Part shown: one piece after another, positions 1 to 64,000 of the stretch
Position numbering within the stretch: the stretch's first letter is position 1
How the letters are laid out: every line of letters begins with the position of its first letter
IMG/VR virus record: IMGVR_UViG_3300035698_009252
Span: 62,001 to 126,000 of that record
Direction: 5' to 3' (one strand)
Source of the DNA: a virus
Length of the DNA stretch: 64,000 nucleotides
Position numbers and translations under genes: made by a program
The notes under the pieces: generated by a model
Database searches by the model: none
Told to the model about the DNA's origin: nothing
Seen by the model: the letters and a program-made list of their open reading frames with translations, nothing else

Positions 1-924
1 AAGTTTCTTCGCTGCATTCGCCATCCCGGCGACACTGACTACTCCCGTTTCTGCCCCTGACCTGAGAACCTGGTAGAAATCTTTTGACTGTTCCTTTGTG
101 AGACTCAGTTCGTCGCGAAGCCCTTCCAGTTGCTTGTAATCCGCGCCAACCGTGGTTGCCCCCATAACTTGAGCTTGGACGTTGAATTTGGCAAGAGCTT
201 TGGCGGCATCAAGATAGCCATCAACAAGCTTCCCGACCTTGTCGAGCAAGTAAACCATCGCGATACCTGCCGCCATCGCTCCCGTTGCGTTCTTTCCGAG
301 TCCCCCGGCGAAACGCTCCGCCTCTTCTCTCCCCGAGACCATAGATTTCTTGGCTAAATCATAGACACTCGCAACACCGTCGACCTCCCCCGCCAAACTC
401 TTACTAGATGCCGCGAGTTCATCATTCGCCTTTTTGACGCGGTCCAGCTCTCCCTTCAAATCACTGTTGGAATCCCCCAAATCCCTTTCCGCTTTCGCCG
501 CCCTCGTCGCCTCCCCGGCCACTTCCCTCATCGAAGAAGCAGCCTGGCCTCCCGATTTCTTAACACTCCCCAGGTCTGACGCGAATGTACCGCTCCCAGC
601 AGCCGCCCGGCTAAAAGCCATAGACGCGGCGTCCGTAGTTGACGCCAAGTCCATCATGCTGCCCGAAGTGCTCGAAATAACCTTCTTCGCAGAGGTTAAC
701 CCAGACACAGCTCCCGCAAGATTCTTCGTGTAATCGTCAGTCGCCTTGGCAAAGGTGCTGCTAATTTTAGCCGCATCCTCTTGGGTCTTCGAGAGCTTCG
801 CTTGCGCCTCATCCGCCTCTTTGGCGGCGGACACAATGCCTCGCAAACTCTCTTCTACCTGATTCGAACTGGCAGAGACAGCATCAGCGACATCTTTTGT
901 TGCGGGTGCGTTTTGTCTGGGCAC
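1..924 (-). CDS. Tape measure protein, N-terminal part (runs off the window)
   Basis: GTG start behind AAAGGAGA; the frame is open for 308 codons to the window edge, so the C-terminal part is missing. The visible part is Ala/Ser/Lys-rich and largely helical, with heptad-like stretches over about residues 15-190. A Gly/Ala hydrophobic patch (AAGIAMVYLLDKVGKL) lies near residue 215. Position decides the call: it directly follows a tail-tube-like gene and a chaperone-like gene, where the tape measure sits in tailed phages. Known role: scaffolds tail length and is packed inside the tube. No enzymatic domain is visible in this part. Confidence 0.75.
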   Translation of the reverse strand, partial: MPRQNAPATKDVADAVSASSNQVEESLRGIVSAAKEADEAQAKLSKTQEDAAKISSTFAKATDDYTKNLAGAVSGLTSAKKVISSTSGSMMDLASTTDAASMAFSRAAAGSGTFASDLGSVKKSGGQAASSMREVAGEATRAAKAERDLGDSNSDLKGELDRVKKANDELAASSKSLAGEVDGVASVYDLAKKSMVSGREEAERFAGGLGKNATGAMAAGIAMVYLLDKVGKLVDGYLDAAKALAKFNVQAQVMGATTVGADYKQLEGLRDELSLTKEQSKDFYQVLRSGAETGVVSVAGMANAAKKL

Positions 925-937
925 GGCCTCGTCTCCT

Positions 938-1720
938 TTATGTCAATAAGATATCCTTCTCCAGGATGGTGAGAACGACATCCAAGATGGTCGTATGCGT
1001 TTTATAGACCTTCTTGAGCGCTTCGTCACTCAAAGAACCATTCTCATCATGCGAAAGTTCAACCTTCTCCCCGTCCGGGCCACGAAGGCTCCAATCCTTG
1101 AGGTGCCACACCAACATGAAATTCCTGAGCTGGAGCCTGTCGATGAGCACCTGCTGGGCTTCTTGCCGGTACACGCCACAACGCTGCCGGTACGATGACA
1201 TATCCTCATAACTTGGCACCGTAAATTCAAACCACTCCTGGACATGGGTAAGGTACTTGAACTCCTTATAGTCGATGCCAAGCCCCGTCCGGGAGACGCT
1301 GAGCACCTGGCCGTCTTTACGGCCACAAAGGATATCCACCTCCACCTTGTGTCTCTTGTCCTCATCGACGAAGAAAGAAGGCGCTGCCGGTTCCCCTTCG
1401 AGGTCCCCATCTTCGGCGTCTTTCTTAGCCATAGCCATCGCTTCCGGGTTCTCCGTGGACTCCTTTACTCCCAATCGGGAGGCATCATCCTTGTCCTTCG
1501 GAACCGCCAAGTCCTTTTCCGCCCCGGCAAGGGCCTCAGAAGGCTCAGGAACGGCCTCTTCCGGCTCTACGGGTGTACTTGTGCCTTCTGCCGAGTCTTG
1601 CGGTTCTGCGGCATCCTGGGGCGTTTCCGGGGTCTCTAACGCCACCTTTTCGGTGTCTGGAGCCGTTTCCTCGGGGGTGTCCTTGGTTTCCTGTTGCACC
1701 TGGTCTTCTTTATCACTCAT
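938..1720 (-). CDS. Tail assembly chaperone-like protein, copy 2
   Basis: Starts at MSDKEDQ, the second ATG after AAAAGGAG, since the first is too close to the ribosome site. Residues 1-110 are disordered and rich in Glu, Pro and Thr. Residues 120-260 form a compact domain resembling the protein at 3240-3728: both keep a Leu-rich stretch (DRLQLRNFMLVWHLKDWSL here, DRLKVQKLLQSWTFD there) and end in a helix with I-L. Its position between a tube gene and the tape measure is where chaperones that coat the tape measure are encoded. No second frame was found, so a programmed frameshift is not claimed. Confidence 0.55.
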   Translation of the reverse strand: MSDKEDQVQQETKDTPEETAPDTEKVALETPETPQDAAEPQDSAEGTSTPVEPEEAVPEPSEALAGAEKDLAVPKDKDDASRLGVKESTENPEAMAMAKKDAEDGDLEGEPAAPSFFVDEDKRHKVEVDILCGRKDGQVLSVSRTGLGIDYKEFKYLTHVQEWFEFTVPSYEDMSSYRQRCGVYRQEAQQVLIDRLQLRNFMLVWHLKDWSLRGPDGEKVELSHDENGSLSDEALKKVYKTHTTILDVVLTILEKDILLT

Positions 1721-1733
1721 TTTCATCTCCTTT

Positions 1734-2534
1734 TTATGATATGACAATGCCATCCGAAGCATCTGAGATTGAAGCCGTCTCGAATGAGTGGCTAAACATC
1801 CCCAAATCACTTGGACCATTGAATGTGTATCCCTCTGCCGTTGTAACTCCCGTCAACGAGAAAGTCTGCGTCATTATCTTGATGACGTTGTAGGACAGTT
1901 CCGAATAGGTAGTCACCTGGAGAGAGTAAGACACAAGCCCTGCTCTCATATATTTCGGTTCCTGCCCTGCCGTGTTGCCATACATTGGTACCACATCTTG
2001 TGTATATGAAAACGACCAATCCCGTATATCATCTCCGCCGGACCACCAATACGCCGCCGGTTGATTGCTCGGGTCAGAATCATAATCCAAGATGTAACTG
2101 TTAGTGACAGCGCCCCCGGCAATCTTATCATTTATCCCCATAAAAGAGACGCTACAATTGATGAGGCCCCCTGGGGACCCCGAAAGGGACACCGTCTGGG
2201 ATAGACAATTTTCCATGAGATAGTGGTTTTCTCCATCATGGATTCCCACATCGAATTCCCAGTTTCGGTCAAGTATCCGGTCAACCTTAATCACATTGTT
2301 TATCGCATACGTGCTTACATCGAAGTTTAACGAGCCAGTAAAGGTGCTGGTTCCCAGTGCATGAAGAACACGGCCTCGCTTCTGCATTGTCCCATCGAGG
2401 ATGGACGGCAAGTCAAGCATATCAAGCGTCGACGGGGCAACTGCCCGGTCAAAGCTGCCACCCGTGACAACGACCTGCACGCCAAAGATGGTCGCACTGC
2501 CACCATAACCCAGTCTTTTTGCTGAGGTTGTCAT
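1734..2534 (-). CDS. Tail tube-like protein, paralogue 3
   Basis: 266 residues, beta-rich with many Gly, Ser and Thr. Shares with the proteins at 3853-4746 and 4779-5909 a C-terminal block in which a Trp/Ser beta strand (DWSFSYTQDVV) leads into a PPKYL/EPKYM-like element and a second strand, so the three are paralogues. Tail tube proteins stack as hexameric rings, and tailed phages may carry extra tube-like proteins at the baseplate or terminator end. Which of the three is the main tube cannot be told here. Confidence 0.6.
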   Translation of the reverse strand: MTTSAKRLGYGGSATIFGVQVVVTGGSFDRAVAPSTLDMLDLPSILDGTMQKRGRVLHALGTSTFTGSLNFDVSTYAINNVIKVDRILDRNWEFDVGIHDGENHYLMENCLSQTVSLSGSPGGLINCSVSFMGINDKIAGGAVTNSYILDYDSDPSNQPAAYWWSGGDDIRDWSFSYTQDVVPMYGNTAGQEPKYMRAGLVSYSLQVTTYSELSYNVIKIMTQTFSLTGVTTAEGYTFNGPSDLGMFSHSFETASISDASDGIVIS

Positions 2535-3265
2535 TCGACTCTCCGGCCACGAGAAAGCCGCGTGTGCCCTCCCGAAGAAATTTTTGTAGGAGACCCCTTC
2601 CGGGTCTTTGTGCGCTGCCTCATGGAGTCCCCTTCCTTACGAGTCATCACCTTGAGCATCAGATATTCCTTGAAAGGCAAAACCGGCAACTCTCCCTTAT
2701 TCAGACCGAACTTTTCCCAGAAGCTCCCCAGAGTGCAGAACATACTCACAGCCTCGCATGCATTCGACACTCCCTGAGTATTCTCCGAGAACAAAATAGA
2801 ACTTTGACGTTCTATGCGGTTCTCGTCCTCCTCGCTAATGATGGTTGTCTGATAAAATTTATCCAGAAGGGCTTCCAGAAGGGGGCCACAAACATTCCCT
2901 ACATGGTCATAACACTCAGAAGTCATCCATCCGCTCTCCCGCTTAATCGGGATGGGCAATGACCACGATAGAAGATTTTTCTTCAACATGAGTCTACGGT
3001 ATTCATTGGGTTCGGAGACCATAACGGATTGTTGCCCATCCCCAATAGGAATGGACCGAGTCGATGCTCGCTCTACGGCATAATTGTCCCCAAATGTGAA
3101 CGTACCGAATACTGCTTTCACCTCTTCTTCCCCATCCTTACCGCTGGGCAAGCACATGCCCTCATGCCAAATCACAGGAACCTTGACCGTAACCCGGTCC
3201 GGGTCACGTATCATTTCCCAGGCTTCGCGAGCCTTGGCATCAACCGTTGTATTCGAGAATTTCAT
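2531..3265 (-). CDS. Unknown tail-module protein
   Basis: 244 residues, overlapping the upstream chaperone-like gene by 26 nt and the downstream tube gene by 4 nt, so translation is probably coupled. An N-terminal domain contains VPVIWHEGMCLPSGKD, a middle helical part has acidic EEDENRIER, and the last 30 residues are very basic (MRQRTKTRKGSP). Its place just after a G-type chaperone gene and in another frame resembles the T partner of a G/GT chaperone pair, but I do not see a clear slippery site. Function not recognised. Confidence 0.5.
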   Translation of the reverse strand: MKFSNTTVDAKAREAWEMIRDPDRVTVKVPVIWHEGMCLPSGKDGEEEVKAVFGTFTFGDNYAVERASTRSIPIGDGQQSVMVSEPNEYRRLMLKKNLLSWSLPIPIKRESGWMTSECYDHVGNVCGPLLEALLDKFYQTTIISEEDENRIERQSSILFSENTQGVSNACEAVSMFCTLGSFWEKFGLNKGELPVLPFKEYLMLKVMTRKEGDSMRQRTKTRKGSPTKISSGGHTRLSRGRRVE

Positions 3266-3728
3266 TCATCCCGTCCAATATTCGTCGAATGATGTTCGGA
3301 TGCAACTTTTTGAAATTGTTCCACGATTCATCCGTCAGGGTGTCATTCACCCGGTGAATTTTCAGCCTCGGGTTGTCTTTATCAAAAGTCCAGGATTGCA
3401 AGAGTTTCTGCACCTTGAGCCGGTCCAAGAGGTCTGTATCTACCAGGTGCACCCTTCTTGCCGTGTCAAACGACGTAGCGGATTTGCGGAGCATCACAAT
3501 CTCATCATAATTCCATACCCGGAAAACGACCTTATGGGTTGAAATCCCCTTCCCCTTACCTGGCACGACAACCCATCGATTATCAACGGACCGCAAGTGT
3601 ATCTCCACCTCGAATGTGTGCTCCGGTGTAACCTCATACTTCCCCGGCGACATCAAAGCCTCATCCACCCGAGGACCTTCCGGTTTGGGTTTTGTTTTCG
3701 TATTCTGTTTCTGTTTTACAGTTGCCAT
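3240..3728 (-). CDS. Tail assembly chaperone-like protein, copy 1
   Basis: 162 residues. A basic Lys/Pro tail (residues 1-20) is followed by a beta-rich part, then LVDTDLLDRLKVQKLLQSWTF and a C-terminal helix (NIIRRILDGMNEIL). Resembles the C-terminal half of the protein at 938-1720. It follows the tube-like gene at 3853-4746 across a terminator hairpin, a layout that would lower chaperone expression relative to tube protein. Start chosen at ATG behind GAGGGAATAGCC. Confidence 0.55.
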   Translation of the reverse strand: MATVKQKQNTKTKPKPEGPRVDEALMSPGKYEVTPEHTFEVEIHLRSVDNRWVVVPGKGKGISTHKVVFRVWNYDEIVMLRKSATSFDTARRVHLVDTDLLDRLKVQKLLQSWTFDKDNPRLKIHRVNDTLTDESWNNFKKLHPNIIRRILDGMNEILEYNG

Positions 3729-3742
3729 GGCTATTCCCTCAC

Positions 3743-3788
3743 AAAAAAAGCGCAGAAATCCACCAGGTCGGGATAGACCTGTGGCGCT
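3743..3788 (-). terminator. Intrinsic terminator or attenuator between tube and chaperone genes
   Basis: On the minus strand a long stem (AGCGC with GCGCT outside, CCACAGGTC with GACCTGGTGG inside) is followed by seven T. It separates the tube-like gene at 3853 from the chaperone-like gene at 3728. Some read-through is expected because no promoter-like element follows. Confidence 0.7.
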
Positions 3789-3852
3789 CTACGCTTATCG
3801 CTCATTTCATTTCTCGTTAATATTGTCGGACTTTTGTCCGGGGTGAATTGCC

Positions 3853-4746
3853 TTACGGCACCAATTCTATTTCATAGACAGTATACTCAACATCCAGAGC
3901 CGTTACTCCGTCCGGCGGTTGCAAATCGTCTTGCTCTGTGTTGTGTTCACATCGCTTCAACCTCAACTGCACATTGTCCCCTGTCGGATAATCACCGACG
4001 GTCACGGTTATCTCGGGAATCGAATCCCCAAGGAAATCTGAGGCGATGTACGAACCGGAGAATACCACCATCAAAGGTCCCACTGCCAGATATTTCGGAG
4101 GCTGAGAAGAAGTATTGTGCTCGCATGTGAAGAACTTAACTACATCTTGAGAGAAACTCAACGACCAAGTTGTAAATTCGTAGTCCTTTGTGCCAACGGT
4201 TATGTTTGTACCCCAGAACGGCAACGGAGAGTTGTTCAAGGGGTTCAGTTGGTAAGGGTACTCCTGACTGGGAGGGCAAATGGCCGTGCCTCCTGAGCCG
4301 GGAGGGTAATTCCCGGACTTCTCTGGGTCGAAATCGCCGTAAGTATATGCAGACCGGTCCAAAGCTACAAATTGGACGGAACCATCCATCAAGGAGTTTT
4401 CAGAAGCCGAAATGGTGATGTTGTTGAACCACGTGTGCTCGTAGAGCTGGTCGTTGGCGTTACGAGTGCTAAACCAAACCGGTTTGCTTGCCTGTCTGTC
4501 AAAGAGCCAACCAACAACAACATCACGAAAAAAGTTGATGTCTACTTCGAGACTCAGGCTTCCATCGTAAATCGCATAGTCGTAGTTGTACGGAAGCCCG
4601 AGTCCCATCTCGCCTGGCGGGCTAGAGATTTTCCCTCCGTAGCCCGCCATCGATTCGAGACGAGGACGCGCCCTTGGAACGGACATGCCAGTTCCAAGGG
4701 CGAACTTGTCGTCAACCGTGACCCAGCCTTCGTAGCCGAGACCCAT
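3853..4746 (-). CDS. Tail tube-like protein, paralogue 2
   Basis: 297 residues, beta-rich. The N-terminus MGLGYEGWVTVDD parallels MGMGYQGFVKIAE of the next gene upstream, and the C-terminal block TTWSLSFSQDVVKFFTCEHN parallels ETVEWSVDVAQNQVLVYTCN of that gene. It lies in the tail module with a terminator just downstream. Structural protein of the tube or tail tip by position and paralogy. No signal peptide. Confidence 0.6.
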   Translation of the reverse strand: MGLGYEGWVTVDDKFALGTGMSVPRARPRLESMAGYGGKISSPPGEMGLGLPYNYDYAIYDGSLSLEVDINFFRDVVVGWLFDRQASKPVWFSTRNANDQLYEHTWFNNITISASENSLMDGSVQFVALDRSAYTYGDFDPEKSGNYPPGSGGTAICPPSQEYPYQLNPLNNSPLPFWGTNITVGTKDYEFTTWSLSFSQDVVKFFTCEHNTSSQPPKYLAVGPLMVVFSGSYIASDFLGDSIPEITVTVGDYPTGDNVQLRLKRCEHNTEQDDLQPPDGVTALDVEYTVYEIELVP

Positions 4747-4778
4747 GTTCTTTTATCCCTGCTTACACGCAGACGACA

Positions 4779-5909
4779 TTACATCGAGATTTCGGGTGTC
4801 GCCGAGTAAGCGTTTGCCCCGTAATTGGACATAAGGAACGGCGGAAGCACGTTATCCGCGCCATCGCAACGGCCACCCAACCCCTTCAGGTTGAATGTCC
4901 GGTTTGTCACCGCATCCTGTCCCTGGATTCCGTAGTCATCCCCTTCGATAACACACGCGGGAATGGCCATGAAGCTGTCATTCGTACCATCATTGATGGA
5001 GACACGGAAGATGGTGTTGTTAGCGAACAGGTATGGGCTCGTAATCGTGCCCGTGTGTGCTGGCCCCAGAATCGGGTCAAAGACACCGCCCTGGTTGAAC
5101 AATACCACGCTACCCGTCACATCCATCGGCCCCATCATCACTGCCGTCGGCAAACGACTGCCGTTGCAAGTGTATACGAGGACCTGGTTCTGTGCCACGT
5201 CGACACTCCACTCCACCGTCTCCGTCCCGGACTGAATCTCCGTCTCCGCCGCAAACGGTACCCACGGAGCCGGAGTCGTGGTCGTTCCCGCGATAATCCT
5301 CAACTCCGTCTGGGTCCTCCAGAACGGAATCGGGTTCACGTTCGTGCCACCGGGATTCAATGGATTCGTCGTGTCCAGGGTGAGGCAGGAATCCGCAATC
5401 ACACCGAACTTCTGTGAGAGGTAGGTGTACTGCGAGAAGTCCGTACCACCGATGGGGTCCGCTTCTGCCCGATTCAGGGCGAGTGCGCCCAACGAGCACG
5501 TCAAGAACGACCCCTCCGAGGTGGAGAAACCCGCTGACGTGTTGTAGATACCGCCCTGCACTGGGGATACGACTGAGTTGTCATAAGTGTACACCCGAGC
5601 ACCGTCCGGCGAGATTTGCATGTACGCCGAGTACGCCCTGTTACGGATGCACCACCCGTCAACCCACTTCCAAATGAACCCACTTGCGCCGAACTGCATC
5701 TCAATGTCGATGTTACCCTCATAACGCAGGGCGCTATCGGCATAGTGCGCGGACGTAGCTGCATTGTACCAGCCCGAGCCCCACACTGCTGTCGAATAGA
5801 TGGGCTCCAGCATCAGATTTACGCTCGCCCCTGTCGCCAAGAGTACAGCATCTGTGCCTGTGCCACCATTCTCCGCAATTTTCACAAATCCTTGATAACC
5901 CATGCCCAT
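4779..5909 (-). CDS. Tail tube-like protein, paralogue 1
   Basis: 376 residues, beta-rich with long Gly/Thr/Ser loops. Shares the MG(M/L)GY N-terminus and the W-S-x-D/S-x-x-Q-(D/N) strand with paralogue 2. About 80 residues longer than paralogue 2, with an insertion of Pro/Thr-rich loops around residues 180-240 (LDTTNPLNPGGTNVNPIPFW). The ribosome site lies in AAAATAGGAGGAAATAG. Extra loops could be surface decorations of a tube or tip ring; that part is inference. Confidence 0.55.
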   Translation of the reverse strand: MGMGYQGFVKIAENGGTGTDAVLLATGASVNLMLEPIYSTAVWGSGWYNAATSAHYADSALRYEGNIDIEMQFGASGFIWKWVDGWCIRNRAYSAYMQISPDGARVYTYDNSVVSPVQGGIYNTSAGFSTSEGSFLTCSLGALALNRAEADPIGGTDFSQYTYLSQKFGVIADSCLTLDTTNPLNPGGTNVNPIPFWRTQTELRIIAGTTTTPAPWVPFAAETEIQSGTETVEWSVDVAQNQVLVYTCNGSRLPTAVMMGPMDVTGSVVLFNQGGVFDPILGPAHTGTITSPYLFANNTIFRVSINDGTNDSFMAIPACVIEGDDYGIQGQDAVTNRTFNLKGLGGRCDGADNVLPPFLMSNYGANAYSATPEISM

Positions 5910-5926
5910 GACTATTTCCTCCTATT

Positions 5927-6718
5927 TTACAGCACTACTTGTCGTTCTTTGAGGTTCCTTACCTCTATTGCGTCTCCAACCGTTCCGGTCGAACCAGCAG
6001 GAGCAAAAGCCGCCCCCGTCACGTCAAGGAACCTGTCTGCCGAAGTCCCAACCGAAATTGATGCCCCCGGAGCACTGCCACCAGGAACCGTCACATCAAT
6101 AGTTGTAGGGTTGTTATTCACGTCTTTTACCGTCAACCTCAAATCCAAATCTGTTCCGCCCATCGTGCCGACCACAATCCGAAGCTGTGTCGCTGCGAAG
6201 TAACTGCCATTTGCCGGATTGAGCCCACTTCCATCTCCGTAATTAATGCCATCCGTAAAGCTGATTACCGGCCCTGCCGCCACACTTACATCGGCAAACT
6301 TGTCATCCCCCTCCGAGAACACATGCACCGCGAGCATGTACGAACCCTGCGTCGCCTGGTACAACTCGGCGAAGTATTGGCTAACCCGCTCATCTTTCGC
6401 ATCGAGGTATCCATCCCATCCTCCAACCTGTAGCGGGTCTCCATTCGAGTCCTTCCTCGTAAAATGTCCATTCATACCAGAAACGATGTTCCGTAGGGTT
6501 GTCCCTACCACCATCTCTGTCGGTGCTAAATCATCATCTACGGCCTTATATGGCCCCAAACACGGGATTTCTACATCCGGGTCGCCCGTGTCTGTTATCG
6601 TCTCCCAGTAGTATTCCGTTCCCTGTGCCTCTATTACGACGGACACCGCTTTCATTTGCCCGTACTGATAGGCAGCCCTATCGGCTACCCTCAGCAGAGT
6701 CGCAACGTCAACCAATGG
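5927..6718 (-). CDS. Unknown tail-module structural protein
   Basis: Start placed at MPLVDVATLLRV, inside the end of the upstream gene, because longer readings add only a basic non-conserved tail. 263 residues: an N-terminal alpha/beta part, a Gly/Asp-rich middle, and a C-terminal beta stretch with DLDLRLTVKDVNNNPTTIDV and GSAPGASISVG that looks like an immunoglobulin-like or fibre-type domain. Sits between small helical genes and the tube genes. Function not recognised. Confidence 0.5.
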   Translation of the reverse strand, partial: PLVDVATLLRVADRAAYQYGQMKAVSVVIEAQGTEYYWETITDTGDPDVEIPCLGPYKAVDDDLAPTEMVVGTTLRNIVSGMNGHFTRKDSNGDPLQVGGWDGYLDAKDERVSQYFAELYQATQGSYMLAVHVFSEGDDKFADVSVAAGPVISFTDGINYGDGSGLNPANGSYFAATQLRIVVGTMGGTDLDLRLTVKDVNNNPTTIDVTVPGGSAPGASISVGTSADRFLDVTGAAFAPAGSTGTVGDAIEVRNLKERQVVL

Positions 6719-6938
6719 CATTTGACAACTCTCTCTCGTACCCCACGACTTTCTTTCGAATATTTGCGACGACGGCCAACGCCTTGCTTGCCTCATTCGC
6801 CACTATATCCGAGAAATCAGCCATCTCCTGCAATCCCTCTTTGTACTTCGAAGTTGTCACCGTGCCACCCAGGAAAAAGTTCTCGGCTTTCCGAAGTTCC
6901 ACAATGGCCTTCCGAATTAGCGCAAACCGGCCTGCCAT
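6708..6938 (-). CDS. Small helical protein
   Basis: 76 residues from MAGRFALIRKAIVELRK. A longer start at 7013 would overlap the upstream gene by 53 nt and adds an Arg-rich tail read from its shadow, so it was not chosen. Almost entirely helical with Ala/Val heptads. The stop overlaps the next start. It pairs with the helical 80-residue protein encoded just upstream; they may act together. Not recognised. Confidence 0.5.
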   Translation of the reverse strand: MAGRFALIRKAIVELRKAENFFLGGTVTTSKYKEGLQEMADFSDIVANEASKALAVVANIRKKVVGYERELSNAIG

Positions 6939-6960
6939 CTTCGTAAAAGCAGGGACAGTG

Positions 6961-7203
6961 TTAAGCCTTCCGTAGAAGGGCAACAGACTGATTCCTGACC
7001 TTCGTCGCCTCATTCTTCAACCTCATTAACTCTGATTCTAGAGCGTTCAACCCGCTCAGAACAGTACCAACTTCTTCCCGCCCCGCATCACCGTCCTGAA
7101 GAATATCCAATACCTTCAACGCCCGGCGATTTGCCTGGTACGGTCCTTCTCCGACCTTGATTGTCTGGTCGTATCTTTTCTGAAGCAATTCGCTGTTTCG
7201 CAT
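6961..7203 (-). CDS. Small helical protein
   Basis: 80 residues, helical: MRNSELLQKRYDQTIKVGEG, then two long helices around an acidic turn (GDAGREEVG). First gene after the promoter-like element at 7214-7248, so probably the head of a late tail operon. No recognisable family. Confidence 0.6.
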   Translation of the reverse strand: MRNSELLQKRYDQTIKVGEGPYQANRRALKVLDILQDGDAGREEVGTVLSGLNALESELMRLKNEATKVRNQSVALLRKA

Positions 7204-7213
7204 GTTTGTCCAT

Positions 7214-7248
7214 CCACCTATGGTGCTTATATCAAAGAATTATCACAC
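7214..7248 (-). promoter_or_regulatory. Phage late promoter-like element A
   Basis: Minus strand GTGTGATAATTC, TTTGATA, 8 nt, ATAGGTGG. Lies just upstream of the gene at 6961-7203 and overlaps the stop of the gene before it. One of nine copies with identical spacing. Confidence 0.8.
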
Positions 7249-7791
7249 CTCGACCTCTATGGGCCTGACGATAGATGGGGAATTTGTATCCCCAATCTGC
7301 CACATAGACTCCGGGAAAGGCTCGTGAATTAAGGCGAACCACGAGAACTCCGCAACCCGCATGGTCCCATCTCGCGAAGCACCGTACGAGATATCCTCCA
7401 CCAAGCTGTCCAGGATATACGTATCCACGAGCCCCATGCTCGAATCCCAACGGGTTTCGTTCTGAACCAGGAGCTGTAAATTCTGAGGGCTCGTCATTAT
7501 CTCACCAAGGATGGTTGCCAAGGTGGTTATGTACTCCACCCCATATTTCTCCTTGGAATTAGAGACTGTCAGGGTACAAGTGAAGGTGTATCGGGGCCTT
7601 TGAGCCCGTGTCGTAGCCCACTGATTTGCCCCTGTCCCCGGCTCAATCTCGAAGCTGGGATAAGCCTTAATGGGAAGGGTCTGGCGCATCCCCTCCAAAA
7701 CGGTAAGCCGCCGCGAGCCCTGAAACTCCCGAACAACTCGGTTGATTTGCTGTTCGTTCCTGTTCAACAGGCTTATCACGGTTTGAATCAA
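7243..7791 (-). CDS. Probable tail terminator or completion protein
   Basis: 182 residues, mixed alpha/beta. N-terminal helix MIQTVISLLNRNEQQINRVV, then beta strands with PIKAYPSFEIEPGTG and RPRYTFTCTLTVSNSKEKYG, and a C-terminal part with VAEFSWFALIHEPFPESMW. The size and a helix followed by strands resemble tail terminator proteins, and the position between head-completion genes and the tail module agrees. No motif proves it; the call is by context. Confidence 0.4.
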   Translation of the reverse strand: MIQTVISLLNRNEQQINRVVREFQGSRRLTVLEGMRQTLPIKAYPSFEIEPGTGANQWATTRAQRPRYTFTCTLTVSNSKEKYGVEYITTLATILGEIMTSPQNLQLLVQNETRWDSSMGLVDTYILDSLVEDISYGASRDGTMRVAEFSWFALIHEPFPESMWQIGDTNSPSIVRPIEVEV

Positions 7792-7827
7792 ATTGTGTGG
7801 ATTCGTATAGATGGCGTCACCTTTATC

Positions 7828-8229
7828 CTATTCCGGGAACTCGACCCGCAACGACTGTGCCACCTTCTTCATCTCCAAAGCCGCCTGAAGGTCATCCTCA
7901 AGCCCTTCCTCTACAAATACTCCTACTGTCTTTATGCCATAACGATTCGCAATATGAGAAGCTCTATGCGTCAATTCCCGGACAATCGCAACCTTGGCGT
8001 CATGGGCTGTGAAGCCAACATCTATGGTCATCTCGTCCGGGGAATCTTTCCGCAAGAGGAAGGTTTCGATTTCCTCGTTAGCCCGGATACGTTCAAGAAG
8101 TCGCTGTACCTCGAAATGGATTTCATTGTAGGCATACTTCTCTACGCCATCCTGCCGAGGAATGTGAATCGACACCAAGAACGGAATGAGGTTATTGGCT
8201 TCCTGCTCGATTGCTGCTACCAGTTTCAT
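7828..8229 (-). CDS. Head-completion or neck protein, function unproven
   Basis: 133 residues, alpha/beta. Starts MKLVAAIEQEANNLIPFLVS and has a central SPDEMTIDVGFTAHDAKVAIV segment. Start and stop are coupled with the upstream gene (shared ATGA-type junction at 8229). Placement after a connector-like gene suggests a neck or tail-joining role. Confidence 0.4.
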   Translation of the reverse strand: MKLVAAIEQEANNLIPFLVSIHIPRQDGVEKYAYNEIHFEVQRLLERIRANEEIETFLLRKDSPDEMTIDVGFTAHDAKVAIVRELTHRASHIANRYGIKTVGVFVEEGLEDDLQAALEMKKVAQSLRVEFPE

Positions 8230-8714
8230 TAGAAGTCTTGCTCCGGTATTGATGGTGGCTGGAAGTTCGGAGGTATCGTCCGAGAGAAATGACTCTTACG
8301 CCTCTGCCCCGGAATCCTGTGATTATACCTCTTCATGGCGAATATCTGCCGTCGTGAGTCCTCAATGTACGTCGTCGCTTGCTCCGTTGTGTTCTGAGAG
8401 AGCTGCTGGAATTCATTGAGCAGAAGCAACGCTGCTGACCAATACCGAGCGGCTCGGCGTAAATCGCCAGGGAAAAGGGGCTTCGTCGTCCCATCCGGCA
8501 TAACCCGGTTCATAGACGTGAGAGGGGTGTGATAGAGTTCGTCCAGGACAGCATCGATTTCCCGATCCACCATCTCCTGGTACTTGTTGACATCCGGTTC
8601 GTCAAGCGTGGCCAGCTTACCCTCGTCGATATCCATGACACTCAAGACAGACTGGACGTCGCTCCATGCCCCCGAATAGTATTCTTCGCCGGTCGTTGGA
8701 CTCAAATCGGCCAT
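8229..8714 (-). CDS. Head-tail connector-like adaptor protein
   Basis: 161 residues. Helical core with DVNKYQEMVDREIDAVLDEL and RRAARYWSAALLLLNEF, the pattern of helix-bundle adaptors that dock under the portal (gp6-like family). The C-terminal 40 residues are Arg/Pro-rich (RRKSHFSRTIPPNFQPPS). Overlaps both neighbours. Recognised by general pattern and position only. Confidence 0.45.
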   Translation of the reverse strand: MADLSPTTGEEYYSGAWSDVQSVLSVMDIDEGKLATLDEPDVNKYQEMVDREIDAVLDELYHTPLTSMNRVMPDGTTKPLFPGDLRRAARYWSAALLLLNEFQQLSQNTTEQATTYIEDSRRQIFAMKRYNHRIPGQRRKSHFSRTIPPNFQPPSIPEQDF

Positions 8715-8995
8715 ATCGTATCTCCCCTGCGAGCCTCACTTATCCCAAGAACACCCTCTGCAATTCTTTCCACCCGAGCATCTGGCATCTTCTCTCTGAT
8801 TCGGCGAGCAATTTTGTCTGACCCGGTCAAGCTTCTGACGACAACATCAAACTCCGACGCTCCGGCACGCTTCCCGTCGGTAACGATGAATCCTTCCTTC
8901 CGCACCCGGTAAACCTCCCGGCGCACTTCTGTAAGGAACATCGTTGACGTGATAAGGTCACCGATTTCCGCAATTTCTTCAGATAAATCCTTCAT
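8702..8995 (-). CDS. Small structural-module protein
   Basis: 97 residues: helix MKDLSEEIAEIGDLITSTM, Arg-rich centre (RREVYRVRKEG), and a second half carrying KIARRIREKMPDARVERIAE. Overlaps the upstream gene by 4 nt and the downstream gene by 13 nt. Not recognised. Confidence 0.5.
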   Translation of the reverse strand: MKDLSEEIAEIGDLITSTMFLTEVRREVYRVRKEGFIVTDGKRAGASEFDVVVRSLTGSDKIARRIREKMPDARVERIAEGVLGISEARRGDTIWPI

Positions 8996-9384
8996 GGTGT
9001 TTGGTCGTAAATGATGTAAAACAGCTCAACCCCTCCAACGATGTTTGATACCGCATAGAGATTCGCAGCCGCAATCCCGATTCTAACAAGCTGCTCATCC
9101 CCACCATACAGCCGGATGAGCGGATAAAGTGTTCCCCCCGTATAGTTCCCGATATCTATGTAATCTGTCGCCGTGGTCGACAAACTCTTAAACACAGACC
9201 AACCTGGAAGGAGAACGCTTCCCGGCTCAATCAGGACGTCCACGTTCGTGATGGTCATTGTGTTTCTGATAAGGCGAGCGGATGTTGACTCCTGGTCCGC
9301 TTTCAAAGTCTGCGATGCGTAGGAATCGTTAAGAGAACCATTTGCCAACGCCATCTGTAATTTGTATGTAATTTCTAAAGACAT
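8992..9384 (-). CDS. Unknown virion-module protein, beta-rich
   Basis: 130 residues, beta-rich, with MTITNVDVLIEPGSVLLPGW and a Tyr-rich end (LYAVSNIVGGVELFYIIY). Resembles small jelly-roll or decoration-type proteins in composition only. ATG behind AGAGGTGTAAAT. Tight operon with neighbours. Confidence 0.45.
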   Translation of the reverse strand: MSLEITYKLQMALANGSLNDSYASQTLKADQESTSARLIRNTMTITNVDVLIEPGSVLLPGWSVFKSLSTTATDYIDIGNYTGGTLYPLIRLYGGDEQLVRIGIAAANLYAVSNIVGGVELFYIIYDQTP

Positions 9385-9394
9385 ATTTACACCT

Positions 9395-10192
9395 CTACAT
9401 CCATTGGTTAGGCTTGAAGCCCCGCAATCTTCCCGTTAGGAATGGGATTCCGTGCGCTCCCCTTGAGCCACCCATTCCCCGAATCGCATCGTAATAGAAA
9501 GTCGTTGGAGGGGAAAGGTAATTGCCCGACTTGAATTTCTCATTGTCCATCGCCCTATCAGCCCGCGACTCGGCGTTCGACTTCAGGGTCTCAAACTGAC
9601 TGGCAATATCCCCACCGCCACCCTCAATATCGTTCGGCCCGATGGCAAAAAGCAGTCGGTACTTCCACAAATCGTAATCCAGCAGCAATTTCTCCATACA
9701 CTGGGCAAAAGCCAGGTCCGTCATCACGCCGTACCAGAACGTTGGGGCAGTGGCCACCGTATAGCCCGTGGGAGGCCCGTATGCACCGGCATTGATGATT
9801 TGAACGGCACACTTGAAGAACCCCTCAAGGACAGCCACCGGGAAGTAGTCAAACCAGTATGTGCAAAGGACTTCCTCCCTGGGACGGCCATCGCCTCCTA
9901 CCGTTACCGCCCCTGCCTGGAATGTTCCATAGGAGTACCCGACGTTCGTAACGCTTGCTGACGCCAGCTCCTGGCCCATCTTCCATACCCGCAACGGGGC
10001 ATCTTGGAGCCAATTGCCGAAGGTCACCTGCCACGTCAAGTTGTCATCCGGGCTCAAATTGCACGGTTCGTCGTGAATGTGAATCTGCCGAAATGACATC
10101 AGCCGAGGTGTCAAGTACTCATCAATCAGCACGTTGAACTGACTGCTGCTTGCTACCCCGGTTGGTATGTAAGTGCCTGCGAAGACCGCCAT
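9395..10192 (-). CDS. Unknown structural protein
   Basis: 265 residues, rich in Gly, Tyr, Phe and Trp, with several aromatic helices (YWFDYFPVAVLEGFFKCAV, LLLDYDLWKYRLLFAIG) and a Gly-rich C-terminus (GMGGSRGAHG). No leader of the CTS type, unlike the genes just upstream; it marks the switch from the leader array to the neck/tail module. Abundant structural protein by appearance. Not recognised. Confidence 0.5.
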   Translation of the reverse strand: MAVFAGTYIPTGVASSSQFNVLIDEYLTPRLMSFRQIHIHDEPCNLSPDDNLTWQVTFGNWLQDAPLRVWKMGQELASASVTNVGYSYGTFQAGAVTVGGDGRPREEVLCTYWFDYFPVAVLEGFFKCAVQIINAGAYGPPTGYTVATAPTFWYGVMTDLAFAQCMEKLLLDYDLWKYRLLFAIGPNDIEGGGGDIASQFETLKSNAESRADRAMDNEKFKSGNYLSPPTTFYYDAIRGMGGSRGAHGIPFLTGRLRGFKPNQWM

Positions 10193-10204
10193 GATTCCTA
10201 CTCC

Positions 10205-10615
10205 TTAGAACGCTCTTAGGTCCACCCTTCCCGATTCGGAACCGAAGGTATTTGAGAAAATCTTGTCATCATTGGGATGCCATCCGAACATCTTCAAGAA
10301 TTCCTGAAGGCCACGCGGCCCTTCGCCGTGGTAGCCAAAGCTGAACCCATTAAAAGTATGGGTTTCGGTGCTGCCATCCACCACCCACCTGAACCGTGCT
10401 TCCGTAATCCATTCAATGTGTTTGCTGTCGTAGGTAAAGGTCCCGTCGACCAAGAGATATCCAGCCTCCTTGATGCGCCGTGCATTTTCAAGGCTGTCGC
10501 GAGTCGCCCCTTCCCGCTTGAGCTGCAACATCTTCACGACCTGGAAGTCGCTTTTGAGAGCGACCAATTCCTTTGCCACCCCCAAAAGTTCTTTTGCCAC
10601 GGCTTGTCTGTTCAT
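10205..10615 (-). CDS. Leader-array protein (CTS-like), unknown body
   Basis: Start at the ATG of a TAATG junction with the upstream gene. N-terminus MNRQAVAKELLGVAKELVA is the shared amphipathic leader. The body (about 115 residues) has a helix ending RRIKEAG and a beta part with YLLVDGTFTYDSKHIEWI and FNGFSFGYHGEGPRG. Last member of the array in transcription order. Function unknown; packaging inferred from the leader. Confidence 0.65.
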   Translation of the reverse strand: MNRQAVAKELLGVAKELVALKSDFQVVKMLQLKREGATRDSLENARRIKEAGYLLVDGTFTYDSKHIEWITEARFRWVVDGSTETHTFNGFSFGYHGEGPRGLQEFLKMFGWHPNDDKIFSNTFGSESGRVDLRAF

Positions 10616-10962
10616 TACCAACCTCTCATGTATTCGGATATCTCATCACCGTACTTGCGCCAAAGTCGCCTAATCGGGGGAGCATTCAGCAGAAAATGCC
10701 CCTTAGCCGCTTCCAAGAATAGATAAACAGCATCTTTCCCCTTCGTCCCCCACTTGCCGTTCAGTTGCTTTTTAACAGCCGCTAAAGAGTCGACGACCTG
10801 CTTGACAATCGGGGCGGTATTCGGTCTGTCATCAACCGAAGCAAGAGCCCACTTCTCAAGACTCACATACAGCTTCGAAAGACGTTCTCGGGCCATTGGG
10901 TCGTCATCCGCAAACATCTCGGCAATCTCTACCAGTTCCTGTGCAATTGCTTCTCTTTTCAT
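10615..10962 (-). CDS. Leader-array protein (CTS-like), helical body
   Basis: 115 residues. Leader variant MKREAIAQELVEIAEMFAD, more acidic than the consensus. The body is helical, with a conserved-looking LNGKWGTKGKDAVYLFLEA and a C-terminal Tyr/Trp pair (EYMRGW). Coupled by TAATG to the next gene. Confidence 0.6.
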   Translation of the reverse strand: MKREAIAQELVEIAEMFADDDPMARERLSKLYVSLEKWALASVDDRPNTAPIVKQVVDSLAAVKKQLNGKWGTKGKDAVYLFLEAAKGHFLLNAPPIRRLWRKYGDEISEYMRGW

Positions 10963-10976
10963 ATCGCCCTCAATAT

Positions 10977-11555
10977 TTAGAACATCTTCATAAGGGATTT
11001 GGCATAAACCAACGTCAAAGCCCCCATAACCATACCCTCTTCATTGTTGTCGTCCTCGGCATCTAAGAGCATCATCCGCCCTTTGCGACGCATCGAGTCC
11101 AGCTTACCCTTGTCCATCCCTGACAACTTTTTGTAGACGGCCTTTGAAATCCTGTCTATCTCGGAACTGCTAAGGGATACTTCCAAATCCATATCCTTAA
11201 GAACGGATTTCAGCTTCCCCGCCGACAATAGCCCGGCACTATCACTCCGGTGTGCCAACTCGTCCTTGAGCATCCGTTCGATTATCTGATTAACATCACG
11301 GTCAGTCGTGTTGGCACGAGAAGGCGTCTGGAGCGCCCCCCTCGTCCCAACTTGGATATCCCACCAAACCCTTGTCCCGAGACTCCTGTCCGCCGGATTC
11401 CTTACGACATAGACATGGACCCCATCAATCTCTCCGGCCCAAGCATACGCGCCAAGACCTATATCCATTTTCCGAAGTCCCCTCAGAAAGTTCGGAGCCG
11501 CCATCAGTTCCTTAGCAACCCTCACCAACTCTTTTGCTACTGCTTGTCGGTTCAT
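10977..11555 (-). CDS. Leader-array protein (CTS-like), alpha/beta body
   Basis: 192 residues. Leader MNRQAVAKELVRVAKELMA. Residues 25-75 form a beta unit (GAYAWAGEIDGVHVYVVRNP, WWDIQVGTRG); the rest is helical with Ser/Asp-rich turns and a hydrophobic C-terminal helix (MGALTLVYAKSLMKMF). The N-terminal leader is nearly identical to that at 10205, so these two may be recent duplicates at their 5' ends only. Confidence 0.6.
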   Translation of the reverse strand: MNRQAVAKELVRVAKELMAAPNFLRGLRKMDIGLGAYAWAGEIDGVHVYVVRNPADRSLGTRVWWDIQVGTRGALQTPSRANTTDRDVNQIIERMLKDELAHRSDSAGLLSAGKLKSVLKDMDLEVSLSSSEIDRISKAVYKKLSGMDKGKLDSMRRKGRMMLLDAEDDNNEEGMVMGALTLVYAKSLMKMF

Positions 11556-11566
11556 TACGTCCCCCC

Positions 11567-11956
11567 TCAGCTCACATAGGCTGTCACGTCGTACCGGTCC
11601 AGCGGGTCATCGACACTACCGGCCCCCGCCGCAATTACGACTCCGTACAGCACGGTACGACGGCCCTTTTCATTATTGAAATACACTTCGAACTTCCACG
11701 TCTTGCTCTCGGGGACCCCGTCCCGGTTATTGGTATAGAAGTTGTCCGTCATCGCCCAGTCGAATGCGGCAGAATCCAGGGTCTTCCAAATCTGGTTAAC
11801 CCAGCGCCAATCGGTATCCCGGAGAAGCCCCTTTGGAGAGTTACGATGAATCACCTTGTTCACCTCGCGCCGGGCCTTGACATTCTTCATACCGGTGAGG
11901 GAGTTCTCATCTTCGGCCAGGTTCTCGGCGATTCTTATGATTCGTTTTAGGTCCAT
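11567..11956 (-). CDS. Leader-array protein, divergent leader
   Basis: Start at the ATG overlapping the upstream stop (TGATG). N-terminus MDLKRIIRIAENLAEDENS keeps the amphipathic pattern but not the ELVAVA core. The body has Trp/Phe-rich TDWRWVNQIWKTLDSAAFDW and beta strands with TWKFEVYFNNEKGRRTVLYG. 129 residues. Function unknown. Confidence 0.6.
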   Translation of the reverse strand: MDLKRIIRIAENLAEDENSLTGMKNVKARREVNKVIHRNSPKGLLRDTDWRWVNQIWKTLDSAAFDWAMTDNFYTNNRDGVPESKTWKFEVYFNNEKGRRTVLYGVVIAAGAGSVDDPLDRYDVTAYVS

Positions 11957-12855
11957 CAGTGCCCCCATCCCAGTGCTGTTTGATATTTCGGCTTTCCGTC
12001 CCACAGGGTAGCGTGGGCATATGAATTGATACGAACCGAGTTGCCAGGACTCACGCGCTTTCTCATTTTCGGGCCAGTGAATTTGCCAGGAGCCGCTGAG
12101 ACATAAGCGGCACCTCTCTCCTCCTTGACAATCTTGGACCCTATTTCCCGGATAATCACGCTCTTTTCGCCCGCCTCGACGACCTCGTAGAAATCGATAT
12201 TGGTCTGGTCATAGCCCCACGAGGTGTACAAAATCGAGCCCACCACCAACCCGTGCTTGAATTCGTTCCGTTCCTTCTGGCGCTTCTGCTTGTCCTTGAG
12301 CCGCCCCTGGCGCTGCTCAATAGTCTCATTCACCTTCTTTTCAAACCGGTTCATATCCCGGAACCGGAAATGCCACAAGGGTTTCTGTGCCCGGCCCTGG
12401 AACGCAACACCGTAAAGATTGCCGTTCTGCTCATAGCTCCACGCCTCAATGTCCACGTCCGAGGGTATTTTAACTTCCTGGATGTTCTGATGGCGTGCCG
12501 GATTCGGACGATAGAACTCCCGCTTTTGAACCATCCGAAGTGCGGTCCTCTCTCTGGAGGAAGCAAAATACACCCTGCGAATGTCTTTCAGGAGCCTCCG
12601 AACCTTCTCCGGGGTCACGCTGTTCAGTCTCCCCGCGTCAATTGTGTAATCGTCACCGTCGAACAAGTCCCAGCGGCCACTGTCCTTCTCGATGAATACA
12701 CGCATCCCCTTCTGCCTGCGACTGATATACTCAAGGCCGTTACCCGCGTCCATGTTCGCCCATGCCCGGCTCACATCAAAATCGGGGTCACCACGACGAG
12801 CCATCAAGTCCTTCGCTACGGCCACCAACTCTTTTGCCACTGCTTTCACATTCAT
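11956..12855 (-). CDS. Leader-array protein (CTS-like) with a SWGYDQTNIDFYEV domain
   Basis: 299 residues. Leader MNVKAVAKELVAVAKDLMARR. After a beta/helix part comes a very basic helix (RLKDKQKRQKERNEFKHG), then a small beta domain with SILYTSWGYDQTNIDFYEV, a motif I have seen in uncharacterised phage and bacterial proteins, and a C-terminal Lys/Arg-rich part (GKFTGPKMRKRVSPG). The basic helix suggests nucleic-acid contact. Function unknown. Confidence 0.6.
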   Translation of the reverse strand: MNVKAVAKELVAVAKDLMARRGDPDFDVSRAWANMDAGNGLEYISRRQKGMRVFIEKDSGRWDLFDGDDYTIDAGRLNSVTPEKVRRLLKDIRRVYFASSRERTALRMVQKREFYRPNPARHQNIQEVKIPSDVDIEAWSYEQNGNLYGVAFQGRAQKPLWHFRFRDMNRFEKKVNETIEQRQGRLKDKQKRQKERNEFKHGLVVGSILYTSWGYDQTNIDFYEVVEAGEKSVIIREIGSKIVKEERGAAYVSAAPGKFTGPKMRKRVSPGNSVRINSYAHATLWDGKPKYQTALGWGH

Positions 12856-12862
12856 AGTTCTC

Positions 12863-13273
12863 TTACCTTACGTTGTAATCGGCTTCTTTGGTCTCTTCCG
12901 AAAACGACTTGAGTTTGTACTTGGGGCTGTACTTCGTCTGCAAACGGGGCAATAGCTTATCCGCGTTTGCCTGGGTCCCGGCAATCACCTTCAACTTAGC
13001 CGATGTCACAAACCGACTGCCACGGTACTGTCCCAGGGAAATCTTCAGTTCGACGACCCTTATGCCACTGGCCGTTAAATCGTCCGTTAGGGCCTTTGTG
13101 ATGTCCACAACGGCCTGGTCTTCCCACTGGTTCTTGAGTTTCTTGGCCTTCAGGCGAATATCGAAAAAGACGCCCGCAAACAAATCGGTTGGGCGCTCTT
13201 TCGAGAAAAAGAACGAGGCAGCAACAGCCTCTGTGGCCGCGACTTGCCTCGTTATCCTTTTGATTCTCTCCAT
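12863..13273 (-). CDS. Unknown protein with divergent leader, after promoter B
   Basis: 136 residues. N-terminus MERIKRITRQVAATEAVAAS has leader-like amphipathicity. The body alternates strands and helices (FAGVFFDIRLKAKKL, IRVVELKISLGQYRGSRFV, SAKLKVIAGTQANADKLL), like a ferredoxin-like fold. First gene after the promoter-like element at 13284-13320. Not recognised. Confidence 0.55.
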   Translation of the reverse strand: MERIKRITRQVAATEAVAASFFFSKERPTDLFAGVFFDIRLKAKKLKNQWEDQAVVDITKALTDDLTASGIRVVELKISLGQYRGSRFVTSAKLKVIAGTQANADKLLPRLQTKYSPKYKLKSFSEETKEADYNVR

Positions 13274-13283
13274 GATGGTGTCT

Positions 13284-13320
13284 CCACCTATAGAGAGAAT
13301 ATCAATGAATTATCACACCA
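13284..13320 (-). promoter_or_regulatory. Phage late promoter-like element B
   Basis: Minus strand GTGTGATAATTC, ATTGATA, 8 nt, ATAGGTGGAG, directly upstream of the gene at 12863-13273. The first T of the TTTGATA core is A in this copy. Confidence 0.8.
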
Positions 13321-13339
13321 CGGAGCACATCACGCGAAG

Positions 13340-13990
13340 CTACCCAGCAAATCGATTGCCCTTAGATGAGTTGTCCTTCAACCACAAGGGTTGAAGATTT
13401 TCCAATGCCCAGCACTCTCGGAACTGCTCATCATCTGGATTCTGCATGGAGAACCAACTTTTCGGCACAACATGGTCAACCTGCCACCCTTGCTTGCCTC
13501 CATAATTGTCCCAACTCATGCCATCCGAGAACTGCCCCTTCAAGTGGGCCATTAGCTCTTCCAATGTAAAATCGACCAGCTCTTCCCAATGACGACCGCC
13601 TTTGGAACTCCCGCCGTTTAGATGGTCACGCAAAGAATACCACACCTGGAAACCCACCCGCCGGGAGATTCGGATGCCTGGCTTACTCGTATATCGGCGA
13701 GAGGCGGCTGCTTGCAGTTCACGAGTCCGTGGCCGCTTCCCGTACTCCTTCGCATACACCCGTTGCCGGGCATTCCTCCGTTTTCGGAACTCCGGGTCGG
13801 CAGCATTCTTTCGATAACGAGCTAAAGCAGAAGCCTTCCGGGCCTCCTTGTTCTCCTGGTAACTCTGTTTACAATGCGCCTTGGCACAATCTCGACACCA
13901 GTTGAACAAGCCATCTTTGGCCTTACTATCCTTGCCGAACTCAGATACTACATCCTTCGGATGACCACATTTGGTACACCGTTTTTCCAT
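13340..13990 (-). CDS. HNH homing endonuclease-like protein
   Basis: 216 residues. N-terminal zinc-binding pattern (CTKCGHPK, then CRDCAKAHC), a long Arg/Lys helix region, and a C-terminal HNH core: QVDHVVPKSWF (H of the motif) followed by ALENLQPLWLKDNSSKGN (N and H-like positions). The family makes nicks or breaks at specific sites and is often mobile in phage genomes. It sits alone between promoter-like elements C and B, as an insertion would. No intron borders are evident. Confidence 0.8.
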   Translation of the reverse strand: MEKRCTKCGHPKDVVSEFGKDSKAKDGLFNWCRDCAKAHCKQSYQENKEARKASALARYRKNAADPEFRKRRNARQRVYAKEYGKRPRTRELQAAASRRYTSKPGIRISRRVGFQVWYSLRDHLNGGSSKGGRHWEELVDFTLEELMAHLKGQFSDGMSWDNYGGKQGWQVDHVVPKSWFSMQNPDDEQFRECWALENLQPLWLKDNSSKGNRFAG

Positions 13991-14000
13991 AATATGCCTC

Positions 14001-14030
14001 CATCTATGGTCGGCATATCAAAGAAAACTC
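14001..14030 (-). promoter_or_regulatory. Phage late promoter-like element C
   Basis: Minus strand TTTGATA, 8 nt, ATAGATGGAG, directly upstream of the HNH gene. The upstream GTGTGATAATTC part is degenerate in this copy. Confidence 0.7.
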
Positions 14031-14364
14031 AGTGAAAGCACATGAGACAGGCGGAGGGCATCAATAGTATCCATGAGACCACGGCGAAGCACATGCTCTT
14101 CAAACTACGAATGCTACTCACGAACTTCTGAGCCTTGACCGTCCCGGCACCGCCGAAAAACTGGGTTTTGGCGTGCCGGATATGTTCTTCGCGCATTTCG
14201 AAGACAAACACAACCTTCCGGTTTCCATTCGGGGACTGACCCGTCTCAGTCGTTACGAGAGGGAAATCCAGCGAGCACAAATAGGCCGCAAAATAAATGT
14301 CCGAAGTCCTATAGAGCTTCTTTTTAGCCTCAGACGCCCCGGACGTCTCCGTTTCCGTAGTCAT
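14029..14364 (-). CDS. DUF5659-like small protein with C-terminal membrane helix
   Basis: Start chosen at MTTETETSG behind GGGAGGCGGCGGC; longer readings lack a ribosome site. 111 residues. The core (LYRTSDIYFAAYLCSLDF through VVFVFEMREEHIRHA) resembles the DUF5659 family of small phage and bacterial proteins of unknown function. The last 30 residues (CFAVVSWILLMPSACLMCF) form one hydrophobic helix, probably membrane-inserted. Confidence 0.5.
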   Translation of the reverse strand: MTTETETSGASEAKKKLYRTSDIYFAAYLCSLDFPLVTTETGQSPNGNRKVVFVFEMREEHIRHAKTQFFGGAGTVKAQKFVSSIRSLKSMCFAVVSWILLMPSACLMCFH

Positions 14365-14490
14365 GCCGCCGCCTCCCTTACCTGTTCGATTTCGTATTGC
14401 CATCTGTGAGAGAGTCAGAACGAACAGTGATGACATTTCCGCAACTCCCGAATCTTTGGCCTGTAAGGTCATTGAATCTGGCTTTTCTTT

Positions 14491-14778
14491 TCACTTGGCC
14501 TCCCTCACATCGCCGCCGCCGTAATCGTAAGCCACGGTTTCCACTGGGGCTTTGCGCCCCTTCATCCGTTTTGCTGCCTTCGCGTTGCCATTCCGCATGG
14601 ATTCTCCGAAGGTACTTTTCCGGTTAATACCACCGTCAATCGCTAAAGCGAACGCGCTGAAAACGCGGGAGGCTCGGCCCCCGCACTTGCCACATTTGAC
14701 AGTGCGGGGAGCCTCACCCATACGAAACGGCTTTTCTGCTCGCGTTTCGCAACCGTTGCACTCGAACTCGTACAGCAT
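14491..14778 (-). CDS. FmdB-type zinc ribbon protein
   Basis: 95 residues. MLYEFECNGCETRAEK and VKCGKCGGRASRVFS supply two Cys pairs (CxxC and CxxC), the FmdB/putative regulatory zinc ribbon. Such proteins are common in phages next to structural genes; the role is unknown. The C-terminal half is Lys/Gly-rich and disordered. Confidence 0.65.
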   Translation of the reverse strand: MLYEFECNGCETRAEKPFRMGEAPRTVKCGKCGGRASRVFSAFALAIDGGINRKSTFGESMRNGNAKAAKRMKGRKAPVETVAYDYGGGDVREAK

Positions 14779-14781
14779 GGC

Positions 14782-15900
14782 TTACTCCGAGGCTACGGCT
14801 GTTCTGGTCACCTTCGTTGCCGTTTTGGCCTTGTTTTTCGACCCTCTCGGCCTACCCCTGCCCCGTCGAGGCGCTACTGCCGTTTTCCCGCCCGATTCGA
14901 GCTTTTCAAGGCGAGCCATAACAGCAGCCATGCCACCCTTCAACTCATCGTTCTCGGCCCGTAGAACGGCATTCTCGGCCTCTACAGCCACCTGAGCCCC
15001 TGCTTCCTTGGCCATGTCCGCCTCAAGGGCTTCCACGTCCGCATCTGACACAGTTGTGCCGGAAACGGCGAGCTGGGTTTCCCCAACGATTGAGGACGCG
15101 TCCGTGCCGCCAAGGACTTCCGTTGCCGCTTGCAGCTCTGGCGGGATGTCCTGGTCGATGACAGCCGCCGCCGTGGTGCCATCGGGGACTTCCACACCGG
15201 CCCGCTTGCGTGTCATTTCGACGTGCTTCTTGCGAACCTCGGCCTCGGCCCGCTTGCTTTCGGCATTGGCATCGGCTTCTTCCCGACTGGGAAGGTGTTG
15301 TCCCGCGTTCATGGGGATTTCGCTCCTGCCCACTCCCATACCAAGGCTGTCGTCATGGACCACCGGCATCGCCGCTCTCTGGCGCTTGAGAGCGACACGC
15401 TCGGCCATCGAAGCCATGTCGGTCTTGTCTGCCAAGTCGGCAAGCCTTTCCTCGACAGTCTCGTCGCCCTTGATGACTTCCATGGTCCTGTTGGCCGTCC
15501 GAGCACGGGCATCTGCACGCGAGGCTTCCTTTTCGGCCTGGTGGACCTTAGAGACTTGCGTATGGCGGATGTCAATGACCGGGTGGTCCGATGAATCATC
15601 CTGAACGATAGGCAAATCGTTGTTGGAACGACGAGGAGGGGCGTCCACAATCGTAGGAGCAATGCCTTTGACTTCGTCAAGCATCTCCGGCGAATATGGT
15701 ACAACCCAAGGGTCATCCGGGGTTTTCAGGGCTTGACGCTGGAGGATTTCCAGGTCACGGGTATCGTCGAACTTGCGTCCGTCGACGATGAGGATACCAC
15801 GCTCCTCATCGAGTTCAAGGACAGTCCCTCTTCCGAAGGTCTCCTTGATGTATCCGAGGTGCATTTGACTCGGAATAGTTAGAATCCATTTCGAATTCAT
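14782..15900 (-). CDS. Coiled-coil protein with AT-hook-like C-terminus
   Basis: Start at the third codon (MNSKWILTIPSQ), 6 nt after GAGGAG. About 372 residues. N-terminal 60 residues are beta-like (RGTVLELDEERGILIVDGRKF); the centre is a long charged, Ala-rich coiled coil (residues 110-340). The end carries RRGRGRPRGSKNKAKT, an AT-hook-type DNA-binding tail. Its leader RNA has hairpins and matches the leader of the gene at 37626-38273. Probably an abundant virion or DNA-binding protein; no family recognised. Confidence 0.55.
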   Translation of the reverse strand: MNSKWILTIPSQMHLGYIKETFGRGTVLELDEERGILIVDGRKFDDTRDLEILQRQALKTPDDPWVVPYSPEMLDEVKGIAPTIVDAPPRRSNNDLPIVQDDSSDHPVIDIRHTQVSKVHQAEKEASRADARARTANRTMEVIKGDETVEERLADLADKTDMASMAERVALKRQRAAMPVVHDDSLGMGVGRSEIPMNAGQHLPSREEADANAESKRAEAEVRKKHVEMTRKRAGVEVPDGTTAAAVIDQDIPPELQAATEVLGGTDASSIVGETQLAVSGTTVSDADVEALEADMAKEAGAQVAVEAENAVLRAENDELKGGMAAVMARLEKLESGGKTAVAPRRGRGRPRGSKNKAKTATKVTRTAVASE

Positions 15901-15930
15901 ATCCATCTCCTCTATATGGTGTTATATTTC

Positions 15931-15965
15931 CAGGCTTTTCGCCTGACTCCCAGCGCACCATGCGC
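15931..15965 (-). promoter_or_regulatory. 5' leader hairpins upstream of the AT-hook protein
   Basis: Two hairpins on the minus strand: GCGCATGGTGCGC and CAGGCGAAAAGCCTG (GAAA-type loop), followed by GGAAATAT and AGAGGAGATGGATATG at the start codon. The same arrangement precedes 38273. Could stabilise the mRNA. Confidence 0.4.
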
Positions 15966-15978
15966 CGAAATCTCTCTA

Positions 15979-16539
15979 TCAACCGAGTTTTCCGGCCAAC
16001 TCAACAAGCATGCCATATTCAACCGGGTCTCGGAAAGCATCTTTTCCATCTTTTATGAGGGCCTTGACACGGTCCTTTACTGCATCCGCGCAGCCCTCGT
16101 AAAAGTATTTCTTCTGTTTGTCTATGGCGTCAAAAAGGTCATCATCCCCCAGCAAGGAATAGAGGGCGTCGCTAGGGTCGGTCTTCAAGCTGCTGGGCTC
16201 ATCACCCTGCCGCATGTTGTTGACCATCTTGACGATTTTATCAACGTCCCTGGAGTTGTTCGGTAACGCCCATGTCCCAGCAACTCGCGTGCTTCCCAAT
16301 TTCCCGTTCCAGGGATGGCGTATCTTCAATCGTTTCATTCCGACGCCGACGGCATCTTTAAGGTCAATGATATTACGGATGCCGCTCATCTCAGAGATAT
16401 ACCGTATCAGGCGGTCTCCGTCCCGACGGGATATACCCAAGTCAGTGACATATCTCTCAATCTGGCCCTCCGTAATACCGGACGAGACGAGAGCTTCGGC
16501 AACGGTTATCAGCCGCTTTGCTATCTTCTGGCTATCCAT
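15979..16539 (-). CDS. Leader-array protein (CTS-like), helical body
   Basis: Start at MDSQKIAKRLITVAEALVS, the leader. 186 residues. Body begins with a helix-turn-helix-like segment (ITEGQIERYVTDLGISRRDG), then RLKIRHPWNGKLGSTRVAGTW and an acidic/Lys helical end. Separated from the main array by other genes, so the leader is not restricted to one operon. Confidence 0.6.
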   Translation of the reverse strand: MDSQKIAKRLITVAEALVSSGITEGQIERYVTDLGISRRDGDRLIRYISEMSGIRNIIDLKDAVGVGMKRLKIRHPWNGKLGSTRVAGTWALPNNSRDVDKIVKMVNNMRQGDEPSSLKTDPSDALYSLLGDDDLFDAIDKQKKYFYEGCADAVKDRVKALIKDGKDAFRDPVEYGMLVELAGKLG

Positions 16540-16604
16540 TTCGTTTCCCTTACAGACCAGGGCCAAGGCCAGAAAATATCCTGGCCCAGCCCATCGCCGT
16601 CAAG

Positions 16605-17018
16605 TTACGGAATTGTCACAATAGAACCACCAACGCCACCGAAGTTCGCGCCCGTGCCGTACCGGCGATTGCCTGTTGCGGCAATCAGGGTGTCGGACAA
16701 CGTCTTCTCTGCGTCCGTCATGGGGATTTTGTCGAGGTCCCGACCTACAGCTCCCAGCATCTCCACCAGGACGTACGTCGGCTCGCTGTCGATGTCCCCC
16801 TGATAACTTGAAGCGGCTGCCGTTACGCTCTTCTTGTTGAACGTCGTTTCTAACCATGACCGCGTACCCGTCTGAGTCTGCGGGTTCCAGATGGCCTTCA
16901 GGAACGTCTTGACTGCTGCCAATTCGACTCCCGTGGGCTCTGTGATTCTTGCATTGCGGGCAATGTTCCATACCCACCGTGAATACTGCCACCAACTACC
17001 TGTCGTGCTACCGGCCAT
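16605..17018 (-). CDS. Unknown small protein without leader
   Basis: 137 residues. Trp-rich start (MAGSTTGSWWQYSRWVWNIA), helical centre and Gly-rich end (GTGANFGGVGGSIVTIP). Embedded in the leader array but lacks the leader; could be a virion structural subunit. ATG behind GGAGGCCAGTC. Not recognised. Confidence 0.5.
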   Translation of the reverse strand: MAGSTTGSWWQYSRWVWNIARNARITEPTGVELAAVKTFLKAIWNPQTQTGTRSWLETTFNKKSVTAAASSYQGDIDSEPTYVLVEMLGAVGRDLDKIPMTDAEKTLSDTLIAATGNRRYGTGANFGGVGGSIVTIP

Positions 17019-17137
17019 GACTGGCCTCCTTTCGCTTTTCTGCTCTTAGAGGTCTCGCAAGCGATAACCTCAACATGGTCGCGTTAGTGCTCCATGCCGA
17101 CCCGTATGAGCATAGGGTCAAATCCATCTGACTTCCC

Positions 17138-17416
17138 TTATTGAAATGTGTCCGGGTCCTTGAACGCATCAATGGTCTGACGCACTTCATTCGCCGTCCC
17201 CATGTTCACATCGGACGGGTCTGCGTCATCCATCTCCCGAACCAACGCTTCGCGGGCCTGCATCATCGCCTTAAACGGTTTGTCGGCCTTGGTCAGATAG
17301 TCCTGGTAATCCGTCCAGGCTTCATCTGCCTTCTTCAAGGCACGCACCAAGCCACCGGCTGCCGCAAGTTCTCTTGCCACGGCCACTAACTCTCTTGCTA
17401 TACGCGCATCGTTCAT
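17138..17416 (-). CDS. Leader-array protein (CTS-like), small helical
   Basis: 92 residues. Leader MNDARIARELVAVARELAA, then a charged helical body (KKADEAWTDYQDYLTKADKP) with an acidic turn. The first 15 residues are identical or nearly identical to those of the next gene upstream while the bodies differ. Function unknown. Confidence 0.65.
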   Translation of the reverse strand: MNDARIARELVAVARELAAAGGLVRALKKADEAWTDYQDYLTKADKPFKAMMQAREALVREMDDADPSDVNMGTANEVRQTIDAFKDPDTFQ

Positions 17417-17423
17417 ATCGAGT

Positions 17424-17642
17424 CTACATCTGGCTCAAAGCCCTTGCGATGTCCTTTTCCAGCCTAACCACCTTACGGTTTCTCATCTTCCTCGGGACAC
17501 CCCCGAGGGCTTTGAGGATATCGCTCTTCAATTCTTCTTGGACTTCAGGAGACAAGTCTCCGATTCCTCCTGCAAGCCGCTCGGCAGCCGTCAAGTCCTT
17601 CGCTACGGCCACTAACTCCCGAGCTATACGTGCGTCGTTCAT
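17424..17642 (-). CDS. Leader-array protein (CTS-like), 72 residues
   Basis: Leader MNDARIARELVAVAKDLTA. The body is 50 residues with acidic then basic helices (LSPEVQEELKSDILKALGG, VPRKMRNRKVVRLEKDIA). Shortest clear member, so the leader makes up a quarter of the protein. Confidence 0.65.
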   Translation of the reverse strand: MNDARIARELVAVAKDLTAAERLAGGIGDLSPEVQEELKSDILKALGGVPRKMRNRKVVRLEKDIARALSQM

Positions 17643-17864
17643 TTACCATTCCAGAGAGTTGTTCTTAACGGTTAAAGTCCGTGGCTTGACGTCCTCGATG
17701 GCCTTCGTCCTGCTCTTCTTTATCCACCACTTGCCCTTGTACTTGAACCGCTGGCCACTTCTCAGGTCCGGCCATGACGGACGGCCCCGGTCCATCTGAG
17801 GAGCCTTCGCCGTCAAGTCCTTGGCCACTGCTACCAGCTCGCGTGCTATACGTTGATTATCCAT
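17643..17864 (-). CDS. Leader-array protein (CTS-like), small beta body
   Basis: 73 residues. Leader MDNQRIARELVAVAKDLTA, then DLRSGQRFKYKGKWWIKKS and a strand-rich end (PRTLTVKNNSLEW), like a small SH3-type barrel. Similar barrel-like pieces occur at 18477 (IPIGSKFKVSGKRQKWLKI). Abuts both neighbours. Confidence 0.6.
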   Translation of the reverse strand: MDNQRIARELVAVAKDLTAKAPQMDRGRPSWPDLRSGQRFKYKGKWWIKKSRTKAIEDVKPRTLTVKNNSLEW

Positions 17865-18118
17865 CAGGAAACCTCACTATTAAATCTTATGTGCAACTTG
17901 CTTTGTATCGCGTCGAGGTAATTCGTGGCGTCCAATCGGCCATGAAACTCATCCGCCATGTCAATCTCCCGGCCATAAACATCATAATCTATACCATCCT
18001 CGTCCAACAAGTCTGTCACCTTCTTCAGGTCCATTGTAGACCGGACACGAATCGTGATGGATGCCGTCAGCTTGCGTGCCACGGCTACCAATTCGCGTGC
18101 TATCTGTTGCCTGTTCAT
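17864..18118 (-). CDS. Leader-array protein (CTS-like), 84 residues
   Basis: Leader MNRQQIARELVAVARKLTA. The body (SITIRVRSTMDLKKVTDLL, then acidic) looks like a small alpha/beta unit. Overlaps the upstream gene by 4 nt (ATGA) and touches the next. Function unknown. Confidence 0.65.
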   Translation of the reverse strand: MNRQQIARELVAVARKLTASITIRVRSTMDLKKVTDLLDEDGIDYDVYGREIDMADEFHGRLDATNYLDAIQSKLHIRFNSEVS

Positions 18119-18480
18119 GACCTCCGATAGATGACGCTCAATGCCGCATTGAGTTCTTCGTCGCTTCCGTTAAATCCATTGGAGACGACGAACAGAGTCT
18201 TTTTCTTCATGTCGATGCGTGCCCGGTCATCGTAAATACGGCGCTGCTGGAACTTCCCGACAATTTCCGGCATCGCTCGAAGAATCTTTATGGCATCTTT
18301 CGCAGCCAATTCCTCCAGCTCGTCGGCAGCGTCCTGTACGAAAAAGAGGTGACCCTTCTCCACAGGCACCCGCGTCTCCCAGACGATGTTGCCATAAGAG
18401 ATGTATCTTTTCACAGAGGACAGCGCCGTCAACTCTCGGGCTGCTGCGACCAACTCTCTGGCTATCTGCTGGTTTTTCAT
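18115..18480 (-). CDS. Leader-array protein (CTS-like), 121 residues
   Basis: Leader MKNQQIARELVAAARELTA. The body has strands (VKRYISYGNIVWETRVPVE), an Asp/Glu/Ala helix, and a terminal part MKKKTLFVVSNGFNGSDEEL. ATGA coupling on both sides. Function unknown. Confidence 0.65.
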   Translation of the reverse strand: MKNQQIARELVAAARELTALSSVKRYISYGNIVWETRVPVEKGHLFFVQDAADELEELAAKDAIKILRAMPEIVGKFQQRRIYDDRARIDMKKKTLFVVSNGFNGSDEELNAALSVIYRRS

Positions 18481-19073
18481 AGAAGAAACTTCCTCTCATC
18501 CCTGATGTAGCTGCGAAGCTCTCTATCCGAGATGCTCATCTCTTCAATCTCTTCCGCGAGAAAATCATCGTTCTTGACGATACGAAGAATGGCCGAATCG
18601 CTTTTGTTCTTGTTCATCATAACGATTGCACCAAAGACACCCGTAGCATCGCCACTGAAACTGCCCATGCTGCTCGCTATCCTCTCGTAGTCGTGCTCAC
18701 CCGCCTCTGCCTTGCCCATTTTCACAACGGCATCTGCGGGGACCGCCGCGTACTTACCTATCTTCAACCACTTCTGGCGTTTTCCCGATACCTTGAACTT
18801 GCTGCCGATAGGAATATCCCTCCACTGCTTCTGCATCTTCGGGGGACCCTTTCGGGAAGCTTCTAGTCGGCGAATCTTGGAGTCACTGTAACCGATTTTC
18901 TTCAGGAACGCTCGGGCCTCGTCCTTGTTCATTCCACCCATGACGTTGGCCATGGCATCGTTCATCTTGAGCGTCTTGAGGGCGATAGCCCTCTGGTGAC
19001 GCTCCGGGACAGACAAAGCCGTAAGCTCTCTTGCGACTGCCACCAACTCGCGTGCTATCGCTTGCCTATCCAC
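18477..19073 (-). CDS. Leader-array protein (CTS-like), GTG start
   Basis: GTG start two nt after the upstream stop gives VDRQAIARELVAVARELTA, which aligns with the leader; an ATG further upstream would add 15 unrelated residues. 198 residues. The body has a helix-rich part (MNKDEARAFLKKIGYSDSKI), a small barrel-like piece (GSKFKVSGKRQKWLKIG) and a mixed end. Function unknown. Confidence 0.65.
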   Translation of the reverse strand: MDRQAIARELVAVARELTALSVPERHQRAIALKTLKMNDAMANVMGGMNKDEARAFLKKIGYSDSKIRRLEASRKGPPKMQKQWRDIPIGSKFKVSGKRQKWLKIGKYAAVPADAVVKMGKAEAGEHDYERIASSMGSFSGDATGVFGAIVMMNKNKSDSAILRIVKNDDFLAEEIEEMSISDRELRSYIRDERKFLL

Positions 19074-19074
19074 G

Positions 19075-19332
19075 TCAGTATGCCTTCCTGGCCTTTTTAA
19101 GCCCCTCAAGGAGCCCATCCATCAAGGGTGGCATGAATTCGTTGACCCAGAGTTCGCCGGTCGGATTGAGACGGTCGTCATCAGACAGTTTGGCCGACTT
19201 CTTGAGAAGCTCGGTATGCAGCTTTACGGCAAGTTTCTCGCCATACTGGCGTGCCACCTTGTGCCAGAGGTCTTCGGCGGTCAACTCTTTTGCGGCTGCC
19301 ACCAGTTCTTGAGCTACTTGCTGTCTGTCCAT
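19075..19332 (-). CDS. Leader-array protein (CTS-like), first gene after promoter D
   Basis: Start at MDRQQVAQELVAAAKELTA, about 10 nt after AGGAGG; the ATG closer to the ribosome site is too near. 85 residues, Lys/Leu-rich helices after the leader. Heads the run of leader genes 19073-15979. Confidence 0.65.
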   Translation of the reverse strand: MDRQQVAQELVAAAKELTAEDLWHKVARQYGEKLAVKLHTELLKKSAKLSDDDRLNPTGELWVNEFMPPLMDGLLEGLKKARKAY

Positions 19333-19347
19333 AACATCCATCTCCTC

Positions 19348-19375
19348 CTACCTATGACGGCTGTATCAAAGAATA
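19348..19375 (-). promoter_or_regulatory. Phage late promoter-like element D
   Basis: Minus strand TTTGATA, 8 nt, ATAGGTAGGAGGAG, directly upstream of the gene at 19075-19332. Splits the leader array into two transcription units. Confidence 0.75.
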
Positions 19376-19384
19376 AATGCCCAT

Positions 19385-19855
19385 TTACGAGAGCAAATCG
19401 ATTTCCATCACGCCACGAGAACGCGCCACGGCTACGGCCTTTGCCTTCGCCTGTGCATAGTTGCCAGAGAAGAACACCTCATCACCATCGATGTTGAAAG
19501 CCCATGAACCATAGCCACGTGGCCTCTTGCCGTAACTGTTTTCGAATTGCTGGGTATTGACCCGGACTCCGGCAACCCTGGACCGGTCCGAGACTCGGGA
19601 GGCTTTGTCACGCCCCTGCCACGATGTAAGCCGTTTCTTGGCTTCTTTTTCAACCTTGGCAAGCATCTCCTCTACGATTCTGGCATCTCCCCGCAGAATT
19701 TCATCTTCCCCGGCCAATTCCCATATCACACCTCGAAGGGCACGCAAGACCAGGTCAACGCGCCCATTGGCCTTGTTTACAAGTTTACGGGCGTCAGCTA
19801 CACCAATCCCCGCAGAGAGGTTTCGGGCAATTGTGGCTATGCGTTCTTCATTCAT
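19385..19855 (-). CDS. Leader-array protein, variant leader
   Basis: 156 residues. N-terminus MNEERIATIARNLSAGIG has the amphipathic pattern with ATIARNL in place of ARELVAVA. The body holds a long helical part and a C-terminal strand unit (WAFNIDGDEVFFSGNYAQAK). ATGA overlap with the upstream gene. Confidence 0.6.
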   Translation of the reverse strand: MNEERIATIARNLSAGIGVADARKLVNKANGRVDLVLRALRGVIWELAGEDEILRGDARIVEEMLAKVEKEAKKRLTSWQGRDKASRVSDRSRVAGVRVNTQQFENSYGKRPRGYGSWAFNIDGDEVFFSGNYAQAKAKAVAVARSRGVMEIDLLS

Positions 19856-20559
19856 AGCTGTTTCTCAATATCCGCCAAGGTCTTGTCCAGGCCCTGAGCC
19901 GATTCAATCATCTCCTTGAGATTTTCCCTGGCCCGGTCAATGGCACTGCCAACATCCCTGCCATTCTTCAGCATCCCCAAGGCTGCCATCGTGATGTCGA
20001 ACGTGATGTTGTACGACTTGTGAACTTCCTTAAGGAGAAGCTCGGCAGCCCGGATATCGCCCGGCGGTACATTCGCAACGAGTTCCCAGAAATTGAATTC
20101 GCCTTCGTTCAAGACGCGCTCTCCACGGGTGCCCCGAATCTCCCAAATGCCGTCATCATACTTGCGAAGAACAATCCATGAACCCCATTCGGGGTGTTGC
20201 TTGTTCCTGATGATAACCCGTTCTTTCACGTTCTTCGTAGTCAAATCTTCGGCCACAAGCTGCCGCGCTACTGCCAAAAGCCTGCGTGCTACCTTGTCAT
20301 TGGCTGTCATGGGGCTTCCTTTCTCGTATCCCAAACGGTCCAACATCTTCACTATCTCCCGTGTCGTACCGAACAAGCCATACCACGTCCACATGTGGTA
20401 AGCACCCCCATTCCGGCGCTTACGGCCCTTGTAAAAGTATTCCTCAGTCGTCCCGACACTGTCTTCCACCTCGTCCAGGTCTTTCGAGATGTTAGTCGGG
20501 CTTTCGTCCCCTGTGGCCCAAATCACCAGGCCATTGGCTTTTATGTAGTAACCCTTCAT
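19852..20559 (-). CDS. Leader-array protein with the leader internal; probable second start at 20310
   Basis: Read from MKGYYIKANGLVIW (GAGG upstream) the protein has 235 residues. The CTS-like leader (MTANDKVARRLLAVARQLV) begins at residue 84, not at the N-terminus. The ATG of that leader at 20310 has its own ribosome site (AAAGGAAG, 5 nt spacer), so a 152-residue product starting with the leader is likely. The first 83 residues form a small beta domain; the body after the leader has strands (ERVIIRNKQHPEWGSWIVL) and a helical end. Either a fusion without a stop or dual initiation. Confidence 0.6.
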   Translation of the reverse strand: MKGYYIKANGLVIWATGDESPTNISKDLDEVEDSVGTTEEYFYKGRKRRNGGAYHMWTWYGLFGTTREIVKMLDRLGYEKGSPMTANDKVARRLLAVARQLVAEDLTTKNVKERVIIRNKQHPEWGSWIVLRKYDDGIWEIRGTRGERVLNEGEFNFWELVANVPPGDIRAAELLLKEVHKSYNITFDITMAALGMLKNGRDVGSAIDRARENLKEMIESAQGLDKTLADIEKQL

Positions 20560-20572
20560 CTCATTAACCTCA

Positions 20573-21028
20573 TTATCGTTGCGGCGGGACAATAATTGTA
20601 ATCTTATCTCGGGGCCTAAGCCCGAGGCCCTGGACAACACGCTCCATGTCTCCGACTCGAATCACGAGTCTTTGTTCGGACTGGATTGTCAATCGGTTCG
20701 ATTCCAGTAGTGAAATTTTTCGGGTGCTCTCGTTGAATACGGCAAGTTGTTCCTTCTGCTCCATCGTCTGCCCATAATGCCCTAACGAGAAACTACGAGT
20801 TCCACTGATAGGCGGGACCCGTTCAACCCAATCCCCACGCTGTCCCGACCAGGAAAACAGATGGCCCCGTTCGGAACGAATGACTGTTCCCTTTAGGAAT
20901 CTCATATACCACGAGCCGAAACCAATCCTGAAATCCTTCACCGCCAGGAAATGGCCCAATGGCAATTCTGCCGCCACAAGTTCCCTTGCAACCGTCACCA
21001 GTTCCTTTACTATTCCCTGGTTGTCCAT
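20573..21028 (-). CDS. Leader-array protein (CTS-like), beta body
   Basis: 151 residues. Leader MDNQGIVKELVTVARELVA. The body is strand-rich: FLAVKDFRIGFGSWYMRFLK, RSERGHLFSWSGQRGDWV and a C-terminal TIQSEQRLVIRVGDMERVV. Shares a stop/start base with the upstream gene. Function unknown. Confidence 0.65.
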   Translation of the reverse strand: MDNQGIVKELVTVARELVAAELPLGHFLAVKDFRIGFGSWYMRFLKGTVIRSERGHLFSWSGQRGDWVERVPPISGTRSFSLGHYGQTMEQKEQLAVFNESTRKISLLESNRLTIQSEQRLVIRVGDMERVVQGLGLRPRDKITIIVPPQR

Positions 21029-21423
21029 TACCTTCTCCAGAAGCCCGCTCTCTTGCCAATAGCATCCAGCGCCCTATAAATGTCCTTTGGGCTTGGTATG
21101 TCTTCGTTAAATTTCTTACGGACGTTACGTATGATGCTGCCGTTGACCCATCCATCCACCGAAATAAACCATGGCTTGTTGACCGGCTTGAACAGGCTTA
21201 TGCGAACCTGGACGCCGTCCTTGCCACCCGCGCTATCCAGAATAAACCGAACACCACCAACGAACTTCTCTGGCCTCTCTATGACATACCCACGCGACTT
21301 GGCTTCAACCAGAAAATGCGTTGCTCCATCCACGAAGGCATCCATCCACTCGTCGGAAACAAGCCCGGCCATCAAGTCCCTTGCCACGGCCACTAATTCC
21401 CTAGCTATCTTGCGGTTGTCCAT
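21028..21423 (-). CDS. Leader-array protein (CTS-like)
   Basis: Start at the ATG overlapping the upstream TGA. 131 residues. Leader MDNRKIARELVAVARDLMA. The body starts with an acidic aromatic helix (SDEWMDAFVDGATHFLVEA), then strands (VGGVRFILDSAGGKDGVQV, KPWFISVDGWVNG). Function unknown. Confidence 0.65.
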   Translation of the reverse strand: MDNRKIARELVAVARDLMAGLVSDEWMDAFVDGATHFLVEAKSRGYVIERPEKFVGGVRFILDSAGGKDGVQVRISLFKPVNKPWFISVDGWVNGSIIRNVRKKFNEDIPSPKDIYRALDAIGKRAGFWRR

Positions 21424-21668
21424 CAGTTCTGCTCCCTCCACGCCTTGTCCAGGTAATCGGCAATCTCGTCGATGTCCTCCGCCATCCCCCGAAGCCTACG
21501 AAGAACTTGTCTCAATTCGAGTTGCTTGGCCGCGTTCTGAAGCGTTTTTAGGGAGAATAGAATGCGCTGACTGGCGCTATGGATATCATTGACGTCGGGA
21601 TTAGACTGACCAGCCGTCAAGTCCTTAGCCACGGCTACCAACTCTCTTGCCACTGATTTACTGTTCAC
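21423..21668 (-). CDS. Leader-array protein (CTS-like), helical
   Basis: 81 residues. Leader MNSKSVARELVAVAKDLTA; the body is two helices with heptad Leu (QRILFSLKTLQNAAKQLEL), a likely helical hairpin. ATGA overlap with the upstream gene. Confidence 0.65.
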   Translation of the reverse strand: MNSKSVARELVAVAKDLTAGQSNPDVNDIHSASQRILFSLKTLQNAAKQLELRQVLRRLRGMAEDIDEIADYLDKAWREQN

Positions 21669-21937
21669 GAATCTACCTCTTTTATCGCCTTGCGGACATC
21701 ACTGTCGGCCTTCGTCACGGCCCGAGTCAGCTTGCCCATTGCGGTGTTGATTTTCCGGGTGTACTCGGGAGGTTCCTTGAAGGTGTAAGAGTCCTCGGAG
21801 AACCAAAGAGCACCGACATCCTCCGCAAGTTGTTGAAGTGTCTCAACAGCCTGTCTCCGCTCATCCCACGGGTTACGGGCAGCCGTCAACTCCCTCGCCA
21901 CAGATACCAACTCTTTTGCCACGAATTCGTCGTTCAT
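21665..21937 (-). CDS. Leader-array protein (CTS-like), helical
   Basis: Start at MNDEFVAKELVSVARELTA after GAGGAGATTTCG. 90 residues. The body is helical with RRQAVETLQQLAEDVGALW and a Lys/Ala helix. ATGA overlap with the gene upstream (21934). Confidence 0.65.
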   Translation of the reverse strand: MNDEFVAKELVSVARELTAARNPWDERRQAVETLQQLAEDVGALWFSEDSYTFKEPPEYTRKINTAMGKLTRAVTKADSDVRKAIKEVDS

Positions 21938-22326
21938 CGAAATCTCCTCGCCACTTTGAGAAGTGTATCTTTTATCCACTTTGCCGCATAAGCAGCAATT
22001 TCATTCCTTCGGTGTGGCTCCACATATCGGAAGGTTTCCCTTGCCTGTTCTCTACCACCCGGCACCTTTTTCGTCGAGAAAATGACCTGCCACTCCCCTG
22101 AATCAGACACTCTGTCACCGAAATCAGTCTGGGCAACATCATCGTCGAACCAGATATGGGCATAGAGAGGAATGTCCAGCCCCGACACATTGAACTCAAT
22201 GGAGACGTGCTTGCCGGGCCGGATTTTCAAAAGGGCCGGAGCCATGCTCCCGGCCTTTCGAGGACGAGATACAGACAAGTCCTTGGCCACTGCTATCAGC
22301 TCGCGTGCAATCTTCTGTTCGTTCAT
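21934..22326 (-). CDS. Leader-array protein (CTS-like) with KHVSIEFN strand
   Basis: 130 residues. Leader MNEQKIARELIAVAKDLSV. Beta body with GKHVSIEFNVSGLDIPLYAH; the protein at 23200 carries a related GKHVSIEANF element, so the two may share a fold. C-terminal helix basic. Function unknown. Confidence 0.65.
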   Translation of the reverse strand: MNEQKIARELIAVAKDLSVSRPRKAGSMAPALLKIRPGKHVSIEFNVSGLDIPLYAHIWFDDDVAQTDFGDRVSDSGEWQVIFSTKKVPGGREQARETFRYVEPHRRNEIAAYAAKWIKDTLLKVARRFR

Positions 22327-22333
22327 AATTCCT

Positions 22334-22747
22334 CTATCTTATCGCGCTCTCCAACATGTCGATTATATCCTGGTCGTAATCGTTCCGGCTTGACTCAACA
22401 TCCTTCGGATTCCTCGACATCTTGCGCACGGAATCCCGAAATTCACTGTAATCCGTATCCTCTCCGATTGAGTTTGCGATGTGCCTTCCATCCCTCCAAT
22501 CTCCATACAGAACGATGTCTATATCCTCATACCCCTTGGAGCGGAGCGCATCTACCCACGCTTTAATAAGGTCATCCCGGTTGTCATGGGACAGCATATC
22601 GCGACTGCCCCAAAACCCCATACCACCAGACATTTTCTTGCCTAGTTTGAAAATTTCCCGGTATGACAGTTTTCTCGCAACCCGGCTTCCAGCCATCAAC
22701 TCCCGTGCCAGGGCTGCCAGTTCTTTCGCCAAATCATCCGACTTCAT
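22334..22747 (-). CDS. Leader-array protein (CTS-like), alpha/beta body
   Basis: Start at MKSDDLAKELAALARELMA; longer readings add unrelated sequence from the shadow of the gene upstream. 137 residues. The body contains DDLIKAWVDALRSKGYEDI and a strand IDIVLYGDWRDGRHIAN. Function unknown. Confidence 0.6.
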   Translation of the reverse strand: MKSDDLAKELAALARELMAGSRVARKLSYREIFKLGKKMSGGMGFWGSRDMLSHDNRDDLIKAWVDALRSKGYEDIDIVLYGDWRDGRHIANSIGEDTDYSEFRDSVRKMSRNPKDVESSRNDYDQDIIDMLESAIR

Positions 22748-22748
22748 T

Positions 22749-23189
22749 TTACCAATCTCCCGGTTTCTCAAGGTCGTACTTGTCGGCAAGCCACTCGGTG
22801 AACTCTTTGGGGCTCTCGCCACTATCATACCCCGTACGGAACTGGCTTTCAGAGAAAATGTCATTCCTGGCCAGCATGTAATCCTTCTGCATGATGGCAA
22901 TCACTTTGTCTTGCCACTCCCGGTACGACATGCCCTGCTTCTTGGCCACATCCAGCATCGGAGAATAGACATAAGCTGCCACGCCGAGTTCGGCAATTAC
23001 CCGCTCCGTCCTCAAGAGCTTACTCTTAAAGGCACGAGCTTCGTCCTGCAAACCCGCCTTGTTCAAATCACCAACGAGTTTGGAACAGGCTTGAACGAGA
23101 TTCCGGCTGGCTTGCTCCACCTCACGGCCACGGTCGTTTTTACCCGCCACACGGCTTGCGATTCTCGAAAAACGGTCTTCTTTGTTCAT
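22749..23189 (-). CDS. Leader-array protein, RIASRVAG-type leader
   Basis: Start at MNKEDRFSRIASRVAGKND. This leader subtype (R-I-A-x-R-V-A) also occurs at 63457 (KIAGRVAADT), 35609 (IAERVARSFVA) and 57553 (RIAKMTNRVAQ). 146 residues, helical body ending EWLADKYDLEKPGDW. Function unknown. Confidence 0.6.
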   Translation of the reverse strand: MNKEDRFSRIASRVAGKNDRGREVEQASRNLVQACSKLVGDLNKAGLQDEARAFKSKLLRTERVIAELGVAAYVYSPMLDVAKKQGMSYREWQDKVIAIMQKDYMLARNDIFSESQFRTGYDSGESPKEFTEWLADKYDLEKPGDW

Positions 23190-23199
23190 CGGGTTCACC

Positions 23200-23829
23200 T
23201 CAATCCACTGCACAATATTGATGATACGGTATTCCAGCCTTGGACATCGAATTCAGAACTTCCCCGAATGTTGCTCGCTTTATCCAGCTCTCGTTGTCCG
23301 TTGCCCAACGATAGAACATCTTGATTGACGTCTTTTTCGCGCCACGAACTGTCGGGATGCAGGTCGGCTCGTTGAACTTGTCATCCTTGTCACGGACCGA
23401 GAACGTATCAAAATTGGCTTCGATGGAGACGTGCTTGCCATCTATCTTGATGGGGGCAAACCCACCAGGCGGAACATCTACACCCCGGAGAACGCGCTCG
23501 TCTGTATTGGCGCTGTTGTAACTTGACGCCTCGTTGATAGCCTCGACGCCCTTCTCCATGATTTTGACGGCCTGCGCGTAATTCCGGGCGCGAGCCAAGT
23601 CATCCATCATGTCCTCGACTTCGGCCTTAGCGTCGTCGGCATAATCCAGGTCGTAAGCGGAGAACTGGTTGCACCTCTTACCACGCTTGCCCGCATTGGT
23701 CAAGTCAGTCACCTGGACTGACGAGCGGTACCGATGGATACGGATGGAGCCCTGCTCGACAGTCTTGCCGACACTTAGGCCACCAAGAAGGCTCTTTGCG
23801 ATTTTCAGGAGTACCCGAGCTTCGTCCAT
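23200..23829 (-). CDS. Leader-array protein, LLKIAKSLLGG-type leader
   Basis: 209 residues. N-terminus MDEARVLLKIAKSLLGG. Residues 25-50 beta, 60-100 helical and acidic, then PIKIDGKHVSIEANFDTF and a C-terminal WIKRATFGEVLNSM. Shares the GKHVSIE element with 21934. Function unknown. Confidence 0.6.
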   Translation of the reverse strand: MDEARVLLKIAKSLLGGLSVGKTVEQGSIRIHRYRSSVQVTDLTNAGKRGKRCNQFSAYDLDYADDAKAEVEDMMDDLARARNYAQAVKIMEKGVEAINEASSYNSANTDERVLRGVDVPPGGFAPIKIDGKHVSIEANFDTFSVRDKDDKFNEPTCIPTVRGAKKTSIKMFYRWATDNESWIKRATFGEVLNSMSKAGIPYHQYCAVD

Positions 23830-24200
23830 TAGATGTAGCCCCTCTGTCCAGGCTCTTCGTTCTTGATATAGTCGGCTTTGCCCTTAATGGCCTCAACCAA
23901 CTTCATCACCTTTTCCTCGTCACCCTCGATGCCGATGTAGCTGGCGTAATCCGGCTCGGGGCTACGTTTGCCGTTGTAGTACTCACCGGAGATGGGGTCA
24001 TTCGCGGTAACGACTAGGATGCCTGGACCCTTCCAGACCCATCCCTTGCTCGTCTTCCGGGGCCTTGTACTCACGCCGACACTCTTGAGAGCCTGAATCC
24101 ACTTGGATGCCCGGATTTCGGTCAAGTCAAACCCGTGCTCATACGCTGTAAGCTTCCGGGCCACCCGTATCAGTTCTCTCGCGATTTTCTGCGTTGTCAT
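23829..24200 (-). CDS. Leader-array protein (CTS-like)
   Basis: 123 residues. Leader MTTQKIARELIRVARKLTA. The body looks like a ferredoxin-like unit with SKWIQALKSVGVSTRPRKTS, GPGILVVTANDP and DEEKVMKLVEAIKGKADYI. Shares its first base with the stop of the next upstream gene region. Function unknown. Confidence 0.65.
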   Translation of the reverse strand: MTTQKIARELIRVARKLTAYEHGFDLTEIRASKWIQALKSVGVSTRPRKTSKGWVWKGPGILVVTANDPISGEYYNGKRSPEPDYASYIGIEGDEEKVMKLVEAIKGKADYIKNEEPGQRGYI

Positions 24201-24204
24201 ACTC

Positions 24205-25179
24205 TTAGCCCCTTGTCATCTTGATACGTTCGTACCCCTTGCGTTCCTTCGTCCGCAGGTGTTTTTCACAAGCGGCAATCGCCTTGGTCAAACTGCTTAC
24301 GGGACCACCGAAATACTTCGCGGTCAAATCGTAGGCCCGCTCGATGATACCGATACGGCCCGAGCAATTCCAGCCAACGTAGACCTCTTCTCCCATGTCG
24401 TTTTCGACCGAGTACACGACATAATAATGGTATTTGTTGGCATTGGCCCTCGGGTCAACAATGACCAGGTAGGACGACCACCTTCGGTCCAAGTCTCGTG
24501 GTCTTGCAGACACACCGCCGTACTCAGCAAGCGTGGCCACAACCTTTATACGCATCTTCTTGGAGAGCGCCGGTGCATAACTCGTCAGGGACTGCTTGAC
24601 TTCCTTATTGCGCATTCTTATGTCCACGTCGCGCCGGATGGGCTCCCAGTCAGCCTTTTTGACCTTCTTCTTGCACTTGACACAATAGCCAGTCTGCTCC
24701 AGGACCTTCGTGCCACAGTCCGGGCACTTGAAAGTTTCAGCCGCCTTTTTGACCTTTTTCTTGCACTTGACACAGAAACCAGTCTGCTCCAGGACCTTCG
24801 TTCCGCAGTCCGGGCACTTGAAAGTTTCAGCAGCCTTCTTGTCCTTCTTTTCCTTGTCCTTCAGGAAATCGGGCTTGGGCTCATTCTCCTTGCCATCATT
24901 GTCCTTATCCTTGTCCTTCCACTGCTTCTTGAAGGCTTCGGGGACCTCACCTTTCCCAGACACCAATGCCTCGGCGATGGCAACCAGACGTTCGGAGACG
25001 GAGGACTTCTTGTCCTTCTTTTCCTTGTCTTTCAGGAAGTCAGGCTTCGGCTCATTCTCTTTGCCGTCGTTGTCCTTATCCTTGTCTTTCCACTGCTTCT
25101 TGAAAGCCTCGGGGACTTCACCCTTACCTGCCAGCAACCTTGCCACCGCTATCAGCTCTTTCGCTATACGTCTATTCAT
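24205..25179 (-). CDS. Leader-array protein with duplicated leader-linker and duplicated zinc ribbon
   Basis: 324 residues. Leader MNRRIAKELIAVARLLAG is followed by a Lys/Asp linker (residues 18-58). A second diverged leader (SERLVAIAEALVSG, residues 62-75) and a nearly identical linker (75-115) follow. Then come two 30-residue zinc ribbons (116-145 and 146-175), each with CPDCGTKVLEQTG and CVKC. The C-terminal 150 residues form an alpha/beta domain (YHYYVVYSVENDMGEEVYV). Tandem duplications are clear at protein and DNA level. Confidence 0.7.
   Translation of the reverse strand: MNRRIAKELIAVARLLAGKGEVPEAFKKQWKDKDKDNDGKENEPKPDFLKDKEKKDKKSSVSERLVAIAEALVSGKGEVPEAFKKQWKDKDKDNDGKENEPKPDFLKDKEKKDKKAAETFKCPDCGTKVLEQTGFCVKCKKKVKKAAETFKCPDCGTKVLEQTGYCVKCKKKVKKADWEPIRRDVDIRMRNKEVKQSLTSYAPALSKKMRIKVVATLAEYGGVSARPRDLDRRWSSYLVIVDPRANANKYHYYVVYSVENDMGEEVYVGWNCSGRIGIIERAYDLTAKYFGGPVSSLTKAIAACEKHLRTKERKGYERIKMTRG
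24655..24834 (-). repeat. Tandem 90-bp duplication coding two zinc ribbons
   Basis: Copies at 24745-24834 and 24655-24744, adjacent and nearly identical; each codes one CxxC...CxxC ribbon of 30 residues. Confidence 0.8.
24835..25128 (-). repeat. 171-bp-period duplication coding leader tail and Lys/Asp linker
   Basis: Copies at 25006-25128 and 24835-24957. Each codes a 41-residue block starting GKGEVPEAFKKQWKDKDKD. The unit also carries the leader, which has diverged in the second copy. Confidence 0.8.
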
Positions 25180-25472
25180 GTCAATTCTCCTATGGCACGC
25201 TCTAGCGCCTTTTGCGTTTTCTCCAAATTATCTACTTCGCGAGTCAGTTTTGACAACTTTTGCAGGGCCTTCCGGTCAAGTGTCGCATCCACGGCGTTGT
25301 TTATACGGGACCGGAGTGAGTGAACCATCAACTTCAATGGCTCGGTATCCTCTTGAGCCCATTGCATATAGCGAGCGACATCCATCACCTTGACCCCTGT
25401 CAATTCCTTCTTACCGGAGATAAGTTCCTTGGCTATGGCCACCAGTCTGCGTGCTACACGTTCTCTATTCAC
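25176..25472 (-). CDS. Leader-array protein (CTS-like), coiled coil
   Basis: 98 residues. Leader MNRERVARRLVAIAKELIS; the body is helical with a coiled-coil end (LQKLSKLTREVDNLEKTQKA). ATGA overlap with the next gene. Function unknown. Confidence 0.65.
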   Translation of the reverse strand: MNRERVARRLVAIAKELISGKKELTGVKVMDVARYMQWAQEDTEPLKLMVHSLRSRINNAVDATLDRKALQKLSKLTREVDNLEKTQKALERAIGELT

Positions 25473-25484
25473 GTCAATTCTCCG

Positions 25485-25889
25485 TTACAGCATTCTCTTT
25501 ATTGCTCTCTCAAGTCTACCCACGTCCATTACCCTTTTCAGCTTGACGGAAACCAGGAACGGGTATCCTTGTTCCCTCGGGCGGAGCGCCCGAATCCTCC
25601 CGCTATTCGCAAATATGGACAATCCCGCCTTCCCCAAGACATCTCCCAGTCTGGCAAAAACACGTTCGGCCTCCTTCTCTACCTCTCCCTGCATGTCTAA
25701 CGTGTCGATGGCATCCAGGTCCTCTCCCCGCAAGTAATCCCCCTCGGGGGTGACAATCGTTCTCAGGGCAATAGAATCCTCCGATACCGACACCAGCTCA
25801 AAACTGGGCCACTCTGGCTCGGATGCCGCGACATTCCGCCCAACCAGTTCACGCGCTACAGCAGCCAGTTCCTGTGCTATTTTATCCAT
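25485..25889 (-). CDS. Leader-array protein (CTS-like), alpha/beta body
   Basis: 134 residues. Leader MDKIAQELAAVARELVGRN, one residue shorter in front of the core than most. The body has strands (FELVSVSEDSIALRTIVTP), an acidic helix, and a C-terminal PFLVSVKLKRVMDVGRLE. Function unknown. Confidence 0.65.
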   Translation of the reverse strand: MDKIAQELAAVARELVGRNVAASEPEWPSFELVSVSEDSIALRTIVTPEGDYLRGEDLDAIDTLDMQGEVEKEAERVFARLGDVLGKAGLSIFANSGRIRALRPREQGYPFLVSVKLKRVMDVGRLERAIKRML

Positions 25890-26573
25890 TTACCGGCCTT
25901 TACTGATTTCAAATCGGTCATTTGCTTTGAACCAAATACGTCCAAGCTGTGAGCCATTCGTCCCGCCAGTCACATGTTCCCAATTCAAATCGACCAGGCC
26001 CCCTATGATACCGTCCTTCAAGATTCTCTCGGTGAAGACCACACTCAGGGTCAGCTTTTTGATGGTCATGCCCATAATACCGACGTCATCCTCCAGCCCG
26101 GTCTCCTCGAAGTAGAGATAGCCACGCTGACGCTTGGGTGCCCCCAATGAGGGCTTGTGTCCGAAAGCACTACGGATGGCCGCTTCCACTTTTCCCTTTG
26201 AAGCCATAAGCGTTTTTACGCGATCTTCCACGGCGGCGTCCTCTATCGCAGACCCACCCACCAAATTCTTGGCCAATCCCACCAATTCCTGAGCCATCTT
26301 GTTATCTTTCATGTTCAATCTCCGAGGGCTTGAAGCCCTTCTCATCGCTTTTTCAACCACCTTTGTCATAATCTTCTCCTGCTCTCGAAGGGGAAGCGAT
26401 TCAAAATCTGTGGGTACATCCGTACGCCTTGTCTTATTGTACAGCTCGCCATACCCAAGGGCCTTGAAAGCCTTATCGATATCCATATGTTTCTCATGGA
26501 ATCGGCTCATAACGTCAACAGCGATATCCTCGGCGCTATCCTCATAGTCTTGCTTCGAGCCACGGGCGTTCAT
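25890..26573 (-). CDS. Leader-array protein with the leader internal; probable second start at 26312
   Basis: ATGA overlap sets the start at MNARGSKQDYEDSAED, giving 227 residues. The CTS-like leader (MKDNKMAQELVGLAKNLVG) begins at residue 88. Its ATG at 26312 has a ribosome site (GGAG, 8 nt spacer), so a 140-residue product with an N-terminal leader is likely. Same arrangement as 19852-20559. The upstream 87 residues are helical and charged; the downstream body is beta-rich (GYLYFEETGLEDDVGIMG). Confidence 0.6.
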   Translation of the reverse strand: MNARGSKQDYEDSAEDIAVDVMSRFHEKHMDIDKAFKALGYGELYNKTRRTDVPTDFESLPLREQEKIMTKVVEKAMRRASSPRRLNMKDNKMAQELVGLAKNLVGGSAIEDAAVEDRVKTLMASKGKVEAAIRSAFGHKPSLGAPKRQRGYLYFEETGLEDDVGIMGMTIKKLTLSVVFTERILKDGIIGGLVDLNWEHVTGGTNGSQLGRIWFKANDRFEISKGR

Positions 26574-27613
26574 TTCAACTCCACCATTACGGTAATCCAA
26601 CTCTTCTCCCCATCCCCATAGTTTATGCGGACAATGGCCTGCCGGTATGGAGCAAGTAGCGGCTCAAGTATCTTTTTGAAGTTGTCAGTCTCCCTTTCGA
26701 CCATATCCCGGTACGTGCTATACCCAACATCGCTTTCTCCCTCTTTCGGCAAATCGGACCGATAGGAACCTTTAATACGGGTATTGCCACTGGAAATCTT
26801 CGCGTCATCCTTCATCCAGGGACTCTTCCTGGAAATGGCCGTATCGATGGCGTTGCTAACGCCCTTCGCTATTTTCTCCCTATTCGCAATGGCATCCGTC
26901 TCGCCCTTCAATCCACTCCACCCCTTCAGGGCCTCCAACATCTTCTGAGCCGCTTGTTTAGGGGACATTGACGTTGGTGTGCCATAGCTGCCAAACACTA
27001 CCCCAGGCCCCTCTGCCGATGTGGTATTTTCGGTAAGCGTAATTTCACGCTTCATCCCATCCGAATTTCTTCCATCAACGCGCAAGATGACCTGGTACAT
27101 CACCCCGGATGGATAGTCCTTCTTCTGCCACGGAATCACTTCCAGGGCCTTCGGGTCTTCCAGTTTCGAGCGAATAATGCGAACGACGGACTGGGAGAAT
27201 TTCTTAAGGGCCGGAGGAATGGCCTTTTTGGAAAGGGTTTGGACCACCTTCTGGGCCTGGCCGATTTGCCTGGTAAACCGCTTTATCATCACGTCGGCAT
27301 CTTTAACAGCCCGCTGTACGGTCTTGTCTTCGGGGAAGTTCGTCAGGATTTGCTGCACTTCCTTCTGCACCCGGTAAGCCGATTGAATGCCATCCTGGGC
27401 CTTCTTGAGCACGACAAACTGGCCATCCACCTCCGGGTCGAGACCTGCCTGGAAGTGCATGGAAAATGTCCCGATGGTGTCGTCGATATTGTCGGCCAAC
27501 TCATCAAGAGTACCCAAAGTGCGTAGAAGCCCCTTCAGGAGCCCTTTAGAGGCATCTGCTTCAAGCCGCCGGGCAATATTTGACATGCGTACTGGAAAGG
27601 CAATTTTCTTCAT
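26570..27613 (-). CDS. Large leader-array protein, variant leader
   Basis: 347 residues. N-terminus MKKIAFPVRMSNIARRLEAD; MSNIARRLEADAS matches the leader pattern and could be the start, but lacks a ribosome site. Residues 30-150 are helical with coiled-coil character; 165-230 are beta (YQVILRVDGRNSDGMKREI); the rest is mixed with a final strand pair (KSWITVMVELK). Function unknown. Confidence 0.6.
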   Translation of the reverse strand: MKKIAFPVRMSNIARRLEADASKGLLKGLLRTLGTLDELADNIDDTIGTFSMHFQAGLDPEVDGQFVVLKKAQDGIQSAYRVQKEVQQILTNFPEDKTVQRAVKDADVMIKRFTRQIGQAQKVVQTLSKKAIPPALKKFSQSVVRIIRSKLEDPKALEVIPWQKKDYPSGVMYQVILRVDGRNSDGMKREITLTENTTSAEGPGVVFGSYGTPTSMSPKQAAQKMLEALKGWSGLKGETDAIANREKIAKGVSNAIDTAISRKSPWMKDDAKISSGNTRIKGSYRSDLPKEGESDVGYSTYRDMVERETDNFKKILEPLLAPYRQAIVRINYGDGEKSWITVMVELK

Positions 27614-27616
27614 TTT

Positions 27617-27862
27617 TTACTCGTTTGTCAGAGCCGGGAACACGTCGTAATCGTTCTGCAAAGACTTTACCGCTTCCCCAACCTTATCCGCCGGGATTTC
27701 CCCGGTGACCCTCTGGCCCCTCACTTTCAAGCGGGCTGACGGGAAGTCCGCAGAAAATGCTTCGGCCTCATCCTGCCCAACGAAGTACAGCTCGACTTCA
27801 ACATTCTGGGATGCAGTCGTCATCCGTTCTGCAATCCTCTGTAACCTGGTATTGTCGCTCAT
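27617..27862 (-). CDS. Leader-array protein, variant leader, 81 residues
   Basis: N-terminus MSDNTRLQRIAERMTTASQN; the rest resembles a ferredoxin-like or ACT-like half (VEVELYFVGQDEAEAFSAD, ARLKVRGQRVTGEIP). ATGA overlap with the upstream gene. Function unknown. Confidence 0.6.
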   Translation of the reverse strand: MSDNTRLQRIAERMTTASQNVEVELYFVGQDEAEAFSADFPSARLKVRGQRVTGEIPADKVGEAVKSLQNDYDVFPALTNE

Positions 27863-28485
27863 CTCGCGTTCCTTCCTTGAGTGGTAATACGAATGCCTTG
27901 GGCCATGATTTTGACCAAGCCCTTCTCTGCCAGGCTCTCGATAATGGGGTTGTCTTTGCCGTACTCGCCGAGCCGGTGCCGCAGGAACTCTTGCGCCCGG
28001 TAACTGCTCTTGATGCCTCCAACAATACCCAGAGCCGCCTTCTCGTCCGGGGTGAGGATAACATCGTCATCCGGCTCCGGCATTAACTTGTCGACATCTC
28101 CCGGTCGCACGTAGATACGAAGGAAATTGCCCCGGCCACCAGCTTCCCCGGCAATAACCACGGAACCATTCGGCACATTAAAGGATTCCTCCCGGTCGAG
28201 AGCCCGGTCCTCAAAGGGATTTGAGCCACCCCACGAGCCTTGCTGAGCGTCACTGATGCGACCAGTACTCAAGTCAACCGTCACGGACAGGGCTCTATTC
28301 CCCTCAAATGCCGTCGAAACGGAATACTTTGAGTCGTAGATGACCTCGATGTCCCGTCTGCCGTACCTGAGCCGTTTTAAGGCCCTTTGAACGGCATCAG
28401 GGAGGTCCCTAACGGCTACATGTATTCCACCCATGGCCTTAAGAGAGATTTTCCCTGCAATATGGACAATTCTACGTTCGTCCAC
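27859..28485 (-). CDS. Leader-array protein, variant leader, 208 residues
   Basis: N-terminus MDERRIVHIAGKISLKAMGG. Strand-rich middle (RRDIEVIYDSKYSVSTAFEG, GSVVIAGEAGGRGNFLRIYV) and a C-terminal helical part that could be a winged-helix-like fold (RHRLGEYGKDNPIIESLAEK). Function unknown. Confidence 0.55.
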   Translation of the reverse strand: MDERRIVHIAGKISLKAMGGIHVAVRDLPDAVQRALKRLRYGRRDIEVIYDSKYSVSTAFEGNRALSVTVDLSTGRISDAQQGSWGGSNPFEDRALDREESFNVPNGSVVIAGEAGGRGNFLRIYVRPGDVDKLMPEPDDDVILTPDEKAALGIVGGIKSSYRAQEFLRHRLGEYGKDNPIIESLAEKGLVKIMAQGIRITTQGRNAR

Positions 28486-28496
28486 GGCAGCCCCCT

Positions 28497-28748
28497 TTAC
28501 GCCTCGGCCAATACCTGCTCCAGGGCACCCACCAGGTCTTCAACCGTGGAGTTCGGGCGAATCACGCCAATGCCGAACTGGTTCAGCTTCCGGCGCTTCT
28601 TCTGGCTCAGTTTGTTGAGTTTCGTCCGAAGGTTACGGATACGCCCCGCAAATGCCTCGTCCACTTCCTCGCCGTCATCGGCTGCTGTCAACTCGCGAGC
28701 CAGTGAAAGGAGCCTCTTCGCCGCCTGAATTCTCTTCGTGTTGGTCAT
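28497..28748 (-). CDS. Leader-array protein (CTS-like), first of the array
   Basis: 83 residues. Leader MTNTKRIQAAKRLLSLARELTAAD, here read as the stretch after MTNTK; LLSLARELTAAD matches the core. The body is basic helices (KLNKLSQKKRRKLNQFG) with an acidic end. Ribosome site GGAGGATAGC. Follows a small hairpin (GGCTGAAAACAGCC). Confidence 0.6.
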   Translation of the reverse strand: MTNTKRIQAAKRLLSLARELTAADDGEEVDEAFAGRIRNLRTKLNKLSQKKRRKLNQFGIGVIRPNSTVEDLVGALEQVLAEA

Positions 28749-28791
28749 GCTATCCTCCGGCTGTTTTCAGCCATTTCTTGTTCGTGACGGC

Positions 28792-29031
28792 TTACGCCTT
28801 GCCTTGCTGTTCCTCGACAATGGCACCAGGCCGGTCGTCCGGGGGCATAATCACCCCGGCATTATTCCGAATCGTCGAACCGGCATTCGCAGTCTTCTGC
28901 GTTGCGGTTTGAAGCCCCTTCGCAACAACACGAGTTTTGGCGTTGTCAAAGACGGGAGCACCGCCCTCAAACTGCGCCTCTTCGCGCTTGCTTTGAGCTA
29001 CATCTGTTGGGTTCGCCCTGTACGTTGGCAT
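28792..29031 (-). CDS. Small disordered protein at the head of the array operon
   Basis: 79 residues, low in hydrophobics (MPTYRANPTDVAQSKREEAQ), ends in EEQQGKA. No leader. Sits right after promoter-like element E behind GAGGAGGAAGG. A similar short Gly/Thr/Pro-rich style is seen at 54421 and 57131, so it may be a small virion protein. Not recognised. Confidence 0.55.
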   Translation of the reverse strand: MPTYRANPTDVAQSKREEAQFEGGAPVFDNAKTRVVAKGLQTATQKTANAGSTIRNNAGVIMPPDDRPGAIVEEQQGKA

Positions 29032-29062
29032 ACCTTCCTCCTCTGTGTAAACGATGTGAGTT

Positions 29063-29098
29063 CCTACCTATACTCCCAATATCAAAGAATTATCATAA
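29063..29098 (-). promoter_or_regulatory. Phage late promoter-like element E
   Basis: Minus strand TTATGATAATTC, TTTGATA, 8 nt, ATAGGTAGGAA, just downstream of the terminator of the TROVE gene and upstream of the leader array. The ribosome site of the next gene lies well downstream, so the conserved ATAGG part is not merely a ribosome site. Confidence 0.8.
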
Positions 29099-29109
29099 CA
29101 GAAATGCAC

Positions 29110-29143
29110 AAAAAAAGGCCGCAGGGCTTTACACCCTACGGCC
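29110..29143 (-). terminator. Intrinsic terminator after the TROVE gene
   Basis: GGCCGTAGGG stem, TGTAAAG loop, CCCTGCGGCC stem, then seven T on the minus strand, directly after the stop of the TROVE gene. Confidence 0.9.
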
Positions 29144-29159
29144 TCTCCTTCGCGTTGTT

Positions 29160-30965
29160 CTACGCATTTACGGGCGTCTGTGCCGCCCAACCCTTACGAA
29201 TCTGCTCCACAGTGGGCAGAGCAACCTCGTCCTTATCTTCTGTCAGGCCCTCGGTTTGCGCAAGCATTCCGAACACCTTCTCGTTGAACCCGGCAAGCAG
29301 GTTCACGTGGGTGCCCTCGTCCACAATCGTGTCACCGTACCCATTCAGGTTGATGCAGTGCAGCCAAGTCTCCTTGGCCCCCTTACCCGATGCCACGTAC
29401 TTTGCCCAGGTGTCACACACAGCCTTCTCGCTGTTCGGGCTCTCCGAACGGTAGCCACGCGCACCCGTCATGCTGGTGTCATCCCACGCCTGGAGGTCGG
29501 ACAGGAGGATAACCCGGTCAGGAGTCAGCCCCTTCTCGATGAGCCACAGCGGAATCTTGAAGGCGTTGGTGTTGTGACCGTTCACGCCGTCATCCCCAAT
29601 CTTGCGGGCCACATCGAGCACTGTATCAGTCTTCGTCCACATAACCTCGCGGATATCCGTTGCGAAAGCGCACACGTAGGAACGCTCACACCCCTTGGCC
29701 ACGATACCGGTTAGCACGTTTGCCACGTCGGCCACCGTCACCTCGGACTTGTCCGACAGCCTGTTGTTCGACATGGACCTCGAAGCGTCCACGAAGATTG
29801 CCGTGGTACCCGGCAGGGAAACCCCCTCCGCTGCGTAGTTTACGGCCAGCTCGACAGCGGCTTCCAGCTCACCCCGGTCGGCCTGGTCCACACCATCAAC
29901 CTGGAGGGCCTTCGATGCGGACAGGAACCGGAACGGGAGCTGCTTGGACCGCTGCACGGCCTGCTTGCTGGAGATATACGCGGACACCTTAGCGATATGC
30001 TCTTGCGAGACCTTCGCCTGAAGGATGTTCCGCAGGTTCCGCAGCATGGCCATGTAGCCGAGCAGCTTCTCGTCAACGAGGAACTCCCAAACACCCTTCT
30101 TGTCGTCCCCGAACTGGGAAAGCAGAACCTCCCAGTTCACCTTGGACTTGCGAGCAAGTTCCTTGGTGATGTTATCGAAAGCCGTCCGCTTGTTCATGGC
30201 CGCACGTGCCGCCACAATCGGGGCGTCCTTCTCATCCGGGATTGCGCCTGTGATGAAGTAATTCGCGATGGGCTTCGCCACCGGCCAGTCGGCCTTGCGC
30301 TTCACCCACCCAAACACGTCCTTCCACGTCGGGAAGTCCGGGCTGTCATACTTCACCAACCCACGCTCTCCAAAGCCCGAGATGGCGTCCCCCAGGCCGA
30401 AGTTCAGGCCATTGGCCAGAGACTTCATGCCGAAGAAGAACCGGTGAACGAGCAGACACGTCTTAACCTCGTCCGGCCTCTTGACAATGTGCGGGGCGTA
30501 CCGACGCACAAGCGACTTGGTCGCATCGAGCCTGGACGCCACAACAAGGAGCACCTGCGGCGTGAGCCGGATGTACATCTCATTGCGGAGCCAGTTGGCG
30601 ATAGAGAGAAGGTCCTCCGGGTTGTCCCCGGTCCCCACATCGATAGCCGTTGCCACGACCTCGCGAGCCACGTCGTTGAGTTCCTCGCAGGAAGCAAAGC
30701 CATTCAGCTTGCCATCCACGATTTCGAGACGCCGAGCGAGTTGCTCGAACTTGCCGCCCTGCACCCTCTTCGGGACAATGGCGTCACCGTTATAGAACTT
30801 CGGCTCGGCGAAAAACGCCCCACCGGTCATGGTGACCAGCTTGAGTGCCGGGTCCTTAATCTCGAATGCGACGCCGCCTGCGCGGTTTACGGTTGCATTC
30901 GGCTGCTTGCTCGGCTTACGAGCGTTCGCGGACTTGGTCCGCGCCATCTTCTGAAGAGTACTCAT
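29160..30965 (-). CDS. rsr: Ro60/TROVE-domain RNA-binding protein with vWA domain
   Basis: 601 residues from MSTLQKMARTK behind AGGAGGAGG. A basic tail (residues 1-30) precedes an alpha-helical TROVE repeat ring. The C-terminal von Willebrand A domain starts around residue 380 with the MIDAS motif DASRSMS and has the later VILLSDLQAW strand. Ro60 family proteins (Rsr in bacteria) bind misfolded RNAs and Y RNAs, which in bacteria can tether Ro to nucleases or mimic tRNA. Some mycobacteriophages carry Ro genes. Upstream lie an initiator tRNA and tRNA-like RNAs. No CTS-like leader. Confidence 0.85.
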   Translation of the reverse strand: MSTLQKMARTKSANARKPSKQPNATVNRAGGVAFEIKDPALKLVTMTGGAFFAEPKFYNGDAIVPKRVQGGKFEQLARRLEIVDGKLNGFASCEELNDVAREVVATAIDVGTGDNPEDLLSIANWLRNEMYIRLTPQVLLVVASRLDATKSLVRRYAPHIVKRPDEVKTCLLVHRFFFGMKSLANGLNFGLGDAISGFGERGLVKYDSPDFPTWKDVFGWVKRKADWPVAKPIANYFITGAIPDEKDAPIVAARAAMNKRTAFDNITKELARKSKVNWEVLLSQFGDDKKGVWEFLVDEKLLGYMAMLRNLRNILQAKVSQEHIAKVSAYISSKQAVQRSKQLPFRFLSASKALQVDGVDQADRGELEAAVELAVNYAAEGVSLPGTTAIFVDASRSMSNNRLSDKSEVTVADVANVLTGIVAKGCERSYVCAFATDIREVMWTKTDTVLDVARKIGDDGVNGHNTNAFKIPLWLIEKGLTPDRVILLSDLQAWDDTSMTGARGYRSESPNSEKAVCDTWAKYVASGKGAKETWLHCINLNGYGDTIVDEGTHVNLLAGFNEKVFGMLAQTEGLTEDKDEVALPTVEQIRKGWAAQTPVNA

Positions 30966-30990
30966 AGCGTACCTCCTCCTTCTTTGAAGC

Positions 30991-31009
30991 GTGCCCAACT
31001 GTAGGGCAC
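30991..31009 (-). promoter_or_regulatory. Hairpin in the TROVE gene leader
   Basis: GTGCCC TACAGTT GGGCAC stem-loop between the tRNA terminator and the TROVE ribosome site. No T-run, so not a terminator; possible mRNA stabiliser. Confidence 0.4.
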
Positions 31010-31030
31010 CAATTTACATTTCCTGACAAA

Positions 31031-31064
31031 CAAAAAGCCGATGGTCAACTTTTGACCATCGGCT
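31031..31064 (-). terminator. Intrinsic terminator after the initiator tRNA
   Basis: AGCCGATGGTCA stem, short loop, TGACCATCGGCT stem, then a T-run (TTTTTG) on the minus strand, 6 nt after the tRNA CCA end. Confidence 0.85.
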
Positions 31065-31069
31065 TATCG

Positions 31070-31146
<77 letters not shown>

Positions 31147-31495
31147 AATCATACATAAAGCCGATACCAATGGGCACAAAGAGTTGCCGAGGGATATACC
31201 ATGATGGCCACATGGGCCTTTAGGAGTCCCTCTATACGGCTCCGTTTTAGGGGAGACGGCTACGATTGACCCCGTAGCCGAGGCTGCACATAATACCCAG
31301 TGCGGGGTCTCCGTTCCCCAGGACTTGGTAGTCCCCGGTTGGGATATTCGGATGGCTTCAGCGTCCGAACCTACGGACTCCACCAACCAGTGTTACTTTT
31401 CAGTAATGAAGTAACTCTTCATTGAAGCGTATCGCTTCTATTTTCTGTTTCAATTCAAAGAACAAACGACTGAAGCGTACCAGCCATCACAAACA
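31147..31495 (-). ncRNA. Structured non-coding stretch between ACP-like gene and tRNA
   Basis: No coding frame of note. On the minus strand it carries several strong hairpins: GTCCG-TAGGTT-CGGAC, GGACT-ACCA-AGTCC, CGGCTACG-GGGTCAAT-CGTAGCCG, and an outer GGTTGG with CCAACC. Lying between the acyl-carrier gene and the tRNA next to a Ro gene, it is a candidate Y RNA or tRNA precursor leader. Boundaries unknown. Confidence 0.35.
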
Positions 31496-31789
31496 CTATA
31501 CACCCGGACTCTCGTCCGGCGCAACAGAATTTTCATTTTTTTCATCTTCGTCTGGAATCCCTAATGTATTCCGCAGATATTCCTCGATTTCGTTAACGGT
31601 TGTCAACCGGCCAACATCTCCATCGGGTACAGGCTTTCCAAATTCTTCCTCGAATATCACCAACAATTCCACACAGTCCAGCTCATCGGCACCAAGGCTT
31701 GTTACGAGATGTGCATCATCTTCAATACCTTCAACCGGAATTCCCAGTTGCTCGGCCACGATAGACTTGATTCTGTCGCGAATGCTCAT
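31496..31789 (-). CDS. Acyl carrier-like protein lacking the phosphopantetheine serine
   Basis: 97 residues from MSIRDRIKSIVAEQLG, behind ACGGAGGTCGT; a longer frame adds a non-conserved tail. Four-helix acyl carrier family: helix 1, then LVTSLGADELDCVELLVIFEEEFG, where the family has GADSLD. The attachment Ser is Glu36 here, so phosphopantetheine loading should be impossible. The C-terminal 15 residues are acidic and disordered. Perhaps a decoy or structural ACP that binds host partners; that is inference. Confidence 0.75.
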   Translation of the reverse strand: MSIRDRIKSIVAEQLGIPVEGIEDDAHLVTSLGADELDCVELLVIFEEEFGKPVPDGDVGRLTTVNEIEEYLRNTLGIPDEDEKNENSVAPDESPGV

Positions 31790-32035
31790 ACGACCTCCGT
31801 CATTCGGGTGAAGACACAATCCCTTACGGCCCCTTGTGTCTGAAAGTCCCCAAAAGGGGATGGGAAATCCAACCATGAGTTTAAGGGCTGCCTGTTCAGC
31901 ACTTACCGGGACTCTACCAACCCTTCCCGCCGATTCTCTCTACAGACTTTTTCAAACGTTGCGCGTACCTTCATCAGAGAATGTACCGTCATACTTGTCA
32001 TGTTCAGCGTAATCGGCCCGCTGACGGTTGAAAAA

Positions 32036-32211
32036 TGGTGGAGCGTACAGGAATTGAACCTGCGTCGGTTCCAGCCCTCCCGCCAACTACAGTCAAACCT
32101 GCACCGAGGAAAAAAATAAACCTCTGATTGGTACAGGACTCACTGCTTGGTACGAGACTTCGGAATCCCAAGTGACTTTCGTCACCGGCCTTTCCTCTCA
32201 GCCAACGCCCC
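32036..32211 (-). ncRNA. tRNA-like RNA 1 (about 176 nt, CCA-ended), possible Y RNA
   Basis: The 3' end is tRNA-like: T arm GCAGG-TTCAATT-CCTGT, acceptor ACGCTCC, then ACCA. A perfect 7-bp partner GGGGCGT lies 170 nt upstream and is followed by a Ser/Leu-type D arm (GGCTGAGAGGAAAGGCC). Next comes a GTGAC-GAAA-GTCAC hairpin instead of a normal anticodon arm. About 90 extra nt fill the middle. Too short for a group I intron. Candidates: Y RNA with tRNA-like module for the adjacent Ro protein, or a decayed tRNA. Confidence 0.45.
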
Positions 32212-32285
32212 TTTCTCAGACTCTTGGCCAGCCTTTCGGCTGTTACCAGTTGACACCGCGTGGAGGTGGTCTGACATCGTCAACC

Positions 32286-32677
32286 TGGACGTGGGGAGAA
32301 TCGAACTCCCGTCCTGGACAGGCTCACCGTAAACCTCTACATGCTTATCCAGCTACTTTCTTTTGCCGCTGGCGGGCCGCACAACAGTCCTTCCCAGAGC
32401 ACCCCGTAATAAACGGTTCTGTTGTAGTACTCATTGGATGACATAGCCCGGCCACCCGCCGGGGTTCTACCTCTGTCGTTGCCGGACATCCCTTAGAGGT
32501 GTAGGGGAGCCGACACCGGGGCTGTTAAGCCGCCAGAGCGCGAGCGCCCTGGACTCCGGGGAATTGAAGAACGTTGCCGTTTACTTCAGTGTTGGAAGGC
32601 TTTTTAGGAGGCCAACCTTACCAACCTCCGCATGCAGTTAACGACTTGCATCTGCCAGTCGAAACCTTGTCACGCCC
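32286..32677 (-). ncRNA. ssrA: tmRNA (ssrA), CCA not encoded
   Basis: 5' GGGCGTGACAAGGTTTCGAC and 3' GGGAGTTCGATTCTCCC with acceptor CACGTCC; GGGCGTG pairs with CACGTCC (one G.U). Conserved GGTTGGCCTCCTAAAAAGCC lies before the tag frame, and AAGCATGTAG near the 3' end matches ssrA. The tag reads ...NGNVLQFPGVQGARALAA then TAA; the exact resume codon is uncertain, giving about 18-20 residues, longer than the common tags. After the discriminator A the DNA has GG, so CCA must be added. Rescues stalled ribosomes with SmpB. Confidence 0.92.
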
Positions 32678-33248
32678 ATATTTTCAAAGAACGACCGTAG
32701 CATTCACCGTCTACCGCTACGAGTCAACATCAAATTATACTCTATCCATTGCTCCAGGGAGCATCAATTCTGAAAAAATTACTAGCAGGCCGGGTTTTCG
32801 CCGACACACTTACCTACCCCACCCTCCACGTAGAGCCATAACTTCAACGGGATAGGGTCATAGGCTTAAAGCTCAGTCCTAATCGTTTGCCCCACCTCCA
32901 ACCGGGAGGCTACGGGTTCTCTATTCCACCCAAGGAAGGCCATTTACATCTGCAAGACAGGCTTGCTCCTCTCTCGCGTCCGGGCTCTCACCGGCACCCC
33001 TGGACTTTGCAACCTACTTCTTTCGGTTCGGCGACCCGTTCGGATTCTAACCTACTAAGGGATTTTTGCGCACGGGGACTATTGGTGCGCGGGGTGTGTT
33101 ACGGCTCCAGCAACATCCAAGGTGTTCCGGTACCGGGTAGTCCGCAAGAAGGGGACAAGACCACATTCTCGCGCTTGCCTGGTGTGTCCGGGCTTGGATT
33201 CGCCTTCACCAGCGCCACACCGCTGCCAGTAAAATATCAATGAACAAA
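32678..33248 (-). other. Non-coding stretch upstream of tmRNA
   Basis: No open frame with a ribosome site. Contains a GCGCAC-(11 nt)-GTGCGC hairpin, other short stems and, at 32734-32739, a TATAAT box that could start tmRNA transcription. RNase P RNA was considered because CAAAGTCC resembles part of its core, but the partner strand is missing. Candidate structured RNA. Confidence 0.4.
32734..32739 (-). promoter_or_regulatory. Host-like -10 box (TATAAT) upstream of tmRNA
   Basis: AGAGTATAATTTG on the minus strand, about 57 nt before the tmRNA 5' end. No good -35 hexamer at 17 nt. The same AGAGTATAAT wording recurs at 44680-44685. Confidence 0.4.
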
Positions 33249-33409
33249 TCGAGCGACAGGGTTTTCACCTGCACGACGGGTATTTCATCTTTGCTTCAAG
33301 ACTGCGTTTCTTGATTTGGCTTTCGCTCGCCTCAAGGCATTCAGTCAACACCCCGTCTATTTCACCGCATCGCTGCTGGCAGTTTAGCGTCTAATTCCGC
33401 CACGCTCAA
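33249..33409 (-). ncRNA. tRNA-like RNA 2 (about 161 nt, Leu-type D arm), possible Y RNA
   Basis: Acceptor TTGAGCG pairs with CGCTCGA over 7 bp (one U.G). It is followed by TGGCGGAATT and AGACGC, as in tRNA-Leu D arms but lacking the GG of the loop. The T-like arm is GCAGG-TGAAAAC-CCTGT, with a non-standard loop. Between them is a structured insert: GACGGG/CCCGTC, GACTG/CAGTC, TCAAGA/TCTTGA and GC-GAAA-GC. No CCA. Same overall design as tRNA-like RNA 1. Confidence 0.45.
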
Positions 33410-34058
33410 AAACCAATGTTGCCTGCCCCGCCCTCACGTCCTCTTACTCTCGGACAGAGGCTTCAGCTTCGCCACGCACCGAGGTCCGGTAATCCGTGAC
33501 AGTAACCCGTCAGACAACAAATCAAAATCAAAGGGCAGGCTTGTTCGCCACAGTCCCAGAGCGGGCCGTTTAACTCCCGCTTTTCTTCCGGCATTGTTCC
33601 TTCTTCTGCAAGCAGAAGTTCACCGGGCCAATTGCAGACTAGCTGCTGGCCGATGCCGAAGCTGAGGCTGTACCTGCCATGAGGCACCGCCGAAGACGTG
33701 GCTGGTTTACGCATCCCAGCCGTAGCCCTGTTTTGCCTCCGCAAATGCGGAGATGGCTTCCCGGATTGTCTCCGGCATGGGGACGACGGTTTCCCGTCAA
33801 TCCTCCACCACCCGGATTTTTGATAAGGTTCCGGGGAACCGCATCGGAAAGGCCGCAACAGCACCCGAAGGCTGCCGTACGACGGTTCCCAACGAAAACG
33901 CCTTTGGGCCAGTCGCACCAGAGATTTGTGCCACACTGTTTTTTTTCTTGGCTCCCGGCGATAGTTCTTACCAACCGGCCCAAAGGTAAATCTTTCAAAG
34001 AACTGGCCTTGCGGCCTCGTCATCCCATTCATTGCGCAACTGGTTCGGGATTCTGAAC
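33410..34058 (-). ncRNA. Candidate large structured RNA region
   Basis: Frames here are short or have an Arg/Trp/Pro/Cys-rich, non-protein-like composition and no ribosome site. Perfect hairpins occur at 33603-33618 (CTTCTG-CAAG-CAGAAG) and 33737-33752 (CTCCGC-AAAT-GCGGAG). A long-range stem 33835-33841/33883-33889 encloses a UUCG-type hairpin at 33859-33874. Could be a large ornate RNA of the kind phages keep near tRNAs (GOLLD, ROOL classes), but I cannot match a consensus by eye. Confidence 0.4.
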
Positions 34059-34430
34059 CTATCTTCCCAAAATCCCTTTCGCCGAATCGGGTTCATCGGC
34101 CAGTTTGTCCGGTAGTGCACCTTTGCCCTGTGGCTTCGCAGGAGAAGGAGCGACTTCCTTGATAATCTTTCCTAGCACCAAATCTACAATACGTCCAGCA
34201 GCAATTTCAACGCCTTCGTCACGCAGCCTCTCGGTCTCATTCAATTTGGCCTGTACCTGGTCCCATTTGCGGTACTCCTTGAACCCGATAGCCCACCGGC
34301 CATCATAAAAAACATCCCAACGATACCGGAGTGGAGCCAAGTTGTGCTCAATATTCCGGCGCTTGGTGTTCGCTCTCTGCTTGTCTTTCTTCTTCTTCTG
34401 TTTGCGCTTCTGTACTTTTGTCTGGCTCAT
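34059..34430 (-). CDS. Unknown protein with very basic N-terminus
   Basis: 123 residues. The first 25 residues are almost all Lys, Arg and Gln (QKRKQKKKKDKQRANTKRR), followed by a small domain (PLRYRWDVFYDGRWAIGFKE) and a helical charged end. The basic tail suggests RNA or DNA binding. Transcribed just after a TATAAT box at 34467-34472 and leading into the RNA island. Not recognised. Confidence 0.55.
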   Translation of the reverse strand: MSQTKVQKRKQKKKKDKQRANTKRRNIEHNLAPLRYRWDVFYDGRWAIGFKEYRKWDQVQAKLNETERLRDEGVEIAAGRIVDLVLGKIIKEVAPSPAKPQGKGALPDKLADEPDSAKGILGR

Positions 34431-34466
34431 ATATTATCCCCTGAGTCGAATGCCTCAACCATCCTC

Positions 34467-34472
34467 ATTATA
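34467..34472 (-). promoter_or_regulatory. Host-like -10 box (TATAAT)
   Basis: GTGAGTATAATGAGG on the minus strand, with TTGAGC 19 nt upstream as a weak -35. Would drive the basic protein and possibly the RNA island. Confidence 0.45.
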
Positions 34473-34580
34473 CTCACGGGATAGCCTTCGTGCTCAAGAA
34501 AAAAAAGCGATTAGGGAAACTGCGGTGGACCCTCACCGTAGTTTGGTGGTACTGGGACATACCCTTTCAGCCCCTCTTCA

Positions 34581-35723
34581 TCATTGTATCATCGATGCCA
34601 CATGAGCCAACTCGTCGTAACTCCCGCAACAAGTCATTTGCGGATAATTCTGCTGCGGCTCACAGCAATCTTCTACGCCAGCCGCCTGTCCCTGGTTTCC
34701 CTCGGGAAGCACTTCCCCAGATACGGGGTGCTCGTCCTGCATCTCCCGAAGCATCTTCATCACCACGTCGTACTCGTCTTCGAGAATGAGGACACCCACG
34801 AACAACTCCTTGAGGTGAGAAATGGACATGCCTTCGGTATCAGCGACCCACCGGTCCAAGTCAATTTCGTTTTCCGGCTGGTACTTTCCCACCAAGTGCT
34901 TGAGGTAAATTGCCCGAGACTTCTCGCCCAGAGGAGGCACTTCAAAGCGCCTGTCAAACCGACTTGGCCGATTGATAATGCGGGAGCCCAGCTTCTCCGG
35001 GTAGTTGGTTGTGGCCAGGAATACTGTCCACTCTAGGCCCTCTACGCCGTCCAGGAGATTCAAAATGCTGGTCTGGGAGAACCGCTCCAGCAGAGAATCC
35101 AGGTCCTCCATAATGACAACCAGGGGCGTTTTCGGCTGAATGGCCCGCAAGATACGCACACACTCCAGGAACACTTCCGGGTCATCCATCTTGATAGCCA
35201 CCCCGCCACGCTCGTACACGTCACTGATGGCCAGCTTGATGGTGCAGGACTTGCCGGTGCCCGGAGGTCCAAACATGAGCAAACCACGTTTGAAGGTAAG
35301 CCCGGCCCGGCCAAACTCGTCTTCCTTCGTCCAGAACTTCTTAATTTCGTTGACGACGGCACTGACGCTGGTCTCTGGGAAGCGGATAAGGTCTTCGGTA
35401 TTGCAAGGAATCCGGGAGAGGAAGTAACCGCACATCGGGCTGAACTTGCATTCGTAGTAGCCGGGAGGAAGCTGGGGCATCGTATTCCCGGCAGGACGCC
35501 ACTCGGAGCCATCACCGGTCGTCCATTGCTTCATACTCTTGAGTCGGTTCTCGTCGTCCGTCGCCGCGACAAAGCTTCGTGCTACCCGTTCTGCGATATT
35601 GTCATTCATAGTAACTTTCCCAATTTTCCTTAACATGTCCCCAGTGTCCACGTCCACCATTTCCATCCCACCATCAGGACACATGATAGGCACTGTCTTG
35701 GAGTCCAGTATCTTCTTGAGCAT
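34581..35723 (-). CDS. AAA+ ATPase; N-terminus possibly displaced by an 11-bp duplication
   Basis: Classic AAA core: Walker A GPPGTGKS (residues 152-159), Walker B VVIMEDLDS (202-210), sensor ATTNYP, arginine finger region NRPSRFDRRF (251-260). The C-terminal tail is Gln/Glu/Cys-rich. MNDNIAERVARSFVAATDDE at residue 39 resembles the CTS-like leader and is an alternative start (35609). The open frame continues upstream past 35723 without a start. Removing one copy of an 11-bp repeat (35768-35788) would join it to the ATG at 35863 next to promoter F. Substrate unknown; BCS1/FtsH-like AAA by motif. Confidence 0.75.
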   Translation of the reverse strand: MLKKILDSKTVPIMCPDGGMEMVDVDTGDMLRKIGKVTMNDNIAERVARSFVAATDDENRLKSMKQWTTGDGSEWRPAGNTMPQLPPGYYECKFSPMCGYFLSRIPCNTEDLIRFPETSVSAVVNEIKKFWTKEDEFGRAGLTFKRGLLMFGPPGTGKSCTIKLAISDVYERGGVAIKMDDPEVFLECVRILRAIQPKTPLVVIMEDLDSLLERFSQTSILNLLDGVEGLEWTVFLATTNYPEKLGSRIINRPSRFDRRFEVPPLGEKSRAIYLKHLVGKYQPENEIDLDRWVADTEGMSISHLKELFVGVLILEDEYDVVMKMLREMQDEHPVSGEVLPEGNQGQAAGVEDCCEPQQNYPQMTCCGSYDELAHVASMIQ

Positions 35724-35767
35724 GACCCTCTTGTTCCTGGTATGGAAGAACTTTTCGAGGAAACGCT

Positions 35768-35788
35768 CGTATTTCTCCCGTATTTCTC
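35768..35788. repeat. 11-bp tandem duplication that shifts the frame
   Basis: CGTATTTCTC C CGTATTTCTC on the plus strand. On the minus strand the upstream frame (MRRTAIPWFVDVE...) and the AAA+ frame would be continuous if one copy were absent. Confidence 0.65.
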
Positions 35789-35862
35789 GATATACATGTC
35801 GATACAGACTCTACGGCCCTTACACTCGACATCGACAAACCAGGGTATTGCAGTCCTTCTCA

Positions 35863-35895
35863 TCTACCTATAGGTAGAATATCAAAGAAAAAATA
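35863..35895 (-). promoter_or_regulatory. Phage late promoter-like element F
   Basis: Minus strand TTTGATA, 8 nt, ATAGGTAG, ending immediately before an ATG at 35863. Upstream of the AAA+ ATPase. Confidence 0.75.
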
Positions 35896-35896
35896 C

Positions 35897-36502
35897 TCAC
35901 GACACTCTCAAGAACTCGACTTTCATCACTTTCAGTGGCCTGCTCGACGCAACTGTCCCCTGGAAAAGTTGGTCAAGGTCTCTGGGCGAAAGGGTTTTTA
36001 CCGCCTTTTCGGATATATTCTTCATGTCCTCGGCAACCTCCGCGTCGGACAAAGTCTCTGCCCAGTAATCCATCTGCGCTTCCCCGAACTCGCTCAGGCT
36101 ACCCTCAAATGGAATATCCTCATCAAGAATCTTCTTGTAGATTTCCCACAACTTCTTTGCTATCCCACTGACCCCATCATTCATCAACTCGAAAATGATA
36201 TCCTCATCCGGCACCGCATTCTTCCAGTCCATCTTGGCAGTTATGAGTGCCCCATCTTTCGCCCTAGCCCTGCGACAAACTTCTTTCATATAGCCAACAG
36301 CCGCATTTTTATCCGTCGCCGCGTAGACCAGATTCGGGTTAGATGGATTCCCGCCAAACATCCCGCCTCCCCAATTTCCGGGATTGTCTCCACGAGATGA
36401 AATGACCCCCGCCTTCTCTATCTTGCGACCAGCCTCGGCAGTTGTCCCGTGATAAACGATTGAGACTGATGCCACTCTCTCAACTATTCTGGCTTCATTC
36501 AT
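35897..36502 (-). CDS. ADP-ribosyltransferase-like protein with N-terminal leader
   Basis: 201 residues from MNEARIVERVASVS, whose ATG overlaps the upstream stop. The leader-like start runs straight into IVYHGTTAEAGRKIEKAG (His18), GGGMFGG and NLVYAATDKNAAVGYM (Tyr60), the H and Y positions of the H-Y-[E] ADP-ribosyltransferase fold. A candidate Glu sits in MKVEFL at the end. T4 Alt is an injected ADP-ribosyltransferase, so a packaged enzyme modifying host proteins is a reasonable inference. RNA 2'-phosphotransferase-like activity is an alternative. Confidence 0.6.
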   Translation of the reverse strand: MNEARIVERVASVSIVYHGTTAEAGRKIEKAGVISSRGDNPGNWGGGMFGGNPSNPNLVYAATDKNAAVGYMKEVCRRARAKDGALITAKMDWKNAVPDEDIIFELMNDGVSGIAKKLWEIYKKILDEDIPFEGSLSEFGEAQMDYWAETLSDAEVAEDMKNISEKAVKTLSPRDLDQLFQGTVASSRPLKVMKVEFLRVS

Positions 36503-37536
36503 AGCACCGCTTTCGCCAGTTCCTTGACGGCTTTCTGCCACTTGCCCCTGGCATGCTTCTTCAGAGCCTTGAAGTATTTGCTCACATAGTGCTTCCCCCT
36601 AAAACCAAGGCCGTACCTCACTGGGTCTTCCATCCCGATAAAGACCTTGAAGAACGTATCTTTTGTTCCGAAATACTCCAATGCGTTTTTAGTCTTTAGC
36701 TTAAACGCCCTAATCTCATCCGCAAGGTCGGTGTAGAACTCCACGTCATCCAAATTATGGAACTCGCTTGGCTCAATCCCCTTCTGCTTTAGCTTGCGAG
36801 CTTCGGGTCCCTTGGCCCGCTGTATCACGTCCGGGGTCTTATCTCTCTGGGACGGCATCCCGAACTGTCCAGACTTTCCAATGAGGACGTTCATGTATGA
36901 CTGCGCCCAATGAGCCAGCTCGTGTTCGATAATCCAGTGAAGGTCTCCGCCTATCCTTATCCTGAGAGTCGCATTGTTGGCCAGCCAGTAGCCCTTGCCC
37001 TTAGTTTGCAAATCACCCTTGACTAGTTCAACCGTGATGACCCCGAACGAGTTGTCCGCGTAGGCTTTCCGCATCGGGTCTGCCGCCTTTACCTTCGAAA
37101 GATAGCGCCACCCCGTCATGTCGGCAACGAACTTGCGCTTGACCCGACTCCATTTCTTAATCTGGACTCGGGGGAATGATTTAACAATAGCCAATAGCTC
37201 GGCAACGCGCTTCTCCCGAGTTTCGATAGCGTCCCGAAACTGCTCGGCCCGACGCTCACGCTCTTCGGCGTACTCTCTTTCAAGCTTCATCCTGTCCGGC
37301 GAAAGGCCATCGTCTATGAGCTTCTGAATTTTCTCTCGGGATTCTTTGGCCTTGTTCAGGGCCTGTTCCATAAATTGCCGGTCTTCTTCAATACTTTTCT
37401 GATTACTCTTGACCCGATACGCCGCAATCTGGGCCTCAGACCACCGATAGATTTCATCCACCATAGCGGGTGGGGGGTGGATGGTACCCCCGGCAAGGCT
37501 CCGCGCCATCCTGAGTAATTCCTGGGCTTCTCTCAT
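36499..37536 (-). CDS. Zinc metalloprotease-like protein with N-terminal leader
   Basis: 345 residues from MREAQELLRMARSLAGGT, a leader variant. A coiled coil spans about residues 45-120, then a domain with HWIIEHELAHWAQ (HExxH at 205-209), the zinc-binding and catalytic motif of metallopeptidases. The third ligand is not obvious; ADEIRAFK downstream is a candidate Glu site. The C-terminus is very basic (KHARGKWQKAVKELAK). Next gene is the ADP-ribosyltransferase-like protein. Could act on host proteins after injection or in head maturation. Confidence 0.7.
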   Translation of the reverse strand: MREAQELLRMARSLAGGTIHPPPAMVDEIYRWSEAQIAAYRVKSNQKSIEEDRQFMEQALNKAKESREKIQKLIDDGLSPDRMKLEREYAEERERRAEQFRDAIETREKRVAELLAIVKSFPRVQIKKWSRVKRKFVADMTGWRYLSKVKAADPMRKAYADNSFGVITVELVKGDLQTKGKGYWLANNATLRIRIGGDLHWIIEHELAHWAQSYMNVLIGKSGQFGMPSQRDKTPDVIQRAKGPEARKLKQKGIEPSEFHNLDDVEFYTDLADEIRAFKLKTKNALEYFGTKDTFFKVFIGMEDPVRYGLGFRGKHYVSKYFKALKKHARGKWQKAVKELAKAVL

Positions 37537-37545
37537 AGTAGGTTC

Positions 37546-37575
37546 TCCACCTATAGCCCCGTTATCAAAGAAAAA
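37546..37575 (-). promoter_or_regulatory. Phage late promoter-like element G
   Basis: Minus strand TTTGATA, 8 nt, ATAGGTGGAG, upstream of the metalloprotease gene. Its 5' part is the T-run of the terminator at 37571-37602. Confidence 0.8.
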
Positions 37576-37602
37576 GCACCCCTCGGGCCTTCCAAGGGGT
37601 GC
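37571..37602 (-). terminator. Intrinsic terminator after the 37626 gene
   Basis: GCACCCCT stem, TGGAAGGCCCG loop, AGGGGTGC stem and TTTTT on the minus strand. The T-run merges with promoter-like element G. Confidence 0.85.
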
Positions 37603-37625
37603 CTTCATCATCAATGTGTGACGTG

Positions 37626-38273
37626 TTATTCCATGCCGATATCCGACGGGCCTTCCAGTCCGGGAGAAGTCCATTTCTGCCGGAGCCCACGCAAGAAATC
37701 AATCTTGCGCCGGACGTCCTGGATTGCAGCCATCTGCTCCGTCACCGCATCCAGGCGCTTGTCGATTTCGCTGCCAAGCTGCTCGATAGCCTCTCCGAGC
37801 TTCTCAACGGCTGCCGGGCTGAACTTAGCCTTGGTATCGGCCAACAGCTCATCCCCCGTAGGATTCGTAGGAAGATTGCTCCGGTCCACGATGTAAGCGT
37901 TGAGCTTCTCAACCGCGTATGTAATGAGCTTCGCGGAAGTTGGCGAGACACGCAGCGTTCCCAGGTCGACCGGGGTTGTGCTTGCCGGGTCAGTGATTCT
38001 CACGCCCGCCATCTCCACGCCAACCGAGGTCTTTTTCGGAGTCATATCCTCCGACGCATCCGCCGCGAACGGAATGGGGAGCTTCAAGAGTTTCTTCCGG
38101 GAGTCCCATTTGAGCTTCTCGATGGGCTTGTTTGCATCGAAGTCCCACCAAACAACATTGACGCCGTTGTCGGCCCGGACTCTTGGGAAACGACTACCCC
38201 ATCCAGAATTCTCGGGAAGGGTCAGAACGACCTTCCGCTGTTTGCCTTTGCCAGTTGCCTTGCACGCAATCAT
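37626..38273 (-). CDS. Unknown protein, own transcription unit
   Basis: 215 residues from MIACKATGKGKQRK, spaced 8 nt from AGAGGAG. N-terminal half beta (KVVLTLPENSGWGSRFP), centre with SVGVEMAGVRITDPASTTPV, C-terminal coiled coil (KLGEAIEQLGSEIDKRLDAV). It has its own TATAAT box, a leader hairpin and a terminator, so it is expressed separately and perhaps strongly. Its leader matches that of the AT-hook protein. Possibly a virion fibre or head protein; not recognised. Confidence 0.5.
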   Translation of the reverse strand: MIACKATGKGKQRKVVLTLPENSGWGSRFPRVRADNGVNVVWWDFDANKPIEKLKWDSRKKLLKLPIPFAADASEDMTPKKTSVGVEMAGVRITDPASTTPVDLGTLRVSPTSAKLITYAVEKLNAYIVDRSNLPTNPTGDELLADTKAKFSPAAVEKLGEAIEQLGSEIDKRLDAVTEQMAAIQDVRRKIDFLRGLRQKWTSPGLEGPSDIGME

Positions 38274-38294
38274 ATCCATCTCCTCTCATATTTC

Positions 38295-38330
38295 CAGCAC
38301 ACAGTGCTGATGTTTCGTAGAAACATTATA
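38295..38330 (-). promoter_or_regulatory. TATAAT promoter box and leader hairpin
   Basis: GTGTATAATG on the minus strand (box 38325-38330), then CAGCAC-TGT-GTGCTG hairpin at 38295-38309 and GGAAATATGAGAGGAG before the start codon of 37626-38273. Confidence 0.55.
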
Positions 38331-38370
38331 CACCGGGAAGATGACCCCGTGCGCACGTCTCTACTAAAAT

Positions 38371-40761
38371 CTACTGCCGTCTACGGTCTATCGTATAGAT
38401 ATGGCACTGATTCATGTCGCTGCGACCCCAGAAAATGGTGTCACCCCGCCTTGCCACATTCCCGCCGAAGTCCCGCTGCCGGTCCTCCGCCGTCTCCCCG
38501 GTGATACTCCCCACATCGGTAAACTGGCTACCGTCATACGCCACCAGCTTGTCCGGGTCAGTTGCCGCGAAATAGACAAAGTGCTCGTCCGCCTTGGCAT
38601 CCTGGATACTCAATGTCCACGTGTCATGCAACACCTGCCAGTTACTACCGACCTTCTTGCTGATACGCCCGTCAGCCGCGAACCTCGACCCTGCCCCGGC
38701 ACCATGTCCCATGTACAGCTCATCCTGGAATACCACCAATTTCAATCCCGGAGATGGCTCGGTATGACCCGAGAACGTACCGTACACCTCGTCACCGAAG
38801 TTGGTCAGGTAATGATAATCATTCCCAAACTCAACGATGGACCGGACCAGTGCCTTAACCGGAAGTGTCAGGTAAACATGACCACTCCAGACATCAACCA
38901 CCTGTGGGTTCGTATGGAAGTTAGCCGGAGGCCGCAAGTCCCCACTGGAAGTGTATACCGGATGGCCTTGGTATACCGTCCCCGCCAAGTTCCACGGGTA
39001 CGGGCAACTATGGGCTTCCGTTAAGGCACCGTTCTCGTACACCAGGCACTTATTCCCGCCGTGCTCCGGGCAAAAGATAACCTGGTCATACCAAACAGTC
39101 GCAAGCTGCCACGTCTCTTCTGCGTCATACTTGTCATACAAGGTTTTGATGGGGCCAAAAGGAGGGTCCTCCCACATGAATATCTGGACATGCCACGGGT
39201 CCCGATAGACATTGCTGGTGCCCCAGAACAGGGCCTTGTACTTCTCGACGTACTCCATGAACGTAACCTTGTACGCATTGTCATCACTCGACCACACTTT
39301 CTTCGGGGACGAATGAACCCACTCACCCGTAGGAGGCGCATCTTCCGGGAAGTCAATCTGCTTCACCTCTAACTGTAAATCCCTCTTGTTGGCCGGAGCC
39401 TTCTCGTCATTGTCCACCAACCACATATTGACGTACAGATGCAGGTTGTCCTCTTCCGTCGGGATGTCGTCGCCCGTGTAGCTCCACTCGTCAATGACGT
39501 AATCGGAGGACGGAGGCTCGGCATAATGCCCATGGAACGACTTGAACGTAACCTTGTCGGGCTGCCATTCAATCACATGCGTCGTTGCCCCGCCATCCAA
39601 GTCCATCATCTTCTTGTGCTTGTGACCCGGCACGTCCCATGGCTGGACGCAATACTGGAGGTTGTATGACGCATTCTTCTTGCCCCAACGTGAGGCTTCG
39701 ATGTCAACTTCCTTGTCATCATCCGCCCACAGGAACATGCCCAGAACGATGTTCCGGTCGATATCGTCCAAGGATGGATTCGAGCAGTTGACGTAGAATC
39801 GGTACGTGCCGTACTTGGCCACGTCAACACACTTGGCTTCACCACACAACCACTTGCAGTTATCCTGCCGAATCTTCATATACAGACGGTTGGCATGGAT
39901 ATCCGCGTTGTATGGATGCCACCAGTTGCTCCCCGGCGCATATCTCTGCCCGTCCTGCTTGATGTCCCATTGACGGCCCATGAATGTCTGCGGGCTGCGC
40001 TTGTACATGGGGGACGTGGGTTCCGGCTGCGGGTCCGGGTCGGGCTGGGGGTCTGGGTCCGGCTGCTGTGGAGAGTCCGGGTCAACCAATTGAATGATAT
40101 TCGAGCGTTCCTGTACGCTCGTGACTCCTACCCGGTTATGGCCGCACACGCACAGCCAGACCTTGTCCGTCGTGCGATAAGCATAGTTCTCCCATGCGCC
40201 GGTAAAGATTTTCTTGTTGCCACGGTCACTCTTGAGAATCTTCTTCGCCTGAGTGTGCTGTCCTTGGAGCAACCATTCCGTCCACATCTGCGACTTCTGG
40301 CCATCCCGCTCCACGAATATCATAATGCTGCCATTCGGGTCGTTATGAATCTTGTCAGTCTTCGGCCATCTATCAGGATGGGAACCTTCCCATGACACGG
40401 TAGCGCCACCAATCTTGCCATTGCTGATATGACAAGTGATTGGCCAATTGTCTACACGGGCATCGCCACCATTCAGGGCGAAGCCAGCCGGGTTGATTGC
40501 GTCCAAAGACGGTTCGGGCTCAGGCTCTGGGTCCGGGTCTGGGTCCGGCTCTGGTTCTGGTTCTGGCTCCGGGTCCGGCTCTGGTTCTGGCTCTGGCTCC
40601 GGGTCCGGCTCTGGCTCTGGCTCTGGCTCCGGCTCCGGCTCTGGCTCTGGCTCTGGCTCCGGCTCCGGCTCTGGCTCAGGTTCTGGCTCTGGGTCCGGGT
40701 TATTGGGCTTCTTACCGCGTAAGAAATCAATTATCGACTGAAAGAAATCTGACAATGACAT
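38371..40761 (-). CDS. GH16-like glycoside hydrolase with Pro-Glu linker
   Basis: 796 residues. A short N-terminal helix ([15 protein letters not shown]) is followed by a Pro-Glu/Asp repeat (residues 22-82), then a beta domain to about 225 and a second short Pro/Asp linker. A concanavalin-like domain follows, with [16 protein letters not shown] (EVDIE at 349-353), the E-x-D-x-E active site of family 16 glycosidases. The C-terminal 300 residues resemble a repeated beta structure ([29 protein letters not shown]). Probably degrades a host surface polysaccharide; virion or secreted location unclear, no signal peptide. Confidence 0.65.
40510..40698 (-). repeat. Low-complexity Pro-Glu/Asp codon repeat
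   Basis: Repeated GG(C/T/G)TC(T/C)-type hexamers code (PE)n with scattered PD. Long shadow frames of Gly-Ser and Leu-Trp type in this stretch are artefacts of it. Confidence 0.85.
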
Positions 40762-40811
40762 TACCCACCTACAGATATGCTCCGAAAGGGAGACTCGTTT
40801 GTAACTCCCGC

Positions 40812-40840
40812 ATTATCTAAATATCCAGGAAAACTGTCAA
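40812..40840 (-). promoter_or_regulatory. Host sigma70-like promoter
   Basis: TTGACA, exactly 17 nt, GATAAT on the minus strand, about 50 nt before the start of the GH16-like gene. Confidence 0.7.
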
Positions 40841-40871
40841 CGGGATTGATTTCACAGAGTGCGAAAGCAAC

Positions 40872-43391
40872 TTACGGAGCGCAATTGTCACATTTCCCAC
40901 ACGGCCCCGACAACGACACGTCCCCAAAATGTTCGCAAACATAGGCATACCGGCAATCCCTCGTCCGGTAGAACCGCGTCAAAGCATTCAACTTCTCCAT
41001 CCGGTCCTTCCTTGAGCCATCAATCTGTACAACATCAAAGGTGTCGTCTTTATCAAGCCACACCTTGTACTTCCCACGGCCAAGTGTTTTGACAAGGCCC
41101 TTCTGCTTCAATGCCGAAATACAGGCCCCGACATTATGTACCCTGGACAATTGCCCCATGACCTTCTGAGTCATGTGTATCTCGGCAAAGTTGGCCCCAT
41201 TCGCCTCCTTGAGAGCTGTGGACTTGAGCCACTTCCAGAACCCCTCTACATCCTTGCCACTGGGATTGGTCATGTCTATAAGGAAAGTTTGGGTTCGGTA
41301 ATCATCTTCAAAATCACAAACCGTTAGACAAAAAGAATCCTTACCATCGCGCCCGGCACGCCCTACCGCCTGGAACCAGTCTTCAATGCTCTGAGACAGG
41401 CCAACGTGCACAACAAAACGAACATCAGGCCGGTCTATACCCATACCAAATGCGGAAGTCGCAACAATAATTCCACCATCCTTAGACCATTGAGTCTGGG
41501 TCTCAGCCCGTTCTGTTTGAAGAAGGCCCGCGTGATAGAACATAGCCGGAATGCCCCGTTTGCACAGGTAATCGCAAACCGCTTCCGCTTCCTTGCGCGT
41601 AGCGGCATACACAATTCCCGTCTTGAAGTCTTCAGCAACAGCGAGGACATACTCATACCGCTCGGCCCCACGCGCCTCCACCATCGCAAATTGCAAATTG
41701 GGCCGATAAACACTCTGAACGAACCTCTTGGCCTCCTCGATATGAAGCGAGCGACAAATGTCTTCCCGGACCTTTTCCGTAGCCGTAGCCGTCAAAGCAA
41801 CCACTTGCCGGGGATTCAGGCGTTCGATAACTCCGCCCAGCTCAGCATAAGCCGGTCGGAAGTCGTGCCCCCACCTGCTAATACAGTTGTGAACTAAAGA
41901 GCCATTTGCGAAGAAGTTATGACTTCCTTCAACTTCGATGTCGTAAAGCCGCACCCCAACCGGATTCTTTCCAAGGCATTCCCCGGTTGGGAGAGTGCCT
42001 CCTCGTTCGACACGCGAAACACTTTCCACCCGAGCATACGAAGAAACGACTCCTTCCGCTGGTCTGCATCCCGCACCTTCATCGCCTTGTGTGACGGGCC
42101 GTCCACTTCTATTGTGACTTTCTCCAATGGCCACGACAAGTCCAACTTGTAGTGTGTCGGATAGCCACTCCCGTCCCGACAATGTCCTGTTTTTACTATA
42201 TGGTTCAGAGAAAGTCCTCCCGCGACTGCAAGAGCAGCCTCCGGTCCCGTCGCACCTCTCCCGTTCCCTCCCCGATTCGTCTTGAACCTGTCCTGGCCCT
42301 TCGACGCCTTCGACACAGACGCCCTGACCGATTCCCTCTTCATTGGGTTGTCCCGAGTCATCCTCTCCGACGCCTCCGACCTCTTCGTCTGCGAACGCTG
42401 GCCACACAGAGTCGAACAGTGCAGAGTCCTGTACCCCGGCTTCGTGTGGAAGCTCTTCCCGCACGAAAGACATATCTTCTCTACAGTCGGAACACTTCTT
42501 GTTTTTGCCGACCCTGCCCTTTGACATGCCTGTGAACAATACCTGCTCGGAGGCCGCCCCTTTCTGAGTCGCATCTCCCGAACCTTCCCGCATTCCTCGC
42601 ACACAACTATCTGCTTTGATGATTTCATACCCAGACTGTAACTTGTCCACAGGAACTAAGCCAGTGTTTTTTACGAAAAACTCTTGCCCCCCATCGCAGT
42701 ACCCGTCCCGCCCATTTATGCGAACCTTCCACAGGTCCAGACCACGATGAAGGAACAGTCTCGCTACCTTGCCGACGACCGTATTCCCGTCATACTTCGA
42801 GATAACCTCGTCACCCACCCTGATAGAATCAATCCGGCGCTCACCGGAAGGCGTCAGAACCATCGTATCCCCGATAAAACAGTGAGCCTCATCCACGGCA
42901 AAGATGTCTACCTTCAGTTTCTCCATGGCCCGGTTAAACTCGGAGTTTCCAAAGCGCTCCGGGGACACATACAAGGCCCGCACGCCGCCCGACGAGACCT
43001 CTGCCAAGGCCAATTTCGCATCCCGCATCGGCACAGAGGAGTTGATTAGGACGGCATTGACACCAAGACCCTGGAGTTTGTCCACCTGGTCCTTCATCAA
43101 AGCAATCAACGGGCTTGCAACTACCGTCAAGGTGTCAGACAGAATCGATGGGAGTTGGTAAACCAGGGATTTCCCTGAACCCGTGGGGAATACACACAAC
43201 ACACCTTTTTCGCCCTCTATGGCCTCTGTAATGGCTTCGCGTTGCCCCTCCCGGAACTTTGTATGCCCGAATACCTTCAGGGCATCGTCAAGGCTCATTT
43301 GGGCCACCTTGGGCTTTGATATGACCGCTACCTGTGGTTGGTTACTCTTGGCGGCCCGGAGCGCCCGAACTCTTTCCAGCATGCTACTCAT
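40872..43391 (-). CDS. recQ: RecQ-type DNA helicase interrupted by an intein
   Basis: 839-residue precursor. Extein: motif I FPTGSGKSLVYQ (68-79), motif II DEAH at 167-170, helicase C domain with TSAFGMGIDRPDVRFV and QAVGRAGRDG, and a zinc-binding end (CRYAYVCEHFG...CGKCDNC). An intein (residues 171-502) splits motif II as DEAH | CISRWGHDFRP. The mature helicase would have about 507 residues, shorter than cellular RecQ; no HRDC domain is seen. Unwinds DNA 3'-5' in repair or recombination. Start MSSMLERVR after GGTAGGGT. Confidence 0.9.
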   Translation of the reverse strand: MSSMLERVRALRAAKSNQPQVAVISKPKVAQMSLDDALKVFGHTKFREGQREAITEAIEGEKGVLCVFPTGSGKSLVYQLPSILSDTLTVVASPLIALMKDQVDKLQGLGVNAVLINSSVPMRDAKLALAEVSSGGVRALYVSPERFGNSEFNRAMEKLKVDIFAVDEAHCFIGDTMVLTPSGERRIDSIRVGDEVISKYDGNTVVGKVARLFLHRGLDLWKVRINGRDGYCDGGQEFFVKNTGLVPVDKLQSGYEIIKADSCVRGMREGSGDATQKGAASEQVLFTGMSKGRVGKNKKCSDCREDMSFVREELPHEAGVQDSALFDSVWPAFADEEVGGVGEDDSGQPNEEGIGQGVCVEGVEGPGQVQDESGRERERCDGTGGCSCSRGRTFSEPYSKNRTLSGREWLSDTLQVGLVVAIGESHNRSGRPVTQGDEGAGCRPAEGVVSSYARVESVSRVERGGTLPTGECLGKNPVGVRLYDIEVEGSHNFFANGSLVHNCISRWGHDFRPAYAELGGVIERLNPRQVVALTATATEKVREDICRSLHIEEAKRFVQSVYRPNLQFAMVEARGAERYEYVLAVAEDFKTGIVYAATRKEAEAVCDYLCKRGIPAMFYHAGLLQTERAETQTQWSKDGGIIVATSAFGMGIDRPDVRFVVHVGLSQSIEDWFQAVGRAGRDGKDSFCLTVCDFEDDYRTQTFLIDMTNPSGKDVEGFWKWLKSTALKEANGANFAEIHMTQKVMGQLSRVHNVGACISALKQKGLVKTLGRGKYKVWLDKDDTFDVVQIDGSRKDRMEKLNALTRFYRTRDCRYAYVCEHFGDVSLSGPCGKCDNCAP
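41886..42881 (-). mobile_element. Intein in RecQ motif II, 332 residues
   Basis: Starts with Cys (CFIGDTMVLTPSGERRID; block A) and ends IEVEGSHNFFANGSLVHN before Cys+1 of the extein (blocks F and G, HN|C). Block B is present in position (GYCDGGQEFFVKNTG) but shows DGGQ where TxxH is usual. The central 190 residues are Gly/Arg/Glu-rich and look non-globular because another frame of the same strand codes a nuclease. Insertion splits the DEAH box, a typical conserved-site target. Confidence 0.88.
41894..42628 (-). CDS. Zinc-finger EDxHD/Vsr-like homing endonuclease nested out of frame in the intein
   Basis: 244 residues, same strand as recQ but in another frame, lying wholly inside the intein and ending 8 nt before its end. 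N-terminal zinc fingers (CEECGKVRE...YCSQAC, then ICLSCGKSF...CSTLC). The C-terminal nuclease has YKLDLSWPLEKVTIEVDGPSHK, then ADQRKESFLRMLGWKVFRVS, the D...ExDGxxH...D pattern of the EDxHD (DUF559/Vsr-like) superfamily. Its last residues are read from the same bases as intein blocks F and G. Would cut intein-free recQ alleles. Confidence 0.85.
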   Translation of the reverse strand: MKSSKQIVVCEECGKVREMRLRKGRPPSRYCSQACQRAGSAKTRSVPTVEKICLSCGKSFHTKPGYRTLHCSTLCGQRSQTKRSEASERMTRDNPMKRESVRASVSKASKGQDRFKTNRGGNGRGATGPEAALAVAGGLSLNHIVKTGHCRDGSGYPTHYKLDLSWPLEKVTIEVDGPSHKAMKVRDADQRKESFLRMLGWKVFRVSNEEALSQPGNALERIRLGCGFTTSKLKEVITSSQMAL

Positions 43392-43464
43392 ACCCTACCA
43401 ATCTCCCTGTCACGCCCATATTCGTGCTCAAGAGCGCGAACGCTTACCGGAGTCTCGGCTGTTT

Positions 43465-43489
43465 TCAAGGGGACAATTTGTCCTCTTGA
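43465..43489. promoter_or_regulatory. 25-bp near-perfect palindrome, likely operator
   Basis: TCAAGGGGACAA T TTGTCCTCTTGA: 11 of 12 positions are symmetric. Lies between the Xre-type regulator gene and recQ, a natural site for autoregulation or control of recQ. Confidence 0.65.
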
Positions 43490-43574
43490 TTCTGAGCGGC
43501 CTCACTTCGGGAATTGCGCGTTAGCGTGACTCCCCCGTTATTCGGTCCAATCGCCCATGGTCCGGGTGCAGAAC

Positions 43575-43865
43575 TTAGCCACGCCGCTTCACTAACCGGC
43601 AAGCGTACCCGTAGTAGTCCAGCACCTGCACCAGGTTGTCCACGCTGGGGTAGCGCTGTCCACGCTCCCACTGCGAGACCACCGAGATGCTCACATCCAG
43701 GTCGGACGCAACCGCCTTCAGAGGCAAGCCACTTTTCTTACGGGAATCCAGTGCCATCTTGGCAAAGGACTGCACGATAGGGTTGTCCGTGTAGTCCTTG
43801 GCAGCCACACGGCGTGTCTTCTTTGCCTTCTTTACCGTCTTCTTCGCTCTCTTCTTGGCACCCAT
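43575..43865 (-). CDS. Xre-family helix-turn-helix regulator with basic tail
   Basis: 96 residues. The first 22 residues are Lys/Arg/Ala (histone-like tail). Then an Xre HTH: LDSRKKSGLPLKAVASDLDV followed by SISVVSQWERGQRYPS (recognition helix) and NLVQVLDYYGYACRLV. Ribosome site AAGGAGGACCC. Likely binds the palindrome at 43465-43489. The basic tail is unusual for a phage repressor and could add nonspecific DNA affinity. Confidence 0.75.
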   Translation of the reverse strand: MGAKKRAKKTVKKAKKTRRVAAKDYTDNPIVQSFAKMALDSRKKSGLPLKAVASDLDVSISVVSQWERGQRYPSVDNLVQVLDYYGYACRLVKRRG

Positions 43866-43875
43866 AGGGTCCTCC

Positions 43876-44229
43876 TTATGTTATGTTTTGAAGCATTTCG
43901 ATGTAGGTTGTCGTCCATTCCCCATCAGAAGGGCTAAACCCGGCAAGTTCCAGCCTTTGACGAGTCCGACGATTGCACGTTGCCTTGCAACTTTCGATAA
44001 TGATATTTTTGGCCCATCTTTTGGAGGGAGGGGTTTCTACCCACCGATGCAAAGTGTCCGACCCGTGGTGGTAGCAGGTAACAGTAGTGCGGAGATAACC
44101 ACAGATATTTTTCCGAAAGATAACCCGTTCGCCTCTTTCGTGCATCTTGACGATGCTGAGGTGGTCCTTCCGGTGAACCTCAAGCCAAGCCAAGAAGTCT
44201 TCGAAGTCTCTGTGCCTTTTTTCCTTCAC
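43876..44229 (-). CDS. Unknown His/Cys-rich protein
   Basis: 117 residues with DFLAWLEVHRKDHLSIVKMH, then NICGYLRTTVTCYHHGSDTLH and ESCKATCNRRTRQRLELAG. The His and Cys pairs suggest metal binding. Gene has a TATAGT-like box upstream around 44236. Not recognised. Confidence 0.5.
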   Translation of the reverse strand: MKEKRHRDFEDFLAWLEVHRKDHLSIVKMHERGERVIFRKNICGYLRTTVTCYHHGSDTLHRWVETPPSKRWAKNIIIESCKATCNRRTRQRLELAGFSPSDGEWTTTYIEMLQNIT

Positions 44230-44263
44230 GCCCTACTATACACTTGGAAGCCGGGGACAAGAC

Positions 44264-44291
44264 AAAAAAAGAGAGGGTTCTCAGTCAACCC
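44264..44291 (-). terminator. Intrinsic terminator after the coiled-coil gene
   Basis: GGGTT-GACTGAG-AACCC, TCTC, then seven T on the minus strand, about 77 nt after the stop at 44369. Confidence 0.75.
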
Positions 44292-44368
44292 GAGGTTCCT
44301 TGGCGGCGGCGAGGGCATAATCGAGTCGGCTCTGCTCGTTTAACGCATGCTCCAGTTCATCACCCTTA

Positions 44369-44641
44369 TCAGGTCAATGCCTGGTATGTCCTCTGCCTCA
44401 ACACCCTGGTGGCATCCATTTCGACTGCAACATCCGCATACTTACTTTTCCATTTCGTTACTTCAGCCTGCGCCTCGTCCAGTTTATCCACCAAACCCCG
44501 CAACTTCTCCCGCTCGGCGTCAAGAGCGGCTTCGGCTTTGATGGCGCGTTGCTGATAGGCATCCGCTTCTGCGTTCAATGCCCGTTCGTGTTCCCTCGAC
44601 GCTGCGAGGGCAGTCTGGATATTCGTTACCTTACTACTCAT
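44369..44641 (-). CDS. Short coiled-coil protein
   Basis: 90 residues, nearly all coiled coil (EHERALNAEADAYQQRAIKA, LRGLVDKLDEAQAEVTKWKS). ATG behind GGAGGAGGGG, with TATAAT at 44680-44685 a short way upstream, so this gene has its own promoter and terminator. Function unknown. Confidence 0.6.
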   Translation of the reverse strand: MSSKVTNIQTALAASREHERALNAEADAYQQRAIKAEAALDAEREKLRGLVDKLDEAQAEVTKWKSKYADVAVEMDATRVLRQRTYQALT

Positions 44642-44679
44642 CCCCTCCTCCGCTCCTCCCGTTAATCCCTGCCTACCCC

Positions 44680-44685
44680 ATTATA
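44680..44685 (-). promoter_or_regulatory. Host-like -10 box (TATAAT)
   Basis: AGAGTATAATGGGG on the minus strand, upstream of the coiled-coil gene; no clear -35. Confidence 0.45.
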
Positions 44686-44710
44686 CTCTTCTGCAAGGAT
44701 TTCCGGGCAC

Positions 44711-44739
44711 AAAAAAAGACCCTCGGTTTCCCGAGGGCC
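44711..44739 (-). terminator. Intrinsic terminator
   Basis: GGCCCTCGG-GAAA-CCGAGGGTC then seven T on the minus strand, just after the stop of the gene at 44750-45157. Confidence 0.9.
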
Positions 44740-44749
44740 TTTCTAGCTT

Positions 44750-45157
44750 TCAAGATAGGCAAACCTTCTCCCCCCAAACAAATGCCACTCCGCAAGGCCA
44801 CCCATCCCTCGGCAAATTATCCGAGACTGTCCTGAAGATATCCCCGATGATAGTGGAGAACTCATCCGAGAGTTGAGACGAGATTCGATGCGCCGAGGAC
44901 CACCGCCCTCCACAACTTATGTGTGCTCCCTTACATTGAGAGCCAATGTTTTCCTTCCACTTCTTCCTGATGGTCTGGGCCAAGCCCACCGCCTCCAACC
45001 GAGAACCAAAAGCACGGGAAGCACGACCATCATTGTCAATCGAGCCAACATTCCACCTCAAACTAACCGTTTTTCGGTGCCGGGTAATTTCAATCCTTGA
45101 GCATGATGGACGCCCCGCAAGAATCGGACCCGGTATCTCTATAACTTGTTTAGGCAC
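44750..45157 (-). CDS. Unknown small protein
   Basis: 135 residues: strands (IEITRHRKTVSLRWNVGSID), a basic helix (LAQTIRKKWKENIG), CKGAHISCGGRW and an aromatic end (VAFVWGEKVCLS). Last gene of the 48669-44750 accessory run. Not recognised. Confidence 0.45.
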   Translation of the reverse strand: MPKQVIEIPGPILAGRPSCSRIEITRHRKTVSLRWNVGSIDNDGRASRAFGSRLEAVGLAQTIRKKWKENIGSQCKGAHISCGGRWSSAHRISSQLSDEFSTIIGDIFRTVSDNLPRDGWPCGVAFVWGEKVCLS

Positions 45158-45171
45158 TCCTCAACTCCTAA

Positions 45172-45663
45172 TCACGCAGTTCTCGCCGCTGTTACACGCG
45201 GGTGATGGAAAGGCATACCCACCGCTTCTCCGAATCCCATCCCACATAGTCTCTCCATCAAGCGGCCTACCCTGTCATCCAATGCGGCGGGCAATAAAAC
45301 TTCCCCAAAATCCCCATATTTCTTGCAAATCTTTTCTCTAATCCGGCACAGGTCATTCCTGTCCGGCTCCCATTCTGACAGGATGCCGTTATTACGCTGT
45401 CGGGGCGGGTCCCACGCCCACACGCCACAGAATCTTTTTCCATTTTCATCTTGTCCAATATGGATTAACGCTCTCCGTTTCCGCCCATCTTCTCTTGTCC
45501 AAGGAACATCTCCCCCGGCAAGAAAACATGGCTTACCCTGACATCTTTCACCGAATTCGTTAGGGGCATCCCCACATACGTCTTCTTGAAGATACCTTTC
45601 GCCGAAACTTGCCGATGCCATCATACCGCAATGTGGACACACGCAAAAAATTCCCTCATACAT
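45172..45663 (-). CDS. Cys-rich protein with zinc-ribbon start
   Basis: 163 residues from MYEGIFCVCPHCG (start set by GGAGG spacing). CVCPHCG, then VCGDAPNEFGERCQGKPC give several Cys for metal binding. Acidic middle and helical end. No known family. Confidence 0.5.
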   Translation of the reverse strand: MYEGIFCVCPHCGMMASASFGERYLQEDVCGDAPNEFGERCQGKPCFLAGGDVPWTREDGRKRRALIHIGQDENGKRFCGVWAWDPPRQRNNGILSEWEPDRNDLCRIREKICKKYGDFGEVLLPAALDDRVGRLMERLCGMGFGEAVGMPFHHPRVTAARTA

Positions 45664-45676
45664 CATCACCTCCGAA

Positions 45677-46819
45677 CTACAATACCATCAAGCGCCACCC
45701 CTGCTCGACATTCTTATCTTCTATTTTTCCCTCAACCACGAGAGAACTGATGGCTGCTGCCACATCGGTATCTGTGAAAATCGGCTCCGAGTCGTCATCC
45801 AGAAGATGACAGCAGCTATCAATTGCCGCATCCCTGTCAGCAGAAGCCTCGGCGATTTCATCCGCACTACACATACCCGACCACCATCCATCCTCCTCCC
45901 GGATAATCGTCATCATCACATCCTTGAGGGCCGCGAACAAATCAACCCCATCCGACTTCGCGTCCACGCCAAGGGCTCCGGCACCAATCCCGACATTATG
46001 CAGGAAAAACATTTCGCTATCATCATGCCCCTGGTGAGAGAAATTGCATTCTCCACAGTCTTCGCAGTGCATGTAGGTTCCTGTAAAATCGTGACAAAGG
46101 GCTTCATTTATGAATATCCAACGACTTCCGCAGACAGGGCACCTCGCGCCATTCACGAAACCACTCCGCTCCCACTTGGTCTCCTTGTAGGGATTCACAG
46201 CATTCCCCATCAGAAACCACCTCAGCCAGGCAGAAACCATGTTATCTGACACAGCGTGCCACTCACTCCCGTCAGAGAAAGCACATTCGATGCAAGAAAA
46301 CGCTCCGTCCATCTCCTCAAGAAAATCTTCAGAATCGTAACTCCTTGCCCAGCGGACGCGGTACGCCTCGAAAACTTCCACCAAGCTACTTGGCAGGGAT
46401 GCCCTGGCTTTCTGCCGGTCCTCATCACTCTTCAAATCATCCTCTCTCGGGAGAACAACAATTTGAGCATTCTTCCACCCCGGAACCGTTGCCTCCCGGA
46501 GCAAGGAAACCCGTCTTTGAAGCTCAAGGACCCGCCCCTCTTCTGAAAGTGCATCAACAAAGTCCTCAAAGGCATCCGGCTGACGAGCGGCGACATCGGC
46601 ATCTCGTATCGCCTTCAGAATTTTTCCGCCATCGTCGTCGGAGGCCATTTCTGCCCCCGCCAATCTATGTGCAAGAAGTTGGGCACGCACATAGTCAAGA
46701 ATAGGCTGCACACGTTTGTTACGCTTTTGCCTGTCCCGGTCGTCCTTCTCGTATCCCTTGATGCGGGCGTCACTCTGCTCTCGTATCTCTTCCTGGCTCA
46801 TCTCAACAGGCATTTTCAT
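45677..46819 (-). CDS. Unknown 380-residue protein with zinc ribbon
   Basis: N-terminal 70 residues charged and helical (QEEIREQSDARIKGYEKDDR). The middle carries CIECAFSDGSEWHAVSDN and a ribbon ARCPVCGSRWIFINEALCHD...MHCEDCGECNF. Acidic C-terminal third. Resembles phage accessory proteins that read damaged or non-native proteins only in having ribbons; no function assigned. Confidence 0.5.
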   Translation of the reverse strand: MKMPVEMSQEEIREQSDARIKGYEKDDRDRQKRNKRVQPILDYVRAQLLAHRLAGAEMASDDDGGKILKAIRDADVAARQPDAFEDFVDALSEEGRVLELQRRVSLLREATVPGWKNAQIVVLPREDDLKSDEDRQKARASLPSSLVEVFEAYRVRWARSYDSEDFLEEMDGAFSCIECAFSDGSEWHAVSDNMVSAWLRWFLMGNAVNPYKETKWERSGFVNGARCPVCGSRWIFINEALCHDFTGTYMHCEDCGECNFSHQGHDDSEMFFLHNVGIGAGALGVDAKSDGVDLFAALKDVMMTIIREEDGWWSGMCSADEIAEASADRDAAIDSCCHLLDDDSEPIFTDTDVAAAISSLVVEGKIEDKNVEQGWRLMVL

Positions 46820-46832
46820 TTTCTACTCCTCT

Positions 46833-47513
46833 TCAGTTTTTCGGCTTGGCCGCATTCACCGCCTTAACAATCTCATCAAAAATCATACTGATGACGGGGC
46901 CGAATAGGTCGCCATTCTTGTCGGGATGGGCAATCATCATAATCCTTCGGTAAGCGTCCTTAAACTTTGCAGGGTTCAGAAGCTCGCTGAGGGATGCCCC
47001 CTTTAAGATGTCCGACAACTCACTTCTGGTCAGAACAGAGCGGCCCCTATTCTGCATTTGAATATGATTCGACTGAATAATCATCTTCAGAAAAGCAACC
47101 TCGTCCCGCAGGTAGTGAACGCTTTCAGTCAGCTCCCCATTCTCACGGCTAACAGAGGACAAAGCCGAACGAAGGTCTTCGTTATCGCATTCCAATGAGT
47201 AGACTTCTTTGGAAATATCCAATCCCGCCGCATCCCTAATCCCGGTCTCCGAAACAGGACTCGCGATATAGTATTCATTCCCCGTTTTGCTACGGCGAGA
47301 ACACAAAGACACTAGAACACGTTCTTTTAGAGGCGGAATCCAATCTCCATTTGGATAGCACGTCCTGCCATCACTAGAGCGGGCACCCACCGATTTCTCA
47401 TCCCATGGAAGCGGATTGAAGACAACCCATTCCCAACGATTGTCCGGCAGCTCGCCCCACTCCATCTTGTGCTCTGTCCACTTCTCCCTCACCCTCTCCA
47501 AGATTGAACTCAT
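46833..47513 (-). CDS. Protein with C-terminal J-domain
   Basis: 226 residues from MSSILERVREKW (ATGA overlap with the upstream gene). The first ten residues resemble the start of the RecQ protein. Middle coiled coil (ECDNEDLRSALSSVSRENGE). The last 50 residues look like a J-domain: FKDAYRRIMMIAHPDKNGD with HPD, then DEIVKAVNAAKP. J-domains recruit and stimulate Hsp70 (DnaK); a phage protein that redirects host DnaK is plausible. The J-domain is short and C-terminal. Confidence 0.65.
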   Translation of the reverse strand: MSSILERVREKWTEHKMEWGELPDNRWEWVVFNPLPWDEKSVGARSSDGRTCYPNGDWIPPLKERVLVSLCSRRSKTGNEYYIASPVSETGIRDAAGLDISKEVYSLECDNEDLRSALSSVSRENGELTESVHYLRDEVAFLKMIIQSNHIQMQNRGRSVLTRSELSDILKGASLSELLNPAKFKDAYRRIMMIAHPDKNGDLFGPVISMIFDEIVKAVNAAKPKN

Positions 47514-48595
47514 AACTTCAGCCACTCCTCAACTCGCCTCCCGGTTACGGCCCAATCCTCAAGCACATCGTGCTCCCATAGGACAAGGCAATAAATGCCT
47601 GCCCCATTATACGCTTCAACCAGCTCCTGAGCATGAATCTCTTCAGGAATCCCCGTAACTTCCTCCGAATGCCACCAACTCCCCAGCAATTCCACCACCT
47701 TCACCGCCCGCCAATACCTGGGGAATCGCTGCTTCCCCGCCGATAACACCTGGGCCTTTGCCGCAATCCCCGGCGAAAACACCATGAAATCAGGATTCAG
47801 GTCGTGAAACACCCGGCCCAGCTTCCTTACGCCCACCTTTGTCCTGATGAACCGTGCCCCATACCCACTATACACCACAGTCTCCGGCGTATGCTGGTCG
47901 AAGAACCACTCCAAGTGTGTAGGACGGACCCCGTTGGCCTCCCGGTTGCGGATAAAGACCTCTTCATCCTTCATGGGGTGGTCCACGCCATACCGACGCA
48001 TACTCGTTTGCACAAGCCTCTTCTTTACCTCCGGGTCGGCAAAGGGATTGGCATGGCCATGCCTACTCAAATGAGTAGCCTCACGCTTCTTCTGGATAGC
48101 CTCGAAGTCTTGCTTGGCCTTCCACTTATCGGCAACGGATGATGCGATAAGCTGGAGTCCACGGTTCTTTTCAAGGACTATCTTGTCCTCAGACCACCCA
48201 TGAACGCGCCGGAGATGCTTACCAAGCCGCAGGAGGGCTACACCACACTCCGGGCACGCCACGTAGTCCACGCCCTTCTTATAGGCTTCAGGGTGAGCCT
48301 GCACGCACTCGGCACGATGCTTCGTCGCTGTCTCGGGCTGATACCACTCAGAACAGACATGGCACTGTTTTGCACCACGCTTTTGGGACATAGGCTTATA
48401 GCCGCCCTTGGCCCGCTTAGAAGCCGATTGCCTATCGATAGCCCGTCTGACGACCAATTGTGCTTCAGGAAACCTGTCCCGATACCCCGAAGCGTCAAGT
48501 CCGTGAAGCTTGATATGGCAAGATAAAACCGGGGACCTGTAACCACACACCATACACACAAGATGGTCAACGCCCTCTTCTTTGTACCCCGGCAT
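47510..48595 (-). CDS. Homing endonuclease-like protein, N-terminal zinc finger in another frame
   Basis: 361 residues as read. Ros/MucR-like unit (CMVCGYRSPVLSCHIKLHGL), a second zinc unit (CHVCSEWYQPETATKH), a third (CPECGVALLRLGKHLRRVHG), then a Vsr/EDxHD-like part (LNPDFMVF, KVVELLGSWWHSE, GIYCLVLWEHDVL). An upstream ATG (48669) in another frame reads SCEICGGDVVNGKQVYHHRT, a matching zinc finger, so a frameshift near 48585 probably removed it. Free-standing homing endonuclease, possibly impaired. Confidence 0.6.
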   Translation of the reverse strand: MPGYKEEGVDHLVCMVCGYRSPVLSCHIKLHGLDASGYRDRFPEAQLVVRRAIDRQSASKRAKGGYKPMSQKRGAKQCHVCSEWYQPETATKHRAECVQAHPEAYKKGVDYVACPECGVALLRLGKHLRRVHGWSEDKIVLEKNRGLQLIASSVADKWKAKQDFEAIQKKREATHLSRHGHANPFADPEVKKRLVQTSMRRYGVDHPMKDEEVFIRNREANGVRPTHLEWFFDQHTPETVVYSGYGARFIRTKVGVRKLGRVFHDLNPDFMVFSPGIAAKAQVLSAGKQRFPRYWRAVKVVELLGSWWHSEEVTGIPEEIHAQELVEAYNGAGIYCLVLWEHDVLEDWAVTGRRVEEWLKL

Positions 48596-48710
48596 TTCGT
48601 TCGGTGGTGATAGACCTGCTTCCCGTTAACGACATCCCCGCCACATATTTCGCATGACACGGTATTCATAGTTCCATGTATCGTACAACAACTGGCAGAC
48701 ACTACCAAGA

Positions 48711-48744
48711 CAAAAAGAGACCCACGGTTTCCCGTGGGCCTCTC
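48711..48744 (-). terminator. Intrinsic terminator after the major capsid gene
   Basis: GAGGCCCACGG-GAAA-CCGTGGGTCTC then TTTTT on the minus strand, about 54 nt past the capsid stop. Confidence 0.9.
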
Positions 48745-48797
48745 TGGCTTTCAACCAGTTCGCACTAGTCTCTCCACCAGGTGTAAGTCGTTGAGAC

Positions 48798-49658
48798 TTA
48801 GACCCTTGTGATGGCGAGGACTTGCAGTGCAAATGGGTTATATGCCCCAATGCCGAGCTGCTCGAAGATGCTGAATCCAATCAGGCGGTTCTTCGGGTCA
48901 TCGGCGGACAGCACCGTCAGCTCCGTACGCACCGGAATGCGACCGAAGAATTCGGGCTCACCGCAGACATACACGGTGCCTTCCGGCACAATGCGGCTGA
49001 CCATGAGCTTGGCACCCCAGAGGGTAGCCATGAGACCGGTCTTCAACAGAACGGCCTGCGTCTCGATGTCGAGCGTGTCCCTGTCCCACTTACGCAGGTC
49101 GGCGTAATCCTTGGCGTTCAGGAAGACGGACGCGACACGGATGTCGGTACGCTCCACGTTCGCGAAGGCATCTGCCAGGGCGTTCGCCGTCAGGTTGCCC
49201 GTGACGGGGATGCTCGGGTTCGGGTTCGTCGGGTCGGCGGCAAGGGCGTCCATAACTGCGAAAACCTTGCGGTCCTCTTCAGCCTGGATTTCGGCCTTGG
49301 CCAGGTCGACGGAGCGCTCAATCAGGTCGAAACGACGCTGCTTGATTTCCGTGAGCTGGATTTCCGGGTTCGACGCGATTTCGAAGAGCGGGAACAGAAC
49401 ACGCTTCGGCTTTGCGACCGCAACGATGTTCTCGCCTTCCTCACCGACCACGTAGGCGGTGATGTTCGGGTCCTTGTCGTAGATGGGGAGTGCGCCATCG
49501 GGAAGCGGCTCGACATAGAATGCCTTGCGACCGACCGAGGTGTAGTCCCTGCGACGACGCAGAGGCTGAATCATCGAGCTGGCCAAACGCTGGCGTCCTG
49601 CCGCCGTACGAATGTGCTGGCCAATGATTTCTTGTTTGGTTTGGTTGTCAACAGCCAT
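48798..49658 (-). CDS. Major capsid protein (HK97 fold)
   Basis: 286 residues. N-terminal arm with a basic patch (SSMIQPLRRRRDYTSVG), a strand-rich E-loop-like part, then the long spine helix region (RFDLIERSVDLAKAEIQAEE) and the P/A-domain end with VSRIVPEGTVYVCGEPEFFG, typical of HK97-fold capsids. No long N-terminal delta domain, matching the separate scaffold-like genes upstream. Followed by a strong terminator, preceded by a decoration-like gene. Confidence 0.85.
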   Translation of the reverse strand: MAVDNQTKQEIIGQHIRTAAGRQRLASSMIQPLRRRRDYTSVGRKAFYVEPLPDGALPIYDKDPNITAYVVGEEGENIVAVAKPKRVLFPLFEIASNPEIQLTEIKQRRFDLIERSVDLAKAEIQAEEDRKVFAVMDALAADPTNPNPSIPVTGNLTANALADAFANVERTDIRVASVFLNAKDYADLRKWDRDTLDIETQAVLLKTGLMATLWGAKLMVSRIVPEGTVYVCGEPEFFGRIPVRTELTVLSADDPKNRLIGFSIFEQLGIGAYNPFALQVLAITRV

Positions 49659-49759
49659 GGTTGTACCTAACCTTTCTTTTTGTGCTTCCGGTTTCAGTCG
49701 GCGTTATCGCCGCCCTGTCCTTCTTGCGTTTTGTTTCTTATCCACTCGCCTGAGCTGCT

Positions 49760-49786
49760 CCCCACCGGTTAGGGCGGGGAGCACTC
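49760..49786 (-). promoter_or_regulatory. Strong hairpin between decoration-like and capsid genes
   Basis: GCTCCCC-(13 nt)-GGGGAGC on the minus strand without a T-run. Likely a processing or stability element that sets capsid expression. Confidence 0.45.
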
Positions 49787-49791
49787 ACACG

Positions 49792-50286
49792 TTAGATGCG
49801 TTCGTCGAGTCCGAGCGTCGGGCTGGCCGTGCTCGGGGCCTTCGTCACGATACCGATGATTTCGCTCGACGCGGTCGTCTCGTTCGTCAGCATGCCCTGT
49901 GCGGAGCCGTACAGCTTGTTCCCCACCGCCCAGGTGATGTCCGCGTTGTCTGCTGCGTTGCGAGTTTCGTACACGTCCACCTCGACCGATGCCTGTGCCT
50001 TCATCACGGCGACCTTACCGCTCGCGACCGCCGGGGCATTCTCGAATGCCGCACCTGCTGCGTCGTTTACGAAAAGACCAACCGGAATCAAGCCGGTAGT
50101 CATCGGTACCACGGTGTAATCCAACCCGGCGGAAATTGCCGCGATGGAGCCACCGAGCACGCCGCGAGGCGTGTTGACGCTCAGCGTCGAGTTCGTGTTC
50201 ACGCCATAGTTGCTCTTGGTAAAGCAAGCATCCGACAGAACCGGAATCGAGTTGAGCTGCCCTCTGATGAGAATTGTGAGTGCCAT
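49792..50286 (-). CDS. Capsid decoration-like protein
   Basis: 164 residues, beta-rich and Ala/Gly/Thr-rich (GVLGGSIAAISAGLDYTVVP, AAGAAFENAPAVASGKVAV). Directly upstream of the capsid gene, as head decoration or DUF2190-like proteins often are. ATG behind GAGAGCTAAAAA. Confidence 0.5.
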   Translation of the reverse strand: MALTILIRGQLNSIPVLSDACFTKSNYGVNTNSTLSVNTPRGVLGGSIAAISAGLDYTVVPMTTGLIPVGLFVNDAAGAAFENAPAVASGKVAVMKAQASVEVDVYETRNAADNADITWAVGNKLYGSAQGMLTNETTASSEIIGIVTKAPSTASPTLGLDERI

Positions 50287-50322
50287 TTTTTAGCTCTCCC
50301 TTCCTACTGTTTTTTCTCCGGC

Positions 50323-51450
50323 TTACCTGAAGACACTGCTGACGTCCGGGGCCGTGTCCCAGATGCCGCTGATGTCATCCGCTCCACTGCCCTGACCTGC
50401 GGTCATGGCACGCGGCTGTCCACCAAGTTCCTTAATACCAGCCTTGGCCTTGCGAGCCTTCGGCTGAACCGTCTCGGCACCTTCCTTCGGGATGGTTTCA
50501 TCCTCGAAGATTTCTGCCAGACGGGGGTCTGCTTCGACATCGTCGCCCAGGTCCATCCCCGACGCGGAGGTCAGTTCGATGTCCAGTTCGTTCATGCCGC
50601 GACGCGGAGCGGAGGCTTCCTTCTTCTCGTCGTCCTCGTCCTCGTCATCATCCGCTTTCTTGTCCGAGGCATCGGAATCATCCTTCTTGGAATCATCCTT
50701 GTCGTCCTCGTCTTCGGCCTTCTTCGGCTCGACGGCGGCGTCCTTCTTGGACTCGTCACCCTTGTCGTCCTCGTCCTTGTCGTCGGCGGCTTCCTTGGCG
50801 TCGTCCTTCTTCGACTCGTCCTTGGCGTCGTCCTTCGACTCGTCAGCGGCTTCCTTGGATTCCTCGTCCTTCTTGGCGTCGTCCTTCTTGTCGTCGTCTT
50901 CGGCCTTCTTCGACTCGTCCTCGTCCTTCTTGTCGTCTTCGGCCTTCTTCGACTCCTCGTCGTCCTTCTTGTCGTCGTCTTCGGCGGCTTCCTTCTTGGA
51001 CTCCTCTTCTTCGTCCTTCTTGTCGTCCTCCGCGACGTAGAGTTCCTGCGAATCGACGAAACGCTGAAGTGTCCGGTCGAGAGCTTCAGGGCCGAGGGCC
51101 ATAAAGTCACGAGCCTGGGCTTCGATGGTCTCGTCATCGACCTTCTCGCCCAACAGGAGCACTGCCGCCCTGACCGCCTTCGATGCGGCTATCTTGACGG
51201 AAGCAACGGTCGGGCCGTTGGTTTCGGGGATACCGAAACCGATTTCGTCCCTGGCGTCACTCTTCCACTCGGTCCGCATGTCCGGGAAGGGGTGATTGGT
51301 GGTTTCCCACTCAATCCCGTATTCGTCACGTTTCTTGAACTTCCGTTCCGGCTGATTCACTGTACCGGGATAAGGGATGGAATCTTCCACCGCCCTACGC
51401 CCACGCGAAGCTGCCCGACGGGGGTCTGTAAGTCTGATTCTCCTTGCCAT
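50323..51450 (-). CDS. Highly acidic scaffold-like or prohead core protein
   Basis: 375 residues. N-terminal RRAASRGRRAVED, a helical part (residues 80-135), then a 130-residue Lys/Asp/Glu low-complexity stretch, and a C-terminal Arg/Lys/Ala part. Such charged disordered core proteins fill proheads and are digested by the prohead protease in T4-like systems (gp22/gp67 analogues). Position between protease and capsid genes agrees. Codon repeats make a long antisense frame here. Confidence 0.55.
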   Translation of the reverse strand: MARRIRLTDPRRAASRGRRAVEDSIPYPGTVNQPERKFKKRDEYGIEWETTNHPFPDMRTEWKSDARDEIGFGIPETNGPTVASVKIAASKAVRAAVLLLGEKVDDETIEAQARDFMALGPEALDRTLQRFVDSQELYVAEDDKKDEEEESKKEAAEDDDKKDDEESKKAEDDKKDEDESKKAEDDDKKDDAKKDEESKEAADESKDDAKDESKKDDAKEAADDKDEDDKGDESKKDAAVEPKKAEDEDDKDDSKKDDSDASDKKADDDEDEDDEKKEASAPRRGMNELDIELTSASGMDLGDDVEADPRLAEIFEDETIPKEGAETVQPKARKAKAGIKELGGQPRAMTAGQGSGADDISGIWDTAPDVSSVFR

Positions 51451-51452
51451 GA

Positions 51453-52136
51453 TTATGCCCTCCTCGATGCTTTCTTGGCGCGGGCACCAATGGCGTCAGA
51501 AATCCTGTCTATTCTGAGCGCCAATTCGGTGCGACCTTGCCGTTCCAAGTAACTAGCCACCCGGTCCAAGCGGTCACCCGCCCGGCCCAGACGGGCCACG
51601 TATTCTTCCGCAGCGGTATGACCGGTCGGAGCCACGTCCAGCATCGAATCGCCGGTTGTGAGTTCCTTCCCGTGTGCCACTTCCTCGACCGCGTCGAGGT
51701 AATCCTGCGAAATATCATCCTCGACGCCGGGAGCTGTCTCGCTGCCCTGCTTGCTGCTGCCCATCATTGGACCGTCGCAGAATTCTTCGCCGAGCCCCAA
51801 GTCCTCGTCCATGCCGAGTTCCTCGTCGAGGTCTTCTCCGAGTCCCAGGTCTTCGCCGAGCCCCAGGTCTTCGCCGAGTCCCAGGTCTTCGCCCATGCCG
51901 AGTTCGTCGACAACGACTGATTCGCCCAGGTCCTCATCCATGCCGAGTTCGTCGACAACTACCTCGTCTCCGAGCCCGCCCTCGTCGTCCATATAGGACA
52001 TCGCGTCCAAGCGACGGTCGAGTGCATCGATTTCAGAAGCAAGGGTTGGGGCATCGCTGCGCTGGGACTTTGGCTGGGCCGAACCCAGTTTCTGTTCCAG
52101 GGCCTCGACCCTATTCCTCAATGTTTTATCCGCCAT
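51453..52136 (-). CDS. Acidic repeat protein, scaffold-like
   Basis: 227 residues from MADKTLRNRVEALEQK behind AGGAGGACGG. N-terminal coiled coil, then acidic repeats of LGMGEDLGLGEDL type (residues about 60-120), then a helical C-terminus (RLGRAGDRLDRVASYLERQG) that somewhat resembles the leader amphipathic pattern. First gene after promoter-like element H. Probable prohead core component. Confidence 0.5.
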   Translation of the reverse strand: MADKTLRNRVEALEQKLGSAQPKSQRSDAPTLASEIDALDRRLDAMSYMDDEGGLGDEVVVDELGMDEDLGESVVVDELGMGEDLGLGEDLGLGEDLGLGEDLDEELGMDEDLGLGEEFCDGPMMGSSKQGSETAPGVEDDISQDYLDAVEEVAHGKELTTGDSMLDVAPTGHTAAEEYVARLGRAGDRLDRVASYLERQGRTELALRIDRISDAIGARAKKASRRA

Positions 52137-52176
52137 TTTCCGTCCTCCTGTCATTACGCAAAGACACCATTCAGTT

Positions 52177-52212
52177 CTACCCTATGAATGTATTATCAAA
52201 AAATAATTACAC
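52177..52212 (-). promoter_or_regulatory. Phage late promoter-like element H
   Basis: Minus strand GTGTAATTATTT, TTTGATA, 8 nt, ATAGGGTAG, upstream of the scaffold/decoration/capsid operon. Confidence 0.75.
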
Positions 52213-52256
52213 ATTACATTAGATAGATAGTGTCCGTGTTTTTCTTATTTTTGGGG

Positions 52257-52544
52257 TTACGTCATCAAACGCTTGGCCATCGCGACTAAACGACGGGCAA
52301 GTGCTTCACTCTCCGATGCCGACAACGGCCAATTCTTATTGGCGCGTGCGTTCTCGTCCTTGATATCTTCACTCACGGACTCGGGGATCGCTTCGGAGAC
52401 TTCCTTCGCCTCTTCTTTTGCCAACCCCTGGGCCTCATTCGCGAGTTCTTCGTCAATTCCGCCCTCAACCATCCTCTCAAGCGCGTCAATTTCCGCAAGG
52501 ATTCCACGCGGACCACGAGCCGTCAATCTCTGTCTTGTTCTCAT
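52257..52544 (-). CDS. Small protein with the CTS-like motif at its C-terminus
   Basis: 95 residues from MRTRQRLTARGPRG (6 nt after GGAG). Acidic middle (ELANEAQGLAKEEAKEVSEA), and the last 18 residues ESEALARRLVAMAKRLMT match the leader core that is N-terminal elsewhere. Next to the prohead protease and scaffold genes. Perhaps the docking partner or a core protein that uses the same helix. Confidence 0.6.
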   Translation of the reverse strand: MRTRQRLTARGPRGILAEIDALERMVEGGIDEELANEAQGLAKEEAKEVSEAIPESVSEDIKDENARANKNWPLSASESEALARRLVAMAKRLMT

Positions 52545-52555
52545 CTTCATCTCCT

Positions 52556-53548
52556 TTATTGCCACACACCACGAGCAACGCGCTCGATAATAGATTCACG
52601 ATTCCTACGTAGAAGTTCCTCGCGAGCCACACGCAAAACAATCATGCCAGCCCGGTCGGCAACTCTCAGCTTGAATAAATCCTCAACCGTTTCAGACAAT
52701 CTCGCCGTCGGGAATTGGAGAACCTGCGCGGCCTTTGGTATTTCGGAAATCAGGTGATTAAGTACGGCACCAACAAATGCGGGCTTGTCTACCCAACTTG
52801 CCTCAATAAATTTGACGGATTTCGGGTCACCCGCCAATTTACCGTCCTGCTCAATCATCCGGCCACACAACTCAGCGACTATGCGCTCAATACCATCCTC
52901 GTCCATAAAGGATTGCATGAGCTGCCTGTCAATGTGTTCGCAATTCGGGTCATTATCGGCGAGAACCTTGCCGCACCGGCTGCATGTGACATAATCCGCC
53001 AGACACCCCATACTCATTGTTGTGAGTTTCCCAGACGTAATATCTCGGACAAGACCACCGTGTTTCAGGTTCGTGGCAACGAGAATATCAATATAGTAGA
53101 CATCGGCTTCACGGCCCTTCTCGTCCTTGTAGCAAATGGGCCGGGCAACGGCATCCAGGATTTTGCCCTTGGAGAGTTCGGGGATTTGTACGTGCTCCAG
53201 GTAATTCTCTCCGCCAACGAACGAACGGAAAGTGGACAGTAATACCTCGTTCGTCCACGCATTACCGTTATTATTGACGAGTTCGGAGCACGCGGGTTCA
53301 ATATAGTAGCCATTTTTCGCGGTGGCAACTGACGAGACGATAGTACAATGGCTGAATAGATGGCTGTCCGGCGTAAAGGTGCCCCAGTCTACGTCAATAT
53401 CCCTGGCTACACGAACGCGGCCATGCCCGGACGCCAGACGGTGCCAATCCTGCCGGGGATTGGGAAGAATAGTGGCAACGGGCATATCCAGGCTGAACGT
53501 CCTGGCCCCGGCCATCATCAAACACGCATCTGTAGTGCAACGTCTCAT
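52556..53548 (-). CDS. Prohead maturation protease
   Basis: 330 residues from MRRCTTDACLMM (TAATG junction). Herpesvirus-protease-like fold signals: NYLEHVQIPELSKGKI with the catalytic His, KLTTMSMG with the catalytic Ser followed by a zinc-like CSRCGKVLADNDPNCEHI, a combination seen in phage prohead proteases of the T4 gp21/HK97 gp4 kind. Cleaves scaffold, capsid arms and targeting peptides in the prohead. A C-terminal Arg-rich helix (REELLRRNRESIIERVARG) resembles the leader subtype. Confidence 0.75.
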   Translation of the reverse strand: MRRCTTDACLMMAGARTFSLDMPVATILPNPRQDWHRLASGHGRVRVARDIDVDWGTFTPDSHLFSHCTIVSSVATAKNGYYIEPACSELVNNNGNAWTNEVLLSTFRSFVGGENYLEHVQIPELSKGKILDAVARPICYKDEKGREADVYYIDILVATNLKHGGLVRDITSGKLTTMSMGCLADYVTCSRCGKVLADNDPNCEHIDRQLMQSFMDEDGIERIVAELCGRMIEQDGKLAGDPKSVKFIEASWVDKPAFVGAVLNHLISEIPKAAQVLQFPTARLSETVEDLFKLRVADRAGMIVLRVAREELLRRNRESIIERVARGVWQ

Positions 53549-53844
53549 TATGTGGCTTCCTCTAAAATGTCCATCAATGCTGTTTGCAACACGGTCTCTT
53601 CGTAACTCGGCGTATCCCACTGAATCTTCCGCATGGCCTTGACAGCCTGCTGGGCATCTTTGGACAGCATCTCCATCTCACGAATGCCCAACTCAAGCCC
53701 ACGCCCACCCGCCTTAATCATGCGTTCGGCATTTGCCAGACGCTTGGACATACTCCCGTGCCCGGCAGACAGAACCTTTGAGATACGAGAAATGGCCCGC
53801 AGGTCTTCCTTTACCGCAAATAATTCGTGTGCCAGCTTTATCAT
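53548..53844 (-). CDS. Small helical protein with leader-like start
   Basis: 98 residues. N-terminus MIKLAHELFAVKEDLRAISR keeps the amphipathic pattern. All-helical with Met/Ala-rich heptads (GLELGIREMEMLSKDAQQAV). Between protease and another leader gene. Core or cargo protein by inference. Confidence 0.55.
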   Translation of the reverse strand: MIKLAHELFAVKEDLRAISRISKVLSAGHGSMSKRLANAERMIKAGGRGLELGIREMEMLSKDAQQAVKAMRKIQWDTPSYEETVLQTALMDILEEAT

Positions 53845-54365
53845 ATCCCCAATCTCCGCATAACGTGAGCCGCGCCTCTGCTGTCCAAACCCTTTACGAA
53901 TTCCAACAACTTCTCTTGCGGGTCAACCTCTGGCTCTGCATCCTGAATCGAATACTTCGCACGTGCCGCCATGATGACATTGGCCAACTTTGCGTCTCTA
54001 ACCTGAAACTCTTCACTGGACCAACCGTTACGCGGGAATGGGCCGCCCGCCCGTGTTCGCTCGTGCCCGTACTTTTTCAGTGCCGAATTGATATTCTGCA
54101 ACTTCGGCTTGGCCAGCGTGCCCACGCCTTGGTCGAATATCGTCGCACTGCGAGTCCTATCCCCACCGAGCCCGGAGCTGCGGCGTTCCTCCACGATTTT
54201 TAGCGACAGCTTGCCCGACGCCGTATTGAGGGACAATTCCGCTCTACGGCTGTTACTGTCGTACTCCCATTGCCAGTACGACGAGTTCTGGGCAATTAGC
54301 ACCTCGCCAGAGACAATGCCTCTGGCAAGACGCACCAATCGCCGAGCAATTGCCACCTCCCGCAT
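53841..54365 (-). CDS. Leader protein (CTS-like) in the head module
   Basis: 174 residues from MREVAIARRLVRLARGIVSG. Beta part after the leader (SSYWQWEYDSNSRRAELSLN, GKLSLKIVEERRSSG) and a helical end (KLLEFVKGLDSRGAAHVMRR). Shows that leader genes also lie beside the capsid and protease genes. Confidence 0.65.
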   Translation of the reverse strand: MREVAIARRLVRLARGIVSGEVLIAQNSSYWQWEYDSNSRRAELSLNTASGKLSLKIVEERRSSGLGGDRTRSATIFDQGVGTLAKPKLQNINSALKKYGHERTRAGGPFPRNGWSSEEFQVRDAKLANVIMAARAKYSIQDAEPEVDPQEKLLEFVKGLDSRGAAHVMRRLGI

Positions 54366-54420
54366 CGGAACCTCCATTTCAACTCACGCGCCCTTATGGA
54401 GCGACGCCGGAAAGGCAGGT

Positions 54421-54663
54421 TTAGGATACGGTGAGCGAGGCCGGGTTGTATGCCGACTTGTTGTCCGAAGTCGTGCCCGTCTTGCCGATACCGGGATGCT
54501 GCAAGTGGTCGGTGGATACCACCGGCTGCTTGATTGCCGACCGGTTCGTGATAGTCGAAACACGGGCCGGGGTCACAATACTGTTGTTCCCGAAGAAACC
54601 GATTGCTTCGTCCTCACGGACGCGACCTGCGGTCACGGTCTGATATGCCTTGGAATATGCCAT
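54421..54663 (-). CDS. Small virion-like protein
   Basis: 80 residues, Thr/Ser/Asn-rich (NNSIVTPARVSTITNRSAIK), no leader. GGAGGAAGAGGAA before ATG is a strong ribosome site, suggesting high expression. Similar in style to the proteins at 28792 and 57131. Not recognised. Confidence 0.5.
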   Translation of the reverse strand: MAYSKAYQTVTAGRVREDEAIGFFGNNSIVTPARVSTITNRSAIKQPVVSTDHLQHPGIGKTGTTSDNKSAYNPASLTVS

Positions 54664-54703
54664 TTCCTCTTCCTCCTTGCGGCTTTATGCCGCCTTATTA
54701 CCG

Positions 54704-55018
54704 TTACAATGAAGCCTGAATTTCAGCCGCGCTCTCCTGGAGCCCGTACTTGTTCGCATATTGCAACACGAACTTCTTGAAAGACGTAATCCCGTGCTTG
54801 CACAGATTGTTGTTCGGATTGGACGGGCCACCATTGACCGGGTCCGGGAACAAATTCCGAAGGTAATCATTTATGTCCAACCAGTAGAAATCCCACGCCT
54901 GCTGAGGAAGCTTCGCAGCCAGCTTGGCATACTTCCTCTTGGACACCCTGTGAGACTTGATATGAGCATCCGTGACTTTTTTCGAATACCCCTGTCCGCA
55001 TATTACACACGCTGTCAT
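54704..55018 (-). CDS. MucR-like single zinc-finger protein
   Basis: 104 residues. CVICGQGYSKKVTDAHIKSH supplies C2H2-like ligands, followed by RKYAKLAAKLPQQAWDFYWL. Resembles zinc-finger modules of phage homing endonucleases but lacks a nuclease domain. ATGA overlap with upstream gene. Confidence 0.5.
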   Translation of the reverse strand: MTACVICGQGYSKKVTDAHIKSHRVSKRKYAKLAAKLPQQAWDFYWLDINDYLRNLFPDPVNGGPSNPNNNLCKHGITSFKKFVLQYANKYGLQESAAEIQASL

Positions 55019-56265
55019 TGTTGTATTGTCCTTACTCGCCGGGACGCTTCAATCTCCACCTCAACCGTGCCGTCCGGCTCTACTTCGATTTCAACCTTGG
55101 GTCTTTCCAAAATGACCTTGCCGCTTGGAATCTTGAAACCGCAATCCGGGCACGTCAAAAGTTTCTCGCTCTTCGTGAACTTCTGGTCCTCCATGTCCTT
55201 CTTACACGACGGACAAAGGGAATTCCCATCTTGCTGTTCCCGCCTGGTCTTCCGGTACACGCGCCCCTTGTCGCCCCAGTAGAGAGCACGGCGACTGCGG
55301 AGTTCGTTAAAATCCGGGCACTCCGCCTCCCGGCGGCTTTTGAGTCCGCTACCAATAACCTCGAACGCAGGACGGTTCTTGAAATCGCGGATAATGCCCT
55401 TGTCTTCCCACTCGGCCATGACCTCGCCACTCTCCTGGTCGATGATTTGGCCACCATAAATCGCTCCGCGCATGCCAAGATGCCCATTCACGCCACCGGG
55501 CTCGGTACTCTCATTCATCTTCTCGACGTATTTCCTGATGCTGGAGGCTGTGGGCCTGCCGTACACCCTCTTCCACTCCGAATCCGTCGTGCGGTACCGG
55601 CTAAAAACGGGATAAGCCTTAAAAACGTAACGGATACTCCTGGATGAACCTGCGGACCTGGGCATAACAGGCGAACTCTCACCTTCGGCACCCTCAGCCA
55701 CACCCTCGTCCCAGTGGGTTTCGCTCACGCGGTCGACGACCCCGTCATCTTCCCACCGCGTCGTCACCCGTTCCACGATGGCTGCATTCCGCCCCCGCCG
55801 CCGGGAAGCCTCGATTTCGACGGGTTCCGTGGGGGCAATCTTCGGACCGGCCTCGGCCTCTTCCATCATTTCGGGTGCCAAATCCTTCTGGAGATTCTGC
55901 ATGATACTGAATCCACCACCTCTGGGCTGCTCAATCCCGTGCGTCTTGGGGTCTCCCACGTACTGGTCACCCGACGGCACATCCTCTACAGCCGAACGAC
56001 GGCCACGACGACTCGCATCCATTTCCATGCGCTCTACCAGGAAATTCGAAGCGTGTTGTACCTCGTCCGGGTCGTGCTGGCTTTCACCACCATCGCCCCA
56101 ATTCACAAATACCTTGGCACACTTCAAGTCGACTCTCGTCACTTCCCCGACGAAATCGATACTGCCCGCAACGACGGAAGTTACGATATCTCCGGGATTA
56201 AAGCGTTCAACTTGCTTGCGCAAATCAGAAGCTAAGACCATTGTTCCTCTACGTGTCCGCATCAT
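55015..56265 (-). CDS. Zinc-ribbon protein with three EIEASRR-type motifs
   Basis: 416 residues. N-terminal SH3-like barrel (FNPGDIVTSVVAGSIDFVGE, KVFVNWGDGG). MEMDASRRGRRSA, PVEIEASRRRGRNA and VEIEASRRVRTIQQ are three copies of an acidic-Ala-Ser-Arg-Arg motif at residues about 80, 150 and 405. Zinc ribbon CPSCKKD...CPDCGFKI near residue 350. The motifs could be prohead protease sites that release pieces. First gene after promoter-like element I. Confidence 0.55.
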   Translation of the reverse strand: MMRTRRGTMVLASDLRKQVERFNPGDIVTSVVAGSIDFVGEVTRVDLKCAKVFVNWGDGGESQHDPDEVQHASNFLVERMEMDASRRGRRSAVEDVPSGDQYVGDPKTHGIEQPRGGGFSIMQNLQKDLAPEMMEEAEAGPKIAPTEPVEIEASRRRGRNAAIVERVTTRWEDDGVVDRVSETHWDEGVAEGAEGESSPVMPRSAGSSRSIRYVFKAYPVFSRYRTTDSEWKRVYGRPTASSIRKYVEKMNESTEPGGVNGHLGMRGAIYGGQIIDQESGEVMAEWEDKGIIRDFKNRPAFEVIGSGLKSRREAECPDFNELRSRRALYWGDKGRVYRKTRREQQDGNSLCPSCKKDMEDQKFTKSEKLLTCPDCGFKIPSGKVILERPKVEIEVEPDGTVEVEIEASRRVRTIQQ

Positions 56266-56270
56266 TCATC

Positions 56271-56308
56271 CTCCACCCTTGGTAGTGAATATCAAAGAAT
56301 TATCACAC
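56271..56308 (-). promoter_or_regulatory. Phage late promoter-like element I
   Basis: Minus strand GTGTGATAATTC, TTTGATA, 8 nt, CAAGGGTGGAGG; the ATAGG is CAAGG here. Upstream of the gene at 55015-56265. Confidence 0.7.
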
Positions 56309-56320
56309 AATGTCGTCTTC

Positions 56321-56785
56321 TCACGTCCGCTTTTGCGGACGCTTTCCCCTACGAGGCCCTCCCGCTCCCAACGAGACTGCAAGCTCCACAGGCCATTTCG
56401 GTCGGAATTTTCTATCTGTCAAGGCCACTTTCCTGATATTGCGAAGGGCAAATCCCTTGATGTGCCTATCTCTCATGTCGTATGCAAAAAGCATTTTCCG
56501 GCGGCCAACTCTCAGCTTGCGATACCGGTACGAATATGGAGCCACGATATATTTTTTCGTCTCTCCCGTAGTTGTTTTCCGGTAGGTAATGATAACCTGA
56601 ACCAATCGCAAAGACGCCTCGACAATGGCAACCTTCTTGTTTCTGAGTGCGAACATAGTGCCGTATCGAGGTTTGCGCCCTACCCGGCGCGGCAATCGAC
56701 GAGGAGCCTTCTTCTCCTGACCCTCCATGAACTTTTCGACAGAACTGGAGAAATCCTTGAGAATTGCATCTGCAAATGACGCCAT
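56321..56785 (-). CDS. WYL-domain-like protein
   Basis: 154 residues. N-terminal helix and basic linker (KKAPRRLPRRVGRKPRYG), then KYIVAPYSYRYRKLRVG, MLFAYDMRDRHIKGFALRNI and a PKWPVEL end: the pattern of a single WYL-like domain, an SH3-like fold that senses nucleic acids or nucleotides in bacterial regulators. No HTH is attached, so it is a stand-alone form. Confidence 0.65.
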   Translation of the reverse strand: MASFADAILKDFSSSVEKFMEGQEKKAPRRLPRRVGRKPRYGTMFALRNKKVAIVEASLRLVQVIITYRKTTTGETKKYIVAPYSYRYRKLRVGRRKMLFAYDMRDRHIKGFALRNIRKVALTDRKFRPKWPVELAVSLGAGGPRRGKRPQKRT

Positions 56786-56801
56786 ATCTAAACCTCTATC
56801 C

Positions 56802-57131
56802 TCATGGCAACCTGTTCGACCCCGTCACGGCGTCGGTGATACCACTACGATTGGCCTCCGAGCCAATTCCCTGGTTGTACATGTATTCCCCTTCGGCCAA
56901 GTCGCGAGCATTTACGGCTGTCACGATATCCGCCGGGTCATTGGACCAGGACTCACATGCCCGGCCCAAACTAGGGTCATCGACCGGCTGCTGCCTGAAT
57001 CCCCGGCTATCCCCACCCCGACGGAACCAGTACAGAGCTGGGCAATACGTACTATGCACGCAAGCAGAACATCCTTGCCCTGGCTGACGAACCACCGTAC
57101 CCAGCACGGGGTATGGAAAACTGTAATCCAT
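56802..57131 (-). CDS. Small Cys-containing protein
   Basis: 109 residues. Has CSACVHSTYCPALYWFRRGG, four Cys in a short span, then a polar tail. Metal-binding possible. Shares a base with the neighbouring gene at 57131. Not recognised. Confidence 0.45.
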   Translation of the reverse strand: MDYSFPYPVLGTVVRQPGQGCSACVHSTYCPALYWFRRGGDSRGFRQQPVDDPSLGRACESWSNDPADIVTAVNARDLAEGEYMYNQGIGSEANRSGITDAVTGSNRLP

Positions 57132-57556
57132 TAAGCCCCTACAACTCGGTCTCCACCCGTCCTTCTCTCAAACCGGCCATCCGCTTCCTTCTCATCCACC
57201 GGAGTCAACGTGCTCGTCGGGTCATTCTCCCACCGGGTCTTGTCCACGATGGTTGTAACCGCCGGAGTCCCGGCATGCGGGAACGTGCCTCCGTCACCGT
57301 GCATGACCTGGTCATCCACGATGTTCCGACCCAGTTTGACAACCCGAGACCGCTGCATTTCCACCGGCCCGGCAGCTTCACCGCTGAATGCCGGAGTCCC
57401 CTGCGGAATACGATTGTCCTTCTCCCAAGCCATATCCCCTTCACGGGAAGTTGCCTTACCGGGATAAAACTGGGTACGACTGGCCTGGGATGGGGATTGC
57501 TGCCCCGCACCGAGGTCATTGCTTGTGTAATCTACTCTTTCGTTTGTCGCCATCAT
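57131..57556 (-). CDS. Small polar protein
   Basis: 141 residues, disordered and polar, Gly/Thr/Asp-rich (TSNDLGAGQQSPSQASRTQF), ends KEADGRFERRTGGDRVVGA. No leader. Overlaps the upstream gene by 4 nt. Possibly a minor virion protein. Confidence 0.45.
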   Translation of the reverse strand: MMATNERVDYTSNDLGAGQQSPSQASRTQFYPGKATSREGDMAWEKDNRIPQGTPAFSGEAAGPVEMQRSRVVKLGRNIVDDQVMHGDGGTFPHAGTPAVTTIVDKTRWENDPTSTLTPVDEKEADGRFERRTGGDRVVGA

Positions 57557-57816
57557 TCACCTCCTTCAAATTGCTGCATGGCTTTTACGATGTCGGCCAA
57601 ATACGGCGCAACACCTTCGTCTAACGATTCCCTGGCGGAATCCAGTGCCGCCTTCTGAGGAACACTCTCTGCCTTGATTTTCGGCAAATTCTCGTTGATG
57701 ATTTGTACGCAGCGAATCATCATATCGATGGACTGGTCGACCATCTCCAAGGGCTCATCGCTCTCTTCTCCTTGTGCGACCCTGTTTGTCATTTTGGCTA
57801 TCCTCGTTTGGTCCAT
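57553..57816 (-). CDS. Small helical protein, variant leader
   Basis: 87 residues from MDQTRIAKMTNRVAQGEES (TGATG junction with the nucleotidyltransferase gene). Helical with acidic and Lys pairs; ends ADIVKAMQQFEGGE. Belongs to the RIA-x-x-x-RVA leader subtype. Confidence 0.55.
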   Translation of the reverse strand: MDQTRIAKMTNRVAQGEESDEPLEMVDQSIDMMIRCVQIINENLPKIKAESVPQKAALDSARESLDEGVAPYLADIVKAMQQFEGGE

Positions 57817-59291
57817 CACGCATACTCCTCTTTGAGAAGGCGGATGGCATCCTGCCTGGACAACTCCTTGCCCAACCCCGCCAATTCGTCCATCTTGTCC
57901 CGCAGAAATTGAATGGCTTTGCCCACTTCCGGTCCCTGACCTAACCCCAAAATCTGCTGTACCTCGTGCCCATTCAACGGTGGTTTCTCCGATATCGGGA
58001 TGTCCTGAACGTCCTCAATCATTTCGCGAAGCTTCGGAATTTCGTTCCGAGGCGGCAGATTCCCCAACAAATCAGCTTCGGCCAAGTCCAGCACGGCGTC
58101 AATCAACTCCTCACCCACATTGCGAATGAACTTCCGCAAAGCCTTCGGCCCCACCCTGTCGTCACGGGTCATGGCGTGTGGACGCATGTGCATCTCCACC
58201 ATGCGCCTGACAGACTTGATGTCCTTCTTCTCAAACTTCAACCGCCGCATGATGGCTTCGGCAATTTCCCCACCAACCTTTTCATGGCCAATGAACCGGA
58301 CCAGGCCGTCAAGAATCTCCCTGGACTTCGGCTTGCCCACGTCATGTAACAGGGCACCTAGCTGGTTTAGAACGCCTGGCTGGGCACTCCGCAACACCAG
58401 CATGGTGTGTTTGAAGACATCGCCCTCCTGGTGAGCACCACGGGTGTATTCATGTTCCACGCCCTGCATTGCCTCTATTTCCGGGAAGACGTACTTCAAC
58501 AACCCTAATACCTTCATCAACCGGATAGCCTGGGCCAGCTTGCCCACATCCATCACTTTGATAAGTTCATCTCGGATACGTTCCCCTGAGACAATCTTGA
58601 TACGGCCCGCATTCGCCCGCACAATCTTGATAACCGATATAGGAACCTTCCACCCATACTTAGCCTGGAAGCGAACCAGGCGAATCATCCTGAGAGGGTC
58701 TTGCCGGAGAATCTCGGCAAAGTCTACGCCCGGATGGCCCCGCAAGAGTCCCTTCTTGATGTCGGCCACGCTGGTCCCGGTCAAATCCTTCAGCTCGCCG
58801 GTTGTCAAATCCTTCAGGACCATGTTGACGGTAAAATCTCGGCGCTCGATATCTTCTTTCAGGGTGCCAGGCTCAGTTAGCCGCTGCCGGGAGTCCTCAT
58901 CAGGAAATGATTCCTTCTGAGCATCGGCAATCTCAATCTCCGCACCTGCGGTTGCGTACTCTTCGCCATCGAACTCTATATCGTCCTTGAAGGTGATAGC
59001 CCATATGGGGTACTTCCCTTTCTGGACTGGGCGGCTTGTCTCCCTCGTGAACTCGCGATGGAGATAGGTAGTGAGCTTCTTCGCTCCACCCTTCATCTCG
59101 ATGACAACGTCCAGGTCCTTGGACGGCAATCCCATGATTTCGTCACGAACGTATCCGCCCACCGCGAAGGTCTTATTGGCAAAGGGGGTGCCCCGCAGTA
59201 ACGCCTTCATCAGACGTTCCACTTCTTTCTCGGCGGATGCCGCCAAGATTTCGCGAGCTACCTTGAGCACTTCTTTGACCAATCCGTTCAT
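57816..59291 (-). CDS. cca: CCA-adding tRNA nucleotidyltransferase with N-terminal leader
   Basis: 491 residues from MNGLVKEVLKVAREILAAS, a leader variant in front of the enzyme. Class II nucleotidyltransferase: GGYVRDEIMG (45-54), the metal-binding DLD near 59-61, then RRDFTVNMVLKDL and DPLRMIRLVRFQAKYGWKV. Then an HD domain with LLHDVGKPKSREILDG and FIGHEKVGGEIAEAI. Adds CCA to tRNA 3' ends, and the phage tmRNA lacks encoded CCA. A poly(A) polymerase of the same class is possible. The leader suggests the enzyme is packaged. Confidence 0.85.
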   Translation of the reverse strand: MNGLVKEVLKVAREILAASAEKEVERLMKALLRGTPFANKTFAVGGYVRDEIMGLPSKDLDVVIEMKGGAKKLTTYLHREFTRETSRPVQKGKYPIWAITFKDDIEFDGEEYATAGAEIEIADAQKESFPDEDSRQRLTEPGTLKEDIERRDFTVNMVLKDLTTGELKDLTGTSVADIKKGLLRGHPGVDFAEILRQDPLRMIRLVRFQAKYGWKVPISVIKIVRANAGRIKIVSGERIRDELIKVMDVGKLAQAIRLMKVLGLLKYVFPEIEAMQGVEHEYTRGAHQEGDVFKHTMLVLRSAQPGVLNQLGALLHDVGKPKSREILDGLVRFIGHEKVGGEIAEAIMRRLKFEKKDIKSVRRMVEMHMRPHAMTRDDRVGPKALRKFIRNVGEELIDAVLDLAEADLLGNLPPRNEIPKLREMIEDVQDIPISEKPPLNGHEVQQILGLGQGPEVGKAIQFLRDKMDELAGLGKELSRQDAIRLLKEEYA

Positions 59292-59293
59292 AA

Positions 59294-59566
59294 TTACGGC
59301 AGAACATCTGCTGTTCTCTCCAGCTCCCAAGCCTCTTTCTCAAGGCTTGCCGCCACCTGCCCGCACAGTGATTCAAGATGTTTGTATGCCGACACCGCGC
59401 TATGGCAATCAGACGCCAACTCGTTAAGCATCAAGGAGTCGCCCGCCTCGTTCTTCGCGTCACGATACGTATTGAACCCCGCCGCCTTCATCACCCTTGC
59501 ACGCTCACGCTCCCGAGCAAGTACCGTGTCGAATGCCTTCCTGAACTGTCTATCAAACGTCGCCAT
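59294..59566 (-). CDS. Small helical protein
   Basis: 90 residues, helical and charged (FRKAFDTVLARERERARVMK), no leader. Between two leader genes. Not recognised. Confidence 0.5.
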   Translation of the reverse strand: MATFDRQFRKAFDTVLARERERARVMKAAGFNTYRDAKNEAGDSLMLNELASDCHSAVSAYKHLESLCGQVAASLEKEAWELERTADVLP

Positions 59567-59574
59567 GTCTCACC

Positions 59575-60150
59575 TCACTTTGCTGTTACAATTTCCGCGA
59601 AGATGCACTCCGCACAGTACTCTGCTCTGTGATTCCCCAACTCGAACCGCCGGATAATATCCTCAGCTTCCGGGGTCCGCACAATCCGGTCGGTTTCTGC
59701 CATCAACCAGTCTTGCCTCTTGAAATCCTTCTCACTGATGCCCTGCTCAGATTCAAAGATGTTGTGCAGCCCCGACTTCACCTTCCGATGGTAATTCTGT
59801 TCCGGCAGCATCAGCCCTTCCCAGGCTCCGGCTTCCGTCCTATCGAGAGGGTGGACTGACGATTTTTTAACCATTGGCCGACGACTTGGCTTCTTCACCG
59901 GACGGTCCTTGTTCTCATTCGTGTCCTTGTCCTTCTGTTCCGGCGTCTTGCGCCTGTCCCGATGCCGTTCCTTCACGTCATCCCGTGGGGGCTTGACATG
60001 CGGCTCACGGTCGCGCCCCTTGGACGTGCCACCCGTGTCCTGTATCAAGTCCTTGTCCTTGCGAACAACCTGATTCCCTCGGGACGCCAAAACGAATTGA
60101 GCAACCCGCTCAGCTATCGCGATTCTCTTTACTATGAGGTTTGCGTCCAT
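59575..60150 (-). CDS. Leader protein with basic disordered middle
   Basis: 191 residues from MDANLIVKRIAIAERVAQFV (TAATG junction). The middle 80 residues are Lys/Arg/Asp/Pro (KPPRDDVKERHRDRRKTPEQ), the end is helical with CAECIF. Basic disorder suggests DNA or RNA contact inside the head. Function unknown. Confidence 0.55.
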   Translation of the reverse strand: MDANLIVKRIAIAERVAQFVLASRGNQVVRKDKDLIQDTGGTSKGRDREPHVKPPRDDVKERHRDRRKTPEQKDKDTNENKDRPVKKPSRRPMVKKSSVHPLDRTEAGAWEGLMLPEQNYHRKVKSGLHNIFESEQGISEKDFKRQDWLMAETDRIVRTPEAEDIIRRFELGNHRAEYCAECIFAEIVTAK

Positions 60151-60896
60151 TACCACTCTATGATTTGGTTCCGCTGGTCGTACTTGAACCTTGGCCGGAG
60201 CAGGGGCTCATCGTTCAGGGCCTGTACCATCTCTCTGGCATCGTTGTAATTCACGCGCTCGCCCAGGATAAGGTCACCCATCTCAAACCAGAAGTCCTCG
60301 CCCTGTGAGAATCCAGCATCCTCCAAGGTGCTCCCGACAATCTTCTCGAACCCCGCCACGCGGGCACTTGCCTCCAGGGACCGTTCCTTAACAATCCTGC
60401 CAATGATGGGTGCCTCGCGGTCTGCGAGCATGGCCACCTTCTCCTTTGGCTTGGCACGGCCCGGCTTGGCACCGAGCAGTTCGTTGACCATCTTCATCAT
60501 GTTATCCATGAGGCCCATGACTTCGCCCGGTGTAACCTGGCCATCACTCTTGATTTGCTCGATTTCCTGGGAGATACCATCCACGATAGATGTCAGGTCA
60601 TCTTCTGCCGGTGCGGATTCATCCACTGCCGCGTCCTCGGCTACCTCTTCCTCGGGAGCCTTTTCTTCCGGGGGCGTCTTTTCCTTACCCTTCGGTGGCT
60701 TCTTGTCTTTCTTCGACGGGGCCGCCTTCTCGTCCTCCTTCTTTTTGCCGTTCGTCTTCTCTTTGACTTTCTTGACAACCTTGCCTTTGTCGTTATTGGA
60801 AAGTTTCGCAAAACGCTCAAAAACGGGATTATCCCGAATGGAAGCGAGAAGAATTCTTCCCCATGCCACTCTGCCCTCAATCGCTTCTATATTCAT
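60150..60896 (-). CDS. Charged protein next to the portal gene
   Basis: 248 residues. N-terminus MNIEAIEGRVAWGRILLASI is leader-like. A Lys-then-Glu low-complexity linker (residues 40-95, KKVKEKTNGKKKEDEKAAPS) follows, then a helical domain ending FKYDQRNQIIEW. By position a portal partner or scaffold part; not recognised. Confidence 0.5.
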   Translation of the reverse strand: MNIEAIEGRVAWGRILLASIRDNPVFERFAKLSNNDKGKVVKKVKEKTNGKKKEDEKAAPSKKDKKPPKGKEKTPPEEKAPEEEVAEDAAVDESAPAEDDLTSIVDGISQEIEQIKSDGQVTPGEVMGLMDNMMKMVNELLGAKPGRAKPKEKVAMLADREAPIIGRIVKERSLEASARVAGFEKIVGSTLEDAGFSQGEDFWFEMGDLILGERVNYNDAREMVQALNDEPLLRPRFKYDQRNQIIEW

Positions 60897-60914
60897 TCCA
60901 TCCTCCTAACGGGG

Positions 60915-62876
60915 CTACATTGCCGCCCCGACTTCTTCAACCGCCTGTGATATATCGTCATCCGTCGCGCCCTCGGGCAACTGTTTGGCAATACCTTCGG
61001 CCACCGATTCAATATCCTCATCGGACAAAGCCGCCGCCGGAGCACCACCTTCTTCAGCCGGGGCACCTTCTTCTCCACTGCCAAAGTCGCCGAAGCCGCC
61101 GAATTCCCCTTCTTCTCCACCACCCTCACCGCCTCCCTCTTCTTCAGGCTGCTGGTATTCCAGGGCCAGGTACTTGGAAACCTTCTCGACAATGTCGGTC
61201 CGCTCTACAACCGCCCGGCCAATCTCTTCACTGGCCCCCTCGATAATCCGATTGAAGTTGGCATCCTTGACGGTGAACAGGTCTTCCAGCAACTGCGAGT
61301 CAATCTCGTCCGAGTTGAGGTTGAACAGCTCGTAGATGATATCCACGGGAATACTGCCCTTCTGGTAAAGCTGGAACAGGCTATCGAATACTTCCGCGTT
61401 GTCACGGATGGTAAGCCGGTTGAAGCCAACCTTCGGATACCAATATTCCTTGATGCCGTTGTCGTCCTCATCGTACCAGTTATGCGCTTCACAAATCGGG
61501 AGGAACAGGCTTTTCTCGATGTAATCCTGAAGCACCATCCTGGTAAGCAGGAACATCGTGTTTAAGATATCCACCGTGATTTTACTGCCACTGAAGGTGC
61601 TTTCACCTGTCAACAGCTCACGAGTAACACCCATCGCCGCAAAAACCTCACGCTCGATACGCTCATACTCGTCGGTGAGGCTGAGCAACCGGTCCTGTGC
61701 CCCTATCTGCTCCCAGGTCACCTCGTAGTTCGTCACGATGGTGTAGTCCGGGTCCAGGTAGCTCAAGTCAATCTGCGTGCGCAAATCATCCAACTCATCC
61801 CGCAGCAAACCAGGAGCCGTAACCATGTTCTTCGGAGTCATGTTACGGGATGCCAAACTGAGCTGGGTATACCGGTAATGCTCCTTTTGAAGCATGGGAA
61901 CCATTACGCGCTCCAGCACGGATGCACCAAGGTCCTGGTAGGGGGATTTCCGCCGGGAAATGTGGTGGACAAAAGAGCCCGTGCTGGGGTCACTGTCCAT
62001 CACAATGCAGTTCTGGTCCTTGACCATCGCCACAATCTCTGGCGGAATCCCTTCCAGAATCTCCCCGGTCATATTCGACCGGTCGCAATCCCCATCGGCA
62101 CCCGGAACCATCGAGCCACTACCATCCCCTGTGCCATGCCCAACGTTGTCCCTAATCAGCTTGATGAGCCGTTCGGGGCGATACTCGACACGCTTGTTCT
62201 TCTGGAAGGGGTATTCGAAGACGCCAACTTCCTCGGGTGGCAACATAACGGCCCGAGACCACATCTTCTTTTTATCGTCCCACTCGTGGAACATGTAGAC
62301 ATTGCCAATCATGTTCCATTCCCAGAGGATGCTCTGGCAGGTCTCAAAGCCGCCAATGACTTCCATCTGGTTGTTAAAGAACCGTAGAATATCGTCACGC
62401 TGCTTCTTCTTGAGCTTCTTCGAAACCTTGGGCATCGTGAGGGTAAGCTTCGACATGGGCAAGTCGGAGAGCAACTCCAAGGCCCGGCCAATGTAAGCGT
62501 CACTCCTCGCCCAGTATCGATACCAACTATACTTCTCCTTGAGGGTCGTCGGCCAATAGAGGATGCCGCCATTCTGCTCGTTCATCTGAACGAAGTAGCG
62601 GGGAATATCGTAGGTACCACTACGGCCTCCAAGCCCGTAAGCATACGACGTGCGGTACGCCTCAAGCTGATAGCCGGACTGGTAGTACGATGTGTCCTGG
62701 GACATATCGAGCATCATCCCAGCCTGCTTGTTCATGCCAAAGCCTCCCGCCCCCATCGCCTTCTTTGCGATACGGCCCTTGACGGGGTCGAGCTTACCTG
62801 TGCGGACTTTTGGTCGTGGCAGCCCTCCCTTGGTTGGGCTGGTCACTGGCGTTCTTTTGAGTTCTTCGTTTGCCAT
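60915..62876 (-). CDS. Portal protein
   Basis: 653 residues. N-terminal basic linker, then the portal wing/stem part with WYRYWARSDAYIGRALELLS, SILWEWNMIGNVYMFHEWDD, SFVHHISRRKSPYQDLG and SYLDPDYTIVTNYEVTWEQI, motifs of SPO1/T4-type portals. Clip/crown helices follow (EYERIEREVFAAMGVTRELL). The C-terminal 90 residues are Glu/Gly/Ala-rich and disordered. Forms the dodecameric DNA entry ring. GGAGGATGGAATG-type site before the next gene. Confidence 0.8.
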   Translation of the reverse strand: MANEELKRTPVTSPTKGGLPRPKVRTGKLDPVKGRIAKKAMGAGGFGMNKQAGMMLDMSQDTSYYQSGYQLEAYRTSYAYGLGGRSGTYDIPRYFVQMNEQNGGILYWPTTLKEKYSWYRYWARSDAYIGRALELLSDLPMSKLTLTMPKVSKKLKKKQRDDILRFFNNQMEVIGGFETCQSILWEWNMIGNVYMFHEWDDKKKMWSRAVMLPPEEVGVFEYPFQKNKRVEYRPERLIKLIRDNVGHGTGDGSGSMVPGADGDCDRSNMTGEILEGIPPEIVAMVKDQNCIVMDSDPSTGSFVHHISRRKSPYQDLGASVLERVMVPMLQKEHYRYTQLSLASRNMTPKNMVTAPGLLRDELDDLRTQIDLSYLDPDYTIVTNYEVTWEQIGAQDRLLSLTDEYERIEREVFAAMGVTRELLTGESTFSGSKITVDILNTMFLLTRMVLQDYIEKSLFLPICEAHNWYDEDDNGIKEYWYPKVGFNRLTIRDNAEVFDSLFQLYQKGSIPVDIIYELFNLNSDEIDSQLLEDLFTVKDANFNRIIEGASEEIGRAVVERTDIVEKVSKYLALEYQQPEEEGGGEGGGEEGEFGGFGDFGSGEEGAPAEEGGAPAAALSDEDIESVAEGIAKQLPEGATDDDISQAVEEVGAAM

Positions 62877-62878
62877 GA

Positions 62879-63421
62879 TTATGCCCTACCCATCTTGCTC
62901 TCAGACGCACCACGCTCAAACGCATACAACAATCGCTTAAGCCGGACTGTTCTTGCAGCATTCATACGATGTTTACCCAAAACGCCTTCATGTGTTGCCA
63001 GCGCCTTGTAGAGTCCTCTCACGGAATCTAACGCTGTGTCAATGCCCTTATTCACATCAGTAGCAGCCGTTCGCAGTTCTTTGCTCTCATCTTCGGCCTC
63101 TACAATCTCCCGGCGTCTGACTGCCGCCCGGTCAAGTTTCTTCGCCTGCCGAACCGTCCGGGCCTTGTCCTGAGCCTTATCCGTCTCTTCCGCGACATCA
63201 TTATCGTACCGCTCCTGGGCCGCCTTCAGCTCCCGCAATAACGGATGGCCTTCGGGCAAACCTGCAAGGTCTCCACCGGACTCTGCCACCAAGGCTTCCG
63301 CCTCACCAGCGAGAGGGTGACCCTCGGGAAGAGCTTCAACCATTTCCCGTATCTCTGCCCGTTTCAACGTGCTCTCTACGGCCCTTACGCCGGAAAGAGA
63401 ATCCAATCCTACTTTATTCAT
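62879..63421 (-). CDS. Helical protein upstream of portal
   Basis: 180 residues from MNKVGLDSLSGVRAV behind AAAGGAGGG. Contains two LPEGHPLxxE repeats (VEALPEGHPLAGEAEAL and AGLPEGHPLLRELKAA) and a long Lys/Arg helix. Helical virion or core protein; family not recognised. Confidence 0.5.
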   Translation of the reverse strand: MNKVGLDSLSGVRAVESTLKRAEIREMVEALPEGHPLAGEAEALVAESGGDLAGLPEGHPLLRELKAAQERYDNDVAEETDKAQDKARTVRQAKKLDRAAVRRREIVEAEDESKELRTAATDVNKGIDTALDSVRGLYKALATHEGVLGKHRMNAARTVRLKRLLYAFERGASESKMGRA

Positions 63422-63456
63422 ATTTCCCTCCTTTGGAGGATGGCCACACAACGTGG

Positions 63457-63864
63457 TCAATCTTCGACACCTGCTTCTTCTTCCATTGCCTTCAATCGCG
63501 TGTAGTAATCCTTGATTTCTGCCAAGTGGTCTAGGGTAATCCTCACCGCCACGAACATGCAGGACGTGTGCTCCATCTCAATCTCAATGCCCATCGCGAG
63601 TTCCGTCGGGTCTGCATCATCCGCCGTGAACCCTTTCTCATTCGCCCGCCCAGCAAACAAAAACGTCGTGAACAGGGTCGCCAGCCGGTAAGCCGCTGCC
63701 TCTGCCACATGCTTATCCATGCCCTCTTCTTCGGCCCATGCGTGGAAATCGCTGTCACTGGGAGCCGGGTGCTCCTGAAGGAACTTGGCCACCTGCAACG
63801 CCATGGGGTCAATCCCCATCGTGTCTGCCGCAACCCTGCCCGCAATTTTCTCGAACCTGTTCAT
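63457..63864 (-). CDS. Leader protein, RVA subtype
   Basis: 135 residues from MNRFEKIAGRVAADTMG (7 nt after GGGAG). Acidic and helical afterwards, with AYRLATLFTTFLFAGRANEK and SCMFVAVRITLDHLAEIKDY. The first leader-type gene in transcription order within the window. Function unknown. Confidence 0.55.
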   Translation of the reverse strand: MNRFEKIAGRVAADTMGIDPMALQVAKFLQEHPAPSDSDFHAWAEEEGMDKHVAEAAAYRLATLFTTFLFAGRANEKGFTADDADPTELAMGIEIEMEHTSCMFVAVRITLDHLAEIKDYYTRLKAMEEEAGVED

Positions 63865-63866
63865 TT

Positions 63867-64000
63867 TCACGCTCCCATCGCTGCAACTGCAATAACGTAA
63901 TTACCTTCCACGACATTCGAATACTTCGCACAGACGAAGCCAGTCCAGCCATGAGCCCCGGATTCCTGCTCACTAGTCAAACGGCCCCGGTTACTGACAT
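63867..64000 (-). CDS. C-terminal end of an upstream gene
   Basis: 43 codons of an open frame entering from the window edge, ending HGWTGFVCAKYSNVVEGNYV then IAVAAMGA and TGA. The stop lies next to the start of the following gene. Too short to assign. Confidence 0.5.
   Translation of the reverse strand, partial: VSNRGRLTSEQESGAHGWTGFVCAKYSNVVEGNYVIAVAAMGA

What the first reader, a model, noticed from the sequence alone, without database searches (positions are those of the whole stretch)
10205..28748. A large family of proteins sharing one N-terminal amphipathic leader, probably prohead-packaged cargo
About 30 genes here, plus others across the window (34581, 35897, 36499, 53841, 57553, 57816, 59575, 63457), start with variants of IARELVAVAKDLTA while their bodies are unrelated. 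One leader with many different bodies is what targeting sequences look like. In T4, internal proteins and Alt carry an N-terminal targeting peptide cut off by the prohead protease, and this window has such a protease (52556) and acidic core proteins. If correct, this phage carries dozens of candidate injected effectors. The leader itself is not T4-like in sequence, so packaging is inference.
Basis: partly seen in the sequence, partly recalled or inferred. Interest (0 to 1): 0.93.

Follow-up and report, generated by a model that had tools for sequence, protein, structure and literature searches.

The report
Shared address tag on phage cargo
A giant phage known only from metagenomes puts the same 18-residue helical tag on the front of about 30 otherwise unrelated proteins, and its relatives put a different tag on some of the very same proteins, so the tag is probably an address label that loads proteins into the phage head for injection into the host.

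Summary
Of 37 genes called in 10205-28748, 26 begin with one amphipathic motif, [DN]xxx[IV]A[RK]EL[VL]x[VLI]A[KR][ED]Lx[AGS]; their bodies show no detectable homology to each other. A seed-free test finds the cluster (246 unrelated gene pairs above threshold, 3 after shuffling). New results point to a head address tag. (1) A conserved ~100-aa protein encoded between prohead protease and scaffold-like gene ends with the same motif here and in 14 relatives (0/20000 permutations, even keeping amphipathicity). (2) Among 2.9 million viral contigs a strict tag pattern occurs in 7, all carrying this major-capsid clade; in 84,980 bacterial/archaeal species genomes it occurs in none. (3) A sister capsid clade (megaphage LR745208 and relatives) lacks this tag but has another, LRSKLIRLAHxNPxLRPxLLPLLKEA, on its own unrelated proteins; a third clade has a third, weaker one. 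(4) Two bodies occur in both clades, each with its own clade's tag. (5) Replication proteins lack the tag; a CCA-adding enzyme has it only in the head operon. Packaging and injection are inferred, not shown; protease cleavage is untested. It works like T4 capsid-targeting sequences and the P1 DarB signal but is unrelated in sequence, larger in scale and lineage-specific.

The parts
10205..10615 (-). tagged gene, MNRQAVAKELLGVAKELVAL; body has a homologue in L109:7782-8492, also tagged
10615..10962 (-). tagged gene, MKREAIAQELVEIAEMFADD
   Evidence: 15 bits
10977..11555 (-). tagged gene; homologue L044:3460 begins MNKISRDLIQVAKSIVAG
11567..11968 (-). variant leader MDLKRIIRIAENLAED; homologues L042:931 and L118:17668 carry the canonical leader
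11956..12855 (-). tagged gene; homologue L170:2252-3133 carries two copies of the leader
12863..13273 (-). variant leader MERIKRITRQVAA; homologue L115:9612 has canonical MRDLLARELTGLARALVA
15979..16539 (-). tagged gene, MDSQKIAKRLITVAEALVSS
17138..17416 (-). tagged gene
17424..17642 (-). tagged gene
17643..17864 (-). tagged gene, MDNQRIARELVAVAKDLTAK (best match)
17864..18118 (-). tagged gene
18115..18480 (-). tagged gene
18477..19073 (-). tagged gene (GTG start); part of the body recurs inside larger proteins of L006 and L007
19075..19332 (-). tagged gene
19385..19855 (-). possible variant leader MNEERIATIARNLSAG
   Evidence: weak
19852..20310 (-). tagged gene (internal ATG start; longer ORF to 20640 possible)
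20573..21028 (-). tagged gene
21028..21423 (-). tagged gene
21423..21668 (-). tagged gene (GTG start)
21665..21937 (-). tagged gene
21934..22326 (-). tagged gene
22334..22747 (-). tagged gene
23200..23829 (-). tagged gene (MDEARVLLKIAKSLLGG); body occurs in clade B phages with tag B instead
23829..24200 (-). tagged gene
24205..25179 (-). tagged gene with a second leader-like copy at residue 56, charged spacer repeats and zinc ribbons
25176..25472 (-). tagged gene (GTG start)
25485..25889 (-). tagged gene
25890..26312 (-). tagged gene (internal ATG start)
27859..28485 (-). variant leader MDERRIVHIAGKISLKA; body 39% identical to an LR745208 protein that starts with tag B
28497..28748 (-). tagged gene
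34581..35609 (-). AAA ATPase with looser leader MNDNIAERVARSFVAA
35897..36502 (-). protein with looser leader MNEARIVERVAS; ADP-ribosyltransferase-like YHGTT by eye only (no Pfam hit)
36499..37536 (-). tagged gene; HELAH (HExxH) zinc-peptidase-like signature by eye
53841..54365 (-). tagged gene close to the protease gene
57816..59291 (-). CCA-adding enzyme with leader MNGLVKEVLKVAREILAAS, in the head operon; leaderless homologue elsewhere in G001
52257..52544 (-). small core protein whose C-terminus (SESEALARRLVAMAKRLMT) is the same motif; conserved in 14 relatives
52556..53548 (-). prohead (head maturation) protease
   Evidence: PHROG 18299, E 2.7e-11
51453..52136 (-). acidic scaffold-like core protein
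   Evidence: position and composition
50323..51360 (-). Lys/Asp/Glu-rich core or scaffold protein (may start at 51450)
48798..49658 (-). major capsid protein, Bacillus phage G gp27 type (PDB 6wkk)
60915..62876 (-). portal protein

Best explanation
The leader is an N-terminal address tag that loads dozens of unrelated small proteins into the prohead, so that they travel in the head with the DNA and enter the host at infection. The tag is a short amphipathic helix that probably docks on the same prohead partner as the C-terminal helix of the small core protein at 52257 (or pairs with that helix). Other head lineages use other tag sequences, so tag and receptor evolve together while cargo genes move between lineages and are re-tagged. 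Shown: the shared tag, unrelated bodies, the C-terminal copy on the core protein, restriction to one capsid clade, different tags in other clades, and re-tagged homologous bodies. Inferred: docking, packaging, injection. Unknown: whether the protease removes the tag, and what most cargo does.
For: Shared N-terminus with unrelated bodies. Selection acts on the peptide rather than the DNA: synonymous codons in the leaders agree at 0.34 against 0.25 expected by chance. The same motif ends the core protein encoded between protease and scaffold-like gene in all 15 aligned homologues, with A83, L86 and A90 invariant; 0 of 20000 permutations reach the score, even within hydrophobic and polar classes, while other core termini score negative. 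A strict tag-A pattern is in 7 of 2.9 million viral contigs, all of them in the capsid-clade list, and in none of 84,980 bacterial/archaeal species genomes. Tag A is in 9 clade A records and 0 of 9 tag-B records; tag B is in all 9 of those records and in none of the clade A records searched (G000, G009, G010) nor in G002, G007. Bodies of 23200 and 27859 carry tag B in clade B. Capsid clades are clean. Tagged enzymes have the tag as an extension before the known domain: CCA enzyme from residue 39, topoisomerase IB from 32, DUF7007 from 31, rubrerythrin-like from 42. Polymerase, helicases, SSB, portal, MCP and terminase are untagged. The tag helix is predicted with low confidence outside a better-predicted body. 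P1 DarB and T4 internal proteins are precedents (PMC9024508, PMC3012670).
Against: No virion proteomics exists for these uncultured phages. The core-protein C-terminal copy was found only in clade A; no clade B core protein ends in tag B. Clade D (G007, 109 kb) and the parts of phage G and Tunturi_5 examined show no shared leader, so some relatives manage without one or use something undetected. No T4-type cleavage motif is evident. Most bodies have no known domain.
Confidence: 0.7

Rival explanations
1. The leader sends proteins to another place inside the infected cell (a replication compartment, the membrane, or a phage-built hub), not into the head.
For: One tag on many bodies fits any address. 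Cargo includes enzymes that could act in the cytoplasm (CCA-adding enzyme, topoisomerase IB).
Against: DNA polymerase, DnaB-type helicase, SSB and exonuclease are untagged. The motif ends a core protein in the protease-scaffold module. Tag type follows capsid type. The CCA enzyme is tagged in the head operon and untagged outside it.
Confidence: 0.13
2. The leader is a dimerisation or coiled-coil module that joins the small proteins into one complex (for example a host-takeover complex), with the core protein a coincidental user.
For: Amphipathic helix with mean hydrophobic moment 0.56 against 0.28 shuffled. Tandem copies within one protein.
Against: Does not explain why the tag sequence changes wholesale with capsid clade while bodies persist, nor the exact C-terminal placement in a head gene across relatives.
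Confidence: 0.1
3. The genes are one expanded gene family whose bodies have diverged beyond recognition; the leader is just the most conserved part.
For: Tandem same-strand arrangement; codon agreement slightly above chance.
Against: Bodies fall in different known families (CCA enzyme, AAA, topoisomerase IB, ferritin-like, DUF7007, zinc ribbons). The same bodies occur with another leader in clade B.
Confidence: 0.04
4. The shared 5' sequence is a translation or RNA element, or a secretion signal peptide.
For: It sits at the start of the genes.
Against: Synonymous codons are close to random; the motif also occurs at C-termini and internally; there is no hydrophobic core as in Sec or Tat signals (charged residues every 3-4 positions).
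Confidence: 0.02

Closest known systems
T4 capsid targeting sequence (CTS) of internal proteins IPI-IPIII and Alt
   Same: One short N-terminal sequence on otherwise diverse packaged anti-host proteins, carried into the prohead core; a prohead protease is present (T4 description: PMC3012670).
   Different: No sequence match found and no evident T4-type cleavage motif; some 30 tagged genes in one record; the tag also ends a core protein; relatives use other tags. Packaging not shown here.
Phage P1 DarB N-terminal packaging signal
   Same: The N-terminal 30 residues suffice to bring a reporter to the capsid (PMC9024508).
   Different: P1 data concern one protein; here a shared signal on many. 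No sequence comparison was made.
Prohead propeptides of giant phages (SPN3US, phiKZ type)
   Same: Short (20-24 residue) N-terminal propeptides occur on some packaged head proteins (PMC10052503).
   Different: Those are cleaved at a mapped motif by gp245; here cleavage is unknown and one helix motif is shared by unrelated proteins.
MuF-fused or polyvalent injected effectors
   Same: Diverse enzymatic effectors thought to be packaged and injected (PMC9503650, PMC5512222).
   Different: There delivery is by fusion to a head protein or into one long polypeptide; here by a short tag on separate proteins. No MuF domain was listed for the tagged proteins.
Encapsulin cargo-loading peptides and scaffold C-terminal capsid-binding helices (for example P22)
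   Same: A short terminal peptide that docks cargo or scaffold on the inside of an HK97-fold shell (own knowledge).
   Different: Only a working analogy; no binding was tested.

Membership tests
T4-type capsid targeting sequence | one N-terminal sequence shared by unrelated proteins | tested here: met
T4-type capsid targeting sequence | sequence homology to the T4 CTS | tested here: inconclusive
   leader has no tblastn match at E<=10 in 50,697 phage records; short query, low sensitivity, no direct alignment with the T4 sequence
T4-type capsid targeting sequence | prohead protease with separate prohead core proteins | tested here: met
   protease PHROG 18299; core and scaffold-like genes between protease and MCP
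T4-type capsid targeting sequence | leader removed by the prohead protease | not testable with these tools
   only indirect: A/G/S at leader position 17 in 84 of 91 N-terminal leaders against 4 of 14 C-terminal copies
T4-type capsid targeting sequence | tagged proteins found in virions and injected | not testable with these tools
   no proteomics for these uncultured phages
P1 DarB-type packaging signal | N-terminal segment sufficient to bring a reporter to the capsid | not testable with these tools
   needs an experiment
Sec/Tat signal peptide | continuous hydrophobic core | tested here: not met
   charged residues every 3-4 positions in the consensus
MuF/polyvalent effector | fusion to a MuF or portal domain | tested here: not met
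   no MuF or portal domain listed among Pfam matches of 131 tagged proteins (the table for 90 of them shows 25 of 42 families)
Phage G-like head lineage | gp27-type major capsid protein | tested here: met
   38% to phage G gp27, 69% to LR745208; PDB 6wkk E 2.9e-64

The most novel reading that the evidence does not exclude
A family of giant phages uses lineage-specific, interchangeable head address codes: each capsid lineage has its own short tag that mimics or pairs with a helix of its own prohead core, and a large fast-changing set of effectors is recruited to the head, and re-targeted between lineages, simply by swapping the tag.
Probability: 0.5. Interest if true: 0.88.

Novelty: new variant of a known kind. 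Interest (0 to 1): 0.8.

Why it matters
If true, a sequence tag alone lists the injected protein arsenal of a clade of uncultured giant phages: dozens of candidate early effectors and anti-defence proteins per genome that could not be recognised by homology. It would give another type of prohead import signal besides T4 and P1, a likely receptor helix, a natural experiment (the same cargo with different tags), and a possible tool for loading proteins into very large capsids.

Tried and rejected
An initial degenerate DNA pattern with a fixed start found nothing because it was too strict. The first de novo clustering script timed out. The idea that clade B marks its protease C-terminus with tag A was scored and dropped (-13 to +11). 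A core protein ending in tag B next to the clade B MCP was sought and not found. Fold search with the 23200 model gave nothing significant in PDB or BFVD. The 27859 model was poor. PADLOC gave only weak hits. A profile search of the tagged set against PDB gave nothing. Literature searches found no description of these tags in the open-access library.
Full report
Setting. The window is positions 62001-126000 of a 139,603-base viral contig, probably a fragment. Its head genes are of Bacillus phage G type: major capsid protein (MCP) at 48798-49658 (38% to phage G gp27, 69% to the 485-kb uncultured phage LR745208, 48% to Tunturi_5; PDB 6wkk), portal at 60915-62876, head maturation protease at 52556-53548 (PHROG 18299), then a 95-residue protein, an acidic scaffold-like protein, a Lys/Asp/Glu-rich protein, a small protein at 49792-50286 in the position of the phage G capsid decoration protein gp26, and the MCP.

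Observation. Of the 37 genes called in 10205-28748, 26 start with the motif. A profile iterated on the window and relatives gives 108 hits at 10 bits or more, against 0.3 per shuffled set and none in reversed proteins. A test without any seed compared the first 24 residues of all non-homologous gene pairs in the record: 246 pairs exceed the threshold against 3 after shuffling, and the largest cluster has 29 genes. Conservation runs from position 4 to position 17 and then stops; A at 5 and 12, L at 8 and 15, and A/G/S at 17 are the fixed points (counting from 0 at the residue after the start methionine). The helix is amphipathic (mean moment 0.56 against 0.28 shuffled). No two tagged bodies of the window match each other, and 124 tagged bodies from all relatives fall into 93 clusters, 80 of them singletons. 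Identical residues in different leaders use synonymous codons almost at random (0.34 agreement against 0.25 expected), so selection is on the peptide and the leaders are not fresh copies.

Head link 1: a core protein ends with the tag. The 95-residue protein at 52257 ends SESEALARRLVAMAKRLMT. Its homologues in 14 relatives (31-48% identical) all end the same way; in the alignment the only invariant residues are N65, A68, N71, W72 and, in the tag, A83, L86, A90. Scored with a matrix made from N-terminal leaders only, the C-termini average 21.9 bits. None of 20,000 column permutations reaches that, and none of 20,000 permutations that keep the hydrophobic and polar classes does either. The ends of the other core proteins score negative.

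Head link 2: tag type follows capsid type. A strict DNA pattern for the tag hits 7 of 2.9 million viral contigs, all already listed by their MCP, and none of 84,980 bacterial and archaeal species genomes. Profile search finds the tag in nine records with closely related MCPs (clade A, 87-96% identical to one another among those aligned) and not in LR745208, Tunturi_5, G002 or G007; phage G gave only one weak antisense hit. LR745208 was then examined blind: it has a different shared leader, LRSKLIRLAHENPALRPQLLPLLKEA, 11 copies at E below 1e-14, nearly all N-terminal on unrelated bodies. A pattern for this tag B hits about 15 contigs; those of 138 kb or more all carry the LR745208-type MCP (clade B, 87-100% identical), and those without an MCP match are fragments of 76 kb or less. 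Tag B is in 9 of 9 such records with 5-15 copies each and in none of G000, G009, G010, G002, G007; tag A is in none of those 9 records. A third clade (G002, 356 kb) has a weaker third leader, about MKKIxxxLxxIAxxLEK, in 17 genes (25 pairs against 1.7 shuffled). For a fourth clade (G007, 109 kb) none was found.

Tag swapping. The body of 23200-23829 (MDEARVLLKIAKSLLGG..., 42-43% identical) follows tag B in two clade B phages (MDLRNRLLKLAHDNPPLRRVLLPLLREA... in L191, and LR745208). The body of 27859-28485 (39%) follows tag B in LR745208. A spacer-like module (FPTQDALDKYLKEHPDADKSNHKV type) follows tag A and tag B alike. Within clade A, homologous bodies carry canonical or looser leaders (11567 and 12863), which suggests that the looser ones are equivalent. 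The CCA-adding enzyme has the tag here and in L116; the G001 homologue (49%) lacks it and lies about 100 kb from its head genes.

What carries the tag. CCA-adding enzyme, AAA ATPase (looser tag), topoisomerase IB (L112:9150), a borderline S-adenosylmethionine lyase (27.9 bits, cut-off 28), a DUF7007 protein, a rubrerythrin-like protein, zinc ribbons, and many unknowns. In the enzymes the tag precedes the known domain as an extra segment. DNA polymerase, DnaB-type helicase, SSB, exonuclease, terminase, portal and MCP are untagged. The AlphaFold model of the 23200 protein shows residues 2-16 as a low-confidence helix ahead of a better-predicted body.

Mechanism. The simplest account is a prohead address: the tag docks where the C-terminal helix of the core protein docks, or pairs with it. 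Steps shown: shared tag, independent bodies, core-protein copy, capsid-clade restriction, re-tagging. Steps inferred: docking, packaging, injection. Cleavage is open. A small residue at position 17 is specific to N-terminal leaders (84/91 against 4/14 in C-terminal copies, Fisher p = 5e-7; related sequences are not independent, so this is a guide only), which would suit a cleavage site but also a helix cap or linker start.

Comparison. [quoted passage not shown] This works like those, but is not shown to be a member: no sequence match was found, and cleavage and packaging are untested. The scale, the core-protein copy and the lineage-specific tags with swapping are, as far as the searches reach, undescribed; hence 'new variant of a known kind'.

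Limits. The tagged records are all metagenomic and most are fragments; gene starts are predicted; the literature library is open-access only; the third tag is weaker than the first two; the core-protein copy is limited to clade A.

Noticed in passing
window 40872-43391: RecQ-like helicase interrupted by an intein at the DEAH box (VDEAH|CFIGDTMVLTPSGERRI ... GSLVHN|CISRWGHDF).
   Followed up: partly
record positions 23286-28253 (L002:3286-8253): DNA polymerase split by a split intein: gene 25446-28253 ends in an intein N-part, gene 23286-24500 starts with an intein C-part, and between them lies an endonuclease-like gene (24500-25396) with zinc fingers.
   Followed up: partly
L006:2832-7289, L007:2638-4770, L048:4084-6372, L065:22-3147: Prohead protease ORFs of relatives carry inteins with homing-endonuclease domains.
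   Followed up: partly
window protease 52556-53548 C-terminus and several N-termini (34581, 35897, 59575, 63457): A second, looser N-terminal class RVAxxF is enriched in clade A N-termini (10 against 1.2 expected in this record); similar sequences end the clade A proteases.
   Followed up: partly
L008:5032, L028:3534, L033:3252, L038:2722, L067:1103, L118:18323, L176:2066: A recurrent ~25-residue module (about M-D-F-P-T-Q-D-A-x-D-K-Y-[ML]-K-E-H-P-D-A-[DN]-K-S-x-H-K-V) directly follows the tag in otherwise different proteins, with tag A and tag B; its role is unknown.
   Followed up: partly
window 31496-31789: Gene resembling an acyl carrier protein, by eye.
   Followed up: no
window 38371-40761: Large protein with a long Pro-Glu/Asp repeat, next to tagged genes.
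   Followed up: no
L163:115-6504 (G001) and L116:7566-11339: Very long proteins (2129 and 1257 aa) with no Pfam match in the position of 59575 in the head operon; part of 59575 is conserved within both.
   Followed up: partly
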